Source of the DNA: Bacteroidales bacterium
GTDB taxonomy: Bacteria; Bacteroidota; Bacteroidia; Bacteroidales; UBA932
Length of the DNA stretch: 64,000 bases
Assembly: GCA_017550525.1 (NCBI GenBank)
Contig: JAFZOU010000002.1
Coordinates: forward strand, 1 to 64,000
Direction: 5' to 3'
The notes under the pieces are model-generated. The model did not search any database, was not told the DNA's origin, and saw only the letters and a program-made list of their open reading frames with translations. Position numbers and translations under genes: made by a program. Of this stretch, positions 1-64,000 are shown piece by piece. The first letter of the stretch is position 1; every line of letters begins with the position of its first letter.

Positions 1-2
1 AT

Positions 3-3000
3 TTCCAGTACGCTGAGGACCAGAAAACCTATGAGGACAGCCAGGAATTCAAGGAGGCCGATACCTACTTTGCCGCCCGTATGGAGGGCAAGGAAGAGGA
101 AACCGGCCTTATCCCGGACAAGAAGCCTGAAGAAGGCGAGACCGGCCACGAAAAATGGCTCCGCAAGAAGGTTGGGGCAGACGTCATGGCGCGCTGCCAC
201 GCCCTTGGCATATCCCCCGCAAGTTATTTTCTGTCGGCCGCATTCCTTACCGTAAGCGCCTTCTCCGGGCAGAAGAAAGTGTTCCTCTGCACCGTTGCCA
301 ACGGCCGCACGGATATGCGCGCATCGGACACCTTCGGCATGTTTGTAAATACCATGCCGCTGGTGGGAGAGATCGGCACCCAGAGGGCCGATGACTTCCT
401 GAAGGAAACCGACGCCGGCTTTTCTGCCACCCTCTCATATCAGAACTATCCCTTTGCCAGGATATCATCGGCCTACGATTTCCATCCGGCAGTGATGCTG
501 GCTTACCAGGTGGGCCTGCTGGAAAAATACAGTGTCAACGGCAAGCCGCTTGAGGACGAACTGATAACTCAGGATACGCCAAAATTCCCCCTGAGCATAT
601 TCATAGAGGGCACGGAGGGGGTCCCGGAACTGGCACTTGCCTACGACGACTCCCTGTACTCCGAGCCCCTTGTGCAAAGTTTTGCAGACTCCCTTGAGAC
701 TGTTTGCCGCGGCCTCCTGAAAGACTGCCCCGTGACAGAGATTCCGTTTGTGGAGGGAGACCGCCTTAAAGAGCTTGACAGCTTCAATGACTACATTCAG
801 GAAGTAGATCTTAAGGAGACTGTTGTTACCCTTTTCCGCAAGCGGGCAAAGGCCACTCCGGATGCCCCTGCGGTGCTGTTTGAAGGCAAAACTATCAGTT
901 ACGGGGAACTTGACCGCTTAACGGATTCCCTGGCCGCAAAGATCATCAGCCTTGGCCTTAAGGATGAGGATGTGGTTTCCGTCCTCATAGGTCGAAACAC
1001 CTGGATGACAAAGGCTTCCCTTGCCGCAATGAAGGCGGGCTGCGCTTATCAACCACTGGATCCTTCCTACCCGCCGGAGCGCCTAAACTTCATGATAAAG
1101 GACTCCTCGGCAAAACTTCTTATTGCCGATAAAGAGCTTCTCCCGCTGGTAGGAGACTACAAGGGGCCCGTCCTTACCACCGCGGAACTTGAGAAGCTGC
1201 CGGACGCGCCCTGCAAAGCAGCGGGCCCTAAGCCGGAGAGCCTCTATATCCTGCTTTACACATCCGGTTCCACAGGTACGCCCAAGGGCGTTATGCTGGA
1301 ACAGCGCAACCTTGTGAATTTCTGTGCCTGGTACAATAATTATTTCAACCTCAAGGCCGGAGACCGCGTTGCGGCCTTTGCCAGCTACGGGTTTGACGCA
1401 AACATGATGGACCAGTACCCCGCCCTCACCTGCGGCGCTTGTGTGTGCATTATCCCGGAGGCTGTCCGTCATGACCTTGGCGCCCTTGACCGTTTCATCA
1501 CGGAAAACGGCGTCACGCACAGTTTCATGACCACCCAGGTGGGCGTTATGTACGCAAGGAACTACCCTGAAAACAAGTCCCTGAGGCACCTTTCCGTAGG
1601 CGGAGAAAAACTGGTTTCCATGCCGCCGCCCTCCTACGCGTTCTACAACGGTTACGGCCCTACAGAGTGTACCATCTTCTCCACCATTTTCCACGTTTTG
1701 GAAAAGGAGGACAACATTCCTATCGGCCATCCGCTCAGTAACGTTCAGCTTTATGTTGCCGATTCCCAGATGCGCCGCCTTCCCGTTGGTGCAGCCGGAG
1801 AACTGCTAATAGGCGGCGCCGGAGTGGGCCGTGGATATCTTAACAACCCGGAAAAGACAGCCCAGAGCTTCATAGAAAACCCGTTCCAGCCCGGTGTAAG
1901 GCTGTACCGCTCCGGCGACATAGTGCGTTACAGGCCGGATGGAAACATTGAATTCGTGGGCCGCCGCGACGGCCAGGTGAAGATCCGCGGCTTCCGCATA
2001 GAACTTAAGGAAGTAGAGGCCGTAATCCGGGAAATCCCGGGCGTGAAAGACGTCACCGTACAGGCGTTTGACGCCCCTTCCGGCGGCAAATTCCTGGCGG
2101 CATATATAGTGGCCGATGGAACCTTTGACACCAAGGCTGCGGCAGACTATATCCGTGAGCGCAAACCTCCGTACATGGTCCCCGCTTCATGGATGCAGCT
2201 TGACAAGATTCCTCTCAACGTAAACCAGAAGGTCGACCGCAAGGCCCTGCCGCCGGCAACGCCAAGCGCCATGGACGACTACGTTGCTCCCGTTGGCGAG
2301 ACAGAAAAGACCCTGTGCTCCATTTTTGCCGATGTCCTTGGCGTGGAAAAGGTGGGCGCCACAGACTCTTTCTTCGACCTTGGCGGCAGCTCCCTTATGG
2401 TCACCAACGTAATGGTGAACGCCGAAAAGAAAGGCCTTCGCTTTGCCTATTCCGACGTTTTCTCCCATCCATCGGCCCGTGCCCTTGCAAAATTCCTGGG
2501 CGGAGACGAGACCCCGGCGGGGCAGGACAGCAATATAACGGAATACGACTATTCCGCAATTGACGCCCTCCTGAGGAAGAACAGCCTTGAATCCTTTGTC
2601 GCAGGGAAACGAATTACCCTTGGCAAGAATATCCTCCTTACCGGCGCAACCGGATTCCTTGGGATACACGTCCTTAAAGAACTTATTGAAAGCACCGGCC
2701 CGGATACCACAATATGGTGTCTCCTGCGCTCTAAAGGAGAAATCACGCCCCAGCGCCGCCTGAGGGAAATGCTGGTCTACTACTTTGAAAAGGACTACCG
2801 GAAACTGCTTGGCACCCGCATCCTGGCCGTGGAAGGCGACATAACAAAGCCGGAAAGCCTGAACGCCCTGAAGGATATCGACATGGTGTTTAACTGCGCC
2901 GCAAACGTCAAGCACTTCTCAAAGGGAACGGATATAGAGGATATAAACTACGGCGGAGTAAAGAACCTTGTGGCTTTCTGTGAAGGGAGTGGAGCATATC

Positions 3001-3719
3001 TGGTGCACGTTTCAACTGAAAGCGTGGGCGGCCTTACTCCCGGAAAGGTCCCCGCAACGCTCACGGAGCAGACCCTCTTCTTCGGGCAGCTCACAGACAA
3101 CCAGTACGTCCATTCAAAGTTCCTGGCCGAGCGCCATATCCTGGAGCATATGGTGGAAGGGACGCTGAAGGCTAAGATCCTCCGCGCCGGCAACCTTAGC
3201 CCCCGCGCCCAGGACGGGGAATTCCAGGTGAATATGAACGCCAACGCCTCCATGGGCCGATTAAAGGCCTTCAAGATGCTTGGCGCCTGCCCTTACAGGC
3301 TCCTTGAAGAGAACCTGGAGTTCACGCCTATCGATGAAGCGGCCCACGCAATGGTGCTTCTTGCCGGAACGCCCCTTGAAAACTGCGTATTCAACGTTTC
3401 CAATGACCATCTCATCCCCATGGAGGACATCCTTTCCCGCCTGAAGATAATAGACGGAAGGCCCCTTGAATATGTGGAAATGCCTGAGTTCCTCAGACTT
3501 ATGGAAAAAGCCAATGCAGACCCCGTAAAGGCAAGGATACTGGCACCGCTGGTGGCTTACGAGCAGTCTGCCGCAGAGCAGGAAGGTGTAGAGACAAGGT
3601 CCTCCACAACGTTCACTATGCAGGTTCTCCACCGCCTTGGCTTCCGCTGGGACCACACTTCAAGCCTCTACCTTGATATGATATTTGAAATGCTGCGTAC
3701 CCTCCAGTATTTTGATTAA
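3..3719 (+). CDS. Nonribosomal peptide synthetase, C-terminal part (C-A-T-reductase), 5' end outside window
   Basis: The reading frame is open to the first complete codon at base 3, so the gene starts upstream; 1238 residues are visible. In order: the C-terminal half of a condensation domain (about residues 1-240), an adenylation domain (about 270-760), a carrier domain (about 775-850) and a thioester reductase domain (about 880-1238). Adenylation motifs seen are YTSGSTGTPKG, YNGYGPTE, YRSGDIVRYRPDG, GRRDGQVKIRGFRIE and the Lys of NQKVDRKALP. The carrier motif is FFDLGGSSLM (phosphopantetheine Ser). The reductase has the Rossmann motif TGATGFLG and a YVHSK catalytic pair. Such domains release the peptide as an aldehyde or alcohol using NAD(P)H. 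All core motifs look intact, so it should be active. A hand alignment to GrsA gives a specificity code near D-A-M-F-S-G-G-I-F-K; I assign no substrate. No tailoring gene follows it. Confidence 0.93.
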   Translation, partial: FQYAEDQKTYEDSQEFKEADTYFAARMEGKEEETGLIPDKKPEEGETGHEKWLRKKVGADVMARCHALGISPASYFLSAAFLTVSAFSGQKKVFLCTVANGRTDMRASDTFGMFVNTMPLVGEIGTQRADDFLKETDAGFSATLSYQNYPFARISSAYDFHPAVMLAYQVGLLEKYSVNGKPLEDELITQDTPKFPLSIFIEGTEGVPELALAYDDSLYSEPLVQSFADSLETVCRGLLKDCPVTEIPFVEGDRLKELDSFNDYIQEVDLKETVVTLFRKRAKATPDAPAVLFEGKTISYGELDRLTDSLAAKIISLGLKDEDVVSVLIGRNTWMTKASLAAMKAGCAYQPLDPSYPPERLNFMIKDSSAKLLIADKELLPLVGDYKGPVLTTAELEKLPDAPCKAAGPKPESLYILLYTSGSTGTPKGVMLEQRNLVNFCAWYNNYFNLKAGDRVAAFASYGFDANMMDQYPALTCGACVCIIPEAVRHDLGALDRFITENGVTHSFMTTQVGVMYARNYPENKSLRHLSVGGEKLVSMPPPSYAFYNGYGPTECTIFSTIFHVLEKEDNIPIGHPLSNVQLYVADSQMRRLPVGAAGELLIGGAGVGRGYLNNPEKTAQSFIENPFQPGVRLYRSGDIVRYRPDGNIEFVGRRDGQVKIRGFRIELKEVEAVIREIPGVKDVTVQAFDAPSGGKFLAAYIVADGTFDTKAAADYIRERKPPYMVPASWMQLDKIPLNVNQKVDRKALPPATPSAMDDYVAPVGETEKTLCSIFADVLGVEKVGATDSFFDLGGSSLMVTNVMVNAEKKGLRFAYSDVFSHPSARALAKFLGGDETPAGQDSNITEYDYSAIDALLRKNSLESFVAGKRITLGKNILLTGATGFLGIHVLKELIESTGPDTTIWCLLRSKGEITPQRRLREMLVYYFEKDYRKLLGTRILAVEGDITKPESLNALKDIDMVFNCAANVKHFSKGTDIEDINYGGVKNLVAFCEGSGAYLVHVSTESVGGLTPGKVPATLTEQTLFFGQLTDNQYVHSKFLAERHILEHMVEGTLKAKILRAGNLSPRAQDGEFQVNMNANASMGRLKAFKMLGACPYRLLEENLEFTPIDEAAHAMVLLAGTPLENCVFNVSNDHLIPMEDILSRLKIIDGRPLEYVEMPEFLRLMEKANADPVKARILAPLVAYEQSAAEQEGVETRSSTTFTMQVLHRLGFRWDHTSSLYLDMIFEMLRTLQYFD

Positions 3720-3721
3720 GG

Positions 3722-3805
3722 AGATCCTTCGTCGCTTCTCTCCTCAGGATGACAATTGTCATTCTGAGCGAATAATCCTGTCATTCTGAGCGAAGCGAAG
3801 AATCT
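3722..3805. repeat. Cluster of dispersed GTCATYCTGAGCG repeats
   Basis: Three copies of one dispersed repeat lie between the NRPS stop and hflX: an inverted copy (3722-3754), a short direct copy (3757-3770) and a full direct copy (3779-3805) containing TGTCATTCTGAGCGAAGCGA. The inverted and direct copies meet in the palindrome ATGACAATTGTCAT, so the transcript could fold into a hairpin and might end NRPS transcription. A related copy lies inside the glycosyltransferase gene at 41529-41555. Confidence 0.8.
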
Positions 3806-3809
3806 TTTG

Positions 3810-3817
3810 TATCTTTG
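3810..3817 (+). promoter_or_regulatory. Bacteroidetes -7 promoter element for hflX
   Basis: TATCTTTG matches TAnnTTTG and ends only 6 bases before the hflX ATG at 3824, so transcription should start at or next to the start codon. No clear -33 element is seen. Confidence 0.55.
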
Positions 3818-3823
3818 TAAAAT

Positions 3824-5008
3824 ATGAGTGAATTCAAGACAAATAAGGCAGTATTTGTAGGCGTCATCCTGGAAAAGGGCGGCGAAAGAAAGGTGAAGGA
3901 ATACCTGGACGAGTTAGCGTTCCTGGCGGAAACCGCCGGAGCTATCCCGGACAAGATGTTCACCCAGAGGCTGGATAGGCCGGACAAGGCAACTTATATC
4001 GGCCCTGGAAAACTGGAGGAGATAAAGGAGTACTGCCTGGATAATGAGATAGAGTACGTCATCTTTGACGACGAACTCACCGGTATGCAGCAGCGTAACA
4101 TTGAGAAGATAATCGCTTGCTCCGATGTCATAGACCGTACCAGCCTTATCCTTGAAATCTTTGCCCAGAGGGCCAAGACCTCCTACGCCAAGATGCAGGT
4201 GGAACTGGCCCATTACAACTATATGCTTCCCCGCCTTGCGGGCATGTGGACCCACCTTGAGCGCCAGAGGGGCGGTATGGGAACCCGCGGCGGTATGGGT
4301 GAAACCCAGATAGAGATAGACCGCCGTATTGTAAAGCAGCGTATCTCCAAACTCAAGGAAGACCTGAAGAAAGTGGACAGGCAAATGGCCACGCAAAGGG
4401 GTAACAGAGGCTCTCTGGTACGTTTAGCCCTTGTGGGGTATACCAATGTAGGGAAAAGTACCCTGATGAATCTACTAGCCAAATCTGACGTGTTTGCGGA
4501 GAATAAGCTTTTTGCCACCCTGGACACAACCGTAAGGAAGGTTGTGATAGAGAACGTTCCCTTCCTCCTGAGTGACACCGTAGGGTTCATCCGTAAGCTC
4601 CCCACCCAGCGTGTGGAGGCCTTCAAGAGCACCCTGGATGAGGTAAGGGAGGCCGATGTCCTTGTACACGTGGTGGATATCTCCCACCCTGACTTTGAGG
4701 AGCAGATGGAGGTTGTGGAAAAGACCCTCCAGGATATCGGCGCCTCAAACAAGCCATGCTACGTTGTATTCAACAAGGTGGACGCCTACACCTATGAGCC
4801 CTATGACGAATTCTCCCTGGAGCCCAAGCAGCCCGCAAACCGCACCCTTGAAGAACTCAAGCACAGCTGGATTGCAGAGGAAAAAACTCCATGTATCTTC
4901 ATATCGGCCAAGGAGAAGATAGGCATAGAAAAACTCCGCAACGACCTTTATAAAATCGTTGCGGAGATTCATGCAGGAAGATATCCTTTCAATAACTTCC
5001 TTTGGTAA
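3824..5008 (+). CDS. hflX: GTPase HflX
   Basis: A 394-residue ribosome-associated GTPase of the Obg/HflX superfamily. In other bacteria HflX binds the 50S subunit and splits stalled or heat-stressed ribosomes. The N-terminal HflX domain has the glycine-rich segment RGGMGTRGGMGETQIE (about 150-165). It is followed by a coiled-coil linker and a G domain: G1 GYTNVGKST (about 204-212), G3 DTVGF and G4 NKVD. Length and order are typical. It is a single gene with its own promoter element directly upstream, and a strong hairpin follows 5 bases after the stop. The Bacteroidales homologue is usually also called hflX. Confidence 0.95.
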   Translation: MSEFKTNKAVFVGVILEKGGERKVKEYLDELAFLAETAGAIPDKMFTQRLDRPDKATYIGPGKLEEIKEYCLDNEIEYVIFDDELTGMQQRNIEKIIACSDVIDRTSLILEIFAQRAKTSYAKMQVELAHYNYMLPRLAGMWTHLERQRGGMGTRGGMGETQIEIDRRIVKQRISKLKEDLKKVDRQMATQRGNRGSLVRLALVGYTNVGKSTLMNLLAKSDVFAENKLFATLDTTVRKVVIENVPFLLSDTVGFIRKLPTQRVEAFKSTLDEVREADVLVHVVDISHPDFEEQMEVVEKTLQDIGASNKPCYVVFNKVDAYTYEPYDEFSLEPKQPANRTLEELKHSWIAEEKTPCIFISAKEKIGIEKLRNDLYKIVAEIHAGRYPFNNFLW

Positions 5009-5012
5009 TAAA

Positions 5013-5044
5013 AAAGAGACCGGCTCGGTTGGGCCGGTCTCTTT
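5013..5044. terminator. Bidirectional terminator between hflX and the convergent lipoprotein gene
   Basis: A 12-bp perfect stem (AAAGAGACCGGC with GCCGGTCTCTTT) around an 8-base loop, with A- and T-rich flanks. It lies between two genes that converge (stops at 5008 and 5063), so it can serve both. Confidence 0.85.
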
Positions 5045-5062
5045 CTTATAGCTCGTCAAAAA

Positions 5063-6988
5063 TTATTTTGACATCGGGGTAAACACCTGATTGTTAACTG
5101 ATTTTGCAGTGTGTTTCTCAACTTTAGGATTTGCCCTGAATAGGTTCTTTACCCGTGCAGGAGCGGAAAGAGGAACATCTACAATATCGGGATCTACCAA
5201 CAGGATATAATTCATGCAGGTAAACCAACCAGCGCAATTACCGCCTTTATATCCTGCAAACCAAATTTGAGTAAAGTTAACAGAATCTTCGGCGGAGACA
5301 AGTGCGATGATTCCGTCTGCAACATATGCTCCACACATTACATAATCATCAGTGGCTATAACTTCTGAGTCATCTGAAGCATATGTAGGAATGATGTCAT
5401 AACCAGAAACCTGACCGACAACCTCGTTCTCAAGTGTATACAGAGTACCTTTATAGTATTCCATATAAAGGTCGTCAGAGAAACCATAATAATCTCCGCC
5501 ACCATATGAGAAGCCGTGAGCAAGGATTCTATCAGAATCATCAGCTATGTCTTCAGCCTCTTCAAAAGTAATATATGAATAAGCCTCGCGGTCAACGGGA
5601 CCATGCTCGTCATCGGTTGCGAATGCTACCCACGTCTTACCAAGAAGATCTGCCTTGCTAATTCCATCTACAAAGTCAGAAGAAGAGTATTCAAGCTGTA
5701 AAGGACTAAGGTTTCCATATACAAAACCTTCGCTCTGAACAAACTTTACTTCAGCGCCCTCCTCAGAGATAGGAACAGCAACCACTGAATATTTTCCGGG
5801 TTCGGATCCTTCAGGAATGGGAACCTTGACAACACCGGGAGCAGAGACTACGATAACGTTTTCGTCTTCTTTCTCAATAAGCTCGAATGCAGGTGAAGGA
5901 TCATCTGCTCCGGGGATGACAGCAAGTGCCACCTCTGTTACATCGGCACCATCAAAGGCGAGATTGACCATTGCGGCGTCAGGAGTTCCTGTCTTGGAGA
6001 TCACACCTTCAAAAGTGAAGCTTATGGAATAATCGGCAACAACGACACCGGGGAATGTGATGGTAATCATATCATCAACCTGGGTCTTGTTGAATCCGCC
6101 AAGTCCATCAATGTAATAGTACGGTGCCCACTGGATCTGTGCAGGAAGACCATTCTCCTGATAGCTAAGAACCTTATTGAAGGTCCATTTGTCTTCCGTA
6201 CGCAGACTGCTGAATGCAGCAGGGTGGTCAATTTCCATAGCTCCTTCGTTACTTCCGTCGTTGTAGTAATAACCTACAAGGTCGTAATTGAAGTATACTA
6301 GATCGTCCATTGACACTGTAACGCCGGCAAATTCCTGACCCTTCTTCAGAAGACGGAAATCAAAGAATTCTGCGGGTTCGCCGCCAAGCTTGATATAACC
6401 GTTGGTGGTGCACTCAGGGGCGTTTCCATAAGGATCAACCAGCCTGAAAGCGTCAGGATCAAGGTCGCTCTGGAGAATCTCTACGGGAAGAGCGGTCTCC
6501 CAACCCCAGAACTTGTCAATGAAAGTTCCTTTACCAAGGCTGGTCCAAGGCTCAGGAAGATTGATTTCAATATGGAGCGCAGATGCGCCATAAGGGGTGG
6601 TCTCCTCCTGGATAGCAAGGTCAAGGCCGTACAGGTCTCCGTAATTGTACTTTGACATGTCAATAGGTAAAGATACCTTGCTTTCCTTCTCACCGGCCTT
6701 GAACTCAGCGGTAACATTGGATTTACCCTCTGCAAAAACGGTCTTGGATGTATCAGTGACAGCAATCTTTGCCGTTGAGGCGGCATCCTTTGCCATACGG
6801 CTGATTGTAATATCAAGGGCAGTAAGGTCTGCGGACAGCTTATAGCTCTTCTCCACAGATGAAGGGAAGAAATACTGAGCTCCTGAAACAGGTTCTGCCG
6901 GCTGATATGTATCGGCCTCTTTCTTCTGGCAGGAAATAGCCAGAAGTGCTGCAGCCGCTACGAATAAATATATAAAGTTCTTTCTCAT
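5063..6988 (-). CDS. SusCD-associated surface lipoprotein, function unknown
   Basis: About 641 residues. The chosen start is the MRKNF methionine; two more Met codons lie just upstream, up to 6997. An N-terminal hydrophobic stretch ends in the lipobox AAALLAISC, so the mature protein should be a lipoprotein. The rest is rich in Asp, Tyr and Gly, with segments such as EPWTSLGKG and FWGWE that resemble other Bacteroidales lipoproteins encoded after SusD. No catalytic motif was recognised. It is the last gene of the SusC-SusD operon, 18 bases after the susD stop, so it may be an accessory glycan- or ligand-binding surface protein (SusE/F position). That role is inferred only from position and signal. 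Confidence 0.75.
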   Translation of the reverse strand: MRKNFIYLFVAAAALLAISCQKKEADTYQPAEPVSGAQYFFPSSVEKSYKLSADLTALDITISRMAKDAASTAKIAVTDTSKTVFAEGKSNVTAEFKAGEKESKVSLPIDMSKYNYGDLYGLDLAIQEETTPYGASALHIEINLPEPWTSLGKGTFIDKFWGWETALPVEILQSDLDPDAFRLVDPYGNAPECTTNGYIKLGGEPAEFFDFRLLKKGQEFAGVTVSMDDLVYFNYDLVGYYYNDGSNEGAMEIDHPAAFSSLRTEDKWTFNKVLSYQENGLPAQIQWAPYYYIDGLGGFNKTQVDDMITITFPGVVVADYSISFTFEGVISKTGTPDAAMVNLAFDGADVTEVALAVIPGADDPSPAFELIEKEDENVIVVSAPGVVKVPIPEGSEPGKYSVVAVPISEEGAEVKFVQSEGFVYGNLSPLQLEYSSSDFVDGISKADLLGKTWVAFATDDEHGPVDREAYSYITFEEAEDIADDSDRILAHGFSYGGGDYYGFSDDLYMEYYKGTLYTLENEVVGQVSGYDIIPTYASDDSEVIATDDYVMCGAYVADGIIALVSAEDSVNFTQIWFAGYKGGNCAGWFTCMNYILLVDPDIVDVPLSAPARVKNLFRANPKVEKHTAKSVNNQVFTPMSK

Positions 6989-7006
6989 AATCATCATCTA
7001 AATTAA

Positions 7007-8692
7007 TTAAAACGATGTCGCAATAGGAGAATCTCCAGTCGGAGGAATAGGTTCAGGATTGTTAGTGCAGGCTGAGTTATAGTTGGTCTCGGTCTGAACA
7101 ATGCAGGAATTCATCCATGTAGGAGTTGTATCCATGTTCCAACGATACTCGGCGGCATGGTTGGTTCCGGCATAATTGCGGATGATACCCTTCTGCAGAC
7201 GCTTGATGTCGAAGGTAGCAAAACCTTCTCCCCAGAATTCCACACGACGCTGCCACCAAATCTCATTGATGAATGCTGATGTGGTCTTGTTGCCATAGGC
7301 CTCATTGTGAGTACCATAGACATAGGAGGCATCACGAGTCTTGGCGAAAGTGGTCAGGAGGGCAATACCATCGGCCTCTTTCAGACGGCCTGCGGCCTCT
7401 GCCTCGATGAGATACATTTCCTCAACGCGCATCAGAGGAACAGCTACTACAAAGCCGATGTACTGGTTGTCACGTCCGGCATCTCCACCGGCGGTACGGA
7501 ACTTAAGTTCAAGGCCACCTACTTTGTTGTAGTCTTCTGTGACGGTACCTGTGTTCAAAATCCAGTCACCATGTCCAGCTGCAGAATAGGGATTCAGCGC
7601 AGCAATCTTGGCGTCGTCATCCGGAAGGTCGTCAATGGCAAAGTCCACATAGCACTTCTTACGGAAGTCGGTTGCAGGGATGGTCTCATACAGGTGACGG
7701 TCAATCAGGAACGGCTGTCCATAGTTGGCAGCATATCCGCAACCGGAAACAGTAGGATTGATTTCGATGCACATCATTGAGCCCCAGCTGGAGTCTGCAT
7801 CGTTGATCAGAATCACGGGGTCATCGGACTTATATGTCAGACCGAACATCCAGGAACTGTTAGGTGTGTTGAAACCAGTGTCGGGGTTGGTATAGGCGTC
7901 TTCATCCATGATGGTGTATCCGGCTTGAGCCTTCTTGGCGTAAGTAACGGCATTTTCCCATGCACCAGTCTCAAGATAAGCACGGGCCTTAAGGCCGAAC
8001 ACAACAGACTGGTCCATCACATAAACACCGGTACGTGCATAACCATCCAGCAACTCCTCAGCTTTATCAAGGTCTGAGAGTATGAACTCCCACATCTTTT
8101 CATTGGTAGCACGGGGATTGTTTGTAAGGGTAGAAACATCGGATGTCTCGTTCACAATAGGAACAGTCACCGCATTCTTGTCCACAGTATAGGGCTTGGG
8201 AGCGAACATACGGGCAAGATCCATGTAAAACATGGCGCGCATGGCATAGGCTTGTCCTGCACCAGGTTTCTTGCTGTCTTCGGGCTCTGGGCCGGCAAGA
8301 TTGATCACATCATTACAACCCTTAATCCAACCATAGTAATATGTCCATGGTACCTGTGAAATAGCGGTAGTGGGGCCTAAAGTGCGGATAGAATACCAGT
8401 AGGTATACCAGTTCTGATAAGGATATACAATATCCTGACCCATAAGGTCACGCTGCAGGAAGAAGGCAGGATAACCAAAGTCAAAAGGATATTTATTGTC
8501 TGCTCCTCCATATGTGAAATCACCGGCAAGGGTAGAAGTAAGGGCATCTACAAAAAGATTGAATGAACCAGGTGCATTGGATACCTGATCATTAGTAGCA
8601 TAAGAGGTCTGAGGGGTGAATTCCTTGATGCAAGCGGTAAAAGCCAATAATGCGATTACGGATGCCAGACTTATTTTAACAATATTTTTCAT
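7007..8692 (-). CDS. SusD/RagB family nutrient-binding lipoprotein
   Basis: 561 residues. The lipobox LLAFTAC follows a short signal. SusD-type helices are visible: WTYYYGWIKGCNDVINLAG near the N-terminus, GQAYAMRAMFYMDLARMF (TPR-like core), MRVEEMYLIEAEAAGR, and the C-terminal WWQRRVEFWGEGFATFDIKR, the usual 'R..E..GE..R..D..R' segment. SusD proteins sit on the outer membrane as a lid over a SusC channel and capture glycans or peptides. The start at 8692 rather than 8698 is preferred because AGGAGG is 8 bases upstream of the former and only 2 from the latter. It lies between susC and the third lipoprotein, all co-directional. Confidence 0.93.
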   Translation of the reverse strand: MKNIVKISLASVIALLAFTACIKEFTPQTSYATNDQVSNAPGSFNLFVDALTSTLAGDFTYGGADNKYPFDFGYPAFFLQRDLMGQDIVYPYQNWYTYWYSIRTLGPTTAISQVPWTYYYGWIKGCNDVINLAGPEPEDSKKPGAGQAYAMRAMFYMDLARMFAPKPYTVDKNAVTVPIVNETSDVSTLTNNPRATNEKMWEFILSDLDKAEELLDGYARTGVYVMDQSVVFGLKARAYLETGAWENAVTYAKKAQAGYTIMDEDAYTNPDTGFNTPNSSWMFGLTYKSDDPVILINDADSSWGSMMCIEINPTVSGCGYAANYGQPFLIDRHLYETIPATDFRKKCYVDFAIDDLPDDDAKIAALNPYSAAGHGDWILNTGTVTEDYNKVGGLELKFRTAGGDAGRDNQYIGFVVAVPLMRVEEMYLIEAEAAGRLKEADGIALLTTFAKTRDASYVYGTHNEAYGNKTTSAFINEIWWQRRVEFWGEGFATFDIKRLQKGIIRNYAGTNHAAEYRWNMDTTPTWMNSCIVQTETNYNSACTNNPEPIPPTGDSPIATSF

Positions 8693-8700
8693 ATTCATCT

Positions 8701-8706
8701 CCTCCT
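8701..8706 (-). promoter_or_regulatory. Strong Shine-Dalgarno for susD
   Basis: AGGAGG 8 bases before the ATG at 8692. Strong Shine-Dalgarno sites are uncommon in Bacteroidetes; here the site decides between two in-frame Met codons. Confidence 0.6.
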
Positions 8707-8707
8707 T

Positions 8708-11700
8708 TTAGAATGTGACCTGGATACCACCTGAAATGGTACGGACAGGTGAATAAACGTTCATAGAAGAAGTCTCTTCGAAAGAGTAGCGGGGATCCAG
8801 ACCCTGACGGGCGCTGATGAATCCGAGGTTTTCTCCGAGCACATAGAAACGAATCTTGCTGATGTACTTATCCATGTGGAAAATCTTCTTCAATGGAAGG
8901 TTGTAACCAACAGCAAAGGACTGGAAGTTCAGGTAGCTGGCGTTAGTGAGCCAACGGTCGCCGTAAGAAGAATAACGGTCACCATACTGCCAACGAGGGA
9001 GGTTGCTTTCCTTATTGGTTGCACTCCAGGAGTTCACCCAGTCTTTATGGAAAGTTGAACCGGCACCCTGAGCATTCTGAACAGGGCTCATCAAATTAGA
9101 ATAACGGTTATCGTATATCTTACCGCCAAGCTGATAGTCGAATGTTACGGAAAGGTCAAAGTCACCAATCTGGAGTGAGGTACCAAAACCACCGTAGAAC
9201 TTAGGCAAGTTAGTACCAGTGGCATAACGTGAAGCCTCACCAATGAGGGTGGTAGTGCCGTCTTTGGATTTAGCAGCTACAGAAACATTATTGGTAATAG
9301 CATCTCCATTATCATCCTTCAAACCACCTTTAGGACTCAAGTTCTTATCATAGTAGTAAAGGGCTTCACCTTTCTCATTGACTCCTGCATAAGCATAAGT
9401 CATGAAGTTATTGAGTTCACCTCCAACTTCGTACCAGTAAGGAGCCTCATAATAACCGCCGTTGTCGCGGATCTTAGCCTCAGGCAATGAGAGAATCTTA
9501 CCCTTGTTGGTAGAGATATTCATATTCACATCCCACTGGACAAGGCGTGTCTTCACAGGAGTGACACTCAGGTTGAGTTCCAAACCATAGTTAGCAATAT
9601 CACCTACGTTACCATAGTAACCACGGGAACCTGCACTCTCAGGGATGGAAATCCAGAACAGCTGATTGGTTGTCTTCTTATAATAAGCGTCCAAACCACC
9701 GGCAATTCTGCCATTAAAGAAGCTGAATTCAAGACCGACATTGGAGTTAGTTGTGGTTTCCCAGGTAATTTCAGGGTTACCCATAAGACGGTATGAAGGA
9801 ACCATGCTCTTCTTGTCGGAACTGGCGGTCAGGTTGTAGGTATCGGTATAGCCGAATGCGGCTGTATTATCGTTACCCTGCTGGCCGATTGAAGCCTTCA
9901 GCTTCAGAAGGTCAATCCAGGTAGCGTTCTGCATGAACAGTTCCTTGGAAATGACGTAAGCAGCACCTACAGACCAGAAATTACCCCAGCGGTGCTTGGG
10001 AGCAAAGTAAGAAGAAGCATCACGACGGAAGGAGGCGGAGAGGTAGAAAGTGTTGTTGTCATCCACCTGGGCACTCACAAAATAACCTTCCACATTATAA
10101 TTAGTGGAGTATGAATTGGAAGTAACCTGTTTGTTGGCAAATGCAGCAATCTCAAGAACCTCAGGAGAGAACGCACCCTGGGCCGTAGCTGAAAGCAGGG
10201 AAGAATTAGTCCTGTAATACTCGTGACCAGCCATCACATTCACATTGATGGGACCAAAGGAATTATTATAGGTGAGGGTCTGGATATTGTTTGTTCTAAG
10301 ACTACTGGTGTTTGACTTATAAAGTTCACCATTAGGACCAACCTTAGGACCATACAGACCGTTGTCATAGCTGGTACCTGCTGTATTTCCCCAGATAATA
10401 GTGGAGGAAATATTAGCATGGAGGTGATCAGTGAAATCAATATTGGCAGAGAGATTACCATTTAGCTGATTACCCTTTGTAAATACCGTGTTGTAACGGT
10501 TGCTACCAAGCGGGTTACCAGTCTGCAGGAAAGCACGGCCAACACCATAGTTAGTAGCAGCTACACCATAGTCATACTGAGGATTACCATTTGAATCAGT
10601 CCTGATGATAGGATTGCCGTTTTCATCCAGTACGCGCACGTAAATAGGATAAATAGGAGCTATCATTGAGGTGTAGTACATCAGGTTGGTAGAACCAAGC
10701 TCACTCTCAGACATGTTGGGGTTTGAAGTAGTGGTAGAATTGGTATAACCAATGTTACCGGCAATTTTCAACCACTTCTTAGCCTGATAATCGGCCTTTA
10801 AACGGGCAGAAATACGCTCGTAACCGGAGTACTCGATGATACCGTCTTCATTAAGGTAGTTCACGCTTGCATAATAGCTGGCGCGCTTGTTACCACCATT
10901 CACACTCACATTGTATTCCTGACGAAGGGCATTCTTATAAGCCACATCACGCCAGTTGTCGTTGGTCATATAATAAGTCTCACCATTGTAGACATATGAA
11001 CGACCAAGTGTAGCATTAGGATTAAGCTTTCCATTCAGACCAATAAGGTTCTGGCCCTCGGGTACAGTATAAATATTATACCCAAGGTCTGAAATCATCT
11101 TTGCATTGGCACTGAGGTTAGCTGTAGAGGCATCCTGACCGGCGCTCAGATAATAGTTATTGAGCTGGTCGTAATAAGCCTCATAATATTCACGGGGATC
11201 CGTAATAGTGTTGTAATCCTGGATAGCACGTGAGCTGACACCAACCTTAGCATCCAATGTCACAACAGCCTCGCTGGAGCGGGCGCGCTTGGTGGTAATA
11301 AGAATAACACCTGAAGCACCACGGGCACCATAGAGGGCGGCCGATGCAGCATCCTTCAGGACGGTGATGGACTCAATGTCGCTCTGGGGAATGTTGGAAA
11401 GGCTGGCCGGATACGGGGAACCATCAACAATGATAAGAGGTTCAGTGTTGGAGTAGAGGGAAGAGAGACCACGGATGTTCATGACACCACTTGAGGCACC
11501 AGGAGCACCGCTTGCACCTTTCATCTGGAGACCAGGCACATTACCTACGAGTGCATTTGCAACGTTAGTTGTCTGACGCTTTGCGAGTTCGTCGGACTTC
11601 ATGACGGTTGCAGAACCTGTAAATGCTTCCTTTGTGGTGGTACCGAAGGCAACCACAATGGTTTCATCTAGCAGCTGGGAGTCTTCCTCAAGAATAATCT

Positions 11701-11977
11701 GGATATTCTTGCGTCCATTAACTTCCACTGCCTGAGTGAGATAACCAAGACTGCTCACAACGATAGTTCCATTTGAGGGAACACTCAGCTTAAAGCTACC
11801 GTCAGCATCAGTCAAGGCATAGACTGTGGTGGATCCCTGGAGAATAACGTTTGCTCCAACAACGGGATCACCGACTCCGTCCACAACGCTACCGGACACA
11901 TTGATATTCTGTGCCGATGCTGCGAATGAGAACAGCGTCAATACCATAGCCGTGAAAAAAATACGGATTTTTTTCAT
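8708..11977 (-). CDS. SusC/RagA family TonB-dependent outer-membrane transporter
   Basis: 1089 residues from the MKKIRIFF methionine (an alternative Met is at 11983). Signal peptide ending near AASAQ, then a carboxypeptidase-regulatory-like domain (NINVSGSVVDGVGDPVVGANV), a TonB-box-like ETIVVAF segment, a plug with the SusC signatures NIRGLSSL and LKDAASAALYGARGASGVILITTK, and a long beta-barrel ending in GGIQVTF, with the terminal Phe expected for outer-membrane insertion. SusC proteins import ligands delivered by SusD. It is first in a three-gene operon with susD 15 bases downstream. No glycoside hydrolase, protease, sensor or ECF sigma/anti-sigma pair is adjacent, so the substrate cannot be guessed. 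Confidence 0.95.
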   Translation of the reverse strand: MKKIRIFFTAMVLTLFSFAASAQNINVSGSVVDGVGDPVVGANVILQGSTTVYALTDADGSFKLSVPSNGTIVVSSLGYLTQAVEVNGRKNIQIILEEDSQLLDETIVVAFGTTTKEAFTGSATVMKSDELAKRQTTNVANALVGNVPGLQMKGASGAPGASSGVMNIRGLSSLYSNTEPLIIVDGSPYPASLSNIPQSDIESITVLKDAASAALYGARGASGVILITTKRARSSEAVVTLDAKVGVSSRAIQDYNTITDPREYYEAYYDQLNNYYLSAGQDASTANLSANAKMISDLGYNIYTVPEGQNLIGLNGKLNPNATLGRSYVYNGETYYMTNDNWRDVAYKNALRQEYNVSVNGGNKRASYYASVNYLNEDGIIEYSGYERISARLKADYQAKKWLKIAGNIGYTNSTTTSNPNMSESELGSTNLMYYTSMIAPIYPIYVRVLDENGNPIIRTDSNGNPQYDYGVAATNYGVGRAFLQTGNPLGSNRYNTVFTKGNQLNGNLSANIDFTDHLHANISSTIIWGNTAGTSYDNGLYGPKVGPNGELYKSNTSSLRTNNIQTLTYNNSFGPINVNVMAGHEYYRTNSSLLSATAQGAFSPEVLEIAAFANKQVTSNSYSTNYNVEGYFVSAQVDDNNTFYLSASFRRDASSYFAPKHRWGNFWSVGAAYVISKELFMQNATWIDLLKLKASIGQQGNDNTAAFGYTDTYNLTASSDKKSMVPSYRLMGNPEITWETTTNSNVGLEFSFFNGRIAGGLDAYYKKTTNQLFWISIPESAGSRGYYGNVGDIANYGLELNLSVTPVKTRLVQWDVNMNISTNKGKILSLPEAKIRDNGGYYEAPYWYEVGGELNNFMTYAYAGVNEKGEALYYYDKNLSPKGGLKDDNGDAITNNVSVAAKSKDGTTTLIGEASRYATGTNLPKFYGGFGTSLQIGDFDLSVTFDYQLGGKIYDNRYSNLMSPVQNAQGAGSTFHKDWVNSWSATNKESNLPRWQYGDRYSSYGDRWLTNASYLNFQSFAVGYNLPLKKIFHMDKYISKIRFYVLGENLGFISARQGLDPRYSFEETSSMNVYSPVRTISGGIQVTF

Positions 11978-12314
11978 AAGCATTAGAGATTAGTTAAACA
12001 TAAATATTGATACAAACTTGAATTTGCACCTAAATACACTACCCGTTACCTATATATAATAGGAAACATGGCTGCAAAGAAAGAAAAAAAAATTAATAAT
12101 TACAAGTTCTGGTTTTTACTCCTAACTTACAGATTATTAGTAATAAAAGTTTTTATTAAGTTTAAAATCGGTTATATAAAACAAAAATACTTATAATTTA
12201 AAATAAATCAAAGAAAAAATTCAATAATTTATAAGTTAATTTTTTTTCGAGTTATTTTAAACAATTAGGGCGATTTCAAATTGAAACCGCCCTAACTTTG
12301 TAGTAATTAATACC
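11978..12314. other. AT-rich intergenic region upstream of susC
   Basis: 337 bases without a gene. The right end holds the frdB terminator (12265-12295). The rest is strongly AT-rich and should contain the susC promoter, but I find no TAnnTTTG element reading toward susC. No ORF of credible length and no RNA gene were recognised. Confidence 0.6.
12265..12295 (-). terminator. Terminator after frdB
   Basis: On the minus strand TTAGGGCGGTTTC pairs with GAAATCGCCCTAA (one G-U pair) around a 5-base loop, followed by a T-rich stretch, 19 bases after the frdB stop. Confidence 0.75.
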
Positions 12315-13058
12315 TTATTCACTAAAACGGGCTTTCAAGTATTCCCTGTTAAGACGGGCTATGTGATCAATGGTAACATGCTTGGGACATTCCATTTCAC
12401 ATGCACGGGTGTTTGTACAGTTACCAAAGCCTAGTTCATCCATCTTGGCAACCATTGCGCGGGCACGGCGCGCAGCTTCAGGCTTACCCTGAGGCAGGAG
12501 AGCCAGAGAACTGACGCGTGCTGCCACAAACAGCATTGCAGAGCCGTTCTTACAGGTTGCAACACAAGCTCCACATCCTACGCATGCCGCAGCATCCATT
12601 GAGAGTTCTGCGTCATCGTGAGGAATAAGGAGGGTATTACCGTCCTGTGCACTTCCGGTGCGTACGGTGATAAAACCACCGGCCTGTAGAATCTTGTCAA
12701 ATGCACCGCGGTCCACCACAAGGTCCTTGATTACAGGAAATGCGCCGCTGCGCCAGGGTTCAACGGTAATGGTTGCACCGGGTTTAAAATGACGCATGAA
12801 AAGCTGGCAGGTAGTAACTTGGTCGTCCGGACCATGTGCACGGCCGTCAATATACAGGGAGCAGGCTCCGCAGATACCTTCACGGCAGTCGTGGTCAAAA
12901 GCAATGGGGTCAATACCCTTGCGGATAAGCTGATCATTCAGGATATCAAGCATTTCAAGGAAGGAAGCATCTTCCTCCACATCCGTAACGTGGTAGGTCT
13001 CAAAATGGCCTTTTGCCTTGGCGTTTCTCTGACGCCATACTTTCACATTATATTCCAT
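12315..13058 (-). CDS. frdB: Fumarate reductase/succinate dehydrogenase iron-sulfur subunit
   Basis: 247 residues. An N-terminal ferredoxin-like domain binds [2Fe-2S] through Cys58, 63, 66 and 84 ([10 protein letters not shown]...C). The C-terminal part has [11 protein letters not shown] (Cys159, 162, 165, 169) and a second set Cys214, 220 and 224 for the [4Fe-4S] and [3Fe-4S] centres. The subunit passes electrons between the membrane cytochrome and the FrdA flavin. In anaerobic Bacteroidales the complex works as a fumarate reductase that ends the succinate pathway. It lies 8 bases after frdA, in one transcript. Confidence 0.96.
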
Positions 13059-13066
13059 ACCTCAGA

Positions 13067-15016
13067 TTAGTCTTTATAGTTACGGGTTGCTATCTTGATA
13101 TTCTCATACTTAAGCTCTTCCTTATGAAGCTGGGGCTCCTTACCTTCACCCTTATACTCCCAGGCGCCAACATACATGAAGTTTTCGTCGTCACGCTTAG
13201 TTTCACCGTCCTCGGTCTGCATCTCCTCGCGGAAATGACCGCCACAGGATTCCTTCCTGTGAAGGGCGTCACGGGCCATAAGTTCACCAATATCAAAGAA
13301 GTCTACAAGGCGGAGAGCCTTCTCAAGTTCCTGATTAAATTCCTCATTACAGCCGGGTACGCGGACTGATTTCCAGAACTCTTCACGGAGTTTGCCGATT
13401 TCCTCAATACCCTTCTTGAGACCTTCCTCATTACGGGCCATACCTACATACTCCCACATGATGTGACCCAGTTTCTTATGGAGGCTATCCACTGTTTCAG
13501 TGCCCTTGACTGCAAAGAGCTTTGCAATACGCTCCTTGACGGCCTTTTCAGCGGTGTCAAACTCAGGGGCGTTAATATCGGTCTTAGGCTCTGCAAACTT
13601 ATGTGAAAGGTAATCGCCGATAGTGTAAGGCAGGATAAAATATCCATCGGCCAGACCCTGCATGAGGGCACTTGCACCAAGACGGTTTCCGCCGTGATCG
13701 GAGAAGTTAGCTTCGCCGATTGCATAAAGGCCAGGGATAGTGGTCTGGAGGTCATAGTCTACCCAGAGGCCGCCCATTGTGTAGTGGATGGCAGGGTAAA
13801 TCATCATGGGCTCTTCCCAAGGAGAAGAGGAAGTAATCTTCTCATACATCTGGAAGAGGTTACCATAACGCTCCTCTACCCTCTGGTGACCAAGACGCTT
13901 GATAGCATCGGCAAAATCAAGGAACACGGCAAGGCCGGTCTCATTTACGCCGAAACCTGCATCGCAGCGCTCCTTTGCTGCACGTGATGCAACGTCACGG
14001 GGAACAAGGTTACCGAAGGCTGGATATCTGCGCTCAAGATAGTAGTCGCGGTCCTCTTCAGGAATCTGGGAGGCCTTGATTTCATGCTTACGGAGCTTCA
14101 TTACATCCTCCATCTTCTTGGGAACCCAGATACGGCCATCATTACGCAGGGACTCACTCATGAGGGTGAGCTTGCACTGCTGGTCACCGTGAACGGGAAT
14201 ACAGGTGGGATGGATCTGGGCAAAACAGGGATTTGCAAAGAAAGCGCCCTTGCGGTATGCCTGCATAGCGGCCGATCCATTGGAGTTCATTGCATTGGTG
14301 GAAAGGAAATAGGTGTTTCCGTAACCGCCGGTAGCAAGCACAACGGCGTGTGCACCAAAGCGCTCAATCTCACCGGTAACAAGGTTACGGGCAATTATAC
14401 CCTTGGCTTCACCATTGATAATAACCAGATCCAGCATCTCATGACGGGGATAGCTCTTTACGGTACCAGCTGCAATTTCCTTATTGAGGGATGCATAGGC
14501 ACCAAGGAGGAGCTGCTGACCGGTTTGTCCCCTGGCATAGAAAGTACGGCTTACCTGGACACCGCCGAAAGAACGGTTTGCAAGATATCCGCCATATTCA
14601 CGTGCAAAAGGAACGCCCTGGGCAACGCACTGGTCAATGATGGAGGCACTTACCTCTGCCAGACGATAAACATTGGCTTCACGGCTGCGGTAGTCACCAC
14701 CCTTGATGGTGTCATAGAACAGACGGTAGATGGAGTCGTTGTCGTTCTGGTAGTTCTTAGCAGCGTTAATACCACCCTGAGCAGCAATGGAGTGAGCACG
14801 CCTGGGGGAGTCACTGATACAGAAAATCTTGACGTTGTATCCCAGCTCACCAAGAGATGCAGCTGCGGATGCTCCGCCAAGACCGGTACCTACAACAATC
14901 ACTTCCAGTTTCCTCTTGTTGTTGGGAGAAACTATCCGGATTTCCGCTTTACGCTTGGACCATTTGTCCTTTAGCGGTCCTTCCGGAATCTTGGAAATTA
15001 ATTTAGGATCTGCCAT
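13067..15016 (-). CDS. frdA: Fumarate reductase/succinate dehydrogenase flavoprotein subunit
   Basis: 649 residues. The FAD-binding motif [19 protein letters not shown] is near residue 41, and the covalent-flavin region [18 protein letters not shown] carries the flavinylated His. The catalytic region has [13 protein letters not shown], and [14 protein letters not shown] lies in the capping/FAD segment. This long form (about 650 residues) is the SdhA/FrdA type of Bacteroidetes. It interconverts fumarate and succinate at the inner face of the cytoplasmic membrane. The usual upstream partner, the diheme cytochrome b subunit frdC, is not here: ruvB begins 65 bases upstream on the same strand. Confidence 0.96.
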
Positions 15017-15081
15017 ATAATTAAATAATTGTGTTTCTAGAATGCAATTATACGCATTTTTCGTGAATAAATTGTCACTTT

Positions 15082-16119
15082 TTAGAACAAAGTGTTGTCG
15101 TCGGGGGTGTATTTGCGCTGATTGAGGTATTCAGTCATCCCCATGTGCTCGTAAGCCATCTCAGTGGCAACGCGGCCGCGGGGGGTGCGGATGATGAAGC
15201 CTTCCTTGATGAGAAAAGGTTCATATACCTCTTCAATGGTACCTGGATCCTCACTGGCCGATGTAGCAAGAGTGCCGATACCGACAGGTCCTCCCTTGAA
15301 ATTCTGGATGAGGGTACGGAGAATCTTGTTGTCAATGGCATCCAGACCCCTCTTGTCAATCTTGAGCTTATTAAGTGCAAAGCGCGTTATATCAAGATTG
15401 ATTCTGCCGTCACCAAGTACCTGGGCAAAGTCACGGACGCGCCTAAGGAGTGAATTGGCAATACGTGCCGTACCACGGCTTCTAAGGGCAATCTCATATG
15501 CCGCATCGGCATCAATATCCAGGGAAAGGATACGTGCGCTCCTAAGAACTATATTCTTAAGATCCGACGTGTCATAATACTCAAGGGCGCAGGTTATTCC
15601 AAAACGGGCACGAAGCGGAGCCGTTAGAAGACCGCTGCGGGTAGTAGCACCTACTAACGTGAAAGGATTAAGTGATATTCTGACAGACCGTGCTCCAGGG
15701 CCCTTGTCAATCATGATGTCAATCACATAATCCTCCATGGCGGAATATAGATATTCCTCCACCTCAGGAGATAGTCTGTGAATCTCATCGATAAAAAGGA
15801 CGTCGCCCTGCTCCAGGGAAGTGAGAAGGCCGGCAAGGTCTCCTGGCTTATCCAGTACAGGACCGGAAGTAACCTTCATATTAACCCCCATCTCATTTGC
15901 TATGATATGGGCAAGAGTAGTCTTTCCAAGGCCGGGAGGCCCATGAAAAAGCACGTGATCAAGGGCTTCTCCACGCATTTTTGCCGCCTTAATATATATG
16001 TCCAGATTGGACACTATTTCCTTCTGGCCGGTAAAATCACTCAGCCCCTGCGGCCTTATAATTCCGTCAAATTCACTATCTTTGTGGTCGATTGCACTGT
16101 GCGGGTCAAATTCACTCAT
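15082..16119 (-). CDS. ruvB: Holliday junction branch-migration helicase RuvB
   Basis: 345 residues, normal length. AAA+ motifs: Walker [10 protein letters not shown] (60-68), Walker B LFIDEIH (about 108-114), sensor 1 and arginine-finger region [18 protein letters not shown], and a C-terminal winged-helix domain with [17 protein letters not shown]. It forms hexamers that drive branch migration with RuvA during recombination repair. It is transcribed divergently from mfd across the DnaA-box-rich gap and precedes frdA with 65 bases between. Confidence 0.97.
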
Positions 16120-16144
16120 TGCTCCTGAGGGTTCAATTCAAATA

Positions 16145-16152
16145 CAAATATA
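16145..16152 (-). promoter_or_regulatory. Bacteroidetes -7 promoter element for ruvB
   Basis: TATATTTG on the minus strand, ending 25 bases before the ruvB ATG. Confidence 0.55.
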
Positions 16153-16189
16153 GTTTTTATTTTTTTATAACTGATGTTTTTTATATAGC

Positions 16190-16362
16190 TGTGGATAAGT
16201 TGATAACTATATAAAACCATTTAAAAATCAATTATTTACAATAAAATTAAACTGTTGAAAACTATTTGATAGGTTGTTGAAAGATTGTTTAAAAATTTTC
16301 CGCCTTGCGGCTCTTTCACTTATCAACAGGTTATAAACAGGGTTATCAACAGTTTTTCAACA
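16190..16362. other. DnaA-box-rich AT-rich region, candidate oriC
   Basis: On the plus strand, four 9-mers TTATCAACA, TTATAAACA, TTATCAACA and TTTTCAACA start at 16320, 16331, 16343 and 16354, spaced 11, 12 and 11 bases, about one helical turn. On the minus strand a perfect TTATCCACA (16190-16198) is followed by near matches at 16198-16206, 16253-16261 and 16275-16283. Between the two sets lies an AT-rich stretch suited to unwinding. Gene direction changes here: 5.1-16.1 kb reads left and 16.4-26.8 kb reads right. This is the arrangement of a bacterial origin. Alternatives are DnaA-controlled promoters of ruvB and mfd, or a DnaA-titrating site. Confidence 0.6.
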
Positions 16363-16376
16363 GGTAAAAGGGGCAG

Positions 16377-19300
16377 ATGTTAATAAGTAAAAAATCCACG
16401 GCTCAGCTTCAGGAAAAACTCTTAAAGAGTAAGGAAATATTCTGCTCCGGACTGTTTCTTTCTGCCAGATGGGTTGTTCTGTCAAAGGCAGCTCAGAACA
16501 ATATAAACCTAATAGTCCTTCCAACTATTGAGTTGGCCGAATATTGCAGTGCAGACCTCTATAACCTTACGGAAGGAGACTGTGTTTTCTTCCTCCCTGT
16601 CTCAGGAAAGAATATAGAGAGAAGTAATTATAAATCTTCCCTTGGTGTCCAGAGAACAGCAGCTATTGGCAAAATCCTTGATATAAAGGCCGATGAACAG
16701 GTTTTCATAGTAACTTATCCCGAAGCCCTGGAAGAACTCATCCCTTCGGAAAAAACCCTTGTATCGGCCCATCTGGAGATAAAACCCGGAGACAGGCTTC
16801 CTTATGAAAAACTAAGGGAAATCCTTACGGAAAAGGGCTTTGAGAAAGTTGATTTTGTGTCAGCGCCGGGTCAATACGCCATAAGGGGCGCCGTCATAGA
16901 TATCTTCTCCTATTCGCTGGATAAACCCTACAGAATCAGTTACTTCGGAAATGAAGTAGAGAAAATCCATACCTTCGACTGCAATACCCAGCTTTCAATC
17001 GGCAATATTGACAAGGCCGATATCTACTCAAACATCGCCGCCGGCGGTGAAGAGGGTGGAGACTCAATCATCGGCCTTCTTCCTGAAGATACCACCGTAT
17101 GGCTGGATTCTTCAGATATGTACAATAACCGGGATTTTCTGAAGGATTTTCTGAAATTCCGTCACGTTTACCTAGACGTTCCGCTTAAAAAACAGGGCGT
17201 CAGTACCGTAGAATTCAATATTGCGCCTCAGCCGGTATTCAACAAGAACTTTGAACTCCTCATAAACGACATCCAGTCAAGGCTGGAATCAGGCTTCAAG
17301 GTATATATAATAGGAGAGAAGGAAGCCCAGCTGGAAAGGCTTAAATCTATCATGGTCCAGGAAGAGAAGATAGCCCTTCCTGAATTCATAAAGGGAAAGA
17401 ATCTCCATTCCGGATTCATAGACCAGCAGGATAAGATATGCCTTTACACTGATCATGAGATATTTGACAGATTCCACCGCGTCCGTATTCGCCGCACAGT
17501 TGAAAAGAGCGAACAACTTACCCTCAATGACCTCAGTTCCTTCAATATAGGAGACTATATAGTCCATATAGACCACGGCGTAGGAGTATTCGGCGGTCTT
17601 GTCAAGATGAAGGACGACTACGGAAGGGTGAAAGAGGTTGTGAAACTGATGTACGGAGGTTCAGACGTAGTTTTTGTATCAGTTCATTCCTTAAATAAGA
17701 TATCCCGCTTCCGCTCAAAAGAGGGTGAGCCTCCAAGGATAAACAAACTTGGTTCAAAGACCTGGATAAACCTCAAGATATCGGCAAAATCCAAGATGAA
17801 GGATATTGCCAAGGAACTTATCCAGCTATATGCCGCCCGCCGCTCCCAGAAGGGCTTTGCCTTCAGTGCCGATACCTACCTCCAGGAAGAACTGGAATCG
17901 TCCTTCATGTATGAGGATACCCCGGATCAGGAGAAGGCTACAAAGGCGGTAAAAAGGGATATGGAGGACAGCTGCCCCATGGACCGTCTGGTATGCGGAG
18001 ATGTAGGCTTTGGAAAGACGGAAATAGCCATAAGGGCTGCTTTCAAGGCCGTTACTGACTCAAAACAGGTAGCTGTGCTGGTTCCTACAACCATCCTTTC
18101 CTTGCAGCACTTTGAAACCTTCAAGGCACGCCTCCAAAACCTTCCCTGCACTGTGGAATATGTTAGCCGCCTTAGGAGTGCTAAGCAGATAACGGATATA
18201 AAGAGACGCCTTAAATCCGGCGCAATAGACATTCTTATCGGCACTCATAAGATTCTTGGAAACGGCTTTGAATTCAAGGATCTGGGACTACTTATAATTG
18301 ATGAGGAGCAGAAGTTTGGTGTATCGGCCAAGGAGAAACTCCGCCAGATGAAAACAACCGTAGACACCCTTACGCTTACGGCTACCCCTATTCCGAGGAC
18401 CCTTCAATTTTCCCTTCTTGACGCCCGTGACCTTTCAATCATCCAGACCCCGCCGCCAAACCGCATCCCTATCCAGACTGAGATTATCCTCTTTAACCAG
18501 GATGAGATTAAGAGCATAATAAATTATGAACTGAACCGCGGCGGCCAGATATTCTTCCTTCACAACAAGGTAGAGGAACTGCCTTCCGTTGAGGAAATCC
18601 TCCACCGCCTGGTACCTGACATGAAGATATGCGTGGCGCACGGCCAGATGGAATCCCGTGACCTTGAAGACCGAATGCTGGCCTTCATGAGGGGAGACTA
18701 TGACCTTCTTCTCTGCACCACCATCATTGAAAACGGCCTGGATATACCTAACGCCAATACTATAATTATTAACCAGGCTCAGAATATCGGCCTCAGTGAC
18801 CTCCATCAGTTAAGGGGCAGGGTTGGCAGGTCCAACAAGAAGGCCTTCTGCTACCTCATAGTGCCTCCGCTAATCACAATAACGGACGAAGCCCGCCGCA
18901 GGCTCAAAGCAATTGAGGAGTTCTCAGACCTTGGCAGCGGCTTCAACATTGCCATGCAGGACCTTGATATCCGCGGCGCCGGCAATCTCCTTGGCGCAGA
19001 GCAGAGCGGTTTCATTGCCGATATGGGCTATGAGACATATCAGAAGATCCTCTCTGAGGCTATGGATGAAATAGGCATAGAGACCGGAGTAACCCACAGG
19101 AGCACCGATGAAAAGTTTGTTGACGACTGCACCATAGAAACGGACCGCCCGGCCTTCATTCCTGACAATTACATAGATATTACGGCAGAGAAAATACGTA
19201 TCTACAAGGTGCTGGATTCCCTTACCGAGGACCGGGAGATAGACCGCGTTGCAAGCCAGATTGAAGACAGGTTCGGCCCTCTTCAGGAAGAGGTTAAAAA

Positions 19301-19568
19301 CCTTGTCAATGTGGTTAAGATAAGGAATCTTGGCGCGCAGCTTGGATTTGAGAAGATAATAGTGAAGAACGGTATGCAGATCATGTTCTTCATCAACAAT
19401 CCAATATCGCCGTACTACAAGTCAAAGGTGTTTGAAAGGGCTATGGCCGCGGTCAATATTTATTCGGCCGATTTCAAACTCAATCAGGACGGCGGAAAGC
19501 TCAGAACCGTTTCACGCGGTGTAGATTCGCTTGATAAGGCCCTTGATATTTTGAAAAAACTGCAATAA
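16377..19568 (+). CDS. mfd: Transcription-repair coupling factor Mfd
   Basis: 1063 residues. An N-terminal UvrB-homology region is followed by the RNA-polymerase-interacting CarD-like domain with YIVHIDHGVGVFGGL (about 390-480). The DEAD-type translocase has Walker A GDVGFGKTE (about 541-549), a DEEQ box (about 641), TATPIPRTLQ and GRVGRSNKKAFCY, and a C-terminal TRCF domain follows. Mfd removes RNA polymerase stalled at lesions and recruits UvrA. It is slightly shorter than the E. coli protein, as in other Bacteroidetes. It starts 15 bases after the last DnaA-like box and leads the rightward gene run; coaX follows after 18 bases. Confidence 0.96.
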   Translation: MLISKKSTAQLQEKLLKSKEIFCSGLFLSARWVVLSKAAQNNINLIVLPTIELAEYCSADLYNLTEGDCVFFLPVSGKNIERSNYKSSLGVQRTAAIGKILDIKADEQVFIVTYPEALEELIPSEKTLVSAHLEIKPGDRLPYEKLREILTEKGFEKVDFVSAPGQYAIRGAVIDIFSYSLDKPYRISYFGNEVEKIHTFDCNTQLSIGNIDKADIYSNIAAGGEEGGDSIIGLLPEDTTVWLDSSDMYNNRDFLKDFLKFRHVYLDVPLKKQGVSTVEFNIAPQPVFNKNFELLINDIQSRLESGFKVYIIGEKEAQLERLKSIMVQEEKIALPEFIKGKNLHSGFIDQQDKICLYTDHEIFDRFHRVRIRRTVEKSEQLTLNDLSSFNIGDYIVHIDHGVGVFGGLVKMKDDYGRVKEVVKLMYGGSDVVFVSVHSLNKISRFRSKEGEPPRINKLGSKTWINLKISAKSKMKDIAKELIQLYAARRSQKGFAFSADTYLQEELESSFMYEDTPDQEKATKAVKRDMEDSCPMDRLVCGDVGFGKTEIAIRAAFKAVTDSKQVAVLVPTTILSLQHFETFKARLQNLPCTVEYVSRLRSAKQITDIKRRLKSGAIDILIGTHKILGNGFEFKDLGLLIIDEEQKFGVSAKEKLRQMKTTVDTLTLTATPIPRTLQFSLLDARDLSIIQTPPPNRIPIQTEIILFNQDEIKSIINYELNRGGQIFFLHNKVEELPSVEEILHRLVPDMKICVAHGQMESRDLEDRMLAFMRGDYDLLLCTTIIENGLDIPNANTIIINQAQNIGLSDLHQLRGRVGRSNKKAFCYLIVPPLITITDEARRRLKAIEEFSDLGSGFNIAMQDLDIRGAGNLLGAEQSGFIADMGYETYQKILSEAMDEIGIETGVTHRSTDEKFVDDCTIETDRPAFIPDNYIDITAEKIRIYKVLDSLTEDREIDRVASQIEDRFGPLQEEVKNLVNVVKIRNLGAQLGFEKIIVKNGMQIMFFINNPISPYYKSKVFERAMAAVNIYSADFKLNQDGGKLRTVSRGVDSLDKALDILKKLQ

Positions 19569-19572
19569 TTGT

Positions 19573-19580
19573 TAATTTTG
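19573..19580 (+). promoter_or_regulatory. Bacteroidetes -7 promoter element for coaX
   Basis: TAATTTTG in the 18 bases between the mfd stop and the coaX ATG, ending 6 bases before the ATG, so coaX may have its own leaderless transcript besides read-through from mfd. Confidence 0.45.
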
Positions 19581-19586
19581 CAGGCT

Positions 19587-20306
19587 ATGTCTAATCTGCT
19601 CATAGAAATAGGAAACACTGCGCTGAAGGCTTCCTGGTCGGACAGGATGACCCTTGGAAAGACCTTCCGCTACCAGGGAGAGAAGTATATGGACTTCATA
19701 CTCTCCCTCACGGCGCGTGAAAAACCCGCCGTAATGGTGGTGTGCAGCGCTTTTTCCCTTTCAGAGCAGGAGGTTGAGTGCCTGAATGCTGAATGCGGTA
19801 AACTCCTTATCCTGGACCGTAACCACAGGGACCTTCTCCTCAGGAACGGTCTTCCTTCATACCTTTCCTATGACAGGGCCGCCTCCGTAGCGGCAGCCAG
19901 ATACCTTTTCAAGGGCCGTGGTTGCACCATTGTGGATTTCGGCACCACCCTCACCATAGATTTCATCTCCCAGGACGGCACCTATTCCGGAGGAAACATC
20001 TCCCTTGGCTGCCGTACCCGCTTCAAGGCTCTCCAGAGGTATTCCAGGTCACTTCCCCTTGTGGAAATCCCTGAAAATCCGGATACAATCGGCCAGAGCG
20101 AGGTATCTTCAATAGAGAGCGGAGTGGTTTCAGGCATCCTTTTTGAAATTGAGGGCTACCTGAATCTCCATCCGGACCATATTGTAGTTTTTACCGGAGG
20201 TGACGCTAATTATTTTGCCAAACGCCTGAAAAGTTCCATCTTTGTAATTTGCAATCTGGTCCTCATGGGTTTGGCCCTAATGGCAGACGAATATGCTCAG
20301 AGTTAA
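19587..20306 (+). CDS. coaX: Type III pantothenate kinase
   Basis: 239 residues from the ATG of MSNLLIEIGNTALKASW; an upstream TTG in frame (19569) is not preferred. The N-terminal phosphate-binding EIGNTALK and central VDFGTTLTIDF with GGNISLGCRTR are ASKHA-fold CoaX motifs. It phosphorylates pantothenate in the first step of coenzyme A synthesis. In Bacteroidales coaX commonly heads a cluster with an outer-membrane protein, a TPR protein, lptC and a PpiD-type foldase, which is the order found here. Its end overlaps the next gene by 14 bases. Confidence 0.9.
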   Translation: MSNLLIEIGNTALKASWSDRMTLGKTFRYQGEKYMDFILSLTAREKPAVMVVCSAFSLSEQEVECLNAECGKLLILDRNHRDLLLRNGLPSYLSYDRAASVAAARYLFKGRGCTIVDFGTTLTIDFISQDGTYSGGNISLGCRTRFKALQRYSRSLPLVEIPENPDTIGQSEVSSIESGVVSGILFEIEGYLNLHPDHIVVFTGGDANYFAKRLKSSIFVICNLVLMGLALMADEYAQS

Positions 20307-21585
20307 AAGAATATTGGCAGCAGCGGCCCTTATGCTCTCCTGTGTCTTTGCAAAGGCGCAGACAGAAGGCACGTACAGCGGCTTCTCGCCTTATTCCGTA
20401 TATGGCGTAGGTAACCTCCATACTCCCGGTACCGCCTGGAACCGCGGTATGGGCGGAGTGGGAATAGCTGCCCGCAACAACAGGTTTGTGAATATCATGA
20501 ATCCTGCCTCCGTAACGGCAAGGGATACCCTCTCTTTTATGGCCGATTTCGGCCTAAACGGCAGGATCTCCCTTTTCTCAGAAGGAGACAAGAGGGCTCT
20601 CAATACCACCTTCAACATAGACGATTTCACCATTTCCTTCCCTATGTGGAACCACACGGCGTTCATGGTTGGTATTACACCCCTGTCCGACGTAGGTTAC
20701 AAGATTGCCTATTCAGAACTTTCAAAGGATAACCTCACCACCGGCCGCCAGAGTTTCTCATCCGTTGGTAATGGTGGTGTATATCAGATATTTGCAGCAG
20801 CCGGCGGCACCCTTTGGAACCGCCTATCCCTCGGCGCCCAGGTAAACTACAGTTTCGGCAACATCAACAAGAAGGCTGCAATGAGCTATGAAGATGAGGC
20901 AGCCCGTTCCTGGACCACAGGAGACTCCCTTCAGGTGAATAATGTCACGGCAAAGGTCGGCCTTCAATATGAGCAGCCCATTGGCCGCGGCTCAAGTTTT
21001 ATCCTTGGAGCCACATACAAAATATCAACCGGTTTCAGCGGATACCACATCCATTATGAGCAGATGGGCGTCTACCGTAACCATCAGGTAGACAACCTTT
21101 CAAACTCGGGTCTCAGGATGGGAGATGAGCTGGGCGTTGGAATAAGCTACAGGAAAGGGGACAATCTCCTTATAGAATTTGACTACACCAGGGCCGATTG
21201 GAGCCGCTCGGGCTTTGATTCTGCCGCCGGATTCTCAAATAACGGCGTTGTGGGCTTTGCTTCTTCCGTTGGCCAGAGTTTCCGCCTTGGAGCTGAGTTA
21301 ACCCCTAACAGAAATGATATCCGTTACTTCCTGAAACGCTGTACATACCGCGCCGGAGCATACTACGACAGCTCTTACTACACGGTAGACGGGGCCCATG
21401 TAGATGCCGTTGGAATCACCCTTGGAATGACCATTCCGGTGTTCCGCTGGTACAACGGATTATCAATTGGCCTGGATTTTGGAAGAAGAGGACTCCAGAC
21501 CTCCCAGGTAAAGGAAACTTACTTTGGTTTCAACGTTGGGATGAACATATTTGACATTTGGTTCAAGAAGCCGCATTACGAATAA
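20293..21585 (+). CDS. Outer-membrane beta-barrel protein (FadL-like appearance)
   Basis: 430 residues. The signal peptide ends near CVFAKAQ. The mature N-terminus, SVYGVGNLHTPGTAWNRGMGG..ARNNRFVNIMNPAS, resembles the FadL/OmpP1 pattern of Gly-rich hatch followed by 'N.NPA', and the rest alternates as amphipathic beta-strands. It probably forms an outer-membrane channel; the substrate is unknown. It overlaps coaX by 14 bases and is followed after 28 bases by the TPR gene, so it is part of the coaX-lptC-ppiD transcript. Function beyond being an outer-membrane protein is inferred. Confidence 0.8.
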   Translation: MLRVKRILAAAALMLSCVFAKAQTEGTYSGFSPYSVYGVGNLHTPGTAWNRGMGGVGIAARNNRFVNIMNPASVTARDTLSFMADFGLNGRISLFSEGDKRALNTTFNIDDFTISFPMWNHTAFMVGITPLSDVGYKIAYSELSKDNLTTGRQSFSSVGNGGVYQIFAAAGGTLWNRLSLGAQVNYSFGNINKKAAMSYEDEAARSWTTGDSLQVNNVTAKVGLQYEQPIGRGSSFILGATYKISTGFSGYHIHYEQMGVYRNHQVDNLSNSGLRMGDELGVGISYRKGDNLLIEFDYTRADWSRSGFDSAAGFSNNGVVGFASSVGQSFRLGAELTPNRNDIRYFLKRCTYRAGAYYDSSYYTVDGAHVDAVGITLGMTIPVFRWYNGLSIGLDFGRRGLQTSQVKETYFGFNVGMNIFDIWFKKPHYE

Positions 21586-21613
21586 TTTGACAAAAACAAA
21601 AAAACAGGATACT

Positions 21614-22945
21614 ATGAAAAGATTAGCTATCATCACCGCTTCCCTCCTGACAGTTTTATCAGGATGGAACATGAGCGCCCAGACCACCTCAAAGTATGGT
21701 CACGGCGAAGACAGCCTCAACTGCCTCAAGTACCTTTCGTTCTACACGGAGCGTTTCAAGAAGGACGAGAAAGACCCTATGGCACTTTCAAACTGGCGTC
21801 AGGCCTACAAGTACTGCCCTGCCACCGCTTCTGAGAACATCTTCGTGAACGGTACCAAGATGATGACAAACCTGTACCGCAGCACCAAGAACGCAAAGGA
21901 GCGTGCCGCCATCGCAGACACCATCCTTATGCTTCAGGACCAGCGTCTTGCCGCTTATCCCAAGAAGAAGAGCACTATCCTCAATAATAAGGGTCAGTAC
22001 ATCATCAACTACAAGAGCGCAGACGTACAGTATATGTATGAGAACCTCTCGGGTATCATGAATGAGCTTGGAAAGGACACCAAGAGCAACATCCTGAGCG
22101 CCCTCATGCAGTCTGCGGTTGCTCAGTACAGGGAGGAGAAATTATCGGCCGATGATATCATCGCCCTGTATGAGAACGTGAGCGGTATCCTTGAGCAGGC
22201 CCAGCCCCGCAACGAGAAAGAGACTGCCGCACTGGCAGAGGACAAGGAGAAGATCGAGTCCATCTTTGCAGCCAGCAAGGTTGCTTCCTGCGAGAACCTC
22301 ATAGCTATCTTCACCCCCCGTTTCGAGTCAGATCCTGAGAACCTCGCTCTTGTGACCAAGATAGTCCAGCTCATGAACGGCGCCGACGATTGCGCTTCCA
22401 ATGACCTGTACCTCAAGGCTGCAACCGCAAAGTACAAACTGGATCCTTCACACGGCAGCGCATTCGGCCTGTACCGTCTCAACGCCGCCCGTGGAAATGT
22501 TGCCGATGCCGGTAAGTATCTCCAGGAGGCAATCGAGTCACCTGAGTCAGATGATGCCACCGATGCCCAGTACTGGTACGAGATGGCAACCTTCAGCTAC
22601 AAGAACGGTATGCGCGCAAGGGCTTATGATGCAGCCCGCAAGGCAGTTGACCTTGACTACGGTTATGCCGGTAAGGCCTATATGATCATGGGTAACCTCT
22701 GGTCATCGGCCTCCTGCGACGACGTAGTTAACAAATATGCACGTTACTGGGCCGCAACGGACTGCTACCAGAAGGCACGCAGCGCAGATGCCTCCCTCGC
22801 AGATGACGCCTCCGCTTCAATATCGGCAGTGGCCCGTTACTATCCTGAGGCTGCAGAGGCCTTCATGTACGACCTAACCAAGGGACAGAGCTACACCGTC
22901 AGCTGCGGCGGAATGGTTGCAACCACTACAGTACGCGTGCAGTAA
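21614..22945 (+). CDS. Periplasmic TPR-type repeat protein
   Basis: 443 residues from MKRLAIITAS; an in-frame Met further upstream (21551) would overlap the previous gene and lose the signal peptide. The signal ends near GWNMSAQ. The rest is helical, with TPR-like repeats such as YWYEMATFSYKNGMRARAYDAARKAV and a Tyr/Ala-rich pattern. In Bacteroidales a TPR protein usually occupies this place between the outer-membrane protein and lptC. It probably mediates protein contacts in the periplasm; no enzymatic motif is seen. Confidence 0.8.
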   Translation: MKRLAIITASLLTVLSGWNMSAQTTSKYGHGEDSLNCLKYLSFYTERFKKDEKDPMALSNWRQAYKYCPATASENIFVNGTKMMTNLYRSTKNAKERAAIADTILMLQDQRLAAYPKKKSTILNNKGQYIINYKSADVQYMYENLSGIMNELGKDTKSNILSALMQSAVAQYREEKLSADDIIALYENVSGILEQAQPRNEKETAALAEDKEKIESIFAASKVASCENLIAIFTPRFESDPENLALVTKIVQLMNGADDCASNDLYLKAATAKYKLDPSHGSAFGLYRLNAARGNVADAGKYLQEAIESPESDDATDAQYWYEMATFSYKNGMRARAYDAARKAVDLDYGYAGKAYMIMGNLWSSASCDDVVNKYARYWAATDCYQKARSADASLADDASASISAVARYYPEAAEAFMYDLTKGQSYTVSCGGMVATTTVRVQ

Positions 22946-22948
22946 GCA

Positions 22949-23578
22949 GTGAGAGCACCCCGCATATTTAACGCGATTGCAAGCACCCTGGTGCTTGCTT
23001 TCGTCGTTTATTCGTGCAAGAGCAATCTGGCCGAAGCCCAGAAGCTGGACCTCTCCGTCACCCCTATCCAGGTGGTAGACACCATGCTTCTGATAAACTC
23101 TGACAACGGCCGGCTGAAGATGAGGGTAGAATCCACCAGGATGGAAGTATATGAGTACGATACACTGTCCTACAACTACTTTCCGCTTGGAATCAACGTC
23201 TTCGGCTACAATGAGGATGATGGACTTCTTGAGACCACAATTGTGGCCGATGAAGCCCGTCACAATAAGTATGCGCACGGCGGAGACGATATATGGTCGG
23301 CATACGGCAACGTGGTTGTGACCAATATCCTCAAGCGGGAGAAGATAGAGACAGACACCCTGTACTGGGATGCAAAGAACAAGGAAATATGGACAGACTG
23401 CTATGTGAGGCTGTCCTCGGATGATGGCGTGATGCAGGGTTACGGCATGCGTTCAGATGAGATGGCGCGTAATTCCATCCTCCTTCATCCCTTCGACAAT
23501 ACCTTCTTCGTGAACTCGGATTCCACTAAAGTTGTGATAGATACGGTTAATTTTATCGGCCCCCTGTTAAAAAAATAG
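22949..23578 (+). CDS. lptC: LPS export periplasmic protein LptC-like
   Basis: 209 residues with a GTG start 3 bases after the TPR gene's stop. A short hydrophobic segment ends in VVYSC, a lipobox-like site. LptC/OstA-fold strands follow: TIVADEARHNKY, WSAYGNVVVTNI, IETDTLYWDAKNKEIWT and GYGMRSDEM, the typical repeated '..A...Y......GNV.V......I.TD.L.W...' pattern of Bacteroidetes LptC proteins. LptC belongs to the LptB2FGC-A bridge that moves lipopolysaccharide from the inner membrane to LptA. The position before the ppiD-type gene matches the conserved cluster. Confidence 0.85.
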   Translation: MRAPRIFNAIASTLVLAFVVYSCKSNLAEAQKLDLSVTPIQVVDTMLLINSDNGRLKMRVESTRMEVYEYDTLSYNYFPLGINVFGYNEDDGLLETTIVADEARHNKYAHGGDDIWSAYGNVVVTNILKREKIETDTLYWDAKNKEIWTDCYVRLSSDDGVMQGYGMRSDEMARNSILLHPFDNTFFVNSDSTKVVIDTVNFIGPLLKK

Positions 23579-23600
23579 TGGTATTTCCACGGAAAAATGC

Positions 23601-23608
23601 TATCTTTG
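23601..23608 (+). promoter_or_regulatory. Bacteroidetes -7 promoter element for the PpiD-type gene
   Basis: TATCTTTG in the lptC-ppiD gap, 39 bases before the ATG, which suggests a separate promoter with a normal leader. Confidence 0.5.
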
Positions 23609-23647
23609 CAGCCCTTATACTGATTATAATTAAAAAAACACATAAAA

Positions 23648-25729
23648 ATGGCAGCACTTGAGACCATTAGAACTAAGTTTGGCATTGGAGCATCGCTCAT
23701 CATTGCCTTCGGTCTTTTACTCTTCCTTGTGAACCCCTCCGACATTATCCAGACCATTCAGTCTGCATCCACAAAGTATGATGTCGGTAAGATTAACGGC
23801 AAACGCATCACCTATACTGACTTCGAGCAGGAGGTGAAGCAGAACGGTCAGGTAATGGAAATGCTTTCCGGCCAGTCCGCTTCCAGCGAGCAGGCCCAGA
23901 AGCAGGTACGTGAAATGACCTGGCAGCAGCTTGTAGAGCGTTACCAGATTATCCCCACCATCCAGAACGCAGGCATCCGCGTTGGACAGCAGGAGGAAAT
24001 AGATATGTTTGTAGGTGATAACCTCTCTCCTATCGTGGCTTCTTCCGGTATGTTCATGGATGAGAACGGTGAGTTCTCACCCGCACGCGTCCGCGATTTC
24101 ATGGAGCAGACCTCCGAGGACTACAATGGTCTTCTGGTTCGTAACTACATCCAGAACGCCGTCCGTACCAACCGTTATACGGAGAAGTACAACTCTCTTT
24201 TCCTCGCGTCTTCCTACATGAACGGCCTTGAGGTGAAAAACGCTGTTGCAGAGGGTAACACCGCAGCAACCGTGAGCTTTGTAATGGAGCCCAACACCTA
24301 TTTCCCTCAGGATTCCACAATTGTGGTTTCAGACTCTGAGATCAAGGCTTTCTACAAGGACCGCAAGGAAAACTACAAGCGCAAGGCCGCCCGCGACATT
24401 GAATACGCAGTGTTCGAGGTCACTCCTTCAGCTTCCGACATAGAGGCTCAGAACGACGAATTCGTGAAGCTCTATGATGAGTTTGCAACCACGGAGAACA
24501 TGCGTGCTTTCCTTCAGCGCAACTCTGACCGCCAGTGGGAAGACCGCTGGTACAAGGAGGGAGACCTTCGTACCGTAAACCGTGACGTTGAGGCTTTTGT
24601 AAGCGCCAATAAGAGTGGTGTGTCTCCTATTTACCAGAGTGGAAGCAGCTTCTATGCAGCCCGCATCATGGCAACCGGCAATGTTCCGGATTCCGTGTAT
24701 GTGCGCCACATCATGTTCCAGGGAGCAGACGCCCGCCATCTGGCCGACAGCCTTCTTCCTCTTGTGAATAAGAACAACTTCTCCACAATGGCAACCCTCT
24801 ACTCCGCCGACAAAGGCAATGCCTATGACGGAGAGCAGGGTAACCTTGGTTGGATGACCCAGAATGCCGTTATCCCCGGCTTCGAGCCCGTCCTTTCCGC
24901 CCAGATCGGCAAACCTATGATCCTGAACACCCAGTACGGCGTTCATATCGTAGAGGCCGTGAAGGCTACAAAGCCCGTGGCAAAGAAGAAGGTTGCCGTG
25001 TTTGAGAAGGCAACCCTTCCAAGCAAGGAAACCTATGCAGCCGTATACAACAAGGCCAACCTCCTTGCTGTACGCGCAGCAGGCAAGTACAGCGGTTACA
25101 AGGCTGCCTGTGATTCCACCGGCACCTATTCCCGCAGTATGAAGATCAACGAGGGAACAGACACCTACGGTTCCATCGGCCTTGCAAAGGAAATCACCCG
25201 TTGGGCATTTGACAACAAGCCCGGCAAGGCTTCCGGCATCATCACCGTTGACAACAATTACTTCTTTGTAGTTGCCGTCAAGGAAGCTTACGCAGAGGGT
25301 TATACTCCCGTTGCAGAGGTTTCAGATGCTATCCGCAATGAAATCTACCGTGAGAAGTACTCTGCAAAGCACGCAGAGGATGTGGCCGCCAAGATTGCCG
25401 GCCTTACATCCCTGGATGCCATCGCAGAGGTTCTTGGAACCACAGTTTCCACCCTTTCAGACGTAACCTTCTCCACCAACTCTGCTCCTACCACAGAGCC
25501 CGCATTCGTGGGTGCCGTGGCGGCCGCCAAGGAAGGTGAGATCACCGGTCCTGTAGCAGGTGTCCTTGGTTCCTATGTGTTCCAGGTCAACGGCCGTGAC
25601 GCTGCATCCTTCTTCACCGAGGAAGACGCAAAGGCAGCCCAGGCACGTATAGACTCCTATCACAGCCAGATGCTCATGCCCCTTATGGCAGAGAAGGGCG
25701 TTGATGACAACCGTGCCCGTTTCTATTAA
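23648..25729 (+). CDS. ppiD: Membrane-anchored periplasmic foldase, PpiD/SurA type
   Basis: 693 residues. One N-terminal membrane segment (ASLIIAFGLLLFLV) leaves the bulk in the periplasm. A SurA_N-type chaperone region follows (DVGKINGKRITYTDFEQEV and so on), then a parvulin rotamase domain around residues 350-440 (YVRHIMFQ, GEQGNLGWMTQNAVIPGFE, TQYGVHIVE). A C-terminal helical/chaperone region completes it. It should assist folding of secreted and outer-membrane proteins by prolyl isomerisation and holdase activity. It is last of the envelope-biogenesis run and ychF follows after 10 bases. Confidence 0.9.
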   Translation: MAALETIRTKFGIGASLIIAFGLLLFLVNPSDIIQTIQSASTKYDVGKINGKRITYTDFEQEVKQNGQVMEMLSGQSASSEQAQKQVREMTWQQLVERYQIIPTIQNAGIRVGQQEEIDMFVGDNLSPIVASSGMFMDENGEFSPARVRDFMEQTSEDYNGLLVRNYIQNAVRTNRYTEKYNSLFLASSYMNGLEVKNAVAEGNTAATVSFVMEPNTYFPQDSTIVVSDSEIKAFYKDRKENYKRKAARDIEYAVFEVTPSASDIEAQNDEFVKLYDEFATTENMRAFLQRNSDRQWEDRWYKEGDLRTVNRDVEAFVSANKSGVSPIYQSGSSFYAARIMATGNVPDSVYVRHIMFQGADARHLADSLLPLVNKNNFSTMATLYSADKGNAYDGEQGNLGWMTQNAVIPGFEPVLSAQIGKPMILNTQYGVHIVEAVKATKPVAKKKVAVFEKATLPSKETYAAVYNKANLLAVRAAGKYSGYKAACDSTGTYSRSMKINEGTDTYGSIGLAKEITRWAFDNKPGKASGIITVDNNYFFVVAVKEAYAEGYTPVAEVSDAIRNEIYREKYSAKHAEDVAAKIAGLTSLDAIAEVLGTTVSTLSDVTFSTNSAPTTEPAFVGAVAAAKEGEITGPVAGVLGSYVFQVNGRDAASFFTEEDAKAAQARIDSYHSQMLMPLMAEKGVDDNRARFY

Positions 25730-25739
25730 TAGGTAGAGT

Positions 25740-26843
25740 ATGTCACTCAAATGTGGAATAGTAGGCTTGCCTAATGTGGGCAAGTCTACTCTTTTTAACT
25801 GCGTGAGCTCCTCAAAGGCTCAGAGCGCAAACTATCCTTTCTGCACAATAGACCCTAATGTTGGCTCTACAAATGTGCCGGACAAACGCCTGGAGGTCCT
25901 TACGGAGATCTGCCAGCCCAAGCGCACGGTGCCCGCTACCGTTGAGATTGTGGACATCGCAGGCCTTGTAAAGGGCGCATCCAAGGGCGAGGGCCTTGGC
26001 AACCAGTTCCTTGCAAATATCCGTGAAACAGATGCTATCCTTCATGTGCTCCGCTGCTTCGATGACGGGAATATAGCTCATGTGGACGGTTCCGTGGATC
26101 CTGTCCGCGACAAGGAAGTTGTGGATACGGAGCTCCAGATCAAGGACCTTGAGACTGTTGAGAACCGTATCAAGAAGGTGGAGAAGATGGCAACTACAGG
26201 TGGAGACAAGGAGGCTAAAAAGCTTCTTGGGCTCCTCCTTAGGTATCGTGAAGCTCTCCTGAAAGGCCTTTCCTGCCGCACTGTTGCGCTTGAGAATGCA
26301 GAAGAGGAGCAGATGTCGCACGACCTTTTCCTCATCACCAACAAGCCCGTAATGTACGTGTGCAATGTGGACGAGGCATCGGCCGTATCCGGAAATGCCT
26401 ATGTAGACGCCGTGCGTGCTGCAGTGGCTTCGGAGAACGCGGAGGTTCTGGTCATTGCCGCCAAGACTGAAGCCGAGATAGCGGAGATTGAAGAGTACGA
26501 TGACCGCCAGATGTTCCTGGAGGAGCTCGGCCTTGAAGAATCCGGTGTTGTGCGCCTTATCCAGGGCGCCTATAAGCTCCTTGGTCTCAGGACCTTCTTT
26601 ACCGCCGGGGCCGATGAATGCCGCGCCTGGACCATCAAGGCCGGTGACAAAGCTCCCCGTGCCGCCGGTGTCATCCACACGGACTTCGAGCGCGGTTTCA
26701 TCCGCGCAGAGGTGATCAAGTACGAGGACTTTGTGCAGTACCGCACGGAAGCCGCGGTCCGTGCCGCCGGCAAAATGGGCATCGAGGGTAAGGAATACGT
26801 TGTCCAGGACGGCGACATAATGCACTTCCTCTTCAACGTATAA
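25740..26843 (+). CDS. ychF: Ribosome-binding ATPase YchF
   Basis: 367 residues, full length. G1 is GLPNVGKST (8-16). The G4-position sequence is NVDE instead of NKxD, the change that makes YchF/OLA1 prefer ATP. A central coiled-coil region and a C-terminal TGS domain (FFTAGADECRAWTIKAGDKAPRAAG, split by line) are present. YchF associates with ribosomes and is implicated in stress and translation control. It closes the rightward gene run; the inverted-repeat unit begins 8 bases after its stop. Confidence 0.95.
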   Translation: MSLKCGIVGLPNVGKSTLFNCVSSSKAQSANYPFCTIDPNVGSTNVPDKRLEVLTEICQPKRTVPATVEIVDIAGLVKGASKGEGLGNQFLANIRETDAILHVLRCFDDGNIAHVDGSVDPVRDKEVVDTELQIKDLETVENRIKKVEKMATTGGDKEAKKLLGLLLRYREALLKGLSCRTVALENAEEEQMSHDLFLITNKPVMYVCNVDEASAVSGNAYVDAVRAAVASENAEVLVIAAKTEAEIAEIEEYDDRQMFLEELGLEESGVVRLIQGAYKLLGLRTFFTAGADECRAWTIKAGDKAPRAAGVIHTDFERGFIRAEVIKYEDFVQYRTEAAVRAAGKMGIEGKEYVVQDGDIMHFLFNV

Positions 26844-26906
26844 CCCCTCCATTATTGTTCTCCCCTTGTGGTGTTGGTTAACCACTTGGTTTACAATGCT
26901 TTATAG

Positions 26907-26940
26907 AAGTTTCTACCAGAAGAAATTCTGGTAGAAACTT
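26907..26940. repeat. Hairpin repeat, left copy
   Basis: Perfect 15-bp arms (AAGTTTCTACCAGAA and TTCTGGTAGAAACTT) around a GAAA loop, then TTGTAA. It can also act as a terminator for ychF or, from the other side, for the endonuclease-family gene ending at 26962. Confidence 0.85.
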
Positions 26941-26961
26941 TTGTAATACTCTGAACATTAG

Positions 26962-27903
26962 CTACTTAAGTTCCACCCGTAACCACACAGGGCAGTGGTC
27001 CGAAACACCTCCAAGGTATCTGGGGCCGGAGTAGGTGCGCAGCGGCTTGGTTCCTGTAGCCGCTTTGTCCGGAGTTTGCAGAAATGGGATATATAAGATC
27101 TCCATATCAGCATTTTTTATGGCGGGGGACGTAAAGAACATATCTATCAGTTCCCATTTACCGTCATATTTAATGGTTCCTTCTCCCTTTTTATAGAACT
27201 CTTCCGCCTTGTTCCACAAGGCTGGTTCCACATTGTGATATACTGGGTTTGCCGGGGTGTCGTTGAAATCTCCCATAGCTATAATCTTCTTGGTTCCAAG
27301 CGTTTGCAGCGAATCGGCAAGTTGTTTTAAACGTTCCACGGCAATGTTCCTCCGCGCCTCAGATGCCGCCGCTCCGCCAAATTTTGACGGGTGGTGATTC
27401 ACTAGGAACGCTACAGTGTCTCCTTGTTGCGTTGTGAAACTTGCAATCAAGATATCTCTGGTGGCCATTATGGTGGAATCGGCATTAAAAAGATGCGCGG
27501 GGTGCGATTCTATCGGCTTAAGGCGCCGGTACAGCAGCGCAACATCAATCCCGCGGCGGTCCGGCGAGTCATAGTGGATAATCCTGTAATCCAGTTTTCT
27601 AAGGATGGTGGCCTGGATCAGCCGCCTTAGGACAAAGGCATTTTCAATTTCCGCAAGGCCGATAACATCCGGCACCGCGCCAGCTTTAGCCGATGACCAT
27701 AGGATACCCTTAGCCACGGCGTTACACTTGGCGTAGAAGCGCTTCCTAGTCCAGTGGCGTGAGCCGCGGGGAGAGAAATCGGCATCAGAAACACTTGTGG
27801 AGTCGTTTCTGTAATCAAAGAAGTTCTCGAGGTTCCAGAACATTACGTTGAGGGTGTCTGTGTGGCAGGCAAGCAGGAAGAGTGCTAATAACAGTGTTTT
27901 CAT
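26962..27903 (-). CDS. Endonuclease/exonuclease/phosphatase-family lipoprotein
   Basis: 313 residues. A very short signal with lipobox LFLLAC points to a lipid-anchored, exported protein. Catalytic EEP motifs are complete: WNLENFFD (Asn), LAEIEN (Glu), the Tyr/Asp region ending DVALLYR, GDFNDTP and the C-terminal SDHCPVW (Asp-His). The family hydrolyses phosphodiester or phosphate ester bonds with Mg2+; substrates range from DNA to phospholipid head groups and inositol phosphates. An exported member in Bacteroidales might scavenge phosphate or act on extracellular DNA, but this is a guess. The gene is the only cargo of the inverted-repeat unit and is the only leftward gene between 16.4 and 29.8 kb. 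Confidence 0.88.
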   Translation of the reverse strand: MKTLLLALFLLACHTDTLNVMFWNLENFFDYRNDSTSVSDADFSPRGSRHWTRKRFYAKCNAVAKGILWSSAKAGAVPDVIGLAEIENAFVLRRLIQATILRKLDYRIIHYDSPDRRGIDVALLYRRLKPIESHPAHLFNADSTIMATRDILIASFTTQQGDTVAFLVNHHPSKFGGAAASEARRNIAVERLKQLADSLQTLGTKKIIAMGDFNDTPANPVYHNVEPALWNKAEEFYKKGEGTIKYDGKWELIDMFFTSPAIKNADMEILYIPFLQTPDKAATGTKPLRTYSGPRYLGGVSDHCPVWLRVELK

Positions 27904-27907
27904 GGTG

Positions 27908-27915
27908 CAAAGGTA
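27908..27915 (-). promoter_or_regulatory. Bacteroidetes -7 element for the EEP-family gene
   Basis: TACCTTTG on the minus strand, ending 4 bases before the ATG at 27903; a leaderless transcript is expected. Confidence 0.5.
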
Positions 27916-27972
27916 AGGAAGGCCACGGATAAGGGTGGGGGCTAAGTTGTTGATAATCAGTTTATTATACGG

Positions 27973-28002
27973 GTTTCTACCAGAATTATTTCTGGGAGAA
28001 AC
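27973..28002. repeat. Hairpin repeat, right copy
   Basis: Arms GTTTCTACCAGAA and TTCTGGGAGAAAC (one mismatch) around TTAT, then CTTCTGTAA. It is clearly related to the copy at 26907-26940, and the sequence after the stem lies on the same side in both copies, so they are direct repeats. The motif ATAAGGGTGGGGG also occurs twice near here (about 27929 and 28056). Confidence 0.8.
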
Positions 28003-28084
28003 TTCTGTAAACGGTTGAAAGCAAGATAATTAGGTTCCACCACAAGGGGAGAACAATAAGGGTGGGGGAAAAGGAAAAAATGAT

Positions 28085-28092
28085 TATATTTG
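28085..28092 (+). promoter_or_regulatory. Bacteroidetes -7 promoter element for galK
   Basis: TATATTTG, 34 bases before the galK ATG at 28127, just outside the right end of the inverted-repeat unit. Confidence 0.55.
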
Positions 28093-28126
28093 TATGATAC
28101 ATGGAATTAACACTAAAACAAACTAT

Positions 28127-29272
28127 ATGAAATCCAGAATTCAGGAAAAGTACAAGGCTCTCTTCGGTGAAGAGGCTCCCGTCTATGCATCTGCAGGCAG
28201 AATCAACCTTATTGGTGAGCACACTGACTATAACGGTGGTTATGTGTTCCCCGGCGCCATCAATTTTGGCATCATGGCTGCTATCAAGCCCAACGGAACA
28301 GACAAAGTGAAGGTATTCTCCCTTGACTTTGACCAGATGTCGGAATTTGGCCTTAAGGAAGAGGACAAACCCAAGGAAGCCTGGGCGTGCTACGTATTTG
28401 GCGTATGCCGTGAAACCCTCAAGCGTGGCGGCAAGGTAGAAGGCTTCAACGCCGTATTTGCAGGTGATGTTCCCCTTGGCGCCGGCCTCAGTTCATCAGC
28501 CGCCCTCGAAAGCACATTCGCATATGCCCTCAACGATATCTGGGACAACAAGATTGAGAAGTTTGAGCTGGCAAAGATAGGCCAGAGCACAGAGCACAAT
28601 TACTGCGGCGTGAAGTGCGGTATCATGGATCAGTTTGCCTCCATCTTCGGTAAGGAGGGCGCCCTTATCCGCCTCAACTGCAAAACCGGTGAGTACAAGT
28701 ACTTCCCGTTCCACCCCAAGGGCTACAAGCTGGTCCTCATTGACTCCTGCGTAAAGCATGAGCTTGCTTCCAGCGCCTACAACAAGCGCCGTGAAAGTTG
28801 CGAAAAAGCTGCTGCAGAGATCAAGAAACTGCACCCGGAGGTAGACTTCCTCTCAGACGCAAAACGCCTTTGGCTGGATGAGGTCCGTGACAAGATCTCT
28901 CAAGAAGATTTCCTCCGCGCAGAATACGTTATTGGGGAGGTCCAGAGGGTTCTGGATGTGTGCGACGCCCTTGAAAGGGACGACTACGAGACCGTTGGTG
29001 AGATGATGTACCAGACCCACTTCGGCCTCAGCAAGCTCTATGAGGTGTCCTGCGAGGAACTTGACTTCCTCAATAAGCTTGCCCGCAAGATGGAGGTTAC
29101 AGGATCCCGCGTTATGGGCGGCGGCTTTGGCGGTTGCACCATCAACCTGGTGAAGGATGAGCTCTATGACGGCTTCATCAAGGCTGCCAAGGAGCAGTTC
29201 GCTGCAAAATTCGGCCACGCACCAAAGATTTACGAGGTAGTTATCTCAGATGGCGCTCGCAAACTGCAGTAA
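28127..29272 (+). CDS. galK: Galactokinase
   Basis: 381 residues from MKSRIQEKYKALFGEE; an in-frame ATG at 28094 lies almost on the promoter and is not preferred. GHMP-kinase motifs: galactose-binding GRINLIGEHTDYNGG, ATP-binding PLGAGLSSSAALE and C-terminal VMGGGFGGCTIN. It phosphorylates alpha-D-galactose to galactose-1-phosphate (Leloir pathway). A galactose mutarotase domain lies 5 kb away, but galT and galE are not in the window. The next gene starts inside its last 23 bases. Confidence 0.96.
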   Translation: MKSRIQEKYKALFGEEAPVYASAGRINLIGEHTDYNGGYVFPGAINFGIMAAIKPNGTDKVKVFSLDFDQMSEFGLKEEDKPKEAWACYVFGVCRETLKRGGKVEGFNAVFAGDVPLGAGLSSSAALESTFAYALNDIWDNKIEKFELAKIGQSTEHNYCGVKCGIMDQFASIFGKEGALIRLNCKTGEYKYFPFHPKGYKLVLIDSCVKHELASSAYNKRRESCEKAAAEIKKLHPEVDFLSDAKRLWLDEVRDKISQEDFLRAEYVIGEVQRVLDVCDALERDDYETVGEMMYQTHFGLSKLYEVSCEELDFLNKLARKMEVTGSRVMGGGFGGCTINLVKDELYDGFIKAAKEQFAAKFGHAPKIYEVVISDGARKLQ

Positions 29273-29864
29273 TTGCGGGAAGAGCACGGAGGTATCCATC
29301 CCCCGCAGCATCAACACCGCCCTTGACCCGGAACTCAAAAGCCGGGTCAGGGACGGTTCCCTTTTTATCTGGGAGTGCCCGTACTGCGGAAGGCGCAGCG
29401 TGGCGGTCTCGGAAACCCTTTACCATGACCCTTCCGCCAAACTTATGCTGTGGCTTCTTCCCGGCATGGCGGAGCCATCATCAGAGGCCCAGGAGGCCGT
29501 AAAAGGCCTTGAGGGCTACACCCTCCGCATTGTCCGTGAGGTAGGGGAACTCATAGAGAAGATAAATATTGCCGATGCCGGCCTGGAAGATACCACCGTT
29601 GAGATGTGCAAGTGGGTTACCAGGAGGGAATTATCGGCCAAAAATCCTGCCGCGGCAGACGCCCGCCTCAAGTTCCTTCGCCTGGAGGGCGCAGACAATG
29701 ACCTTGTGTTTGCATTCCCGCTGGATGGCAACATGCAACTTGTTAACGTGGGATTCAATGTCTATGAAGATGCCCGCGGAATTATCTCCAGAAACCCGGC
29801 CGTAAGGCCCTCAGAAAGCTTTTCTGAGGTTAATCAAGGATGGCTGGAAAGATTTTTTCGGTAG
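29250..29864 (+). CDS. CpXC-domain protein
   Basis: 204 residues. The N-terminal zinc-ribbon-like segment has CSNCGK and, 30-odd residues later, CPYCGRRS, the paired CxxC motifs of CpXC proteins, probably binding zinc. The C-terminal half is mixed alpha/beta without a motif I recognise. The role of this family is unknown. It overlaps the end of galK by 23 bases in another frame, so the two should be co-transcribed and translationally coupled. Its 3' end overlaps the convergent lipoprotein gene by 35 bases. Confidence 0.8.
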   Translation: MALANCSNCGKSTEVSIPRSINTALDPELKSRVRDGSLFIWECPYCGRRSVAVSETLYHDPSAKLMLWLLPGMAEPSSEAQEAVKGLEGYTLRIVREVGELIEKINIADAGLEDTTVEMCKWVTRRELSAKNPAAADARLKFLRLEGADNDLVFAFPLDGNMQLVNVGFNVYEDARGIISRNPAVRPSESFSEVNQGWLERFFR

Positions 29865-30783
29865 GACAGTCCTTTAGGATAACCCTTTTGTCCGCATCCA
29901 GAAGATAGACGGACGGGACGGCGCGTACATTGTATAGTTTATCTCCCCGGATATCAAAAGTGGGGTCATACCCGTTAATCCAGTTTTTGGGGTATGAGGC
30001 CGATTTTGACTTCCAAAGGTCTATATCCTCGTCAATATAGATATCAACTACTTTAAGTGCCCCGCTCACAATGAGACTCTGAAGTTGAGGAACGCTTTCA
30101 AGCGTTTCCACAATCTCCTTACATGCCTGGCAATCGGGGTTTCCGAATATCAGGAGCAGCTTTTCAGCCTTGATTGAATGCAGCGTACGGCGTTTTCCGG
30201 CTGTATCTATGAAGGGAAAATCAGTAGCGACAGTACCTGTCTGATTCAGGGAACAGTTACGTGCGTCCCAGGCATAACGGGCGCGGAAATCGGGATCTAT
30301 CAGCGGACTCTCCGCAAGCTTTTTGACAAAAGGAAGATAGAGGTCTTCACTGCGCACCGGAGAGTTGGGGTCATAGAGGTACTGCGTGGTAAGAGCCGTC
30401 AATTGAGGTAGCATATTGCTTTCAGGGAAAGCCAGCTGGAAGGCCTCCAGTTTGTTGTAGAAGGCTTCTACAACGCTTTGGCCGCTTGCAAGTGGCAGCT
30501 CCTGAAGAAGGGTTGTGAACACGCCCATCTGTGGCTCAATGTCTTTGAGGAGAACACCGTTTACAGTTAGGGAATCGCACTTGTAAAGCATTCCGGAATC
30601 TGTAAACTTATCCCACATGTGGGCTGCAAGCCATTCTATACGTTCTCCAGGCTCAGTAATCATTACCGGCACTTCCACAAGGGGGAAGTCCCGGCTTACC
30701 GGCGCAGGAGCCTTGCTCTTTTTCCCTTCTCCGCAGCCAAAGAGCATTATGACTGCCAAAAAGCCTGAAACAAATCTTCTCAT
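29830..30783 (-). CDS. DUF5106/thioredoxin-like lipoprotein
   Basis: 317 residues with lipobox VIMLFGC. The N-terminal half (about 30-165), with EWLAAHMWDKF, resembles the DUF5106 region found in Bacteroidales thiol-disulfide proteins. The C-terminal half is thioredoxin-like: LLLIFGNPDCQACKEI carries a CxxC (Cys-Gln-Ala-Cys), then FDIRGDKLYNVRAVPSVYLLD with the cis-Pro. It is probably a periplasmic or surface thiol-disulfide exchange protein. The gene is monocistronic, with a -7 element 4 bases before its ATG, back to back with the next gene. Confidence 0.85.
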   Translation of the reverse strand: MRRFVSGFLAVIMLFGCGEGKKSKAPAPVSRDFPLVEVPVMITEPGERIEWLAAHMWDKFTDSGMLYKCDSLTVNGVLLKDIEPQMGVFTTLLQELPLASGQSVVEAFYNKLEAFQLAFPESNMLPQLTALTTQYLYDPNSPVRSEDLYLPFVKKLAESPLIDPDFRARYAWDARNCSLNQTGTVATDFPFIDTAGKRRTLHSIKAEKLLLIFGNPDCQACKEIVETLESVPQLQSLIVSGALKVVDIYIDEDIDLWKSKSASYPKNWINGYDPTFDIRGDKLYNVRAVPSVYLLDADKRVILKDCPTEKIFPAILD

Positions 30784-30787
30784 AGGG

Positions 30788-30795
30788 CAAAATTA
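30788..30795 (-). promoter_or_regulatory. Bacteroidetes -7 element for the DUF5106 lipoprotein
   Basis: TAATTTTG on the minus strand, ending 4 bases before the ATG at 30783. Confidence 0.5.
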
Positions 30796-30808
30796 CGCAA
30801 AAAAAACC

Positions 30809-30816
30809 TATTTTTG
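30809..30816 (+). promoter_or_regulatory. Bacteroidetes -7 element for the HEXXH/propeller protein
   Basis: TATTTTTG, ending 4 bases before the ATG at 30821. With the opposite element at 30788-30795 it forms a divergent promoter pair in a 37-base gap. Confidence 0.5.
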
Positions 30817-30820
30817 TACT

Positions 30821-33800
30821 ATGAGACGTAAACTCGTCATATTGGCGCTTCTGTTGTGGGCCATAATACCGGCCCGCGCACAGTTTGTCCTTACCGGAGA
30901 TGACCCGGGGTATCTTCGCTGGTACTCAATAGACACACCTTATTATAAGATAATATATCCTGAAGGGGCCGATTCCCTAGCCTTGAATTATGGCACTCTT
31001 CTGGAGAAATTCCGCCCCGCAATAGGCCTCAGCCTTGGTTTTGTGCCTGGAGAAGGGCAGCTCAGGATGCCGGTTGTGCTCCATACGCATAATCCCGTTT
31101 CCAACGGTTCCGTTGCCTGGGCGCCAAGGAGGATGGACCTTTTCACCCTGCCGGAGGCTTATGGCTCCGATCCCACACCGTGGGACATCCAGCTGGTAGC
31201 CCATGAACCCCGCCACCAGGCGCAGCTGGAGCTTGACCGCCACGGTTTTATAAGGTTCTTTTCCTATATCGTAGGTCAAGTTTGGACTCCCGCATTGTTC
31301 CAGTTATACCTTTCCCGCAGCCTTGCGGAAGGAGATGCCGTAACGGTAGAAACCGGCCTTACGGCGGGTTCCAGGGCACGTACGGCCGATTTCCTGAACT
31401 ATTACCAGGTATCTCTGGATGCCGGTGAGTACAGAAACTGGTACCGCTGGCGCTACGGGTCATACAAGCGTTTTACACCGGATCTTTATAAACTTGGATA
31501 TATCACTGTAGCAGGCTCTCGTGCGCTGTACCATGATCCCCTCATCCTGTCAAACGCCCTGGATAACAGCCGTAAGAACCGCTTTATGCTTGGAACTCTT
31601 AACCTCCAGAGAGTGGTTCAGGACCGCAGCGGGCTTAAGTTCAAGAATGCGTTTCCAAAGATTCTGGATTATTTCAATAGTACATGGGTGGCCAGTGCTG
31701 CAGAGAGGGCTCCGTTCACGCCTTCTCATCAGATATCGGCCCCGGAAGAATTTCCGGTGGATTACAGCGCTGTCGCAGAGCTTGACGGCCACGTCTATCT
31801 CAAGCGTTCCGGTTATCTCAGGCCCACGGAACTTGGAGAATGGGCAGATGGTAAATTCCTGCCAATCAGGCCTTTTGCATCAAATTCATCATCCTTGTTT
31901 GTAGACGGGGTCAACGGGCGCATTTATTGGTCGGAAACTATCTATCACCCTCGTTGGAGCCTGGACGGAAGGTCAATCATAAGGTATTATTCGCCTTCTA
32001 CGGGAAAGGTGACAGACCTTACAACCGGTGGACGCAGGTTTAATCCTCAGCCTTCTCCGGATGGCACCAGGGTTGCCGTGGTTGAGTATCCGCTTAACGG
32101 AGGCTCCTCTGTTGAGGTTCTGGATGCCGATGATGGCCATGTCATATCCAGGTTCATCGCCCCGGACGGAATCCAGGCCTCAGAGCTTGCCTGGATAGGA
32201 GAAACCATCTATGTGTCAGGCGTTTCTGAAGGCGGATACGGGATTTATAAAATTGGCCCAGACGGCTCTTTTAGCCTGGAACTGGAGCCGTCTATCCAGA
32301 AACTTGTGAACCTTTACGGCGGAGACGGCCGCCTGCAATGGGTGTCGGACCTTGACGGGGCAAACGCCCTTTACAGCTATGATCCCGCCACAAAGGAGCT
32401 TACCCAGCTCACGTCCACGCGCTTTGGCTCCACGGATTTCTGCTTTGCCGGAGATACGCTCTACAGTATCTCGCAAACTCTTGAGGGTCAGATGCTTTTC
32501 TCTACGCCCGCAGATTCTCTCCTTTCCAGAAAGGCCGATTTCTCCAAGGCGCACGTCTATCCCATAGAGGACCGGATCACCCGTCAGGAAGCGTCGTTCA
32601 GAAAGCCCGTGGTTGAAGATGTGGAAATATCGGCCCCAAAAAGATACAGGAAACTTCCGCATCTTATGCGTTTCCACTCATGGGCGCCCATTTTCTTCGA
32701 CTATGACAGCATTGAGTCATTCTCCATGGACTATATCTGGAATCCGGCCGCCCCGGGCCTTACCGGCTATTTCCAGAACACGCTTGGCACCATGTCCGGA
32801 ATGCTTGGTTTTGCAGTTCGTCCGGATCCCTACAAGATGGAAACCTGGCGCCCGTCGCTACACGCAAAGTTCACATATTCAGGTCTCTACCCGGTAATTG
32901 AAGGCTCCTTTGATTTTGGAGATACAATGGCCGATCTTGTAGTGAAGGCAAAGATCAAAGACAGCCAGGAAATTTCCTATGCCCTTGCCGATGGCACCCG
33001 TAGCAATCTGCAGGTAAGCGGAACCTTGAGGGCCTATATCCCATGGGGTTTTGCCAAGGGCGGCGTATCCTGGGGCTTTATTCCTCAGGTGAGTTACGGT
33101 ATCTCCAACAGTCTTTTTGATAACGCTACCCGCGGCCTCACAGTAACGGAAAAGGACCCCGAGACCGGAGAGATCAAGGCTTATGAATGGGACGAGGGCC
33201 ACATTCCGGCGTATGTTCCCATGCAGAGACTGGTGATATCGGCCAGAGGATATGTGATGCGGTCCAGGGCCCGTTCTCAGGTGTATCCCCGCTGGGGAGT
33301 TGGCCTGGAAGCTGGCTTCAGCATGCGTCCGTCCATGACAGGGACATTTAACCCCAATGCATACGTGTATGCCTATGGGTATCTCCCTGGCATCTGGCGT
33401 ACCCAGGGGCTAAGGCTTACAGGAACCTTCCAGCACGGAATCAGTTTCAGCGATGACGTATTCCAACTTGGAGAACTGGCGGCGAACACCCTTCCTAAAG
33501 GCTTTTCATCTGCCGCCGGGCTGCAGGCCGGACGCCGCTATCCATGGCAGCTGAATGCATCGGCCTCCTATGCCATCCCTGTGTACGTTGGAGACATTTC
33601 GCTTCCGCCGGTGCTCTACATCCGCAATTTCCTGATTGTCCCTAACTTTGATTTCACGCTCCTCCCCGGCAACGACAACCTTTGGAGCGTGGGGGCTGAT
33701 ATAACCGCAGAAATGGGCAAATTCATCCTGCCCTTCGACGGCTCCCTTGGCGTTTCCGTCTCCTATCTTGGCGGCAACGCATTCGAAACCGTGGGCCAGC

Positions 33801-33844
33801 GTGACCGCTGGTCCGTGGGACTGATTTTCAGTTACGATTTCTAA
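30821..33844 (+). CDS. Large envelope protein: HEXXH domain, beta-propeller, outer-membrane barrel
   Basis: 1007 residues from MRRKLVILALLLWAI; the longer in-frame ORF from 30617 overlaps the opposite gene and lacks a signal at its start. The signal ends near IPARAQ. About residues 30-300 look like a gluzincin metallopeptidase domain with HEPRH (HEXXH, about 128-132) and a downstream SLAEGDAVTVET that could supply the third ligand Glu. About 360-620 has TolB/PD40-type propeller strands (RWSLDGRSIIRYYS, FNPQPSPDGTRVAVVEY). The last third is beta-strand-rich and ends in Phe, as outer-membrane barrels do. No family name is assigned; a surface-anchored peptidase or assembly factor is inferred. 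Confidence 0.8.
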   Translation: MRRKLVILALLLWAIIPARAQFVLTGDDPGYLRWYSIDTPYYKIIYPEGADSLALNYGTLLEKFRPAIGLSLGFVPGEGQLRMPVVLHTHNPVSNGSVAWAPRRMDLFTLPEAYGSDPTPWDIQLVAHEPRHQAQLELDRHGFIRFFSYIVGQVWTPALFQLYLSRSLAEGDAVTVETGLTAGSRARTADFLNYYQVSLDAGEYRNWYRWRYGSYKRFTPDLYKLGYITVAGSRALYHDPLILSNALDNSRKNRFMLGTLNLQRVVQDRSGLKFKNAFPKILDYFNSTWVASAAERAPFTPSHQISAPEEFPVDYSAVAELDGHVYLKRSGYLRPTELGEWADGKFLPIRPFASNSSSLFVDGVNGRIYWSETIYHPRWSLDGRSIIRYYSPSTGKVTDLTTGGRRFNPQPSPDGTRVAVVEYPLNGGSSVEVLDADDGHVISRFIAPDGIQASELAWIGETIYVSGVSEGGYGIYKIGPDGSFSLELEPSIQKLVNLYGGDGRLQWVSDLDGANALYSYDPATKELTQLTSTRFGSTDFCFAGDTLYSISQTLEGQMLFSTPADSLLSRKADFSKAHVYPIEDRITRQEASFRKPVVEDVEISAPKRYRKLPHLMRFHSWAPIFFDYDSIESFSMDYIWNPAAPGLTGYFQNTLGTMSGMLGFAVRPDPYKMETWRPSLHAKFTYSGLYPVIEGSFDFGDTMADLVVKAKIKDSQEISYALADGTRSNLQVSGTLRAYIPWGFAKGGVSWGFIPQVSYGISNSLFDNATRGLTVTEKDPETGEIKAYEWDEGHIPAYVPMQRLVISARGYVMRSRARSQVYPRWGVGLEAGFSMRPSMTGTFNPNAYVYAYGYLPGIWRTQGLRLTGTFQHGISFSDDVFQLGELAANTLPKGFSSAAGLQAGRRYPWQLNASASYAIPVYVGDISLPPVLYIRNFLIVPNFDFTLLPGNDNLWSVGADITAEMGKFILPFDGSLGVSVSYLGGNAFETVGQRDRWSVGLIFSYDF

Positions 33845-35371
33845 CTAGTCAAACGCCCAGATGATGGCTTCTTCCAGGACTTCGCCGGGCCTCAGGACGG
33901 TTGAAGGGAATCCGGGCTGGTTGGGAGAATCCGGGCAGTGCTGGCACTCTATTGCTACAGCGTCGTAGTCGTGGTATTCCTGGCCCAGACGGCCTTTGGG
34001 GCAGCCATTGAGCCAGTTGCCGGTATAGACCTGAACGGCGGGCTGGGTAGTAAGGACCTCCAGATGGCGGCCGCTCTTTGCGCCCCAAAGCTCTGCTGCC
34101 GTGGTTAACTGGCCGGGCATTGCACCGTCAATGAGATAGCAGTTGTCGTAGCCCTTGCCGTACTTGAGCGCAGGGAAATCGGCCTCAATATCCTGGCCGA
34201 TTTTCTTTGCCTCAACAAAGTCCATAGGGGTTCCGGCTACGTCTTCAGGCTCTCCAAGCGGAATGAGGGTATTATCCGTAGGAAGCCACTGCGAGGCATT
34301 CAGCTCAAGTTTGTGATCCAGAACAGAGCCCTCTCCGTCAAGGTTGAAATAGACATGGTTGGTAAGATTCACCACAGTGGGTTTATCTGTTTCTGCGGTA
34401 AGGACCAGTTTAAGGGAATTATCCTCTCCCCAGGTGTAGTGGGCCACCACCTTGAGGTTACCCGGGAAGCCGGCCTCTCCGTCCTCTGCAAAATACATGA
34501 ACTCTACGGCGTTATCCACTATGCGGCTTTCCCAAACCTGGTTCTGGAAGCCCTTGGGGTCTCCGTGGAGGTGGTTGGGGCCATTGTTTATAGGAAGGGT
34601 GTACTCCACGCCGTCAAGGGTGAACTTGCCCTTTGCAATGCGGTTTGCATAACGGCCGGGGATTTTTCCCGCGCAGGGGCCATCGGCCATATAATCCATA
34701 GCGTTGGCGTATCCAAGCACAACCTCACCAAGCTTGCCGGCTTTGTCCGGAACCATGATTGAAGTGATGGCTGCGCCAAGGCTGGAGAGCTGCACAGATG
34801 CTCCTGAAGAGTTTTTGAGGGTGTAACGGAAGATTTCCTTACCCTCCGGGGTCTTGCCCCAAAGTTCTTTAGTGATATTCATTTTTTTGTGGTAAACGGC
34901 AAATTCAAACTTGAAGCCGGTTTCGGGGTCTGTATGTGTTTCCGACGTGCTTTCCCTCTCCCATATATCCGGGCTGATGACGGGAAAGAAAACATCGGCA
35001 TCCTTTACCTCCGTGTGGACGTGAGTAATATAAAGGAGGTCCATCTCAGGCATAGCCATCTTGTAGACGGAAGCGCCGCCGATGATAAAGCATTTGTCCT
35101 TTCCTGCGGCCTCCGCCTCACGATAGGCCTCTTCAAAAGAGTACACGCAAGTGACCTCCGGGATAGGGTCTCCGCCAAGGTTGAGCACAATGTTCTTACG
35201 CCCCGGAAGAGGACGGCCGATAGAAAAGTACGTACTGCGGCCCATAATCACGGGGTATCCGCGGGTGGTGTTCTTGAAATACTGAAGGTCTTCCGAGATA
35301 TGCCAGGGAAGCTGGTTCTTTACGCCGATACCATAGTTGTCCGCTATGGCAACAATAAGACATTTTTTCAT
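33845..35371 (-). CDS. folA-galM: Fused dihydrofolate reductase-aldose 1-epimerase
   Basis: 508 residues in one frame. Residues 1-163 are a complete DHFR: IVAIADNYGIGVKNQLPWHISEDL, VIMGRSTYFSIGRPLPGRKN and CFIIGGASVYKMAMPEMD. Residue 164 is a Met that begins a complete GalM (345 residues): NRIAKGKFTLDGVEYTLPIN, the catalytic His in NHVYFNL and the catalytic Glu in AVAIECQHCPDSPN. DHFR makes tetrahydrofolate, pairing with thyA just upstream; GalM interconverts galactose anomers. There is no linker. The junction is a run of seven A; removing one A would end DHFR with KK-stop in a TGA overlapping the GalM ATG. So this may be a recent fusion, a slippage-controlled pair or a base-calling error. 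Confidence 0.9.
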   Translation of the reverse strand: MKKCLIVAIADNYGIGVKNQLPWHISEDLQYFKNTTRGYPVIMGRSTYFSIGRPLPGRKNIVLNLGGDPIPEVTCVYSFEEAYREAEAAGKDKCFIIGGASVYKMAMPEMDLLYITHVHTEVKDADVFFPVISPDIWERESTSETHTDPETGFKFEFAVYHKKMNITKELWGKTPEGKEIFRYTLKNSSGASVQLSSLGAAITSIMVPDKAGKLGEVVLGYANAMDYMADGPCAGKIPGRYANRIAKGKFTLDGVEYTLPINNGPNHLHGDPKGFQNQVWESRIVDNAVEFMYFAEDGEAGFPGNLKVVAHYTWGEDNSLKLVLTAETDKPTVVNLTNHVYFNLDGEGSVLDHKLELNASQWLPTDNTLIPLGEPEDVAGTPMDFVEAKKIGQDIEADFPALKYGKGYDNCYLIDGAMPGQLTTAAELWGAKSGRHLEVLTTQPAVQVYTGNWLNGCPKGRLGQEYHDYDAVAIECQHCPDSPNQPGFPSTVLRPGEVLEEAIIWAFD

Positions 35372-35372
35372 A

Positions 35373-36167
35373 TCAGACAGCTACGGGTGCTTTTATTGCT
35401 GGCCAGGGATCATAGCCTTCCAGCGTGAAATCCTCATACTTGAAGTCAAAGATGGATTTCACCGCGGGATTCAGTTTCATGGTGGGGAGCTTACGGGGCT
35501 CACGTGAAAGCTGAAGGGCAACCTGGTCGAAGTGGTTCTTGTAGATGTGGGTATCTCCTGTTGTATGGATAAACTCCCCGGGCTCCAGGCCGCAGACCTG
35601 AGCTATCATCATAGTGAGGAGAGCGTAAGAAGCAATATTGAACGGTACACCCAGGAATACATCTGCGCTTCTCTGGTACAGCTGGCATGAGAGTTTTCCG
35701 TTTGCAACATAGAATTGGAACAGGCAGTGGCACGGAGGAAGGGCCATTTGGTCCACTTCTGCGGGATTCCAGGCGGTTACCAGCATTCTCCTGGAGTTTG
35801 GATTGTGTTGTATCAGGTTGATTACCTCTGATAATTGGTCAATTGCCCTACCGTTGGGACAAGACCAAGAGCGCCATTGGTGGCCATAGACGGGACCCAA
35901 ATTCCCGTGTTCATCGGCCCATTCGTCCCAAATGGTAACGCCATTCTCCCGTAAATAGCCAATATTAGTATCTCCGGATATGAACCAGAGTAGCTCGTGG
36001 ATGATACTTTTGAGGTGAACCTTCTTAGTGGTTAACAGCGGGAAGCCGTCCTGGAGGTTGAAGCGCATCTGATACCCGAACACGCTCTGCGTTCCGGTGC
36101 CGGTACGGTCTTCTTTCATTACGCCGTTTTCCCTTATGTGGCGGAGTAGGTCTAGATACTGTTGCAT
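35373..36167 (-). CDS. thyA: Thymidylate synthase
   Basis: 264 residues, the same length as the E. coli enzyme. The catalytic Cys lies in [13 protein letters not shown], the dUMP-binding segment is [22 protein letters not shown], and the protein ends in the typical PIKAPVAV-like AIKAPVAV. It methylates dUMP using methylenetetrahydrofolate, producing dihydrofolate for the DHFR encoded next; the thyA stop lies 1 base from the folA start, so the genes are coupled. It is divergent from the NSS transporter, with 44 bases between start codons. Confidence 0.97.
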
Positions 36168-36173
36168 AATTCA

Positions 36174-36181
36174 CAAATTTA
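36174..36181 (-). promoter_or_regulatory. Bacteroidetes -7 element for thyA
   Basis: TAAATTTG on the minus strand, ending 6 bases before the thyA ATG. Confidence 0.5.
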
Positions 36182-36194
36182 CAAAATAATTCAA

Positions 36195-36202
36195 TATCTT
36201 TG
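36195..36202 (+). promoter_or_regulatory. Bacteroidetes -7 element for the NSS transporter
   Basis: TATCTTTG, ending 9 bases before the ATG at 36212. The two divergent -7 elements are 13 bases apart, so RNA polymerase could hardly occupy both promoters at once. Confidence 0.55.
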
Positions 36203-36211
36203 CAATTGGTT

Positions 36212-37513
36212 ATGAAGAAGCGTGAACAATTTACCGGCAGGTTAGCGGTAGTGCTAGCCATGGCGGGATCGGCCATCGGCCTTGGTAATATCTGGAGATT
36301 CCCCTATCTGGTGGGCCAAAACGGAGGTGCGGCCTTTATCTTGGTATACATTATGGCTTGTGCGCTACTGGCTATTCCTGTTTTCCTGTCGGAATGCGTT
36401 ATAGGCAGGCGGAGCGGTAGCAGTACCTTTGGCGCTATGCGTAAACTTGCCCCCGGGAGCAATTACCGTTGGGCCGGGCTTGTGACCGTTATTACGCCTG
36501 TTCTTCTCCTGAGTTTTTACAGTGTTGTGGGTGGCTGGTCCGTGGATTATCTGCTGAAAGCATGCATGCTCAGGTTCACCGAGGATTCCACCGGTGTGTT
36601 CGAGAACCTTCTTTCTTCTACCTGGGAGCCCATTTTCATGCATACAGCGTTTATGGTGGGAACAGCCATCGTAATTCTTCTTGGAGTTAAGAAGGGTATC
36701 GAGAGGTTCACAAAGGTGACAATGCCGCTTCTCTTTGTCCTTATTATAATAATAGTGGTGTTCGGCCTTACACTTCCCGGTGCAGGAAAGGGCGTAGAAT
36801 ACCTTGTGAAGCCGGATTTCTCAAAGATTACCCCTTCAGTCATAACCTCTGCCATGGGACAGGCGTTCTTCTCCATGTCCCTTGGCGTAGGCACCATACT
36901 TACTTATGCGTCTTACGTGTCAAGGGAAGAGAATTTGATGGTATCGGCTGGCGGAACGGCCGTTTTTGACCTCCTGTTTGCGCTTCTTGCCGGTTTTGCA
37001 GTGATGCCGGCCGTGTTTGCGGCTGGAATTCAGCCCGGCCAGGGCCCCGGCCTTCTCTTTGACACCTTGCCGTATATCTTCTCACAGATGACTCCCTGGG
37101 TAGGTGCCGTCATTTCCATCCTGTTCTTCCTCTCCGTGCTTGTGGCGGCGCTCACCTCATCAATATCACTTCTGGAAGTGGGCGTTGCGTATCTTGTAGA
37201 AGAAAAGGGTATCAGCCGCACAAGGGCAACCATCGGCCTTGGGGCGCTAGTTTGGGCAATTGGCGTTGCCTGCTCGCTCTCCGGTGGCTTCTTTGACTTC
37301 CTTGATCACCTGTGCTCAGACTGGCTCATGCCGTTTGGAGGCCTTCTGTTTGCAATGTTCGTGGGTTGGAAAATGTCAAAGGCCGATGTTCGGGATGAGC
37401 TCACCAACTGCGGCACCCGCAACCGCGTTCTCTTTAATGTGGTGTACTTCCTTATCCGCTACATTGCCCCTATCGGCATCCTTGGAATATTCTTGACTAT
37501 CCTTCTGGGTTAA
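36212..37513 (+). CDS. Neurotransmitter:sodium symporter (NSS) family transporter
   Basis: 433 residues from MKKREQFTGR (upstream Met at 36200 overlaps the promoter). The first membrane helix holds the NSS signature GSAIGLGNIWRFPYLVGQNGG, with unwound-helix Na+ and substrate contacts as in LeuT. About 11-12 hydrophobic segments follow, including ALLAIPVFLSECVIGR and VAALTSSISLLEVGVAYL. Bacterial members import amino acids (Trp, Tyr, Leu and others) with sodium. The precise substrate is not readable from sequence. It is a single gene. Confidence 0.92.
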   Translation: MKKREQFTGRLAVVLAMAGSAIGLGNIWRFPYLVGQNGGAAFILVYIMACALLAIPVFLSECVIGRRSGSSTFGAMRKLAPGSNYRWAGLVTVITPVLLLSFYSVVGGWSVDYLLKACMLRFTEDSTGVFENLLSSTWEPIFMHTAFMVGTAIVILLGVKKGIERFTKVTMPLLFVLIIIIVVFGLTLPGAGKGVEYLVKPDFSKITPSVITSAMGQAFFSMSLGVGTILTYASYVSREENLMVSAGGTAVFDLLFALLAGFAVMPAVFAAGIQPGQGPGLLFDTLPYIFSQMTPWVGAVISILFFLSVLVAALTSSISLLEVGVAYLVEEKGISRTRATIGLGALVWAIGVACSLSGGFFDFLDHLCSDWLMPFGGLLFAMFVGWKMSKADVRDELTNCGTRNRVLFNVVYFLIRYIAPIGILGIFLTILLG

Positions 37514-37599
37514 ATAATTAATGGGTAGCTCTCTACCTAAAAACAGCGGTTTTACGGTTCCTGGCTGCCCGGGGACGTCACGGTTTCCGTAATTTTTTG

Positions 37600-37607
37600 T
37601 AATTTTG
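37600..37607 (+). promoter_or_regulatory. Bacteroidetes -7 element for mutS
   Basis: TAATTTTG, ending 7 bases before the mutS ATG. Confidence 0.5.
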
Positions 37608-37614
37608 TAATCCT

Positions 37615-40242
37615 ATGGCAAAGATTGCAGAAGATACTCCAATGCTGAAGCATTACTTCGAGGTGAAATCCCAGCACCCGGAGGCCATCCTGCTGTACAG
37701 GGTGGGAGATTTCTTTGAGTGCTATTCAGACGATGCAATCACTGCTGTAAAGGTTCTGGGGCTTGTTCAGACCAAGAAATCCAACGGAGAAAAAGGCCCC
37801 GTGGCCATGGCCGGTTTCCCGCATCATGCGTTGGAAAACTACCTCACAAAACTGGTTCGAGCCGGTTATAAAGTGGCCGTCTGTGACCAGCTGGAGGACC
37901 CCAAATTTGCCAAGAAACTTGTAAAGCGCGGCATTACGGAAATTGTTACTCCGGGTATTTCCTTCGGGGAGAATATGCTGGATGTGAAGGAAAACAATTT
38001 CCTGTGCGGCCTTACCGTTGAAAAGCACCTGTGCGGTGCCGCATTCCTGGATGTCTCCACCGGTCAGTTCCAGGTGGCGCAGGGAACACTGGATTACATA
38101 GGAACCCTTCTTGGTTCAATGAAGCCCCGTGAACTTGTGGTCCAGAGGGGCTATGAGAAGGGGCTTAAGGAGCGTTTTGGAGATTTTTACACCACGTCAA
38201 TAGACGAGTGGGCATTTGTGTATGACGCCGCCGTGGAACGCCTCAAGCGCCAGCTTGGCGTAGAAAGCCTCAAGGGCTTTGCCATTGATCCTTATCCGCT
38301 TGGCGTATGCAGCGCAGGTGCCCTGCTTGTATATCTGGAGCAGACCCAGCACACTGGCCTTAAGAATATCTGCTCAATAGGCAGGATTGATGAAGGCCGA
38401 TTCGTGTGGATGGATAAGTTCACTCTAAGGAACCTGGAAGTGTTCCAGAGTGCAGCAGGAGCCAGTGGCGTGCCGCTTGTGGAACCTCTTGATAAGTGTT
38501 CCACGCCCATGGGCGCCCGTATGCTAAGGAACTGGCTGGCAATGCCCATAATGGACATCAAGGAACTCAATGCCCGCTATGATATTGTGGAACACTTTGT
38601 GGGCGCTCCGGAACTTCTGGAGGCAACCCAGGAAGACCTTGGAAAGCTTGGTGACATAGAGCGTATCCTCGGCCGCATTGCTTCCGGAAAGGCCATGCCC
38701 CGCGAGGTAATGCAGCTAGGAAGGGCCCTGGCGTTATCGGCCCCCATCAGAGAGAGACTGGCCGATGGTCCAGAATCCCTTACAAAACTCCTCAAAGGGA
38801 TGAAGAACTGCGCCGCCCTGGTGAAGGAAATCCAGCGCGTAATGGACCCGGAACCTGCAATTCAGATTGGTAAGGGCCCCGTTATCGGCCCCGGAGTGGA
38901 TGCGGAACTTGATGAACTGAGGAGCCTTAGCGCCGGAGGCAAGGATTACCTTCTTCAGATGCAGCAGAGGGAGGCCGAAAGAACAGGCATAAGCTCCCTT
39001 AAAATAGCCTACAACAACGTTTTTGGCTATTATATAGAAGTGCGTAACGCGTATAAGGACCAGGTCCCGCCGGAGTGGATCCGTAAGCAGACTCTGGTAA
39101 ATGCGGAGCGTTATATAACCGAGGAACTCAAGGAATACGAGGAAAAGATTCTTACCGCAGAAGATAAGATCCTGGCAATAGAACAGAGCCTGTTCACAAA
39201 GCTCATTGTAGATATCCAGAAGTTCATTCCGGACATCCAGACAAACAGCCACATCCTTGCCAAACTGGATGTTCTGGCGGGTTTTGCGGAACAGGCCGTC
39301 CAGATGAATTACTGCCGCCCGGAAATGAACGACTCAAAGGTCCTGGATATACGTCAAGGCAGGCACCCGGTCATTGAAACCCTCATGCCCGCCGGAGAGG
39401 AATATGTTCCCAATGACGTATATCTGGATGCCGATTCCCAGCAGATTATAATCCTCACGGGCCCCAACATGGCCGGTAAGAGCGCCCTCCTGCGCCAGAC
39501 CGCCCTCATCGTGCTTATGGCCCAGTGTGGTTCGTTTGTCCCGGCAGCCGAGGCCCACATTGGCTATTTTGACAAGATTTTCACCCGCGTAGGCGCTTCT
39601 GACAACATTTCCCGCGGAGAATCCACCTTTATGGTAGAGATGCTGGAAACGGCAATGATCCTGAACAACCTCAGTGCAAGGTCCCTGATTCTTCTTGATG
39701 AAATCGGCCGAGGAACATCTACCTACGACGGTATGTCAATTGCCCGCGGAATAGTGGAATTCATCCACGAATACGGCAAGGGCGCCAAAACCCTTTTTGC
39801 CACCCATTATCATGAACTCAATGACCTGGAAGGCATCTTCCCCCGCGTGAAGAACTTCCACGTTGCCGTGAAGGAAGTGGGCAAGGAGGTTATTTTCCTC
39901 CGTAAGCTCCGTGAAGGCGGCACGGCCCACAGTTTTGGTATCCACGTTGCCCGTATGGCCGGCATGCCGCAGCAGGTCCTGGAAAGCGCTGAGCGCACAC
40001 TGAAGGCCCTTGAAAACAGCCAGGCTCTGGAAAAAATAGGGGCCCTCACGCCCGTGAAGCCCCATAACGTGAAGGAAGGCCGCGTAGAGAGGGACGGCTC
40101 CATCCAGCTTTCTATGTTCCAGCTGGACGATCCCCTTCTGGAATCCCTCCGTGACCGTCTCAATTCCGTAGACCTCAACAACCTCACCCCGCTTCAGGCC
40201 TTCGATCTCCTGAGGGCAATGAAGGAGGAACTGGGAATCTGA
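37615..40242 (+). CDS. mutS: DNA mismatch-repair protein MutS
   Basis: 875 residues. The mismatch-reading N-terminal motif is GDFFECY (the F-x-E wedge, here Phe-Phe-Glu). The connector, lever and clamp domains follow, then the ATPase with Walker A GPNMAGKS (about 617-624), STFMVEMLE, Walker B LILLDEIGRGTST and the His of ATHYHEL. It recognises mismatches and recruits MutL. Full length. It is the first gene of a tight run: its stop overlaps the next start by one base (TGATG). Confidence 0.97.
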   Translation: MAKIAEDTPMLKHYFEVKSQHPEAILLYRVGDFFECYSDDAITAVKVLGLVQTKKSNGEKGPVAMAGFPHHALENYLTKLVRAGYKVAVCDQLEDPKFAKKLVKRGITEIVTPGISFGENMLDVKENNFLCGLTVEKHLCGAAFLDVSTGQFQVAQGTLDYIGTLLGSMKPRELVVQRGYEKGLKERFGDFYTTSIDEWAFVYDAAVERLKRQLGVESLKGFAIDPYPLGVCSAGALLVYLEQTQHTGLKNICSIGRIDEGRFVWMDKFTLRNLEVFQSAAGASGVPLVEPLDKCSTPMGARMLRNWLAMPIMDIKELNARYDIVEHFVGAPELLEATQEDLGKLGDIERILGRIASGKAMPREVMQLGRALALSAPIRERLADGPESLTKLLKGMKNCAALVKEIQRVMDPEPAIQIGKGPVIGPGVDAELDELRSLSAGGKDYLLQMQQREAERTGISSLKIAYNNVFGYYIEVRNAYKDQVPPEWIRKQTLVNAERYITEELKEYEEKILTAEDKILAIEQSLFTKLIVDIQKFIPDIQTNSHILAKLDVLAGFAEQAVQMNYCRPEMNDSKVLDIRQGRHPVIETLMPAGEEYVPNDVYLDADSQQIIILTGPNMAGKSALLRQTALIVLMAQCGSFVPAAEAHIGYFDKIFTRVGASDNISRGESTFMVEMLETAMILNNLSARSLILLDEIGRGTSTYDGMSIARGIVEFIHEYGKGAKTLFATHYHELNDLEGIFPRVKNFHVAVKEVGKEVIFLRKLREGGTAHSFGIHVARMAGMPQQVLESAERTLKALENSQALEKIGALTPVKPHNVKEGRVERDGSIQLSMFQLDDPLLESLRDRLNSVDLNNLTPLQAFDLLRAMKEELGI

Positions 40243-41573
40243 TGCGCCGCGTACTTGTAATATCGTATTATTGGCCGCCGTCCGGCGGGTCAGGCGTTCA
40301 GCGTTGGGTGAAGTTTGTGAAGTACCTGCCCACTGAGGGCTGGGAACCGGTGGTGTTTGCGCCTCGCAATGCCGATTACCCGGCGCTTGACCCAAGCCTC
40401 GGAAAGGAAGTGCCGGCCGATATTGAGGTTATCCGCGGAAAAATCTGGGAACCCTACGCCGCCTATCGCAAACTCACGGGCGCAAAAAGCACGGAAGTAA
40501 CGGAGATCTCCAGTGGCAAAAAGACCTTCAAGCAGCGCCTGAGCCTTTGGATAAGGGCAAATCTCTTTGTTCCGGACCCCCGTGTGGGCTGGGTGAAGCC
40601 AAGCGTGAAAACGCTCAAGGAATACCTTCAGGGGCATCCTGTGGATGCAATTGTAACCACGGGGCCGCCTCATTCCGTGCACCTTATCGGCCAGAAACTC
40701 CATAAGAAAACGGGGATTCCCTGGATTCCGGATTTCCGTGATCCCTGGAGCCGGATGTATTACCTTAGGTATCTCCCCATGACCGCAGCCACCTGGCGGA
40801 AGCTCCGTGCCCAGGAGCAGTCAGTTCTGGATGATTGCACCACCGTTCTCACCTGCACTCCGCTGGTTCAGGAAGAGTTTGAGGCCCAGACCAAAACGCC
40901 CGTGGCAATGATAACCAACGGCTACGATGAAGAGGATTTCATGGGTCCCGCTCCCAAGGCCGATGAACATTTCAACATAACCCACACCGGTCTTTTTGCG
41001 GCCGATGGCAACCCGCTCACTCTCTGGAAAGTACTGGAGAAAATGGCGGCTTCCGTGCCGGGCTTCCGTGAAGACCTCCGCATCCGCCTTGTGGGAAAAG
41101 TGGACATGGAGGTATTGGAAGCCATAAAAGCAGCCGGTCTGGAGGATAATTTAGTGGCACTTGGCCCCACAGACCACGCCACGGCAGTGAGGGAGCAGCG
41201 GTCTGCCAGCCTTCTCATCCTGCCACTCCGGAATGACCCCCTGTACAGGCCCATCCTTCCCGGAAAACTTTTCGAGTACCTGGCTTCGCGCCGTCCCATC
41301 CTTGGAATAGGCCAGGAAGACGGCGCAATGGCCCGCGTAATTGGTGACGCAAAGGCCGGCATTACGGCCGATTGGAATGAGTCCGCCGCAATGAGAGCCT
41401 TCATCGCCAATGCCTGGCAACAGCATTGCGATGGCGGTGTTCCTGAGACAAAGGGCAATATCGGCCAATATTCCCGCCGCGCTACAACCCATCAGCTTGC
41501 GGCCCTCCTGAATAAAGTAACTTCCTCCTGTCATCCTGAGCGTAGCGAAGGATCTCAAAACAATATTGAATGA
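40242..41573 (+). CDS. Glycosyltransferase, GT-B fold (GT4-like)
   Basis: 443 residues. The N-terminus SYYWPPSGGSGVQRWVKFVKYL matches the Gly-rich donor/acceptor loop of GT4 enzymes; the C-terminal domain has PILPGKLFEYLASRRPILGIG, the usual nucleotide-sugar-binding region. It probably adds a sugar to a cell-surface polysaccharide or lipid-linked chain in the cytosol. The last residues, CHPERSEGS and onward, are encoded by a dispersed repeat (41529-41555), so the natural C-terminus has been replaced or extended. The gene overlaps mutS by 1 base and the next gene by 4 (ATGA). Confidence 0.88.
   Translation: MRRVLVISYYWPPSGGSGVQRWVKFVKYLPTEGWEPVVFAPRNADYPALDPSLGKEVPADIEVIRGKIWEPYAAYRKLTGAKSTEVTEISSGKKTFKQRLSLWIRANLFVPDPRVGWVKPSVKTLKEYLQGHPVDAIVTTGPPHSVHLIGQKLHKKTGIPWIPDFRDPWSRMYYLRYLPMTAATWRKLRAQEQSVLDDCTTVLTCTPLVQEEFEAQTKTPVAMITNGYDEEDFMGPAPKADEHFNITHTGLFAADGNPLTLWKVLEKMAASVPGFREDLRIRLVGKVDMEVLEAIKAAGLEDNLVALGPTDHATAVREQRSASLLILPLRNDPLYRPILPGKLFEYLASRRPILGIGQEDGAMARVIGDAKAGITADWNESAAMRAFIANAWQQHCDGGVPETKGNIGQYSRRATTHQLAALLNKVTSSCHPERSEGSQNNIE
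41529..41555 (+). repeat. Dispersed repeat inside the glycosyltransferase gene
   Basis: TGTCATCCTGAGCGTAGCGA and onward, the same family as 3722-3805. Here it is read in frame as CHPERSEGS and contributes the end of the glycosyltransferase. Confidence 0.85.
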
Positions 41574-44137
41574 AACCCATACTGAAGAAGATTGCCGCAG
41601 CCGTTGGCGTTGTGGTGCTTTTCCTTGTGCTGAGCTACGGCTTTGTGCCAAAAGTACTTGAAGGAAAGATAGTTAACCAGAGCGATATCTCCGGGTATAT
41701 CGGCATGTCCCATGAGATGACTCAGTGGAACAAGGCCCACCCCGACGACCCTGCGTATTGGTCCGATTCAATGTTTGGCGGCATGCCCACTACGGCCATT
41801 GCCGCGCCCACAAAGGGAGACTGCACTCAGTGGATTTACAAACTCCTAATGCTTGGGAAGCGCCCCGCCACATACCTCTTTGTGACGCTTCTGGGCGCGT
41901 TTTTACTGTTTCTGGCACTTGGCGTAAGCTGGCCAGTGGCCATTGGCGGCGCCATAGCCGTGGCCTTCTGCAGTTACAATTTCCAGATTATCCAGGTGGG
42001 GCACAACACCAAGATGCAGGCTATAGCCTTCATGCCCTGGGTCCTTGCTGCGCTTGTGTACACCTATAGGGATGCCCGATCGGGGTCGGGCATGACGTCC
42101 CCCGTCATTCCCGGCTTGACCGGGAATCTCCTGCGGCCCCTCCTTGGTGCCACGCTCTTCGGCCTGGCCCTCAGCATGCAGATTAAGGCAAACCACCAGC
42201 AAATCACCTACTACCTTGCCATAATGGTGCTGCTTTACGCTGTGGCGGAATTCATCCACACCATAAAGAGCAAGGAGTGGAAGCGGTTTTGGATAGCATC
42301 GGCCCTCCTTCTTGTGCTTGGCGGGGCGGGAATCGCAACCAATGTGAATAAGCTCCTGCCGCTGGCAAAATATACCCCCAACACCATGAGGGGCGGATCT
42401 GAGCTATCCAAGGAAGGCGCCAACTCCAAGGGCCTGGACCTTGATTACGCAACGGCCTGGAGTTACGGCTGGGAAGAGCTTCCCAACATGCTCATCCCCA
42501 ATTTCAACGGCGGTTCTTCCTCCGGTGCCGTGAATCCGGATAAGTCCGAGACCATCCAGCTTCTTAAAAAATACGGTCAGAAGAACCTCCGTGAAACCGC
42601 AAAGGCGCTGCCTCTCTACTGGGGCCCCCAGCCTTTTACCGCAGGCCCTATGTACATGGGTGCAATAGCTATCTTCCTCTTTGTTCTGGGCCTTGGCCTT
42701 TATAAAGGCAGGGAAAAATGGTGGCTCCTTGCGGCAACCATAATAGCCATCCTGATGGCCGTGGGCAGCCATTTCATGGCGTTTACCGAGTTCTGCTTCA
42801 AGTATTTGCCGCTTTACAACAAGTTCCGGACGGTCTCTATGGCGCTGGTTGTCCTTCAGGTGTCCCTGCCGGTTCTTGGCTTCCTTACGCTGGACCGTAT
42901 AATCCGTGAGGAATATAGTAAAAAAGAACTATTTAAGGCCAGCTGGATAGCCCTGGCGGTCACTGGCGGCTTCTGCTTCCTGTGCTGGTTGGCGCCGGGC
43001 ATGTTCGGCAGTTTCTCCGGAGCCTCCGACGAATCCATGCAGGATATTCTAGTAGACGCGCTGATTAAAGACCGCATAGCCCTCTTCCGGGCCGATGCCA
43101 TCCGCTCGCTCCTCCTCATCCTTGCATCATTTGCCCTTCTTTTCTGGGCATTCAACCCCAAGGGCCAGACAGAGCACGCCAAGGCCTTTGCCGGTTATGG
43201 CCGTAAATGGGTGGCAGCCGTGTGCATCTGCCTGTTTGCTGCATTGGATCTTTTTGCCGCCGGAAAGCGCTACCTCAATGCCGATGATTTTGTGACCCCC
43301 AAGGACTTCAACAAGCCTTTTGCTGAGCGTCCTGTGGACAAGATCATACTTGAGGATACGGACCCTCAATACCGCGTCCTGGATATCACAGTCAACGTTT
43401 TCAACAGTTCCGTGCCCAGTTACAGGCATAAAAACGTGGGCGGCTATTCCCCGGCAAAGCTGCAGCGCTACCAGGATCTCATAGACCATTATCTCACGGG
43501 AGAGATCAACGGCATCTACAAGGCTCTTGGGGACGCCGAAACCCTTGATGACGTTGCCGCGTATATGGCCGATAACACCCCCGTCCTCAACGCCCTCAAC
43601 ACGCGTTACCTCATTGTGGACAGTAAATATCCGCCCGTAGAGAACTACGCCGCCTTAGGGCCCGCGTGGTTTGTGGAGAGCGTTGTTCCCGCCGAAACTC
43701 CCGACGAGGAGATTGCCCTTATCGGCAAGGTGGACCTCCGGACGCAGGCTGTTGTAGACGCCCGGTCGGTGCCCTCCGCCCCTTCCGTCATTCCCGGCCT
43801 GACCGGGAATCTGGAAATGACCTCCTACACCCCCAATGAGGTCCGTTACAGCTACTCCACCCCTCAGGACCGCGTGGCCGTTTTCAGCGAAGTCTACTAC
43901 CCCAATGGCTGGACCGCCACCGTAGACGGAGAGCCCCTGGACATCTTCCGGGCCGATTGGACCCTTCGCGGCGCCCTCCTTCCTGCCGGAGACCATGAGG
44001 TGGTGATGCGCTTCGCTCCTCAGAGCTATAAGACAGGCGCAACGGTATCACTCATTGCGTCCCTGCTGCTTCTGCTTCTGTTGGCCTTGGCCGTGGTACT
44101 GAGTACGTGCGTTTTACCCAGAAAATGCACACGATGA
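41570..44137 (+). CDS. YfhO-like multi-spanning membrane protein
   Basis: 855 residues. A long N-terminal part carries about a dozen hydrophobic helices (VVVLFLVLSYGFVPKV and others) with the soluble loop SDISGYIGMSHEMTQW, typical of Bacteroidetes YfhO-family proteins. The C-terminal region is soluble and ends with another helix (VSLIASLLLLLLLALAVVL). YfhO proteins resemble GT-C glycosyltransferases and are thought to glycosylate cell-wall polymers; here it follows a glycosyltransferase with a 4-base overlap. Two palindromic repeats (42071-42129 and 43787-43812) are inserted in frame and both encode VIPGLTGNL. Confidence 0.85.
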   Translation: MKPILKKIAAAVGVVVLFLVLSYGFVPKVLEGKIVNQSDISGYIGMSHEMTQWNKAHPDDPAYWSDSMFGGMPTTAIAAPTKGDCTQWIYKLLMLGKRPATYLFVTLLGAFLLFLALGVSWPVAIGGAIAVAFCSYNFQIIQVGHNTKMQAIAFMPWVLAALVYTYRDARSGSGMTSPVIPGLTGNLLRPLLGATLFGLALSMQIKANHQQITYYLAIMVLLYAVAEFIHTIKSKEWKRFWIASALLLVLGGAGIATNVNKLLPLAKYTPNTMRGGSELSKEGANSKGLDLDYATAWSYGWEELPNMLIPNFNGGSSSGAVNPDKSETIQLLKKYGQKNLRETAKALPLYWGPQPFTAGPMYMGAIAIFLFVLGLGLYKGREKWWLLAATIIAILMAVGSHFMAFTEFCFKYLPLYNKFRTVSMALVVLQVSLPVLGFLTLDRIIREEYSKKELFKASWIALAVTGGFCFLCWLAPGMFGSFSGASDESMQDILVDALIKDRIALFRADAIRSLLLILASFALLFWAFNPKGQTEHAKAFAGYGRKWVAAVCICLFAALDLFAAGKRYLNADDFVTPKDFNKPFAERPVDKIILEDTDPQYRVLDITVNVFNSSVPSYRHKNVGGYSPAKLQRYQDLIDHYLTGEINGIYKALGDAETLDDVAAYMADNTPVLNALNTRYLIVDSKYPPVENYAALGPAWFVESVVPAETPDEEIALIGKVDLRTQAVVDARSVPSAPSVIPGLTGNLEMTSYTPNEVRYSYSTPQDRVAVFSEVYYPNGWTATVDGEPLDIFRADWTLRGALLPAGDHEVVMRFAPQSYKTGATVSLIASLLLLLLLALAVVLSTCVLPRKCTR
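42071..42129. repeat. Inverted pair of palindromic repeats inside the YfhO-like gene
   Basis: 42104-42129 reads GTCATTCCCGGCTTGACCGG and onward, itself a palindrome (CCCGG...CCGGG). 42071-42096 is a diverged copy in the opposite direction. Together they add roughly 20 residues (ARSGSGMTSPVIPGLTGNL) in a loop between membrane helices. Confidence 0.82.
43787..43812 (+). repeat. Palindromic repeat, second in-frame copy in the YfhO-like gene
   Basis: Identical to 42104-42129 except for one base (GGCTTGACC against GGCCTGACC) and read in the same frame as VIPGLTGNL. Confidence 0.85.
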
Positions 44138-44196
44138 GTACCAGATAGTACTGTGCACGTGCATTTAACCCCCAAAGTGAACGCGGTGAGTACCAA
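44107..44196 (+). repeat. Imperfect tandem duplication at the rnhB start
   Basis: About 38 bases from 44107 and from 44159 match at roughly 30 positions (GTGCRTTTWACCC...RTGAGTACCA), a 52-base period. The first copy carries ATGAGTACC followed closely by a stop; the second carries GTGAGTACC at 44186, the likely rnhB start. Confidence 0.6.
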
Positions 44197-44809
44197 GACA
44201 CCCAACCTGAAGCCATATCTTGAGCCCGGAAGGCTGGAAGCCGGCTGCGACGAAGCCGGCCGCGGCCCCCTGGCCGGGCCCGTTTATGCTGCTGCAGTAA
44301 TACTGCCGCCGGATTTCTTCCATCCGCTCCTCAACGACTCCAAACAGATGACGGAAAAAGCCCGTGAAGAGCTTCGTCCCATCATTGAGAAAGAGGCTGT
44401 CGCATGGGCCGTTGAGGCTGTATCGGCCCGGGAAATAGATGAGCTCAACATCCTCTGGGCATCCGTTACAGGTATGCAGAGGGCAGTGACAAGGCTAAAT
44501 CCAAAGCCGGAATTCCTCCTTATTGACGGAAATAAATTCCGCCCTTTCCAGGGCTACGGCTTCAAGGATTTCCAGACCGTGGTTCACGGAGACGCCACCT
44601 ACGCCAGCATTGCAGCAGCCTCCGTCCTTGCCAAAACCTACCGTGACGATTTTATGAGAAAAATAGCCCAGGAATATCCCCAGTACGGTTGGGACCGCAA
44701 TATGGGCTATCCCACGGCAGAGCATATAGAAGCAATCCGGCGCCACGGCTATACGCCATGGCACCGGAAAAGCTTTCACGTAAAGGAGCTGGAGCCGTCT
44801 CTCTTTTAG
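44186..44809 (+). CDS. rnhB: Ribonuclease HII
   Basis: 207 residues from the GTG of VSTKTPNLKPYLEPG; other in-frame GTG codons lie at 44153 and 44159. The start is chosen because homologues begin shortly before the 'LEAGCDEAGRGPLAGPV' motif and because the duplicated upstream copy has ATG in the same place. Catalytic acids are in GCDEAGRG (Asp-Glu) and in the FLLIDGNKF and GDATYASIAAASVLAKTYRD segments. It removes ribonucleotides and RNA from DNA. The 3' end overlaps the convergent gene by 4 bases. Confidence 0.93.
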   Translation: MSTKTPNLKPYLEPGRLEAGCDEAGRGPLAGPVYAAAVILPPDFFHPLLNDSKQMTEKAREELRPIIEKEAVAWAVEAVSAREIDELNILWASVTGMQRAVTRLNPKPEFLLIDGNKFRPFQGYGFKDFQTVVHGDATYASIAAASVLAKTYRDDFMRKIAQEYPQYGWDRNMGYPTAEHIEAIRRHGYTPWHRKSFHVKELEPSLF

Positions 44810-45474
44810 ATCCTGAAAGAAAGGCCGGCAGAGATGATTCCAGGGCCCTGGAATCCCTTGGGGAAGGCGTAGCGGGCTACAAATCCAATTGAGTCGTACC
44901 AGATCATAGCCTTCACGTCCAGATGGAAATAACCGCCGCCGCGGTTGATGCGGAGGTTCTCCGTGTGGCGGATATTGTCCGACACCCACTCGTTCTTATA
45001 GGTATCCCATCCAAAACCGGGGCTTGCGATGAGAGCGGCAGACCACTTGGAGTCTCCGAATTTCTGGATATAGCCAACTGGGAAAGTGTAGGCTATATTG
45101 GTATAGTTGTTCTTGCTTTCCACAACCGAAGGCCTGACTTCAATTTCGTTGTTGATGACGGCAAAACTGTACCCGGGCTTCAGGAAGCCAAAATCGAAGG
45201 ACATTTCCAGAAGGCCAAGCGTGAACCGGCCGTTTTTCCAGGGGTTGAAACCAATGTGGAGGGCAGAGAAATTAAGTCCCCAGCCATTATGATTAACGCC
45301 CTCGGGGGCACCAAGGAAATAGTTGTAGGTGAAGTTGGTGTACACGAACGAAGACAGGAAATCGTCTTCCCGGCTCTCAATCTGATCTTCCCAGTCGTCC
45401 AGGATTTTGGATTCCTGTGCAAAGGCGCCAAAGCAAAGGCCGAGGGCCGCCAGAATGGCAAAAACTTTCTTCAT
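44806..45474 (-). CDS. Small outer-membrane beta-barrel protein
   Basis: 222 residues. The signal peptide ends near CFGAFAQ. A short charged stretch (ILDDWEDQIESREDD) comes before alternating strands such as GWGLNFSALHIGFNPWKNGRFTLGL, ending in GIISAGLSFRI. This is the appearance of an 8-10-strand barrel common in Bacteroidales. No known family is assigned. It follows the S46 peptidase gene after 3 bases, so the two should share a transcript. Confidence 0.75.
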   Translation of the reverse strand: MKKVFAILAALGLCFGAFAQESKILDDWEDQIESREDDFLSSFVYTNFTYNYFLGAPEGVNHNGWGLNFSALHIGFNPWKNGRFTLGLLEMSFDFGFLKPGYSFAVINNEIEVRPSVVESKNNYTNIAYTFPVGYIQKFGDSKWSAALIASPGFGWDTYKNEWVSDNIRHTENLRINRGGGYFHLDVKAMIWYDSIGFVARYAFPKGFQGPGIISAGLSFRI

Positions 45475-45477
45475 GGG

Positions 45478-47565
45478 TTATTTTGCGTAAGTAATCTCGT
45501 TGATGATATTGGTGGCACCGCCGTACTTCTCCACAAGCCACAGAACGTAGCGGATATCCACGCAGATGCAGCGCTGCAGGGCGGGCTCAAACATAACGTC
45601 GGAGCTCATGCTCTCCCAGTTTCCGTCAAATGCAAGGCCGATAAGATTGCCCTTTGCATCCAGTACCGGAGAACCGGAATTACCGCCGGTTATGTCGTTG
45701 TTGGTGAGGAAGCAGGTGCGGAGAGTGCCGTCCTTGGCTGCCCACCTGCCATAATCCTTTGCAAGGAGGAGGGACTTGATGCCTGCAGGAAGGATGAATT
45801 CAGGATCATCCGGGTTTTCCTTCTCCAGTAGGCCCTGGGCGGTTGTGTAGTACTCATACTTGAGCGCGTCCTTGGGGCTGTAGGGCAGCACGTGGCCGTA
45901 GGTAAGGCGCATTGTGGAGTTGGCGTCCGGGTACATAGCCTTTCCTTTCTGCCACTCCATAAGGGCAGCAGCAAAGTTCTTGCGGGCCTTGTCATAGGAG
46001 GAATTGGGCATGCCGTAAACGGTCATATATTTACCCATGAGGGCTTCCATAGTTGCCTGTGCAAGTTCCATTGCGGGGTCCTGCATAGCATCATCTATAC
46101 TTGAGGAAAGGGCCTTTTCCTCTGAGGTGAAAAGGCTGGAGGCAAACAGATTCTCCACGTATGCGGGAATGTCCAGAGAGGCAAAATCCCTGTCTCCAAT
46201 CTTTAGGTAATCCTCCGGAGCGGCAGTTTTGCGATAGTGCTCCAGAAGGGCCACGGCGGTCTTTTTGTCAATGCTTACAACGTAATCCCGATAATATTCC
46301 TTAAGGGTTTCACGTGCGTCTTCAAGGGCCTCGGTGCTATCTTTTCCGTCCCTCAGTTCGCGGTGGAAAAGACCGGGCAGGGCGTTTGCAAACTGCACAA
46401 GCTCAATCTGGTAAGGGCCTTCTACAATACGGTTTACGGCGGCCGAAGCCTCAGCGGTGTTCTCCACGTGCTTTGCAATATCGGCAACGGGATCTCCGTA
46501 TTTTTCCTTGCGGGCGGGATCGGCCTCAATCCAGGCCTTCAAGGCCGCTTCCTTAGCCTCTTCACGGCCGATAATGTCAAGGTTCTTGAATGCCAGTTCC
46601 TCGCCCTGCCACTTCTTCCAGCCGTTGGCGCTGCCGGCGTATTTGTCGGCATACTTGAGCTGGACGGATTTATCGGCAATCATTTCTTCCCACATGATGT
46701 TCTGGCGGATGGTGCGGGCATCTATGCGGATACGGTTGGTGGCGATCATGTCCTGGAGCTGCGCGGCCGTCTGGAAACGCTGGGTGCGGCCGGGATAGCC
46801 CATGACCATGGTGTAATCTCCTTCCTTGACGCCCTTCAGGGATACCTTCAGGCTCTTTGCGGGCTTATAAGGGACGTTGTCGTCGTCGTATTCTGCAGGC
46901 ATGTTGTCTTTATCGGCATACACGCGGAACATGGAGAAGTCGCAGGTGTGACGGGGCCACATCCAGTTGTCGGTCTCTCCGCCGAATTTACCCATGGATG
47001 CCGGGGGTGCGCCCACAAAGCGGACATCCTTGTATGTGCGGTAGATAATAAGGTAATGGACGTTGTCGTTGTAGAAGCCTGTTACAACGGCCTTGCAGCC
47101 GGGATTGGCTTCTTCAGCGGCCTTCTCAAGGGCATCGGCCGATATTGTCTCTTCCTCGATTACCTTGGTCACGTCTTCCATGGAAACCAGGAAGGTGACG
47201 GTAAGGCCCGGGCAGGGGATCTCCTCATCCAGGGACTTGGCCCAGTAGCCGTCCATGAGATAGTTGTGCTCATCCGTGGACAGGCCCTGGATGCTGCTGT
47301 AACCGCAGTGGTGATTGGTGACAAGAAGGCCTTGGTCAGAGATCATCTCTCCGGTGCAGCCGCCTCCAAAATGCACAATTGCATCCTTGAGGGAGGTCTT
47401 GTTGATAGAGTAAATCTGCTCCGGGGTAAGTTTGCAACCTGCCGCGCGGAGGTCTTTTCCGTTAAGTTGTTTGAGGAGCGGGAGAAGCCACATTCCTTCA
47501 TCGGCCACCGCAGAAATGCTTACGGCAAGGGCCGCGACAATAGTAAGAATACGTTTCATCTGCAA
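45478..47565 (-). CDS. S46-family dipeptidyl peptidase (DPP7/DPP11 type)
   Basis: 695 residues. The signal peptide ends near ISAVADEG. The chymotrypsin-like catalytic His is in LLVTNHHCGY and the nucleophile Ser in ITGGNSGSPVLDAKG; the family's helical domain lies between. These periplasmic enzymes cut dipeptides from oligopeptide N-termini, feeding asaccharolytic or amino-acid metabolism in Bacteroidetes. After the Ser motif comes GLAFDGNW. In the family the residue in the place of this Gly separates DPP7 (Gly, hydrophobic P1) from DPP11 (Arg, acidic P1), so DPP7-like specificity is suggested, subject to a proper alignment. Confidence 0.93.
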   Translation of the reverse strand: MQMKRILTIVAALAVSISAVADEGMWLLPLLKQLNGKDLRAAGCKLTPEQIYSINKTSLKDAIVHFGGGCTGEMISDQGLLVTNHHCGYSSIQGLSTDEHNYLMDGYWAKSLDEEIPCPGLTVTFLVSMEDVTKVIEEETISADALEKAAEEANPGCKAVVTGFYNDNVHYLIIYRTYKDVRFVGAPPASMGKFGGETDNWMWPRHTCDFSMFRVYADKDNMPAEYDDDNVPYKPAKSLKVSLKGVKEGDYTMVMGYPGRTQRFQTAAQLQDMIATNRIRIDARTIRQNIMWEEMIADKSVQLKYADKYAGSANGWKKWQGEELAFKNLDIIGREEAKEAALKAWIEADPARKEKYGDPVADIAKHVENTAEASAAVNRIVEGPYQIELVQFANALPGLFHRELRDGKDSTEALEDARETLKEYYRDYVVSIDKKTAVALLEHYRKTAAPEDYLKIGDRDFASLDIPAYVENLFASSLFTSEEKALSSSIDDAMQDPAMELAQATMEALMGKYMTVYGMPNSSYDKARKNFAAALMEWQKGKAMYPDANSTMRLTYGHVLPYSPKDALKYEYYTTAQGLLEKENPDDPEFILPAGIKSLLLAKDYGRWAAKDGTLRTCFLTNNDITGGNSGSPVLDAKGNLIGLAFDGNWESMSSDVMFEPALQRCICVDIRYVLWLVEKYGGATNIINEITYAK

Positions 47566-47578
47566 CTAATTATTTTCA

Positions 47579-47586
47579 CAAATTTA
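47579..47586 (-). promoter_or_regulatory. Bacteroidetes -7 element for the S46 peptidase operon
   Basis: TAAATTTG on the minus strand, ending 13 bases before the ATG at 47565. Confidence 0.5.
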
Positions 47587-47598
47587 GTGTTTTTTGCG

Positions 47599-47606
47599 TA
47601 CTTTTG
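47599..47606 (+). promoter_or_regulatory. Bacteroidetes -7 element for mrp
   Basis: TACTTTTG, ending 8 bases before the ATG at 47615 and 17 before the next in-frame ATG at 47624. Confidence 0.5.
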
Positions 47607-47614
47607 TGGAAATA

Positions 47615-48685
47615 ATGGAGAAAATGGATAAAAATCAGATACTTTCCTGGCTAGGAGAGGTTACTCACCCCGCAAAAGGAGATGCCCCCCTTGCCGCACT
47701 TGGGATGATTGAGGACGTGAAAGTTACGGATGGAAGCATCCATGTCATCCTGGCTTTCCCTAAGCGCCCGGACCCCCTTAAGAACTACCTTGTTGGCGCC
47801 GTTCAGTCCTGCCTCTACAGGCACGCTCCCGGCGGCACTTCCATAGAAGTTGACACCGTTGTGAAAGAGCCCGCAAAACCCGCCAAGAAGGGCATAGAGT
47901 TCAATCTGGAGCAGCTCAGGGAGGTACGCCATATCATCGGCATAGCATCCGGAAAGGGCGGCGTCGGGAAAAGCACCGTTGCGGTGAATCTTGCCGTCGC
48001 CCTTGCCCGCCTTGGCTACAGGGTTGGCCTTGCCGATGCCGATGTCTACGGCCCCTCCATCCCCACCATGACCGGAACGGAGGACGTAGAGATAGAGATG
48101 TACGGCAACGACGCAGAAGACACCCTCTTTGTCCCCGTGGAAAAATACGGCGTCAAGTGGCTCTCCGTTGGTCACGTCTCAAATGCCGGGCAGGCGCTTA
48201 TCTGGCGCGGCCCCATGGCTTCAACCGCCCTCAAGCAGATCATCCTCCAAACCCTCTGGGGCCCCCTGGACTTCCTTCTCATAGACATGCCCCCGGGAAC
48301 CGGAGACATCCATATCACGCTCATCGGGGACGTCCCCGTGGAAGGCGCCGTCATCGTCACAACGCCCCAGACCGTTGCCCTCTCCGATGTCCTCCGCGGC
48401 GTGAACATGTTCCGTAACCCCCAGGTCCAGAAGCCCGTTTTCGGCCTTGTGGAAAACATGTCCTGGTTCACCCCGCTGGAGCATCCGGAAGAGAAGTATT
48501 TCATCTTCGGCAAGGGTGGCGGTGAAAAGATGGCCCAGGACCTTGACATCCCGTTCCTTGGCCAGATTCCACTAGTCCAGTCTATCCGAGAGGACGCAGA
48601 CTCTGGCACCCCCGCAGCCCTTGAGGACCGCCCGGACTCTGAGGCCTTCATGAACCTTGCCCGCAAGCTCGCCGCCGCGGTGTAA
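47615..48685 (+). CDS. mrp: Iron-sulfur cluster carrier ATPase Mrp/ApbC
   Basis: 356 residues from [10 protein letters not shown] (the Met at 47624 is an equally good start; the ORF's first Met at 47594 lies before the promoter element). An N-terminal MIP18/DUF59 domain (about 1-90) is followed by a deviant Walker A P-loop [21 protein letters not shown], and Walker [13 protein letters not shown]. The Cys pair common in ApbC proteins is not seen near the C-terminus. Mrp delivers Fe-S clusters to target proteins. Single gene, followed by a strong hairpin. Confidence 0.93.
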
Positions 48686-48690
48686 TCGGC

Positions 48691-48800
48691 CCCGTGGAGA
48701 TAATACGCTGACATACAGTAATTTACGCAAAAACGTCTGCCCGAATCCGGGTAGACGTTTTTCAATAACACGCTGAAAATCAGCGCTTTGGCTCCACGGG
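48691..48800. repeat. Nested inverted repeats between mrp and the EF-G2-like gene
   Basis: An outer perfect 9-bp pair (CCCGTGGAG at 48691-48699, CTCCACGGG at 48792-48800) encloses the main terminator hairpin and a smaller one near 48769-48787 (CGCTG/CAGCG). Nearly the whole intergenic region could fold into one branched structure. Confidence 0.55.
48729..48762. terminator. Bidirectional terminator between mrp and the EF-G2-like gene
   Basis: AAAAACGTCTGCCCG pairs with CGGGTAGACGTTTTT (one mismatch) around AATC, with A and T runs on both sides, between two convergent genes. Confidence 0.85.
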
Positions 48801-48803
48801 AGA

Positions 48804-50942
48804 TTAGTCCTCCTCCTGCTCCTGAGCAGCGTATTCGGCCAGAAGTTTGGTCTGAACGTCTGCGGGAACCTGAACGTACTCTGCGAACTTCATGGAGAAG
48901 GTTGCGGAGCCGCCGGTGAGTGAGCTCAGGATGGTGGAGTAGCGGTAGAGCTCTGCAAGGGGAACACGGGCGTGAAGCACGGTGAAGCCCTTATCCATAT
49001 CCTGGTTCATGATCATGCCACGACGGGTATTGAGGTCACTCATGCAAGGACCCACGTACTCGTTGGGAGTGATGATGTCTACATTGTAGATAGGCTCAAG
49101 GATCTTGGGACCAGCATTGCGGAAGGCCTCCTTGAAGGCGTTACGGCCGGCGATGATGAAGGCGATTTCCTTGGAGTCCACGGGGTGCATCTTACCGTCA
49201 TATACATAGACGCGGATGTCACGGGCGTAGGAACCGGTGAGAGGGCCTTCCTCCATCTTTGACTTGATACCCTTAAGAATAGCAGGCATGAAGGAAAGAT
49301 CGATGGAACCACCAACGACGCAGTTGTAGAATTCAAGCTTACCACCCCACTCAAGGTCTGTGATATCCTGGCTCTTGAAGTTGAAAACGGTGTCCTTACC
49401 GTCAATCTTGAAGTTCTTGGGGGCTTCCTGACCTTCTACGTAAGGGCAGACCAGCAGGTGAACCTCACCGAACTGACCGGCGCCGCCGGACTGCTTCTTG
49501 TGACGGTACTGTGCTGTTGCAATCTTGGTGATGGTCTCACGATAGGGAACCTTGGGAGCGTAGAGCTCGATGTTCTGCTTGAACTCGTTGGTTACTCTCC
49601 ACTTAACGTAGTTGATGTGCTGTTCACCCATACCGGTGAGGATGGTCTGACGCAGTTCCTTGGAGTATTCTACGCCGATGGTAGGATCCTGGGCTGCAAT
49701 CTTGTTGAGAGCGTCACCAACCTTAGCTTCGTCGTTCTTATCCACAGCCTTCACTGCGCAGCGGTACTTGGCATCAGGGAATACCATGTGCTTGATAGCC
49801 TCTACGCCGTTCTGGGCAAGGGTAACGTCTGTCTTACCGGCCTTGAGCTTCATGACGCAGCCGATATCACCGGCAGCAATTGAGGAAACCTTTTCCTTCT
49901 TTGCACCTGCAACAGCATAGATGGCGCTGAGGCGCTCACCGTTGCCGGTTTCAGGGTTCACAAGGTCTGCGCCCTCATTGAGGGTACCGCTCATCACCTT
50001 GAAGTAGGAAACCTCACCAAGGTGCTGCTCTACGCTGGTCTTGAAGATAAACAGGGCCACGGGACCTGCGGGGTCACACTTGATGGTGCCACCGTCAATT
50101 GTGGGCTCCTCACGGCCTTCCGGTGAAGGAACTACATTCACGATGAATTCCATCAGGCGCTTGGTGCCGATATTATCCTTGGCTGCGGTGCAGAAGACGG
50201 GGATGGTCTCACCCTTCTTCAGGCCTTCACGGAGACCCTCACGGATTTCGTCGGTGGTGAGCTCCATGGTCTCGAAGAACTTCTCCATGAGTTCATCGGA
50301 GCCTTCAGCTGCCTTTTCCATGAGTTCTGCGCGGAGTTCTTCGGCCTCATCTGCGTATGCGGCGGGGATGTCAAGCTCCTGACCCTTTTTGTCGTAGAAC
50401 TTCATGGTGATAACATCCACAAAGCCTTCCAGGCCAAGACCGGGGTTCACGGGGAACTGGCAGATGGCGGCCTTCTTGCCGAACTCCTCTGCGATAGCGG
50501 CGCGAACGCCGTCCCAGTTTGCCTTATCATGGTCCAGCTGATTTACGGCGATGATCATGGGAACGCCGTACTGGTCTGCGTAACGGGCGAAGAGGGTGGT
50601 ACCCACCTCGATGCCTGCAGAACCGTTCATAACCATCACGGCAGCGTCTACCACCTTGAAGGCAGAGAGGGCTCCACCGGAGAAATCATCGGAACCGGGG
50701 GCGTCAATGAAGTTGATCTTGCAGCCGCCGAACTCTGCGTACAGAGGGGTGGCGTTGATGGACTTCTGGTTGGTCTGCTCGAACTCAGTGTTGTCCGATA
50801 CGGTGTTCTTTTCCTCTACGGAACCGCGGCGGTCAATAACTTTGCCTTCAAAAAGCATAGCCTCTGAGAGGGTGGTCTTACCGCTGCGGGGTGCGCCAAT
50901 CAAGACGACGTTGCGGATGTTTTTAGTTGTGTAAGCTTTCAT
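48804..50942 (-). CDS. Elongation factor G paralogue, EF-G2-like, with altered GTPase motifs
   Basis: 712 residues with the five-domain layout of EF-G. The P-loop is GAPRSGKTT (16-24). Switch II is DAPGSDDF (80-87), where canonical EF-G has DTPGHVDF: the catalytic His is Ser84. G4 is NQLD (134-137) instead of NKxD. Domain IV (SGGAGQFGEVHL, GSIDLSFMPAILKGIK) and domain V are present. As I recall it, B. thetaiotaomicron EF-G2 (BT2167) supports translation without GTP hydrolysis during carbon starvation and gut colonisation, and this protein resembles it in its N-terminus. It is not the housekeeping fusA, which would sit in the str operon. Single gene, divergent from the ferritin-like gene. Confidence 0.88.
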   Translation of the reverse strand: MKAYTTKNIRNVVLIGAPRSGKTTLSEAMLFEGKVIDRRGSVEEKNTVSDNTEFEQTNQKSINATPLYAEFGGCKINFIDAPGSDDFSGGALSAFKVVDAAVMVMNGSAGIEVGTTLFARYADQYGVPMIIAVNQLDHDKANWDGVRAAIAEEFGKKAAICQFPVNPGLGLEGFVDVITMKFYDKKGQELDIPAAYADEAEELRAELMEKAAEGSDELMEKFFETMELTTDEIREGLREGLKKGETIPVFCTAAKDNIGTKRLMEFIVNVVPSPEGREEPTIDGGTIKCDPAGPVALFIFKTSVEQHLGEVSYFKVMSGTLNEGADLVNPETGNGERLSAIYAVAGAKKEKVSSIAAGDIGCVMKLKAGKTDVTLAQNGVEAIKHMVFPDAKYRCAVKAVDKNDEAKVGDALNKIAAQDPTIGVEYSKELRQTILTGMGEQHINYVKWRVTNEFKQNIELYAPKVPYRETITKIATAQYRHKKQSGGAGQFGEVHLLVCPYVEGQEAPKNFKIDGKDTVFNFKSQDITDLEWGGKLEFYNCVVGGSIDLSFMPAILKGIKSKMEEGPLTGSYARDIRVYVYDGKMHPVDSKEIAFIIAGRNAFKEAFRNAGPKILEPIYNVDIITPNEYVGPCMSDLNTRRGMIMNQDMDKGFTVLHARVPLAELYRYSTILSSLTGGSATFSMKFAEYVQVPADVQTKLLAEYAAQEQEED

Positions 50943-50982
50943 TGTTATGTATTATGTTTTTGCGTTTTTCAGACGTAGTCTG

Positions 50983-50990
50983 CAAATATA
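50983..50990 (-). promoter_or_regulatory. Bacteroidetes -7 element for the EF-G2-like gene
   Basis: TATATTTG on the minus strand, 40 bases before the ATG, a normal-length leader unlike most genes here. Confidence 0.5.
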
Positions 50991-51105
50991 GTCATTTTTC
51001 GCGCAAATACAATATTTTTCCCTGGGCGGCTCGTCTTCTTTGGTCTGCAGTGGCATTTTGGCCGATAAATCCCCCAAAAAACGAAAAAATGCAAAAAAAA
51101 TTAAA

Positions 51106-51155
51106 ATATCGCTTGCGATATAAAATAATTGTCGTATATTTGCATCGTGAACGAT
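51106..51155 (+). promoter_or_regulatory. Promoter with two ATCG-N4-CGAT palindromes upstream of the ferritin-like gene
   Basis: The -7 element TATATTTG is at 51135-51142, with TTG at 51113-51115 exactly 19 bases upstream, the spacing of the Bacteroides -33 box. Two palindromes of the same form, ATATCGCTTGCGATAT (51106-51121) and ATCGTGAACGAT (51144-51155), cover the -33 box and the start site. They look like two operators for one dimeric repressor. Confidence 0.6.
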
Positions 51156-51206
51156 ATAATTATCCGTTCACCCAACAGGACAGTTAAACATAAATACCTT
51201 ATAATT

Positions 51207-51662
51207 ATGAACAAAGATCTTTCACTCCAACTCCTCCAGGCCTATGCCACAGGCCTCAACGCCCAGTCCTTCCAGCACAAGGTCCAGAGCCAGGTGTTCG
51301 CTTCCCAGGGTTTCAATAAGCTTGCAGAGAAGTACGCAGAGCACAGCAAGGAAGAAGCCGGTTGGGTAGAGAAATTCATCGGCCGCATCCTTGATCTCGG
51401 TGGCCAGGCCAAAGTGGAGGCCGCTCCCGCCCAGACCATCTACAAAGATGCAGTTGAATTCCTTAAGGCCGATCTTGAAGTCTCCGTAAGGGAAGTCCCC
51501 AATCTTGGAAAGGCCACCCTTGCAGTAGCAGAGGACCTCACCACCTATGACCTTCTCAAGGCCTACTACCAGGACGAGGAAGAAGATATGTACTGGATGC
51601 AGGAACAGCTTGACCTCATCGAGATGATCGGCAAGCAGAACTGGCTTATCCAGCAGCTTTAA
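51207..51662 (+). CDS. Bacterioferritin-like protein lacking usual ferroxidase ligands
   Basis: 151 residues from MNKDLSLQLL (an upstream in-frame Met at 51129 overlaps the promoter). The end, YWMQEQLDLIEMIGKQNWLIQQL, and the region FIGRILDLGG align with bacterioferritin (…DWLETELDLIQKMGLQNYL, RYIERILFLEG). By hand alignment the ferroxidase positions Glu18, His54 and His130 of E. coli Bfr are Leu, Trp and Asp, and the haem-ligand Met52 is Ala. A four-helix ferritin-fold protein is likely, but iron oxidation in the usual site is doubtful. It leads a transcript with a glutathione peroxidase and a MarR/OhrR regulator, which points to an oxidative-stress or iron role. Confidence 0.8.
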   Translation: MNKDLSLQLLQAYATGLNAQSFQHKVQSQVFASQGFNKLAEKYAEHSKEEAGWVEKFIGRILDLGGQAKVEAAPAQTIYKDAVEFLKADLEVSVREVPNLGKATLAVAEDLTTYDLLKAYYQDEEEDMYWMQEQLDLIEMIGKQNWLIQQL

Positions 51663-51668
51663 TAAGAT

Positions 51669-52283
51669 ATGAAGCATTTACTTATGGCGGCCCTCCTTGG
51701 CATTGTGTCCATCGCGGCCTCCTGCAAATCAGATAAAGATATGGCAAAGATATACGACTTCAAAACTACCGGCAACAAAGGCGCAGAGGTAGATTTCTCA
51801 CAGTTTGAAGGAAAGGTCCTTCTCATTGTCAACACCGCTTCAAAGTGCGGCTTTACCCCTCAGTATGACGGCCTGGAGGCCCTTTACCAGAAGTATAAGG
51901 ACCAGGGTCTTGTGGTCATCGGCTTCCCCTGCGACCAATTCGCCGGCCAGGAACCCGGTTCAAACGAGCAAATTGAAGAGTTCTGCCGCCTCAACCACGG
52001 CGTAACCTTCCCCCTGATGGCAAAGACCGACGTAAACGGTGACAATGCAGAGCCCATCTTCGAGTTCCTGAAGGAGAAAGCTCCCAAGGAAGAATACAAG
52101 GGTCTCAAGGCAAAGGCCACCCAGACTATGCTCAAGGGCATCAGCAAGAGCTATAAGAAGGAGAGCGACATCCTCTGGAACTTCACCAAGTTCCTGGTAG
52201 CCCGTGACGGCGTAACCGTAAAGCGTTTCGCTCCGGTTGCAGAGCCCAAGGATTTTGAAAAGGACATTGAGGCCTTCCTGTAA
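51669..52283 (+). CDS. Glutathione peroxidase-family lipoprotein
   Basis: 204 residues. The lipobox GIVSIAASC indicates export and lipid anchoring, unusual for a family often found in the cytosol. Catalytic set: peroxidatic Cys in NTASKCGFTPQY, Gln in FPCDQFAGQEPGSNEQI (the second Cys may resolve), and Trp-Asn in ILWNFTKF. It is a Cys-type enzyme and most likely uses thioredoxin rather than glutathione to reduce hydroperoxides. It lies 6 bases after the ferritin-like gene and overlaps the regulator by 1 base. Confidence 0.92.
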   Translation: MKHLLMAALLGIVSIAASCKSDKDMAKIYDFKTTGNKGAEVDFSQFEGKVLLIVNTASKCGFTPQYDGLEALYQKYKDQGLVVIGFPCDQFAGQEPGSNEQIEEFCRLNHGVTFPLMAKTDVNGDNAEPIFEFLKEKAPKEEYKGLKAKATQTMLKGISKSYKKESDILWNFTKFLVARDGVTVKRFAPVAEPKDFEKDIEAFL

Positions 52284-52732
52284 TGAAGGAGCAGCTTAAA
52301 CTGGAGAATCAGCTTTGTTTCCGCCTTTACACGGCTTCAAGGCTCATAACTCAGGCCTATCATCCGTACCTGACAAAGATAGGCCTGACTTATCCCCAGT
52401 ATCTTGTAATGATGGTTCTGTGGGAGCAGGATGGCCAGCCGGTGAACGACATAGCAAGGCGCCTTTACCTTGAAACCAACACCGTCACTCCCCTCCTCAA
52501 GCGTATGGAGGCCGAAGACTTCATTACGCGTAAAAAAGGCAAGGATGACGGCCGAAAGGTAATAGTGAGCCTCACCCCAAAAGGGAAAGCCCTTGAGGAG
52601 CAGGCATCCTGCATTCCCTTTGAAATGAGCGGGGCGGTTGCCTGCCGCTCAATCACGGAGGAAACCGCCCCGGAACTCTACCGGACCATGGATGACCTCA
52701 TAGAGACCCTCAGCCGTTCATTGCTTCCATAA
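52283..52732 (+). CDS. MarR-family regulator, OhrR-like
   Basis: 149 residues. Winged-helix DNA-binding region: GLTYPQYLVMMVLWEQDGQ, VNDIARRLYLETNTVTPLLKRMEAEDFITR, then the wing KGKDDGRKVIVSLTPKG. Near the N-terminus QLCFRLYTASR holds the Cys that senses organic hydroperoxides in OhrR proteins, and two Tyr residues that bond to it (LTYPQY region). It probably represses the peroxidase operon it belongs to and may bind the ATCG-N4-CGAT sites at 51106-51155. Its end overlaps the convergent dehydratase gene by 23 bases. Confidence 0.9.
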   Translation: MKEQLKLENQLCFRLYTASRLITQAYHPYLTKIGLTYPQYLVMMVLWEQDGQPVNDIARRLYLETNTVTPLLKRMEAEDFITRKKGKDDGRKVIVSLTPKGKALEEQASCIPFEMSGAVACRSITEETAPELYRTMDDLIETLSRSLLP

Positions 52733-53660
52733 GCTTGGCCTTGATCTCAGGGAGCGTCATCCTGTAAGCGTTGTCGGAGTTGAATTCTCCCTGGGGAGGG
52801 TCATCGTGATCCCTCACGGCGGGAATCCTGAAAAAGCCGCCCATATCCTGGGCCTTTGCGCCTTCCTCCTTTGTGAGGAGCGTTTCATAAAGCTTTTCCC
52901 CGGGACGCGGGCCTATTACCGTCACTCCGCTTCCGCCTTCCAGTTCGCACAGGGCCTGAGCCTGAAGGCCGATAGTACACGCCGGAGACTTCTTCACAAG
53001 GATGTCTCCGGTTTTTCCGTTCTCGAAGGCGTAGAGAACAAGGTCCAGCGCTTCCTCGATGGTCATAATGAAGCGTGTCATATCCGGATTGGTCACCGTG
53101 ACGGGCTTTCCTTCGGCCACCTGGCGCTTCCAGAGCGGCACCACGGACCCTTGGGAGCAAAGCACGTTTCCAAAGCGGGTGCACACTATGCGGGTACCTT
53201 TATCGGCCAGGGAAACCGCAATCTTTTCTCCAATAGCCTTGGTGTTTCCCATCACGTTGACGGGATAGGCGGCCTTGTCCGTGGAGAGATACACCACGGC
53301 CTCAACGCCCGCCTCCACGGCGGCTTTAAGCAGACTTGCCGTTCCAAGGATATTGGTTTCCACAGCCCCCATGGGGTCTTTTTCACAGCCCGGGATATCC
53401 TTCATGGCCGCGGCGTGGAAGATGAAATCCACCCCGGCCACCGCCTCACGGCAGATATCGGCCTTCAGGATATCTCCGGCAATGAATTTGATGCGGCTCT
53501 CCGATGGGTAAACCTCCCGGAGGGCATCCTGCTTTGCCTTGTCCCGGGAGAGGATCCTTACCTCTCCGGCGCCGTAGGAGAGCATCCTCCTAAGCGCGGC
53601 AGACCCGAAACTTCCGGTTCCGCCTGTTATCAAAATGGTTTTTCCGTTAAAAACTGACAT
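52710..53660 (-). CDS. Nucleotide-sugar 4,6-dehydratase-like SDR (CapE/PglF/FlaA1 type)
   Basis: 316 residues from MSVFNGKTI. The NAD(P)-binding motif is GGTGSFG (near residue 14). The active-site region STDKAAYPVNVMGNTKAIGEK has Met in place of the usual SDR Tyr (Ser-Met-Lys), as in large UDP-GlcNAc 4,6-dehydratases; SQGSVVPLWKRQ and GPRPGEKLYETLL are further family motifs. It lacks the membrane helices of the large PglF-type enzymes. It probably acts on a UDP-HexNAc for surface polysaccharide. It begins inside the last 14 bases of the arylsulfotransferase-like gene, so it is coupled to the Sus-type operon. Confidence 0.85.
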   Translation of the reverse strand: MSVFNGKTILITGGTGSFGSAALRRMLSYGAGEVRILSRDKAKQDALREVYPSESRIKFIAGDILKADICREAVAGVDFIFHAAAMKDIPGCEKDPMGAVETNILGTASLLKAAVEAGVEAVVYLSTDKAAYPVNVMGNTKAIGEKIAVSLADKGTRIVCTRFGNVLCSQGSVVPLWKRQVAEGKPVTVTNPDMTRFIMTIEEALDLVLYAFENGKTGDILVKKSPACTIGLQAQALCELEGGSGVTVIGPRPGEKLYETLLTKEEGAKAQDMGGFFRIPAVRDHDDPPQGEFNSDNAYRMTLPEIKAKLMEAMNG

Positions 53661-54993
53661 CTTCAAAATAGTGTGATCTGTAAGCGATTCCCGATCTTGA
53701 AATCACCTTCAGCGGGTTGCCCTCAAGGTCTGTAAAGGCGCATTTGCGTGCAAGGGTACTGGCAAACAGAAGCGTCTTTCCGTCAGGCAGCAGTTCCACG
53801 TTGCTGCGGTCTCTGCTACTGTACTCCGTGGCCACGGGAACGTCCATCTCCAGAGTTGCGGTACTTCCGGCAACCTTGTAAATCTGGGCCCTGGAATTGG
53901 GGTTATCCCCTGCGCCGTTGTTGTATACAAGTACCCTGTCCGGTGCCAGAGGAACGGCCGAATGGAGGCCTCCAATGGGCCAGGAGCCGCAAAACGCCAA
54001 ATTTCCGTGCTCCCCAAAGCGCCAAAGGACATCGCCGGTATTTCCGTCTATCTTCCAAAGCTCGTTATACCTGTTGAGGGTGATGTAGAAATTGCCATCG
54101 GCATCCCAGTTCACGGAATTCCCGTGCACAAGATCATAGCTGAAGTCGGTAATGTTGAGCCAGGTATCCGTTGCGGGATCCAGTTCCGAGAAAATGTCCC
54201 ATTCCTTCAGAACCTTACCGGTCCTGTCCGTAATTGTGAATCCGTCTCCCCACAGTCCGTCTTTCACCACGGCGTTGAAGAAGATGAGATTTCCGTCCGG
54301 CATAATCTTTATGTCGTGGTGGGGATAGGGGACATTATCCTCCGACGCCGTCCATTCTATGACGCGCTCCCCGTCCAGGTTCACTACCAGGATCTTGTCA
54401 CAGAGACGCTGGAACTCCCTGCTGTTCACCCCTTCCCTGAAGCCCGTGAGAACGGCGAATTCCTTCCTGGAAGGGTCATAGTAGACGTGCCTTACAGCCT
54501 GGTCGAAGACCTCGTACCACACCACTTTACCGTCCATATCGCAGAAGGTAAGGTATCCGGGACTTGTGGCCTGCCACTGGAGAAGAAAGCCTTCAGTGGG
54601 GCCTCCATTGTCAATCAGGACATTGTACACCGGCACTTCGGGAGGAATAGTTCCGGTAGTGAAGGAAAGTTCCTCGGAACCAAGCACTCCGTTAATTTCC
54701 ACCTTTGCGCGGTACTCCGTTTCGGGATAGAGGATTTTGAGAATGCGCCTTGCCTTTCCGGCCGATGCCTGGTAAAGGTCTGTCTGACGGGCCTTTTCAA
54801 TTCCTTCGGAGGCTTTCCAGTACATAATCCGGTATTGGCAGTCCTTCTCAAAGACAATGTCCACGGCAGCCCTCAAGGGGTTTTCTGTCATAGACACGCT
54901 TACAGATGCGGCAAAGTCTGAGAAAACCTCAGACCTGCCGCAAGAGACAAGCGCACAAAGCGCCGTGATAACGAGGAGGAGTTTATTCCTCAT
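53647..54993 (-). CDS. Arylsulfotransferase (ASST)-family lipoprotein
   Basis: 448 residues with lipobox ALCALVSC. About 30-120 is a fibronectin-like beta domain (YRAKVEINGVLGSEELSFTTG). The rest is a propeller with ASST hallmarks: PHHDIKIMPDGNLIFF, DLVHGNSVNWDADGNFYI and GGLHSAVPLAPDRVLVY, supplying three conserved His residues. ASST enzymes move sulfate from a phenolic sulfate to another phenol through a His intermediate in the periplasm. Whether this one is active is not certain. It overlaps the upstream gene by 11 bases and the next by 14. Confidence 0.8.
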   Translation of the reverse strand: MRNKLLLVITALCALVSCGRSEVFSDFAASVSVSMTENPLRAAVDIVFEKDCQYRIMYWKASEGIEKARQTDLYQASAGKARRILKILYPETEYRAKVEINGVLGSEELSFTTGTIPPEVPVYNVLIDNGGPTEGFLLQWQATSPGYLTFCDMDGKVVWYEVFDQAVRHVYYDPSRKEFAVLTGFREGVNSREFQRLCDKILVVNLDGERVIEWTASEDNVPYPHHDIKIMPDGNLIFFNAVVKDGLWGDGFTITDRTGKVLKEWDIFSELDPATDTWLNITDFSYDLVHGNSVNWDADGNFYITLNRYNELWKIDGNTGDVLWRFGEHGNLAFCGSWPIGGLHSAVPLAPDRVLVYNNGAGDNPNSRAQIYKVAGSTATLEMDVPVATEYSSRDRSNVELLPDGKTLLFASTLARKCAFTDLEGNPLKVISRSGIAYRSHYFEDVSF

Positions 54994-56728
54994 AGATTAC
55001 CTGTACGGATTTGACCCAGAAGCAGTTAGCTTCATTGTTGGTGGCTTCCCACTTAATTTCAAGAAGGCCGCCGACGGGATCCGGAGCAGTGAAAGTGAAA
55101 GGAGTCATCTCGGGCTCTATTGAGTAGGTGGCGCCTATCTTGACTCCGCCCACGAAGACGGAAAGATCGGCCCTGGCCTTATCCTGGTCTGTCAGGACTG
55201 CATCTGTGGATTCGTCTCTGGGTGCGAACCTGGCTGTGTTCACGGTTACGGATGCAATCTTCTTGTTAGCAAAGCTCTCGCTCCACATGCGGGCGCTGCG
55301 GGCATTCTGGCCGGCAACCCAAGCGCGGCCAAGTGTGAGGCCGGCGTTCTTATTCATTAGATAGAACGGGACATCTGCATCAATGCTGACTTCCCAGGTA
55401 ATGCCCTGGTCCACAAGCGGCTGGACTTCCTCGGCGCCATCTGCTGTTACGCCAAAGTCTCCGTCCTTGAAACTGTGCACATAGGTCTCCTTGCCCTTTG
55501 GCGTAAGGTAGATACCAAGCACGGACGGACCTTCTTCACCCTGGTAAGGATATTCAAGGAGCATCTCGTTCTCGTTCACATTCACAATGAGGTACTCTCC
55601 GCCAATACCGGTAGCATCAGCCAGCATGAGAGGGAAGGCGTTGCCGTCGAACTTGAGGTAGCTTGAGCCGTCCTTCTTAACGATGGTCCACCTCTCGTTT
55701 CCGGTCATCTGGACGGTCTGGGTTTCATAAGTAGTGTTGTTGTAGGTGTCGTTATTGGGGCCAAGGTTCATCTCCACGGTACCGTTGGACTTGAAGGTGA
55801 TGTTGTCGCCGTCGGTCTGGGCAGGGTTGGGGAAGCCGCGTTCCACATTGACCCAGGGGTATGAACCAACGGTACCGTCTGCTGCACGGGAGCCGTACTT
55901 AAGGAGCAGCCAGGTGCCAAGGAGGCCCTTTTCCTCTGCCGTCATAGCGCGTGTGAGATTGGGAAGCTCGTAGACGGAACCTGCCGCAAGGGTTGTTCCC
56001 TTGGCCGATACTTCCATCTCGTCTGAGCCCACGGTGTAGGTAACAGTAATCTTGCCCACAGTGCCGGGGATGACGGCCACATAGTAGGTGCCGCCGCTCT
56101 TGAAACCGCCCTCAGATGCGGAAACCTTCACCTCGGATGCGGTGGAGCCGGCTGCAAGGACGGGTTTACCGCCGCAGTCGATGCTCACGGTACCGGAAAG
56201 GGCGCCTTCAGAAGTCTTGATCTTTACGGAAGATACGTTCACGGCATCATTGTCAAGGGTGAACTTAAGGATTGCAGCAAGGGGAGAGAGGGCAATCTTG
56301 TCACCATCGCTCTTACCTGCGGCAACAACCTGGAGGTCTACTCCGCCGGCGCTTGAAGTCTGCTCCTTGGCAATGGTGGTCTGGATTACAGTACCGTTCA
56401 GGGATGCCGATGCATCATAGGGATAGAGGGCATAGTAGGTATCGGCCTGGGCTGCGCTGCCAAGGATTTCTGCCGATGCGCCGCTGCCCTGGGCGCGGAA
56501 CATCTGGTTGCCTTTTCCGTCAAAGATGCTCACTTTGTCGGCCTTGGTCCAGGAAAGTGCAAGTCCGTCCTCTCCAAGTGTAACCTTTGTAAGGGGGGCA
56601 AGTGTTGCGGTAAAGGTTTTGTCGCCACCGGTGGGGGTGTTGTCATTGCCATTTCCGCCGTTTTCCGGCTTCTGGCAGGCTGCTACAACTGCAACTGCGG
56701 CTGCAAGCCAAAGTAATGTGCGTTTCAT
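54983..56728 (-). CDS. Fimbrillin-like (Mfa1-type) N-terminal domain lipoprotein with C-terminal extension
   Basis: 581 residues. The lipobox AVAVVAAC is followed by a Gly/Asn/Thr-rich linker. About 37-270 has the Mfa-like pattern: TKVTLGEDGLALSWTKADKVSIFDG, then YYALYPYDAS and ILKFTLDND. About 275-400 looks lipocalin-like (LLGTWLLLKYGSR, ITFKSNGTVEMN, RWTIVKKDGSSYLKF). The last 150 residues include an Ala/Arg-rich stretch and a beta domain I do not recognise. It may be a surface adhesin or binding protein. It starts 22 bases after the GH16-like gene, in the same operon. Confidence 0.75.
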   Translation of the reverse strand: MKRTLLWLAAAVAVVAACQKPENGGNGNDNTPTGGDKTFTATLAPLTKVTLGEDGLALSWTKADKVSIFDGKGNQMFRAQGSGASAEILGSAAQADTYYALYPYDASASLNGTVIQTTIAKEQTSSAGGVDLQVVAAGKSDGDKIALSPLAAILKFTLDNDAVNVSSVKIKTSEGALSGTVSIDCGGKPVLAAGSTASEVKVSASEGGFKSGGTYYVAVIPGTVGKITVTYTVGSDEMEVSAKGTTLAAGSVYELPNLTRAMTAEEKGLLGTWLLLKYGSRAADGTVGSYPWVNVERGFPNPAQTDGDNITFKSNGTVEMNLGPNNDTYNNTTYETQTVQMTGNERWTIVKKDGSSYLKFDGNAFPLMLADATGIGGEYLIVNVNENEMLLEYPYQGEEGPSVLGIYLTPKGKETYVHSFKDGDFGVTADGAEEVQPLVDQGITWEVSIDADVPFYLMNKNAGLTLGRAWVAGQNARSARMWSESFANKKIASVTVNTARFAPRDESTDAVLTDQDKARADLSVFVGGVKIGATYSIEPEMTPFTFTAPDPVGGLLEIKWEATNNEANCFWVKSVQVIYEE

Positions 56729-56750
56729 TCTGTGTCTATGGTTTTAATGG

Positions 56751-58169
56751 TTATTGTTTTGCGGGTTCTTCTACGGTTACCCAGTCAAACAGGGCCGTGT
56801 GGTCCCTTGTTGGCATATGGTCCCCAAGGAAGGTAAGGTTTTCAACGCTGCAGGCTACAAGGAATCTGGAATATCCGGACGGGCCGAAACTTAGCTGAAG
56901 CTCCTTAACGGGGACTTCGTCAATTATCCAGGTGGCCTTGTACAGGCCGCGTTCATTCACGTCCATCTTGATGGCGCATACGTGCCAGCCGGGCTTGATG
57001 GGGACGTAAGTTGAGTTGTGGGGGTTCTGTTGGTTTGTGAGGCAGGCCACAAGCTCGTCATCGGCCGCATTGCAGCTCTGGCGGGCATAAGCCTTTCCGT
57101 AGCCTATCTCAAAGTCTAGTTCGTGATCGTCATTCTGGTAGATGAAGGCGCCTACGCTAACCTGTGCGCCAACCTCGATCTCTGGGACGTGCAGCCTCCA
57201 TGTATAAGTTCCCTGCCCAAACCTGTCGTTGCTCTGGAGCTTGTTGCGGTCCATGGTATTACCCTTTGTGGTAATGGAGAGCATGCCGCCGCTTATGGAG
57301 TAGTAAGGGGCTCCCTGTTCCGGATTATGGGTGTAGTAGTACCAGCCGTCAATGCTGTCAAAGTCCCAGCGGGTAACCTTTACGTCTCCGGTTGGATTGT
57401 CAATGGGAGGGTCTACGACGGGCTCCTCCGGCTCTTTATCGGCCTCGGGACCGGTGAAGGACACCCAGTCAAAGAGGGCGGAGTTGTCATATTCCGGGGT
57501 GTGGTCTCCCATAAAGAGGAGATTCTCCACGCTGCAGTAGATCTTGAATTTGGTCTCAGGGCCGAACATCAGGGCCTGGGTCTGTTTCACTTCCCCGTCA
57601 ATTATCCAGCGGGCGGTGTATTTTCCGTCCTTTTCCAGGAGGCTGATGGAGAATTCATGCCAGCCGGGATTGATGGGGGTGTACTCTGAGATGAATGGGA
57701 AGCCCTGATTGGTCATACAGGCAACCATCTGGCCGGCTTCGGCGCCGCATTTTGCCCTTGCATCGGCCTTTCCGTATCCTATCTCGAAGTCAATCTCGTG
57801 GGCGTCGTCAAGGTAGATGAACCCGGCAATGCTGGCCTGCTCTCCGGCGGCAATGGCGGGAACCTGGATCTTCCAGGTGTAGAGGCCTTCGCCAAAGTTA
57901 CCCCTGAGGGTCCTGAGCTTGGAGCGGTCATGTGTACCGGCCCTTGTCCAGAGCTTCAGCATTCCGTCCTTGACGCTCCACTGGGGTGTGGGGGCATCGT
58001 CCTGATGGAAGTACTCCCAGCCATCGGCATTGTCAAAATTCCAGGTGACAGATGTCCAGCTGTCTTTTACCAAAGCGGGGCCTTCTCCGCCCTGTTCCGG
58101 CCCGCCCTTTGACTGGCAGGAGCAGGACATTATGACCGCGGCCGACAGTATAAATAAGATTCTTTTCAT
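56751..58169 (-). CDS. Lipoprotein with two tandem GH16-like (concanavalin-A fold) domains
   Basis: 472 residues with lipobox AVIMSCSC. Two similar domains, about 40-240 and 262-468, are joined by a Pro/Asp/Glu-rich linker. Each has W.FD..DGW at its start, the strand GLYTW or GTYTW, then HEIDFEIGYGKA (Glu125, Asp127, Glu129) or HELDFEIGYGKA (Glu350, Asp352, Glu354), GWHEFSISL/GWHVCAIKM and ALFDWV. E-x-D-x-E is the GH16 nucleophile/acid motif, so beta-glucan or galactan cleavage is possible. Each domain is short, and the flanking Trp and His of GH16 are not clear, so binding modules are the alternative. It starts 3 bases after susD. Confidence 0.78.
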   Translation of the reverse strand: MKRILFILSAAVIMSCSCQSKGGPEQGGEGPALVKDSWTSVTWNFDNADGWEYFHQDDAPTPQWSVKDGMLKLWTRAGTHDRSKLRTLRGNFGEGLYTWKIQVPAIAAGEQASIAGFIYLDDAHEIDFEIGYGKADARAKCGAEAGQMVACMTNQGFPFISEYTPINPGWHEFSISLLEKDGKYTARWIIDGEVKQTQALMFGPETKFKIYCSVENLLFMGDHTPEYDNSALFDWVSFTGPEADKEPEEPVVDPPIDNPTGDVKVTRWDFDSIDGWYYYTHNPEQGAPYYSISGGMLSITTKGNTMDRNKLQSNDRFGQGTYTWRLHVPEIEVGAQVSVGAFIYQNDDHELDFEIGYGKAYARQSCNAADDELVACLTNQQNPHNSTYVPIKPGWHVCAIKMDVNERGLYKATWIIDEVPVKELQLSFGPSGYSRFLVACSVENLTFLGDHMPTRDHTALFDWVTVEEPAKQ

Positions 58170-58172
58170 CCT

Positions 58173-59834
58173 TTATTCTGTTTTCAGTATTCTGGCGTCC
58201 TTGAGTTCCGGGTTGAGGGTTACCTCACGGTAAGGGACGGGCATATAGCGGCGGATATCGTCGTCGGTGAGGGTTGCGACATCAGGATATGCGGCCCAGG
58301 AAGAGTCGTAGTATCCGGCAGGCTGACCCTCGTTGGCTGCCTTGTAGGAGTAGCGCTGCTTGATGGTGTTGATGTACTTAGTCATCCTGTCTTTCCACAG
58401 GCCCATGCGGATGAGATCCGGGCGGCGCTGGCATTCCATATTCAGTTCAAAGAGGCGTTCGTCGCAGATTGCGCTGCGGAGATCGTCCTTGCTGGCGTAA
58501 TTTGCCAGGGAAAGCCCGTGGGCGTTGTCCTGGAAAGCGCGGTCACGCACCCTGTTGATGAGGTCTATGGCCTCCTGGGTGGGGCCGTTAAGCTCGTTGA
58601 GGATCTCCGCCTTGCAAAGGATTATGTCTGAAAGACGCATCAGGGGCAGGTTGTTGGGGGTGTCGTAGATATACTTCCAGGTGTTGAGGAACTTGTACTT
58701 CTGGGTGTATGTCTCTGCCAGTTCATTCATAAGGACGTAAGTCTTGCCGGCAATTGTGTGATTCTTGTTCACGGCGCCGGTCTCGGTAACGTCGGAGGGA
58801 GCGCGGAAGTAGGTCTCGTCAGGGGCGTAGACATCCTCGTACTCCGTGACCTGAAGCACTGTGAGGCGTTCATCGGCAGGGTCAAACTGCCAGGTCATCT
58901 CAAGGGGCTGGTACATATTGCCCCATCCCATATCGTACTCCCAGCCGGTGAACTGGAGACCCAGGTCCCAAGAGCCGGAAGGAAGGGTTCCGCTGGCGCG
59001 GATGGCAAAGATCAGTTCATTGTTGTAGATGGCGGCCTCGTTGGTGGGATCGAACACGTTCCACACGGTGGGCTGGAGGGAATATACGGTGCCTTCAAGC
59101 GCAAGCACCTTGTTCACTTCAGTGAGGGCGTCATTCCACAGGTTAGTGGCGTTTTCCCCGTTTTGGCGTGCACGGCCGGCCTGGCGCATATAAAGGCGGG
59201 CAAGATAGCCGTGGGCGGCGCCGTAAGTGGGACGGCCGGCGTCAAGGTTGGACTTGTAAGACTTGGGAAGGTAGTCGCAGGCATTGAAAAGGTCGTTCTC
59301 AATGACGGTCTCTATCTTTGAAAGAGGAGCAACGGGCTTACGGGCCGTAGGGTCTTCCTTGCTGGAAGTAGTGAGGGGCACCTGGTAGAATACGTCCGTG
59401 AGGTTGTAGTAGGCAAAAGCCCTCAGGAAGTAGGCCTCTCCCAGCATCTGCTCTTTTGAAAAACCTTCTCCAAAGTAGTTGTCGGGCATCTGGGGCACCT
59501 GGTCTATCACAATGTTTGCGCGCGCCACCATCTCAAAGAAGCCGTTCCACGCCACAAGCGTACGATTGTCGTTGAAGATGGCAACGTCGTTCATCGTTTC
59601 GTAGTAACTGGCACCTTTGTAACCGCCGTCAGTGGAGATGTCGTTGATGTAGAACATGGGCTCCCTGTACGTAAGGTGGAGGGAGGAATAGATGCTGTTC
59701 ACGGCCGCCTGTGCGTTTTCCGCCGTGGTGAAGGCGTTTTCGTCCGTAAGGTTGGAGTAAACCACCTCCTTGAGCTGTTTCTGGCAGGAAACAGCGGCAA
59801 GGACAACAAGAGATATAAATATGACTTTTTTCAT
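58173..59834 (-). CDS. SusD/RagB family nutrient-binding lipoprotein (second locus)
   Basis: 553 residues from MKKVIFISLV (an upstream Met at 59846 is possible). Lipobox VVLAAVSC. SusD features: AFTTAENAQAAVNSIYSSLHL, GEAYFLRAFAYYNLTDVF, LPLMRLSDIILCKAEILNEL, then CDERLFELNMECQRRPDLIRMG and the end RYMPVPYREVTLNPEL. It should sit with the SusC encoded just upstream and deliver ligand to it. Spacing to susC is 13 bases and to the GH16-like gene 3 bases. Confidence 0.95.
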   Translation of the reverse strand: MKKVIFISLVVLAAVSCQKQLKEVVYSNLTDENAFTTAENAQAAVNSIYSSLHLTYREPMFYINDISTDGGYKGASYYETMNDVAIFNDNRTLVAWNGFFEMVARANIVIDQVPQMPDNYFGEGFSKEQMLGEAYFLRAFAYYNLTDVFYQVPLTTSSKEDPTARKPVAPLSKIETVIENDLFNACDYLPKSYKSNLDAGRPTYGAAHGYLARLYMRQAGRARQNGENATNLWNDALTEVNKVLALEGTVYSLQPTVWNVFDPTNEAAIYNNELIFAIRASGTLPSGSWDLGLQFTGWEYDMGWGNMYQPLEMTWQFDPADERLTVLQVTEYEDVYAPDETYFRAPSDVTETGAVNKNHTIAGKTYVLMNELAETYTQKYKFLNTWKYIYDTPNNLPLMRLSDIILCKAEILNELNGPTQEAIDLINRVRDRAFQDNAHGLSLANYASKDDLRSAICDERLFELNMECQRRPDLIRMGLWKDRMTKYINTIKQRYSYKAANEGQPAGYYDSSWAAYPDVATLTDDDIRRYMPVPYREVTLNPELKDARILKTE

Positions 59835-59847
59835 AACTGCTCTCATT

Positions 59848-62800
59848 TTAGAAGGTTACTTTTACACCTGCGTTAACCTGCCTGTAGGCCGGGTAAGTGT
59901 TGAAATCCAGGCCCTGGGTAACGGCGCTGGCGCCGTTTGTGGAAACTTCCGGGTCAAAGCCGGAGTACTTGGTAAGAGTGAGGAGGCGGTTGGCGCCCAC
60001 AAACACGCGTGCGCCCTTGATGAAGTTCACTCCCCAGTCCTTGAGAGGAAGGGTATAGCCAATCTCGATGTTACTGAGGCGGAGGTAACTTGCATCCTCA
60101 ACATAATGTGAGTTCACAAAGTTGCCGTACTGGGGGCCGCCCTCACGTTGCCACGTTCCCGCTATCATTGTGGTTGAAGGGTTGGAGCGCGTCCAGCGGT
60201 CTGCGCAGGTCTTGAGGCGGTTGTTGTCTTCCAGAAGGAGACGGGAGATGTTCAGCATAGATCCGCCTATTGCGGCATCGAAGAACAGCGTGAAGTCAAA
60301 GTTCTTCCAGCGGATGGTGTTACCCCAGCCGAAAACGAGGTTGGGTTCACCGTGGCCAAGGGAATGGCGGTCTTCGTCGGTAATGACTCCGTCTTTGTTG
60401 AGGTCTACGAATTTAGGGTCTCCGGGCTGGGACTTTGGCTGAGGGGCGTAGGTTTCACCGTCCTGGATGATACCGGCCCACTCATAACCGAAGATGGTGG
60501 AAAGGGGCTCCTCTTCCTTCACCATGGCATACTGCACGTAGTCGTAACTTCCGTGAGGACGTACGGTGTAGTAGGTGGGAGTCTCAATGGAAACCACCGT
60601 ATTGCGGTTGTGGGAAAGGTTGAGGGTTGTCTGCCAGGAGAAGTCCCTGGTGTCAAACACGTGGTACTTTGCAAAGAACTCAACGCCGCGGTTGCGGATG
60701 GAGCCATTGTTGCCTTTCTGGGTCTGGAGACCAACAGTGGTCATGGAGATGTTAACGTCGGAAAGGAGGTCCGTGGTGAGTTTGTCGTACCAGTCAAAGT
60801 TGATTTCTAGCTTGTTGTCAAGCAGGGCTGCATCAAGGCCGAAGTCCAGCTGGGAAGTGGTTTCCCACCGGAGAAGGATATTGCCGGCATTGTTGGGGAA
60901 CATACCCTTCACAATGCTGTTACCGCCAAGGTAGATGTCCTGGAAAGCGTAGGTCCTGAGAGATTTATATGTGCCGATACCATCGTTACCGGTGCGGCCG
61001 TAACTTGCGCGCAGCTTGATGGAGTTGAACAGGGGCTTTGTGAACTCCATGAAGGGTTCGTCGCCTATCTGCCAGGCAAAGGAGCCTGCGGGGAAGACAC
61101 CCCACTTGCTGCCTTCACCAAAGTTGGAAGCGCCGTCAAAACGCACGCTGGCGTTGAAGATGTATTTGTCAAGGAGCACGTATTCCGCGCGGCCGAAGAA
61201 GGAGATGTTGGTTTTCTCGCTCTTTGCGGTGCTTATCCAGTCAATCTGGTTTGCAGCACCCATATTATTATATGAGAACACGTCCGTTGTGAAGTCGTGG
61301 GCACCCATACCGGTGTAGTTGTACGTGTTCTTCATCCAGCTGGCGCCGCCTATCACCTTTACGTCGTGGACACCGAACTTCTTGTGGAAGGTGAGAAGGC
61401 CCTCAAGCTGCTGATAGTGGGAATCTTCAAGTTCCTGGGTTGCCTGGCCGTTGTAGGATGCGCCCACGGAGGTGTTGCGGTCAAAGTAACTCTGGTATTT
61501 GTCGTTCTCACGGCTGGTGGAATACTGCACGCGTGCCTTCAGGAACGGGAAGGGATCTGCCTCCGCATACAGCGTTACGTAATTGTTGTTCACGCTCACA
61601 TTGTAATCCTGATACAGGGTTTCGTAGTAAACCTTTTCCACACGGGAGTCACGGCCGAAGACGTCCTTCCCTTCAACCGTGTTGAGAGGATTTGCCAGGA
61701 ACATCCAGTAGATGACGTTACTGGTGGAACTTGCCGTACCCGTGCTGAAATACGTACGGTTTGTGGCGGCAAGATATGCGTTTACACCAAGCCTCAGCCA
61801 CTTTGTCGGGGTGAAATCGGCATTCACGCGTGCACTGGTGCGGGCAAAATCTGAATTGAGCACAAGGCCCTTGTCCGTCACGTTCACAAAGCTTGCCGCG
61901 GCCCTGACTTTGTCGTTGCCGCCCGTCACGTTCACGGCGTGGGTCTGGGTGAGGGCGGTGCGGGTCATCTGCTTGATCCAGTCCGTGCCCGCGCCCTTGA
62001 AGGCCTGCTGCTCCTCAGTGTAGGGAGGGTCACCGGCGCTGCCGTTTTCACGCCACACGTTCATGTCAAAGTTTATCTTGTCCTCCGCGTTCATCATCTT
62101 CCAGGGGTTGCGGAGGATTTTGGCCGATATATTATAGGAATAATCCACGGAGAACCTTCCTGCTGCACCCTGCCTGGTGGTGATGAGGATGACGCCGTTA
62201 GCGCCGCGGGCACCATAGATTGCGGTTGCCGCAGCGTCCTTGAGGATCTCTATGCTCTCGATATCCTCCGGGCTCACCTGGTTTCCAACATTACTCTGGA
62301 TTCCGTCAACCACGTACAGAGGGTCATTGCTGGCCGATATTGAAGATGAACCGCGCACGCGTATGTTGATGCCGCCGCCGGGCTCGAAGGAAGTCTGCCT
62401 TACAGCAACGCCCGCCGCGCGGCCCCTGAGGAGGTCTGCGGTGTTGGTGATGACGCCGGCCTTCACTTCATCCGCTTTGATGGAGGAGACGCTTCCCGCG
62501 AGGTCACGCTTACGGGTTACGCCGTAGCCCACCACCACAACGTCTTCCAGAATCTCTGCGTCCGTTTCCATATGGACGGCCATGGAGGTTCCGGAAACCG
62601 TGACAGTTTGGGTTTTCATGCCAAGGCAGGAAATCTCAAGGGTCTGGCCCTTGGAAGCCTTGATTTCAAACAGACCGTTGTTGTCAGAAGTGACACCGGT
62701 GCTTGTTCCCTGGATCAGGACAAAGGCACCCGCAACAGGGGCTCCGTTTTCGTCCTGGATCACTCCTTTTACAGTTTGCTGGGCAAACGCCTGGAGGGGT

Positions 62801-62850
62801 AAAACCACTGCCAGGAGGAGCAGAAAGACTTTATTAATTAGATGGCGCAT
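59848..62850 (-). CDS. SusC/RagA family TonB-dependent transporter (second locus)
   Basis: 1000 residues. Signal ending near LQAFAQ, carboxypeptidase-regulatory-like domain (TVKGVIQDENGAPVAGAFVLIQG), TonB-box-like DVVVVGYGV, plug with LLRGRAAGVAVRQ, INIRVRGSSSISASNDPLYVVDG and LKDAAATAIYGARGANGVILITTRQG, then a barrel ending in NAGVKVTF. It imports the ligand of this locus. It heads the six-gene leftward operon. No TAnnTTTG element was found in the 101 bases between it and the divergent sensor gene in its own direction. Confidence 0.96.
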   Translation of the reverse strand: MRHLINKVFLLLLAVVLPLQAFAQQTVKGVIQDENGAPVAGAFVLIQGTSTGVTSDNNGLFEIKASKGQTLEISCLGMKTQTVTVSGTSMAVHMETDAEILEDVVVVGYGVTRKRDLAGSVSSIKADEVKAGVITNTADLLRGRAAGVAVRQTSFEPGGGINIRVRGSSSISASNDPLYVVDGIQSNVGNQVSPEDIESIEILKDAAATAIYGARGANGVILITTRQGAAGRFSVDYSYNISAKILRNPWKMMNAEDKINFDMNVWRENGSAGDPPYTEEQQAFKGAGTDWIKQMTRTALTQTHAVNVTGGNDKVRAAASFVNVTDKGLVLNSDFARTSARVNADFTPTKWLRLGVNAYLAATNRTYFSTGTASSTSNVIYWMFLANPLNTVEGKDVFGRDSRVEKVYYETLYQDYNVSVNNNYVTLYAEADPFPFLKARVQYSTSRENDKYQSYFDRNTSVGASYNGQATQELEDSHYQQLEGLLTFHKKFGVHDVKVIGGASWMKNTYNYTGMGAHDFTTDVFSYNNMGAANQIDWISTAKSEKTNISFFGRAEYVLLDKYIFNASVRFDGASNFGEGSKWGVFPAGSFAWQIGDEPFMEFTKPLFNSIKLRASYGRTGNDGIGTYKSLRTYAFQDIYLGGNSIVKGMFPNNAGNILLRWETTSQLDFGLDAALLDNKLEINFDWYDKLTTDLLSDVNISMTTVGLQTQKGNNGSIRNRGVEFFAKYHVFDTRDFSWQTTLNLSHNRNTVVSIETPTYYTVRPHGSYDYVQYAMVKEEEPLSTIFGYEWAGIIQDGETYAPQPKSQPGDPKFVDLNKDGVITDEDRHSLGHGEPNLVFGWGNTIRWKNFDFTLFFDAAIGGSMLNISRLLLEDNNRLKTCADRWTRSNPSTTMIAGTWQREGGPQYGNFVNSHYVEDASYLRLSNIEIGYTLPLKDWGVNFIKGARVFVGANRLLTLTKYSGFDPEVSTNGASAVTQGLDFNTYPAYRQVNAGVKVTF

Positions 62851-62927
62851 ATGTTATTGGTTATCATCTTTTTGCAAATTTGGACAATTTAAAGCATTGC
62901 CAATAATGTTTTTTACTTAAAAAAGTA

Positions 62928-62935
62928 TAATTTTG
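62928..62935 (+). promoter_or_regulatory. Bacteroidetes -7 element for the sensor gene
   Basis: TAATTTTG, ending 16 bases before the ATG at 62952. Confidence 0.5.
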
Positions 62936-62951
62936 TCTAAAATTGAACTTT

Positions 62952-64000
62952 ATGGGCGTCCAGCGTTTATTAAAAATTTTTACTTTCTGCGTTTTTCTGG
63001 CATCCTGTCCAGCATTGGCGCAAAGCTATTTCTGCAAGCATGTAGACATCCGTGACGGACTGTCACAACCAAGCGTAACCGCCATCCTTTCCGACAGCCA
63101 GGGCGCCGTGTGGATAGGAACCAGATTCGGCCTTAACAAGTACCGCAGCGGCAGCATTTCTGTGTTTGGCGCAGGAGAGGCGGGCTCCGGGCTGGAGGGA
63201 AGCTATGTACACAGTCTTTTCCTTGATGCGGAAAAGCGGCTCTGGATAGGAACGGAGGCCGGGCTCTTTGTGAGGGATGAAGACTGGGATCACTTTACCT
63301 GCATAGAGGGTGGTACCATTGTCCGCAGCGCTACTGAAACATCCCAGGGAATACTCTTTGGCGGCACCGGAGGAGTCCACTTCTTATATCGGCCAGGAGA
63401 GGAATTCATACGTGATTACGTGTCAATAGAGAACGCTTTCATAGTGAAGATAATCCCAGTGGACCAGGACCGTTTCCTTCTTGTAGACCGCGGCCTGGGA
63501 CTGATGGAGATGTCCCTTTCCGGAAGAAGCGTCAGGAAAATTGCCATTCCGTCCCTTGAGTACGCAATCATAATGGACGCCTGCATTTTTGACGGAGCCC
63601 TGTACCTTTCCGTCTATAACAAGGGGCTTTGCTGCGTGGACCTTGAGTCTATGACGGTGACGCGCATATACAACACGGCAAACTCCTCCCTTACCTTTGA
63701 TATTGTCCTCTCCCTTCTGGAAAACGACGGGAAACTCTGGATAGGAACAGATGGCGGCGGAATATGTATCCTAGACCGCGGGGAAATGACTGTTCTGGCC
63801 GATGTAAGCGGCGCGGGGGGAGAGCTGGAGGAAGCAAAATCATTCACTTCGCTCTATACGGACAGCCGTGGTGCAATCTGGGCCGGAACGGTAAGGAACG
63901 GGGCATTCTCCCTGAAGACTACGGATATCAGGGTGTATACAACAAGTTCCCCGGGCAGGCAGGTGAACCTTTCAAACAATGTTGTCATAAGCCTCTGGAA
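62952..64000 (+). CDS. Two-component-type propeller sensor, probably a hybrid two-component regulator; 3' end outside window
   Basis: Translation from ATG 62952 stays open to the window end (349 codons seen). A signal peptide (LLKIFTFCVFLASCPALAQ) precedes repeated two-component-propeller units: DGLSQPSVTAILSDSQGAVWIGTRFGLNKY, SLFLDAEKRLWIGTEAGLF, SLLENDGKLWIGTDGGGICILD and SLYTDSRGAIWAGT (each split here across the repeat). This WIGT pattern is the periplasmic sensor of Bacteroidetes hybrid two-component systems, which continue with a Y_Y_Y domain, histidine kinase, receiver and AraC-type domain. The kinase part is not in view, so that is inference. Divergent from susC, it is the expected activator of that locus. 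Confidence 0.88.
   Translation, partial: MGVQRLLKIFTFCVFLASCPALAQSYFCKHVDIRDGLSQPSVTAILSDSQGAVWIGTRFGLNKYRSGSISVFGAGEAGSGLEGSYVHSLFLDAEKRLWIGTEAGLFVRDEDWDHFTCIEGGTIVRSATETSQGILFGGTGGVHFLYRPGEEFIRDYVSIENAFIVKIIPVDQDRFLLVDRGLGLMEMSLSGRSVRKIAIPSLEYAIIMDACIFDGALYLSVYNKGLCCVDLESMTVTRIYNTANSSLTFDIVLSLLENDGKLWIGTDGGGICILDRGEMTVLADVSGAGGELEEAKSFTSLYTDSRGAIWAGTVRNGAFSLKTTDIRVYTTSSPGRQVNLSNNVVISLW

Follow-up and report, generated by a model that had tools for sequence, protein, structure and literature searches.

A non-polar, highly iterated word in one clade of Bacteroidales and its possible role as a self-recognition signal

Why does one 7-mer, ATCGGCC (GGCCGAT on the other strand), recur throughout a 64-kb stretch of the genome of an uncultured gut bacterium of the Bacteroidales, and what could maintain it there? 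The stretch, hereafter the window, comprises positions 1 to 64,000 of contig JAFZOU010000002.1 (assembly GCA_017550525.1). Few lineages are known to have words this dense. In the case of both uptake sequences and Chi, the word led to a specific DNA-reading machine, and a dense iterated word is the pattern best known where bacteria recognize their own DNA by it. The first-pass annotation knew of no described role, and we likewise found none for ATCGGCC/GGCCGAT in open-access full texts, which also contained no uptake sequence or signal in Bacteroidetes/Bacteroidota with genome over-representation. If uptake or recombination uses the word as a label of self DNA, this would point to sexual exchange and a new receptor in rumen and gut bacteria, a large group whose word-rich genomes show no type IV pilus ATPase. 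Given that a single genus, sampled by 200 genomes, spans many densities, the rise of the word, its reader and its driving force are open to study as a series.

Excess of the word in the window and the genome

The window contains 96 copies, 50 ATCGGCC and 46 GGCCGAT (an earlier hand count was right for the former and gave 44 for the latter). Both-strand expectations are 9.5, 7.5 and 14.9 under Markov models of orders 1, 2 and 3, respectively, and no other 7-mer ranks higher under any of them, in agreement with the roughly tenfold over-representation first described. The excess extends to the whole 2.38-Mb draft genome, which contains 3,596 copies (1,800 and 1,796 in the two orientations), or about 1.5 per kb, against 227 for the same word read backwards. 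The backward word is an imperfect control, as it holds CTA, which is generally avoided, and codon shuffles were relied on instead. Among sampled genes, 558 sites were observed, whereas three runs of the shuffle gave expectations of 86, 87 and 81, and the excess thus survived the shuffling that had been proposed to challenge it. A maximal-order Markov model does predict the window count (155 x 132 / 221 = 93), but the conclusion that there is no excess was rejected, since this prediction rests on two 6-mers, ATCGGC and TCGGCC, whose own counts are inflated.

The features of the window referred to below are as follows.

1..64000, both strands: 96 ATCGGCC/GGCCGAT copies, spread throughout (word count)
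16377..19568, + strand: mfd, phylogenetic marker
22142..22153, + strand: TTATCGGCCGAT, two overlapping sites in opposite orientation (22144+, 22147-), including the first TTATCGGCC example
29631..29639, + strand: second TTATCGGCC example
36268..36281, + strand: two copies directly abutting (36268+, 36275+)
38734..38742, + strand: third TTATCGGCC example
40242..41573, + strand: site-rich gene, 6 sites against 2.0 expected
47134..47143: overlapping palindromic pair ATCGGCCGAT (sites 47134+ and 47137-)
48685..48691, + strand: site beyond called genes
48804..50942, - strand: EF-G2 gene of the Bacteroidota type, 0 sites against 3.2 expected from mean gene density
51060..51066, - strand: site beyond called genes
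59848..62850, - strand: gene called susC in the first-pass annotation, 2 sites against 4.5 expected from mean gene density

Genes and protein classes were defined by simple script rules rather than by a gene finder. We observed 31 intergenic sites against 2.7 expected, and both intergenic copies cited at the outset lie beyond called genes, although the first starts at 48685, not 48686. Codon usage alone is ruled out as the cause by the codon shuffles together with the intergenic sites; the excess acts at the DNA level. Its fold value is equal across four protein classes, with no gene class enriched, and sites are spread along the genome in a near-Poisson manner. The classes of surface genes are not site-poor, though single site-poor ones exist. 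The EF-G2-like gene has no site and the first susC has two, both as originally reported. A Mu-like prophage stretch has 2 sites in 14.9 kb. Since 14 of the 41 stretches sampled from the window's own genome were all N (422,467 of 451,073 bases being actual sequence), the per-kb figure outside genes was left unused.

Orientation, shape and codon context

The two orientations are balanced: the window gives 50/46, 160 kb of genome G328 give 138/140, and the chi-square across 18 stretches is 11.0. These counts rule out a strand-polar signal, as the near-equal numbers had already been taken to suggest, and the tested stretches displayed neither the replichore polarity of KOPS-type motifs nor the bias toward replication typical of Chi. 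Neighbouring sites first appeared to alternate in orientation (345/594 in the own genome, 260/446 in other rich species), a pattern that was gone in 400 kb of new stretches (338/659). Only a shortage of same-orientation pairs closer than 250 bp is retained (190 pairs in five species, where 254 were expected). The own genome alone shows it strongly (79 against 121); the four other species show it weakly (111 against 133).

HATCGGCM describes the word better, and there are weak preferences in its flanks. Changing the outer base was said to lower counts sharply, but ATCGGCA/TGCCGAT is not at background, with 47 copies in the window and a 3.1-fold excess over the codon shuffle. On the same measure, a preceding G is disfavoured (GATCGGCC, 1.6-fold, versus 6.0–9.5-fold for A, C or T). 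The profile is extended and partly degenerate, A/T-rich on the 3' side, and part of it is common to diverged species, in which the flank preferences are weaker. Tolerance of A at position 7 differs between sub-clades (3.0–3.1-fold versus 1.6–1.7-fold), a dialect-like shift. ATCAGCC, a T:G-type neighbour, has ratios of 0.3–0.7 in the rich and middle-density sets, 0.8 in outliers and 1.0 in the low set. ATCGGCC is asymmetric, not being its own reverse complement, and only 13 palindromic ATCGGCCGAT pairs were found among ~620 sites. The word does shape codon choice, as proposed: TTA makes up 2.4% of Leu codons overall, yet accounts for 12 of the 21 preceding TCG-GCC and for 31 of 793 preceding other Ser contexts. 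The three TTATCGGCC examples cited for this all exist; their first bases are 22142, 29631 and 38734, the positions first given being off by one or two.

Distribution among relatives and site retention

At least 1,000 copies were found in 33 of the 200 genomes searched in the genus (probably Cryptobacteroides), including the own genome; these are referred to as rich. By Mfd, 23 of the other 32 rich genomes fall among the 27 nearest relatives of the own genome. Density steps down from 1.7 to ~0.2 per kb across the genus, and the word is thus restricted to one clade, in a graded manner; more distant cousins have not accumulated this ~3,600-copy word. Genome G329 lies outside the clade on the tree, yet reaches 1.03 per kb; it encodes two Mfd copies and is probably a mixture. 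Two Mfd copies also occur in G167 and two further genomes. No substitute word stood out in poorer congeners (23 species, 20–40 kb each), the nearest candidate being CAATTGA in G213 (9 versus 0.6).

In five of the six rich pairs, sites are retained better than control words; in G266–G270, retention equals that of controls. Sites of G000 are retained below controls in G200, a middle-density clade member (3/34 versus 32/121). In a substitution table that is not polarized and pools three pairs sharing G000, changes making or breaking the word above baseline were G>A at position 1 (8/21), T>G at 4 (8/41), A>C at 7 (14/151) and T>C at 3 (4/26), and turnover of ATCAGCC was fast (7/26). As sites mostly outlast controls and several types of change occur at several positions, a weak pressure likely acts on the whole word.

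Candidate machinery and alternative explanations

Should the clade's AddAB helicase-nuclease read the word and switch from degradation to repair, the word would protect self DNA in the manner of Chi. The length of 7–8 bases and the genome-wide occurrence fit, and an AddB-type nuclease is present in 68/68 genomes, rich and poor alike. The addA and addB genes are parted in 19 genomes, all rich, with comEC between them in all 9 cases lying on one contig, and adjacent in 35 (10 rich, 25 poor; table read by eye); 14 of 68 were not scorable (11 with one match only, and G218, G269 and G270 at contig edges). The shortage of close same-orientation pairs would also be expected if orientation mattered. 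Against this, that effect is strong in the own genome only, and the parting took place once, on a single branch, that of the inner clade; the middle-density relatives G341, G293, G151, G215 and G210 keep the genes adjacent, and so the parting did not start the enrichment. In 13 usable, poorly resolved rows, AddB follows the species and gives no sign of having been replaced (the G293 row was in the wrong frame, and those of G000 and G328 were partial, 764 aa). Known Chi sites are mostly polar, with an orientation bias toward replication that is usual but not strict, and E. coli Chi is much sparser, whereas HATCGGCM is dense and non-polar. We consider this explanation unlikely. Alternatively, the clade may have a mismatch-repair activity, of the Vsr type or another, that generates the word without benefit, as the CCWGG excess arises through Dcm/Vsr repair in E. 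coli. This would suit the depletion and fast turnover of ATCAGCC and an excess that is the same for every gene class and for intergenic DNA; however, the several kinds of change at several positions are unlike the single change of the Vsr system, a 7–8-base word with flanks would be long for a repair enzyme to recognize, and a C5 methyltransferase is missing from 25 of the 33 rich genomes. We rate repair bias as slightly less probable still.

Methylation offers another route, in which the word would be marked by a methyltransferase and maintained by a repair process or function linked to methylation. The resemblance to cyanobacterial HIP1 noted in the first-pass annotation holds for density and genome-wide spread, both words being highly iterated in genic and intergenic DNA and graded among relatives, and the motif contains GGCC plus one adenine per strand. 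It fails in that HIP1 is palindromic (PMC4390886) and tracks methyltransferases, whereas HATCGGCM is asymmetric and the presence of none of four families follows it: C5 (8/33 rich versus 15/35 poor genomes), N6/N4 PF01555 (over cut-off in 7 rich versus 18 poor), Eco57I (over cut-off in 17 versus 23) and D12 (9 versus 10). The richest genome, G266, and G277 match none of the four, though both assemblies are incomplete (87% and 82%, respectively), which tempers this result. A HIP1-like system seems improbable. Lower yet do we rate binding sites of a clade-specific chromosome-organizing protein, kept for binding as such: the extended, partly degenerate profile with its A/T-rich side and the near-Poisson spread would agree with it, but known architectural motifs such as matS are far sparser.

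A possible self-recognition signal

The reading we favour, while granting it somewhat less than an even chance, is that the word serves self-recognition or acts like an uptake sequence, with a putative reader of a non-classical kind. HATCGGCM would be an orientation-free, genome-wide signal of one Cryptobacteroides clade, built up one site at a time as a weak directional pressure acted on the entire word. Machinery favouring word-bearing DNA would read it during uptake or recombination of kin DNA; fragments from kin that carry the word would have a better chance of entering or recombining, alleles with a site would gain ground, and copies would accumulate throughout the resident DNA, whereas new arrivals would lack them. 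Both this source of the pressure and the existence of a reader are what we infer from the pattern. The DUS and USS of Neisseriaceae and Pasteurellaceae are likewise short asymmetric words at ~1–2 per kb in both orientations, over-represented genome-wide beyond codon use, with lineage-bound variants, tolerated neighbours and flanks, and scarcity in mobile DNA; kingDUS, for instance, is given as 5,918 copies in 2.4 Mb (PMC3630211). The density of the word lies within the uptake-sequence range, and the DNA-level excess, non-polarity, degenerate profile, position-7 shift, site retention, variety of changes and site-poor prophage support the same reading, as does ComEC, present in 33/33 rich genomes (in G000 in two overlapping frames, either a break or an assembly error).

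Here, sequence and phylum differ from those systems, and the type IV pilus/T2SS ATPase (PF00437) was over cut-off in 0/33 rich genomes; the only receptor type known to us is thus absent, and the putative reader would have to differ from a classical receptor of the type IV pilus. This weakens the uptake-like reading, as do ComEC in 34/35 poor genomes, which therefore explains nothing by itself, the retention in G266–G270 and G000–G200 and the weaker flanks in diverged species; the lack of enrichment in any gene class also counts against it. It is more doubtful, though conceivable, that a pilus-independent recognition of self DNA reads HATCGGCM in gut Bacteroidales, having arisen within one genus and already shifted in last-base specificity between sub-clades. 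Members of this genus are not known to be competent, a further point against the uptake-like reading. The Bacteroidota also include Riemerella columbina. This species is reported to favour its own DNA (PMC7965970), which lends support to the uptake-like reading.

Enrichment of ATCGGCC in the window and in its genome

The window (C69:1-64000, 52% GC) belongs to G000, a draft genome of 2.38 Mb in 136 contigs with 91% completeness. Its Mfd protein, a phylogenetic marker, has matches among 'Candidatus Cryptobacteroides' records and numerous Bacteroidales MAGs from rumen or gut; judging from these names, the genus is presumably Cryptobacteroides. The first-pass annotation had counted 50 ATCGGCC and 44 GGCCGAT in the window by hand and proposed a roughly tenfold excess; the former count was exact, and the latter is 46. 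Against the 96 sites observed, Markov models predict 9.5 (order-1), 7.5 (order-2) and 14.9 (order-3), and the word is the top-ranked 7-mer of the window under all three. The excess is genome-wide, with 1,800 + 1,796 copies vs 227 for the word with its letters reversed. Words containing CTAG or GATC (CCTAG, CTAGC, CGATC) are well under order-1 expectation across the window.

Table. All 96 ATCGGCC sites of the window (position, first base on the plus strand; sign, strand reading ATCGGCC)
Sites 1-12: 56-, 386-, 467+, 1722+, 2111-, 2471+, 3255-, 3998+, 4651-, 4903+, 6911+, 7370+
Sites 13-24: 9883-, 10790+, 11339-, 13646+, 14270-, 15256-, 16688-, 16763+, 17015-, 17070+, 18323+, 18786+
Sites 25-36: 19466-, 20088+, 20541-, 21192-, 22144+, 22147-, 22705+, 23245-, 23555+, 25175+, 26378+, 26609-
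Sites 37-48: 27657-, 29633+, 29998-, 30967-, 31384-, 31735+, 32533-, 32629+, 32929-, 33238+, 33559+, 34178+
Sites 49-60: 34195-, 34682+, 35215-, 35913+, 36268+, 36275+, 37232+, 37381-, 38395-, 38736+, 38760-, 38884+
Sites 61-72: 39703+, 40415-, 40686+, 40958-, 41000-, 41366-, 41460+, 42298+, 43090-, 43567-, 43951-, 44422+
Sites 73-84: 45636-, 46519+, 46566-, 47134+, 47137-, 47500+, 48685+, 51060-, 51378+, 51467-, 52967-, 53202+
Sites 85-96: 53457+, 54760-, 55166+, 56003-, 56441+, 57060+, 57438+, 57762+, 62122-, 62332-, 63388+, 63797-

Codon usage was considered as the cause in the window plus 40 other stretches of G000, of which 14 short contigs were all N (L113, L114, L116-L118, L124, L126, L129, L159-L161, L164, L166, L168), leaving 422,467 bases with 303 script-called genes. 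Shuffling synonymous codons within genes predicted 86 or 87 sites (81 in another run) vs 558 seen, which rules it out as the sole cause. Sites are equally frequent in sense (284) and antisense (276) orientation relative to genes, mainly in the phases that correspond to Ala-Asp (242), Ser-Ala (169) and Ile-Gly (112). Two further proposals of the annotation held: TTA, 2.4% of Leu codons overall, makes up 12 of the 21 preceding TCG-GCC vs 31 of 793 preceding other Ser contexts, and non-coding pieces up to 600 bp long contain 31 sites vs 2.7 expected (order-2). Fold excess is similar for cytosolic (5.7), lipoprotein (6.5), membrane (5.0) and secreted (6.3) classes across six rich species, that is, with at least 1,000 copies, and the scaled pressure per site would be of the order of ln(6.4), ~1.9.

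Form and arrangement of the word

ATCGGCA is the one single-base neighbour of 21 with clear enrichment (3.07); the remaining 20 lie at 0.25-1.49. The excess is 6.0-9.5x after other bases and 1.6x after G, to which a general GATC shortage in the window may contribute. With synonymous choice given the amino acid as control, coding flanks in G000 avoid C at -3 (z -10.7) and G at -1 (-5.6) and prefer G at -6 (+3.6), T at +8 (+6.0), A at +9 (+6.8) and A at +10 to +12 (+3.1 to +3.6). The same tendency appears at 63 non-coding sites (C at -3 in 4, C at -2 in 4, G at -1 in 3, G at +7 in 5, A at +10 in 32). In 610 coding sites from four diverged species (G266, G167, G292, G270), -1 likewise avoids G (-4.4), -6 prefers G (+5.1) and +10 to +12 prefer A (+2.5 to +3.2); unlike in G000, +9 favours T, not A (+4.8), and the -3 effect is weaker (-3.0). 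Given that ATCGGCA is enriched 3.0-3.1x in G000 and G328 vs 1.6-1.7x in those four species, sub-clades differ in their tolerance at position 7.

As the annotation had argued, strand polarity is absent (summed chi-square 11.0 over 18 stretches). Orientations are 138/140 in 160 kb of G328, and eight long stretches showed no imbalance beyond sampling, the largest being 59/80 in G270. Spacing is near Poisson (CV 1.09). Same-orientation pairs 4-250 bp apart are scarce in five species (190 vs 254 expected), with 79 vs 121 in G000 and 111 vs 133 in the other four. An apparent alternation of orientation between adjacent sites was absent from 400 kb of new sequence. A piece of Mu-like prophage in G000 (L121 on contig C50, 14.9 kb, with terminase, portal, head, transposase and MuB-like matches) nearly lacks the word, with 2 sites, about the window's composition background.

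Distribution and evolution

Of 200 genus genomes searched, 33 (G000 included) are rich, the maximum being 4,066 copies in G266; the others have 18 to 998. Twenty-three of the 32 other rich genomes rank within the 27 best Mfd matches; nine lie beyond (G084, G185, G209, G210, G219, G221, G253, G259, G332), and in some of them the Mfd match is broken. In a 52-row Mfd tree, with 50 rows from the genus, density falls stepwise from 0.53-1.69/kb in a clade of 20 to 0.34-0.54 in the neighbouring four and 0.22-0.29 in the next; the rest are mostly at 0.09-0.27, except G162 (0.41), G084 and G209 (0.63) and G329 (1.03), the last probably a mixed genome. Codon-shuffle ratios parallel these steps (six rich species 4.3-7.2, middle group 3.3, five outliers 3.1, low set 1.2); the outliers may thus represent independent gains of lesser strength. 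No replacement word was found among 23 poorer species sampled. Outside the genus, no density above ~0.41/kb was seen in samples of 149 family and 393 order genomes (minimum completeness requested, 80). Also outside the genus, a public locus from a Bacteroidaceae MAG of horse faeces (L096) has 17 ATCGGCC in 17.3 kb vs 3.3 expected (order-2), perhaps an independent enrichment. The word is nearly missing from some order genomes of 2.7-4.4 Mb (G375, 0 copies; G352, 2; G587, 0), perhaps through GGCC avoidance.

Table. Sites kept per genome pair (control words kept in brackets)
G000-G328: 71/84 and 71/101 (154/285)
G000-G269: 35/57 and 35/45 (68/175)
G000-G324: 25/35 and 25/40 (54/110)
G000-G266: 25/48 and 25/49 (52/177)
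G328-G266: 25/73 and 25/62 (46/224)
G266-G167: 36/77 and 36/68 (90/266)
G266-G270: 12/43 and 12/37 (48/172), equal to control
G000 sites in poorer species: G182 4/30 (12/140), G227 3/32 (14/107), G239 1/17 (2/50)
G000 sites in G200, middle-density clade member: 3/34 (32/121)
G266 sites: in G182 2/33 (30/140), in G227 6/31 (14/110)

In close relatives, changes making or breaking the word exceeded baseline at position 1 (G>A, 8/21 neighbour words, 6.0x), position 3 (T>C, 4/26, 2.3x), position 4 (A>G, 7/26, 4.0x; T>G, 8/41, 5.7x) and position 7 (A>C, 14/151, 2.7x), with no rise for changes at positions 2 and 5 or for T>A at 1.

Candidate readers and mechanism

These observations call for a pressure that is weak, bound to one lineage and exerted on an asymmetric DNA word. 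Among known mechanisms, uptake or self-recognition fits best, given the density, absent polarity, extended profile and sub-clade shift; since classical uptake machinery was not found, we claim that the word works like an uptake signal, not that it is one. The papers drawn on are PMC4390886, PMC3630211, PMC1939737 and PMC7965970. Seven families were searched in the 33 rich and 35 poor genomes. ComEC is present in 33 rich and 34 poor; in G000 its domain (C36:21404-22122) is split over two overlapping reading frames, a frameshift or assembly error of the draft. The type IV pilus/T2SS ATPase exceeded the cut-off in no rich and five poor genomes (G164, G189, G197, G214, G244), the other 63 of 68 being without, and weak sub-cut-off matches occur in nearly all.

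The remaining explanations rank below uptake or self-recognition, a structural protein as reader among them. As to methylation, none of four methyltransferase families follows the word: C5 (8 rich, 15 poor), PF01555 N6/N4 (7, 18 over cut-off), Eco57I (17, 23 over cut-off) or D12 (9, 10), and G266 and G277 have zero matches to all four. Repair bias could account for the depletion of ATCAGCC (0.3-0.7 in rich and middle sets, 0.8 in outliers, 1.0 in the low set), as T:G repair would produce; the spread of change types over several positions, which one lesion or Vsr-type repair would not produce, fits pressure on the whole word. For a Chi-like signal, the AddB-type nuclease is present in all 33 rich and 35 poor genomes. 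By eye from the match table (14 of 68 genomes not scorable), addA and addB are neighbours in 35 (10 rich, 25 poor), middle-density relatives included, and parted in 19, all rich: nine on a single contig 19-28 kb apart, comEC lying between them in 9/9, and ten on separate contigs with space for the partner. This parting is one event on one branch, the inner clade, and thus hints at a Chi-like reading rather than testing it. There is no sign of AddB replacement, given that identity between G000 and G266 (58%) about equals that between G266 and G182 (58%).

The window also carries an NRPS-like gene (81-3719, plus strand, 1,212 aa) in which the adenylation domain (TIGR01733) passes the cut-off and a terminal reductase-like match does not. 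By E-value the top family is aureusimine synthetase AusA, with a score far below the AusA cut-off; a small peptide-aldehyde or pyrazinone is a conceivable product.
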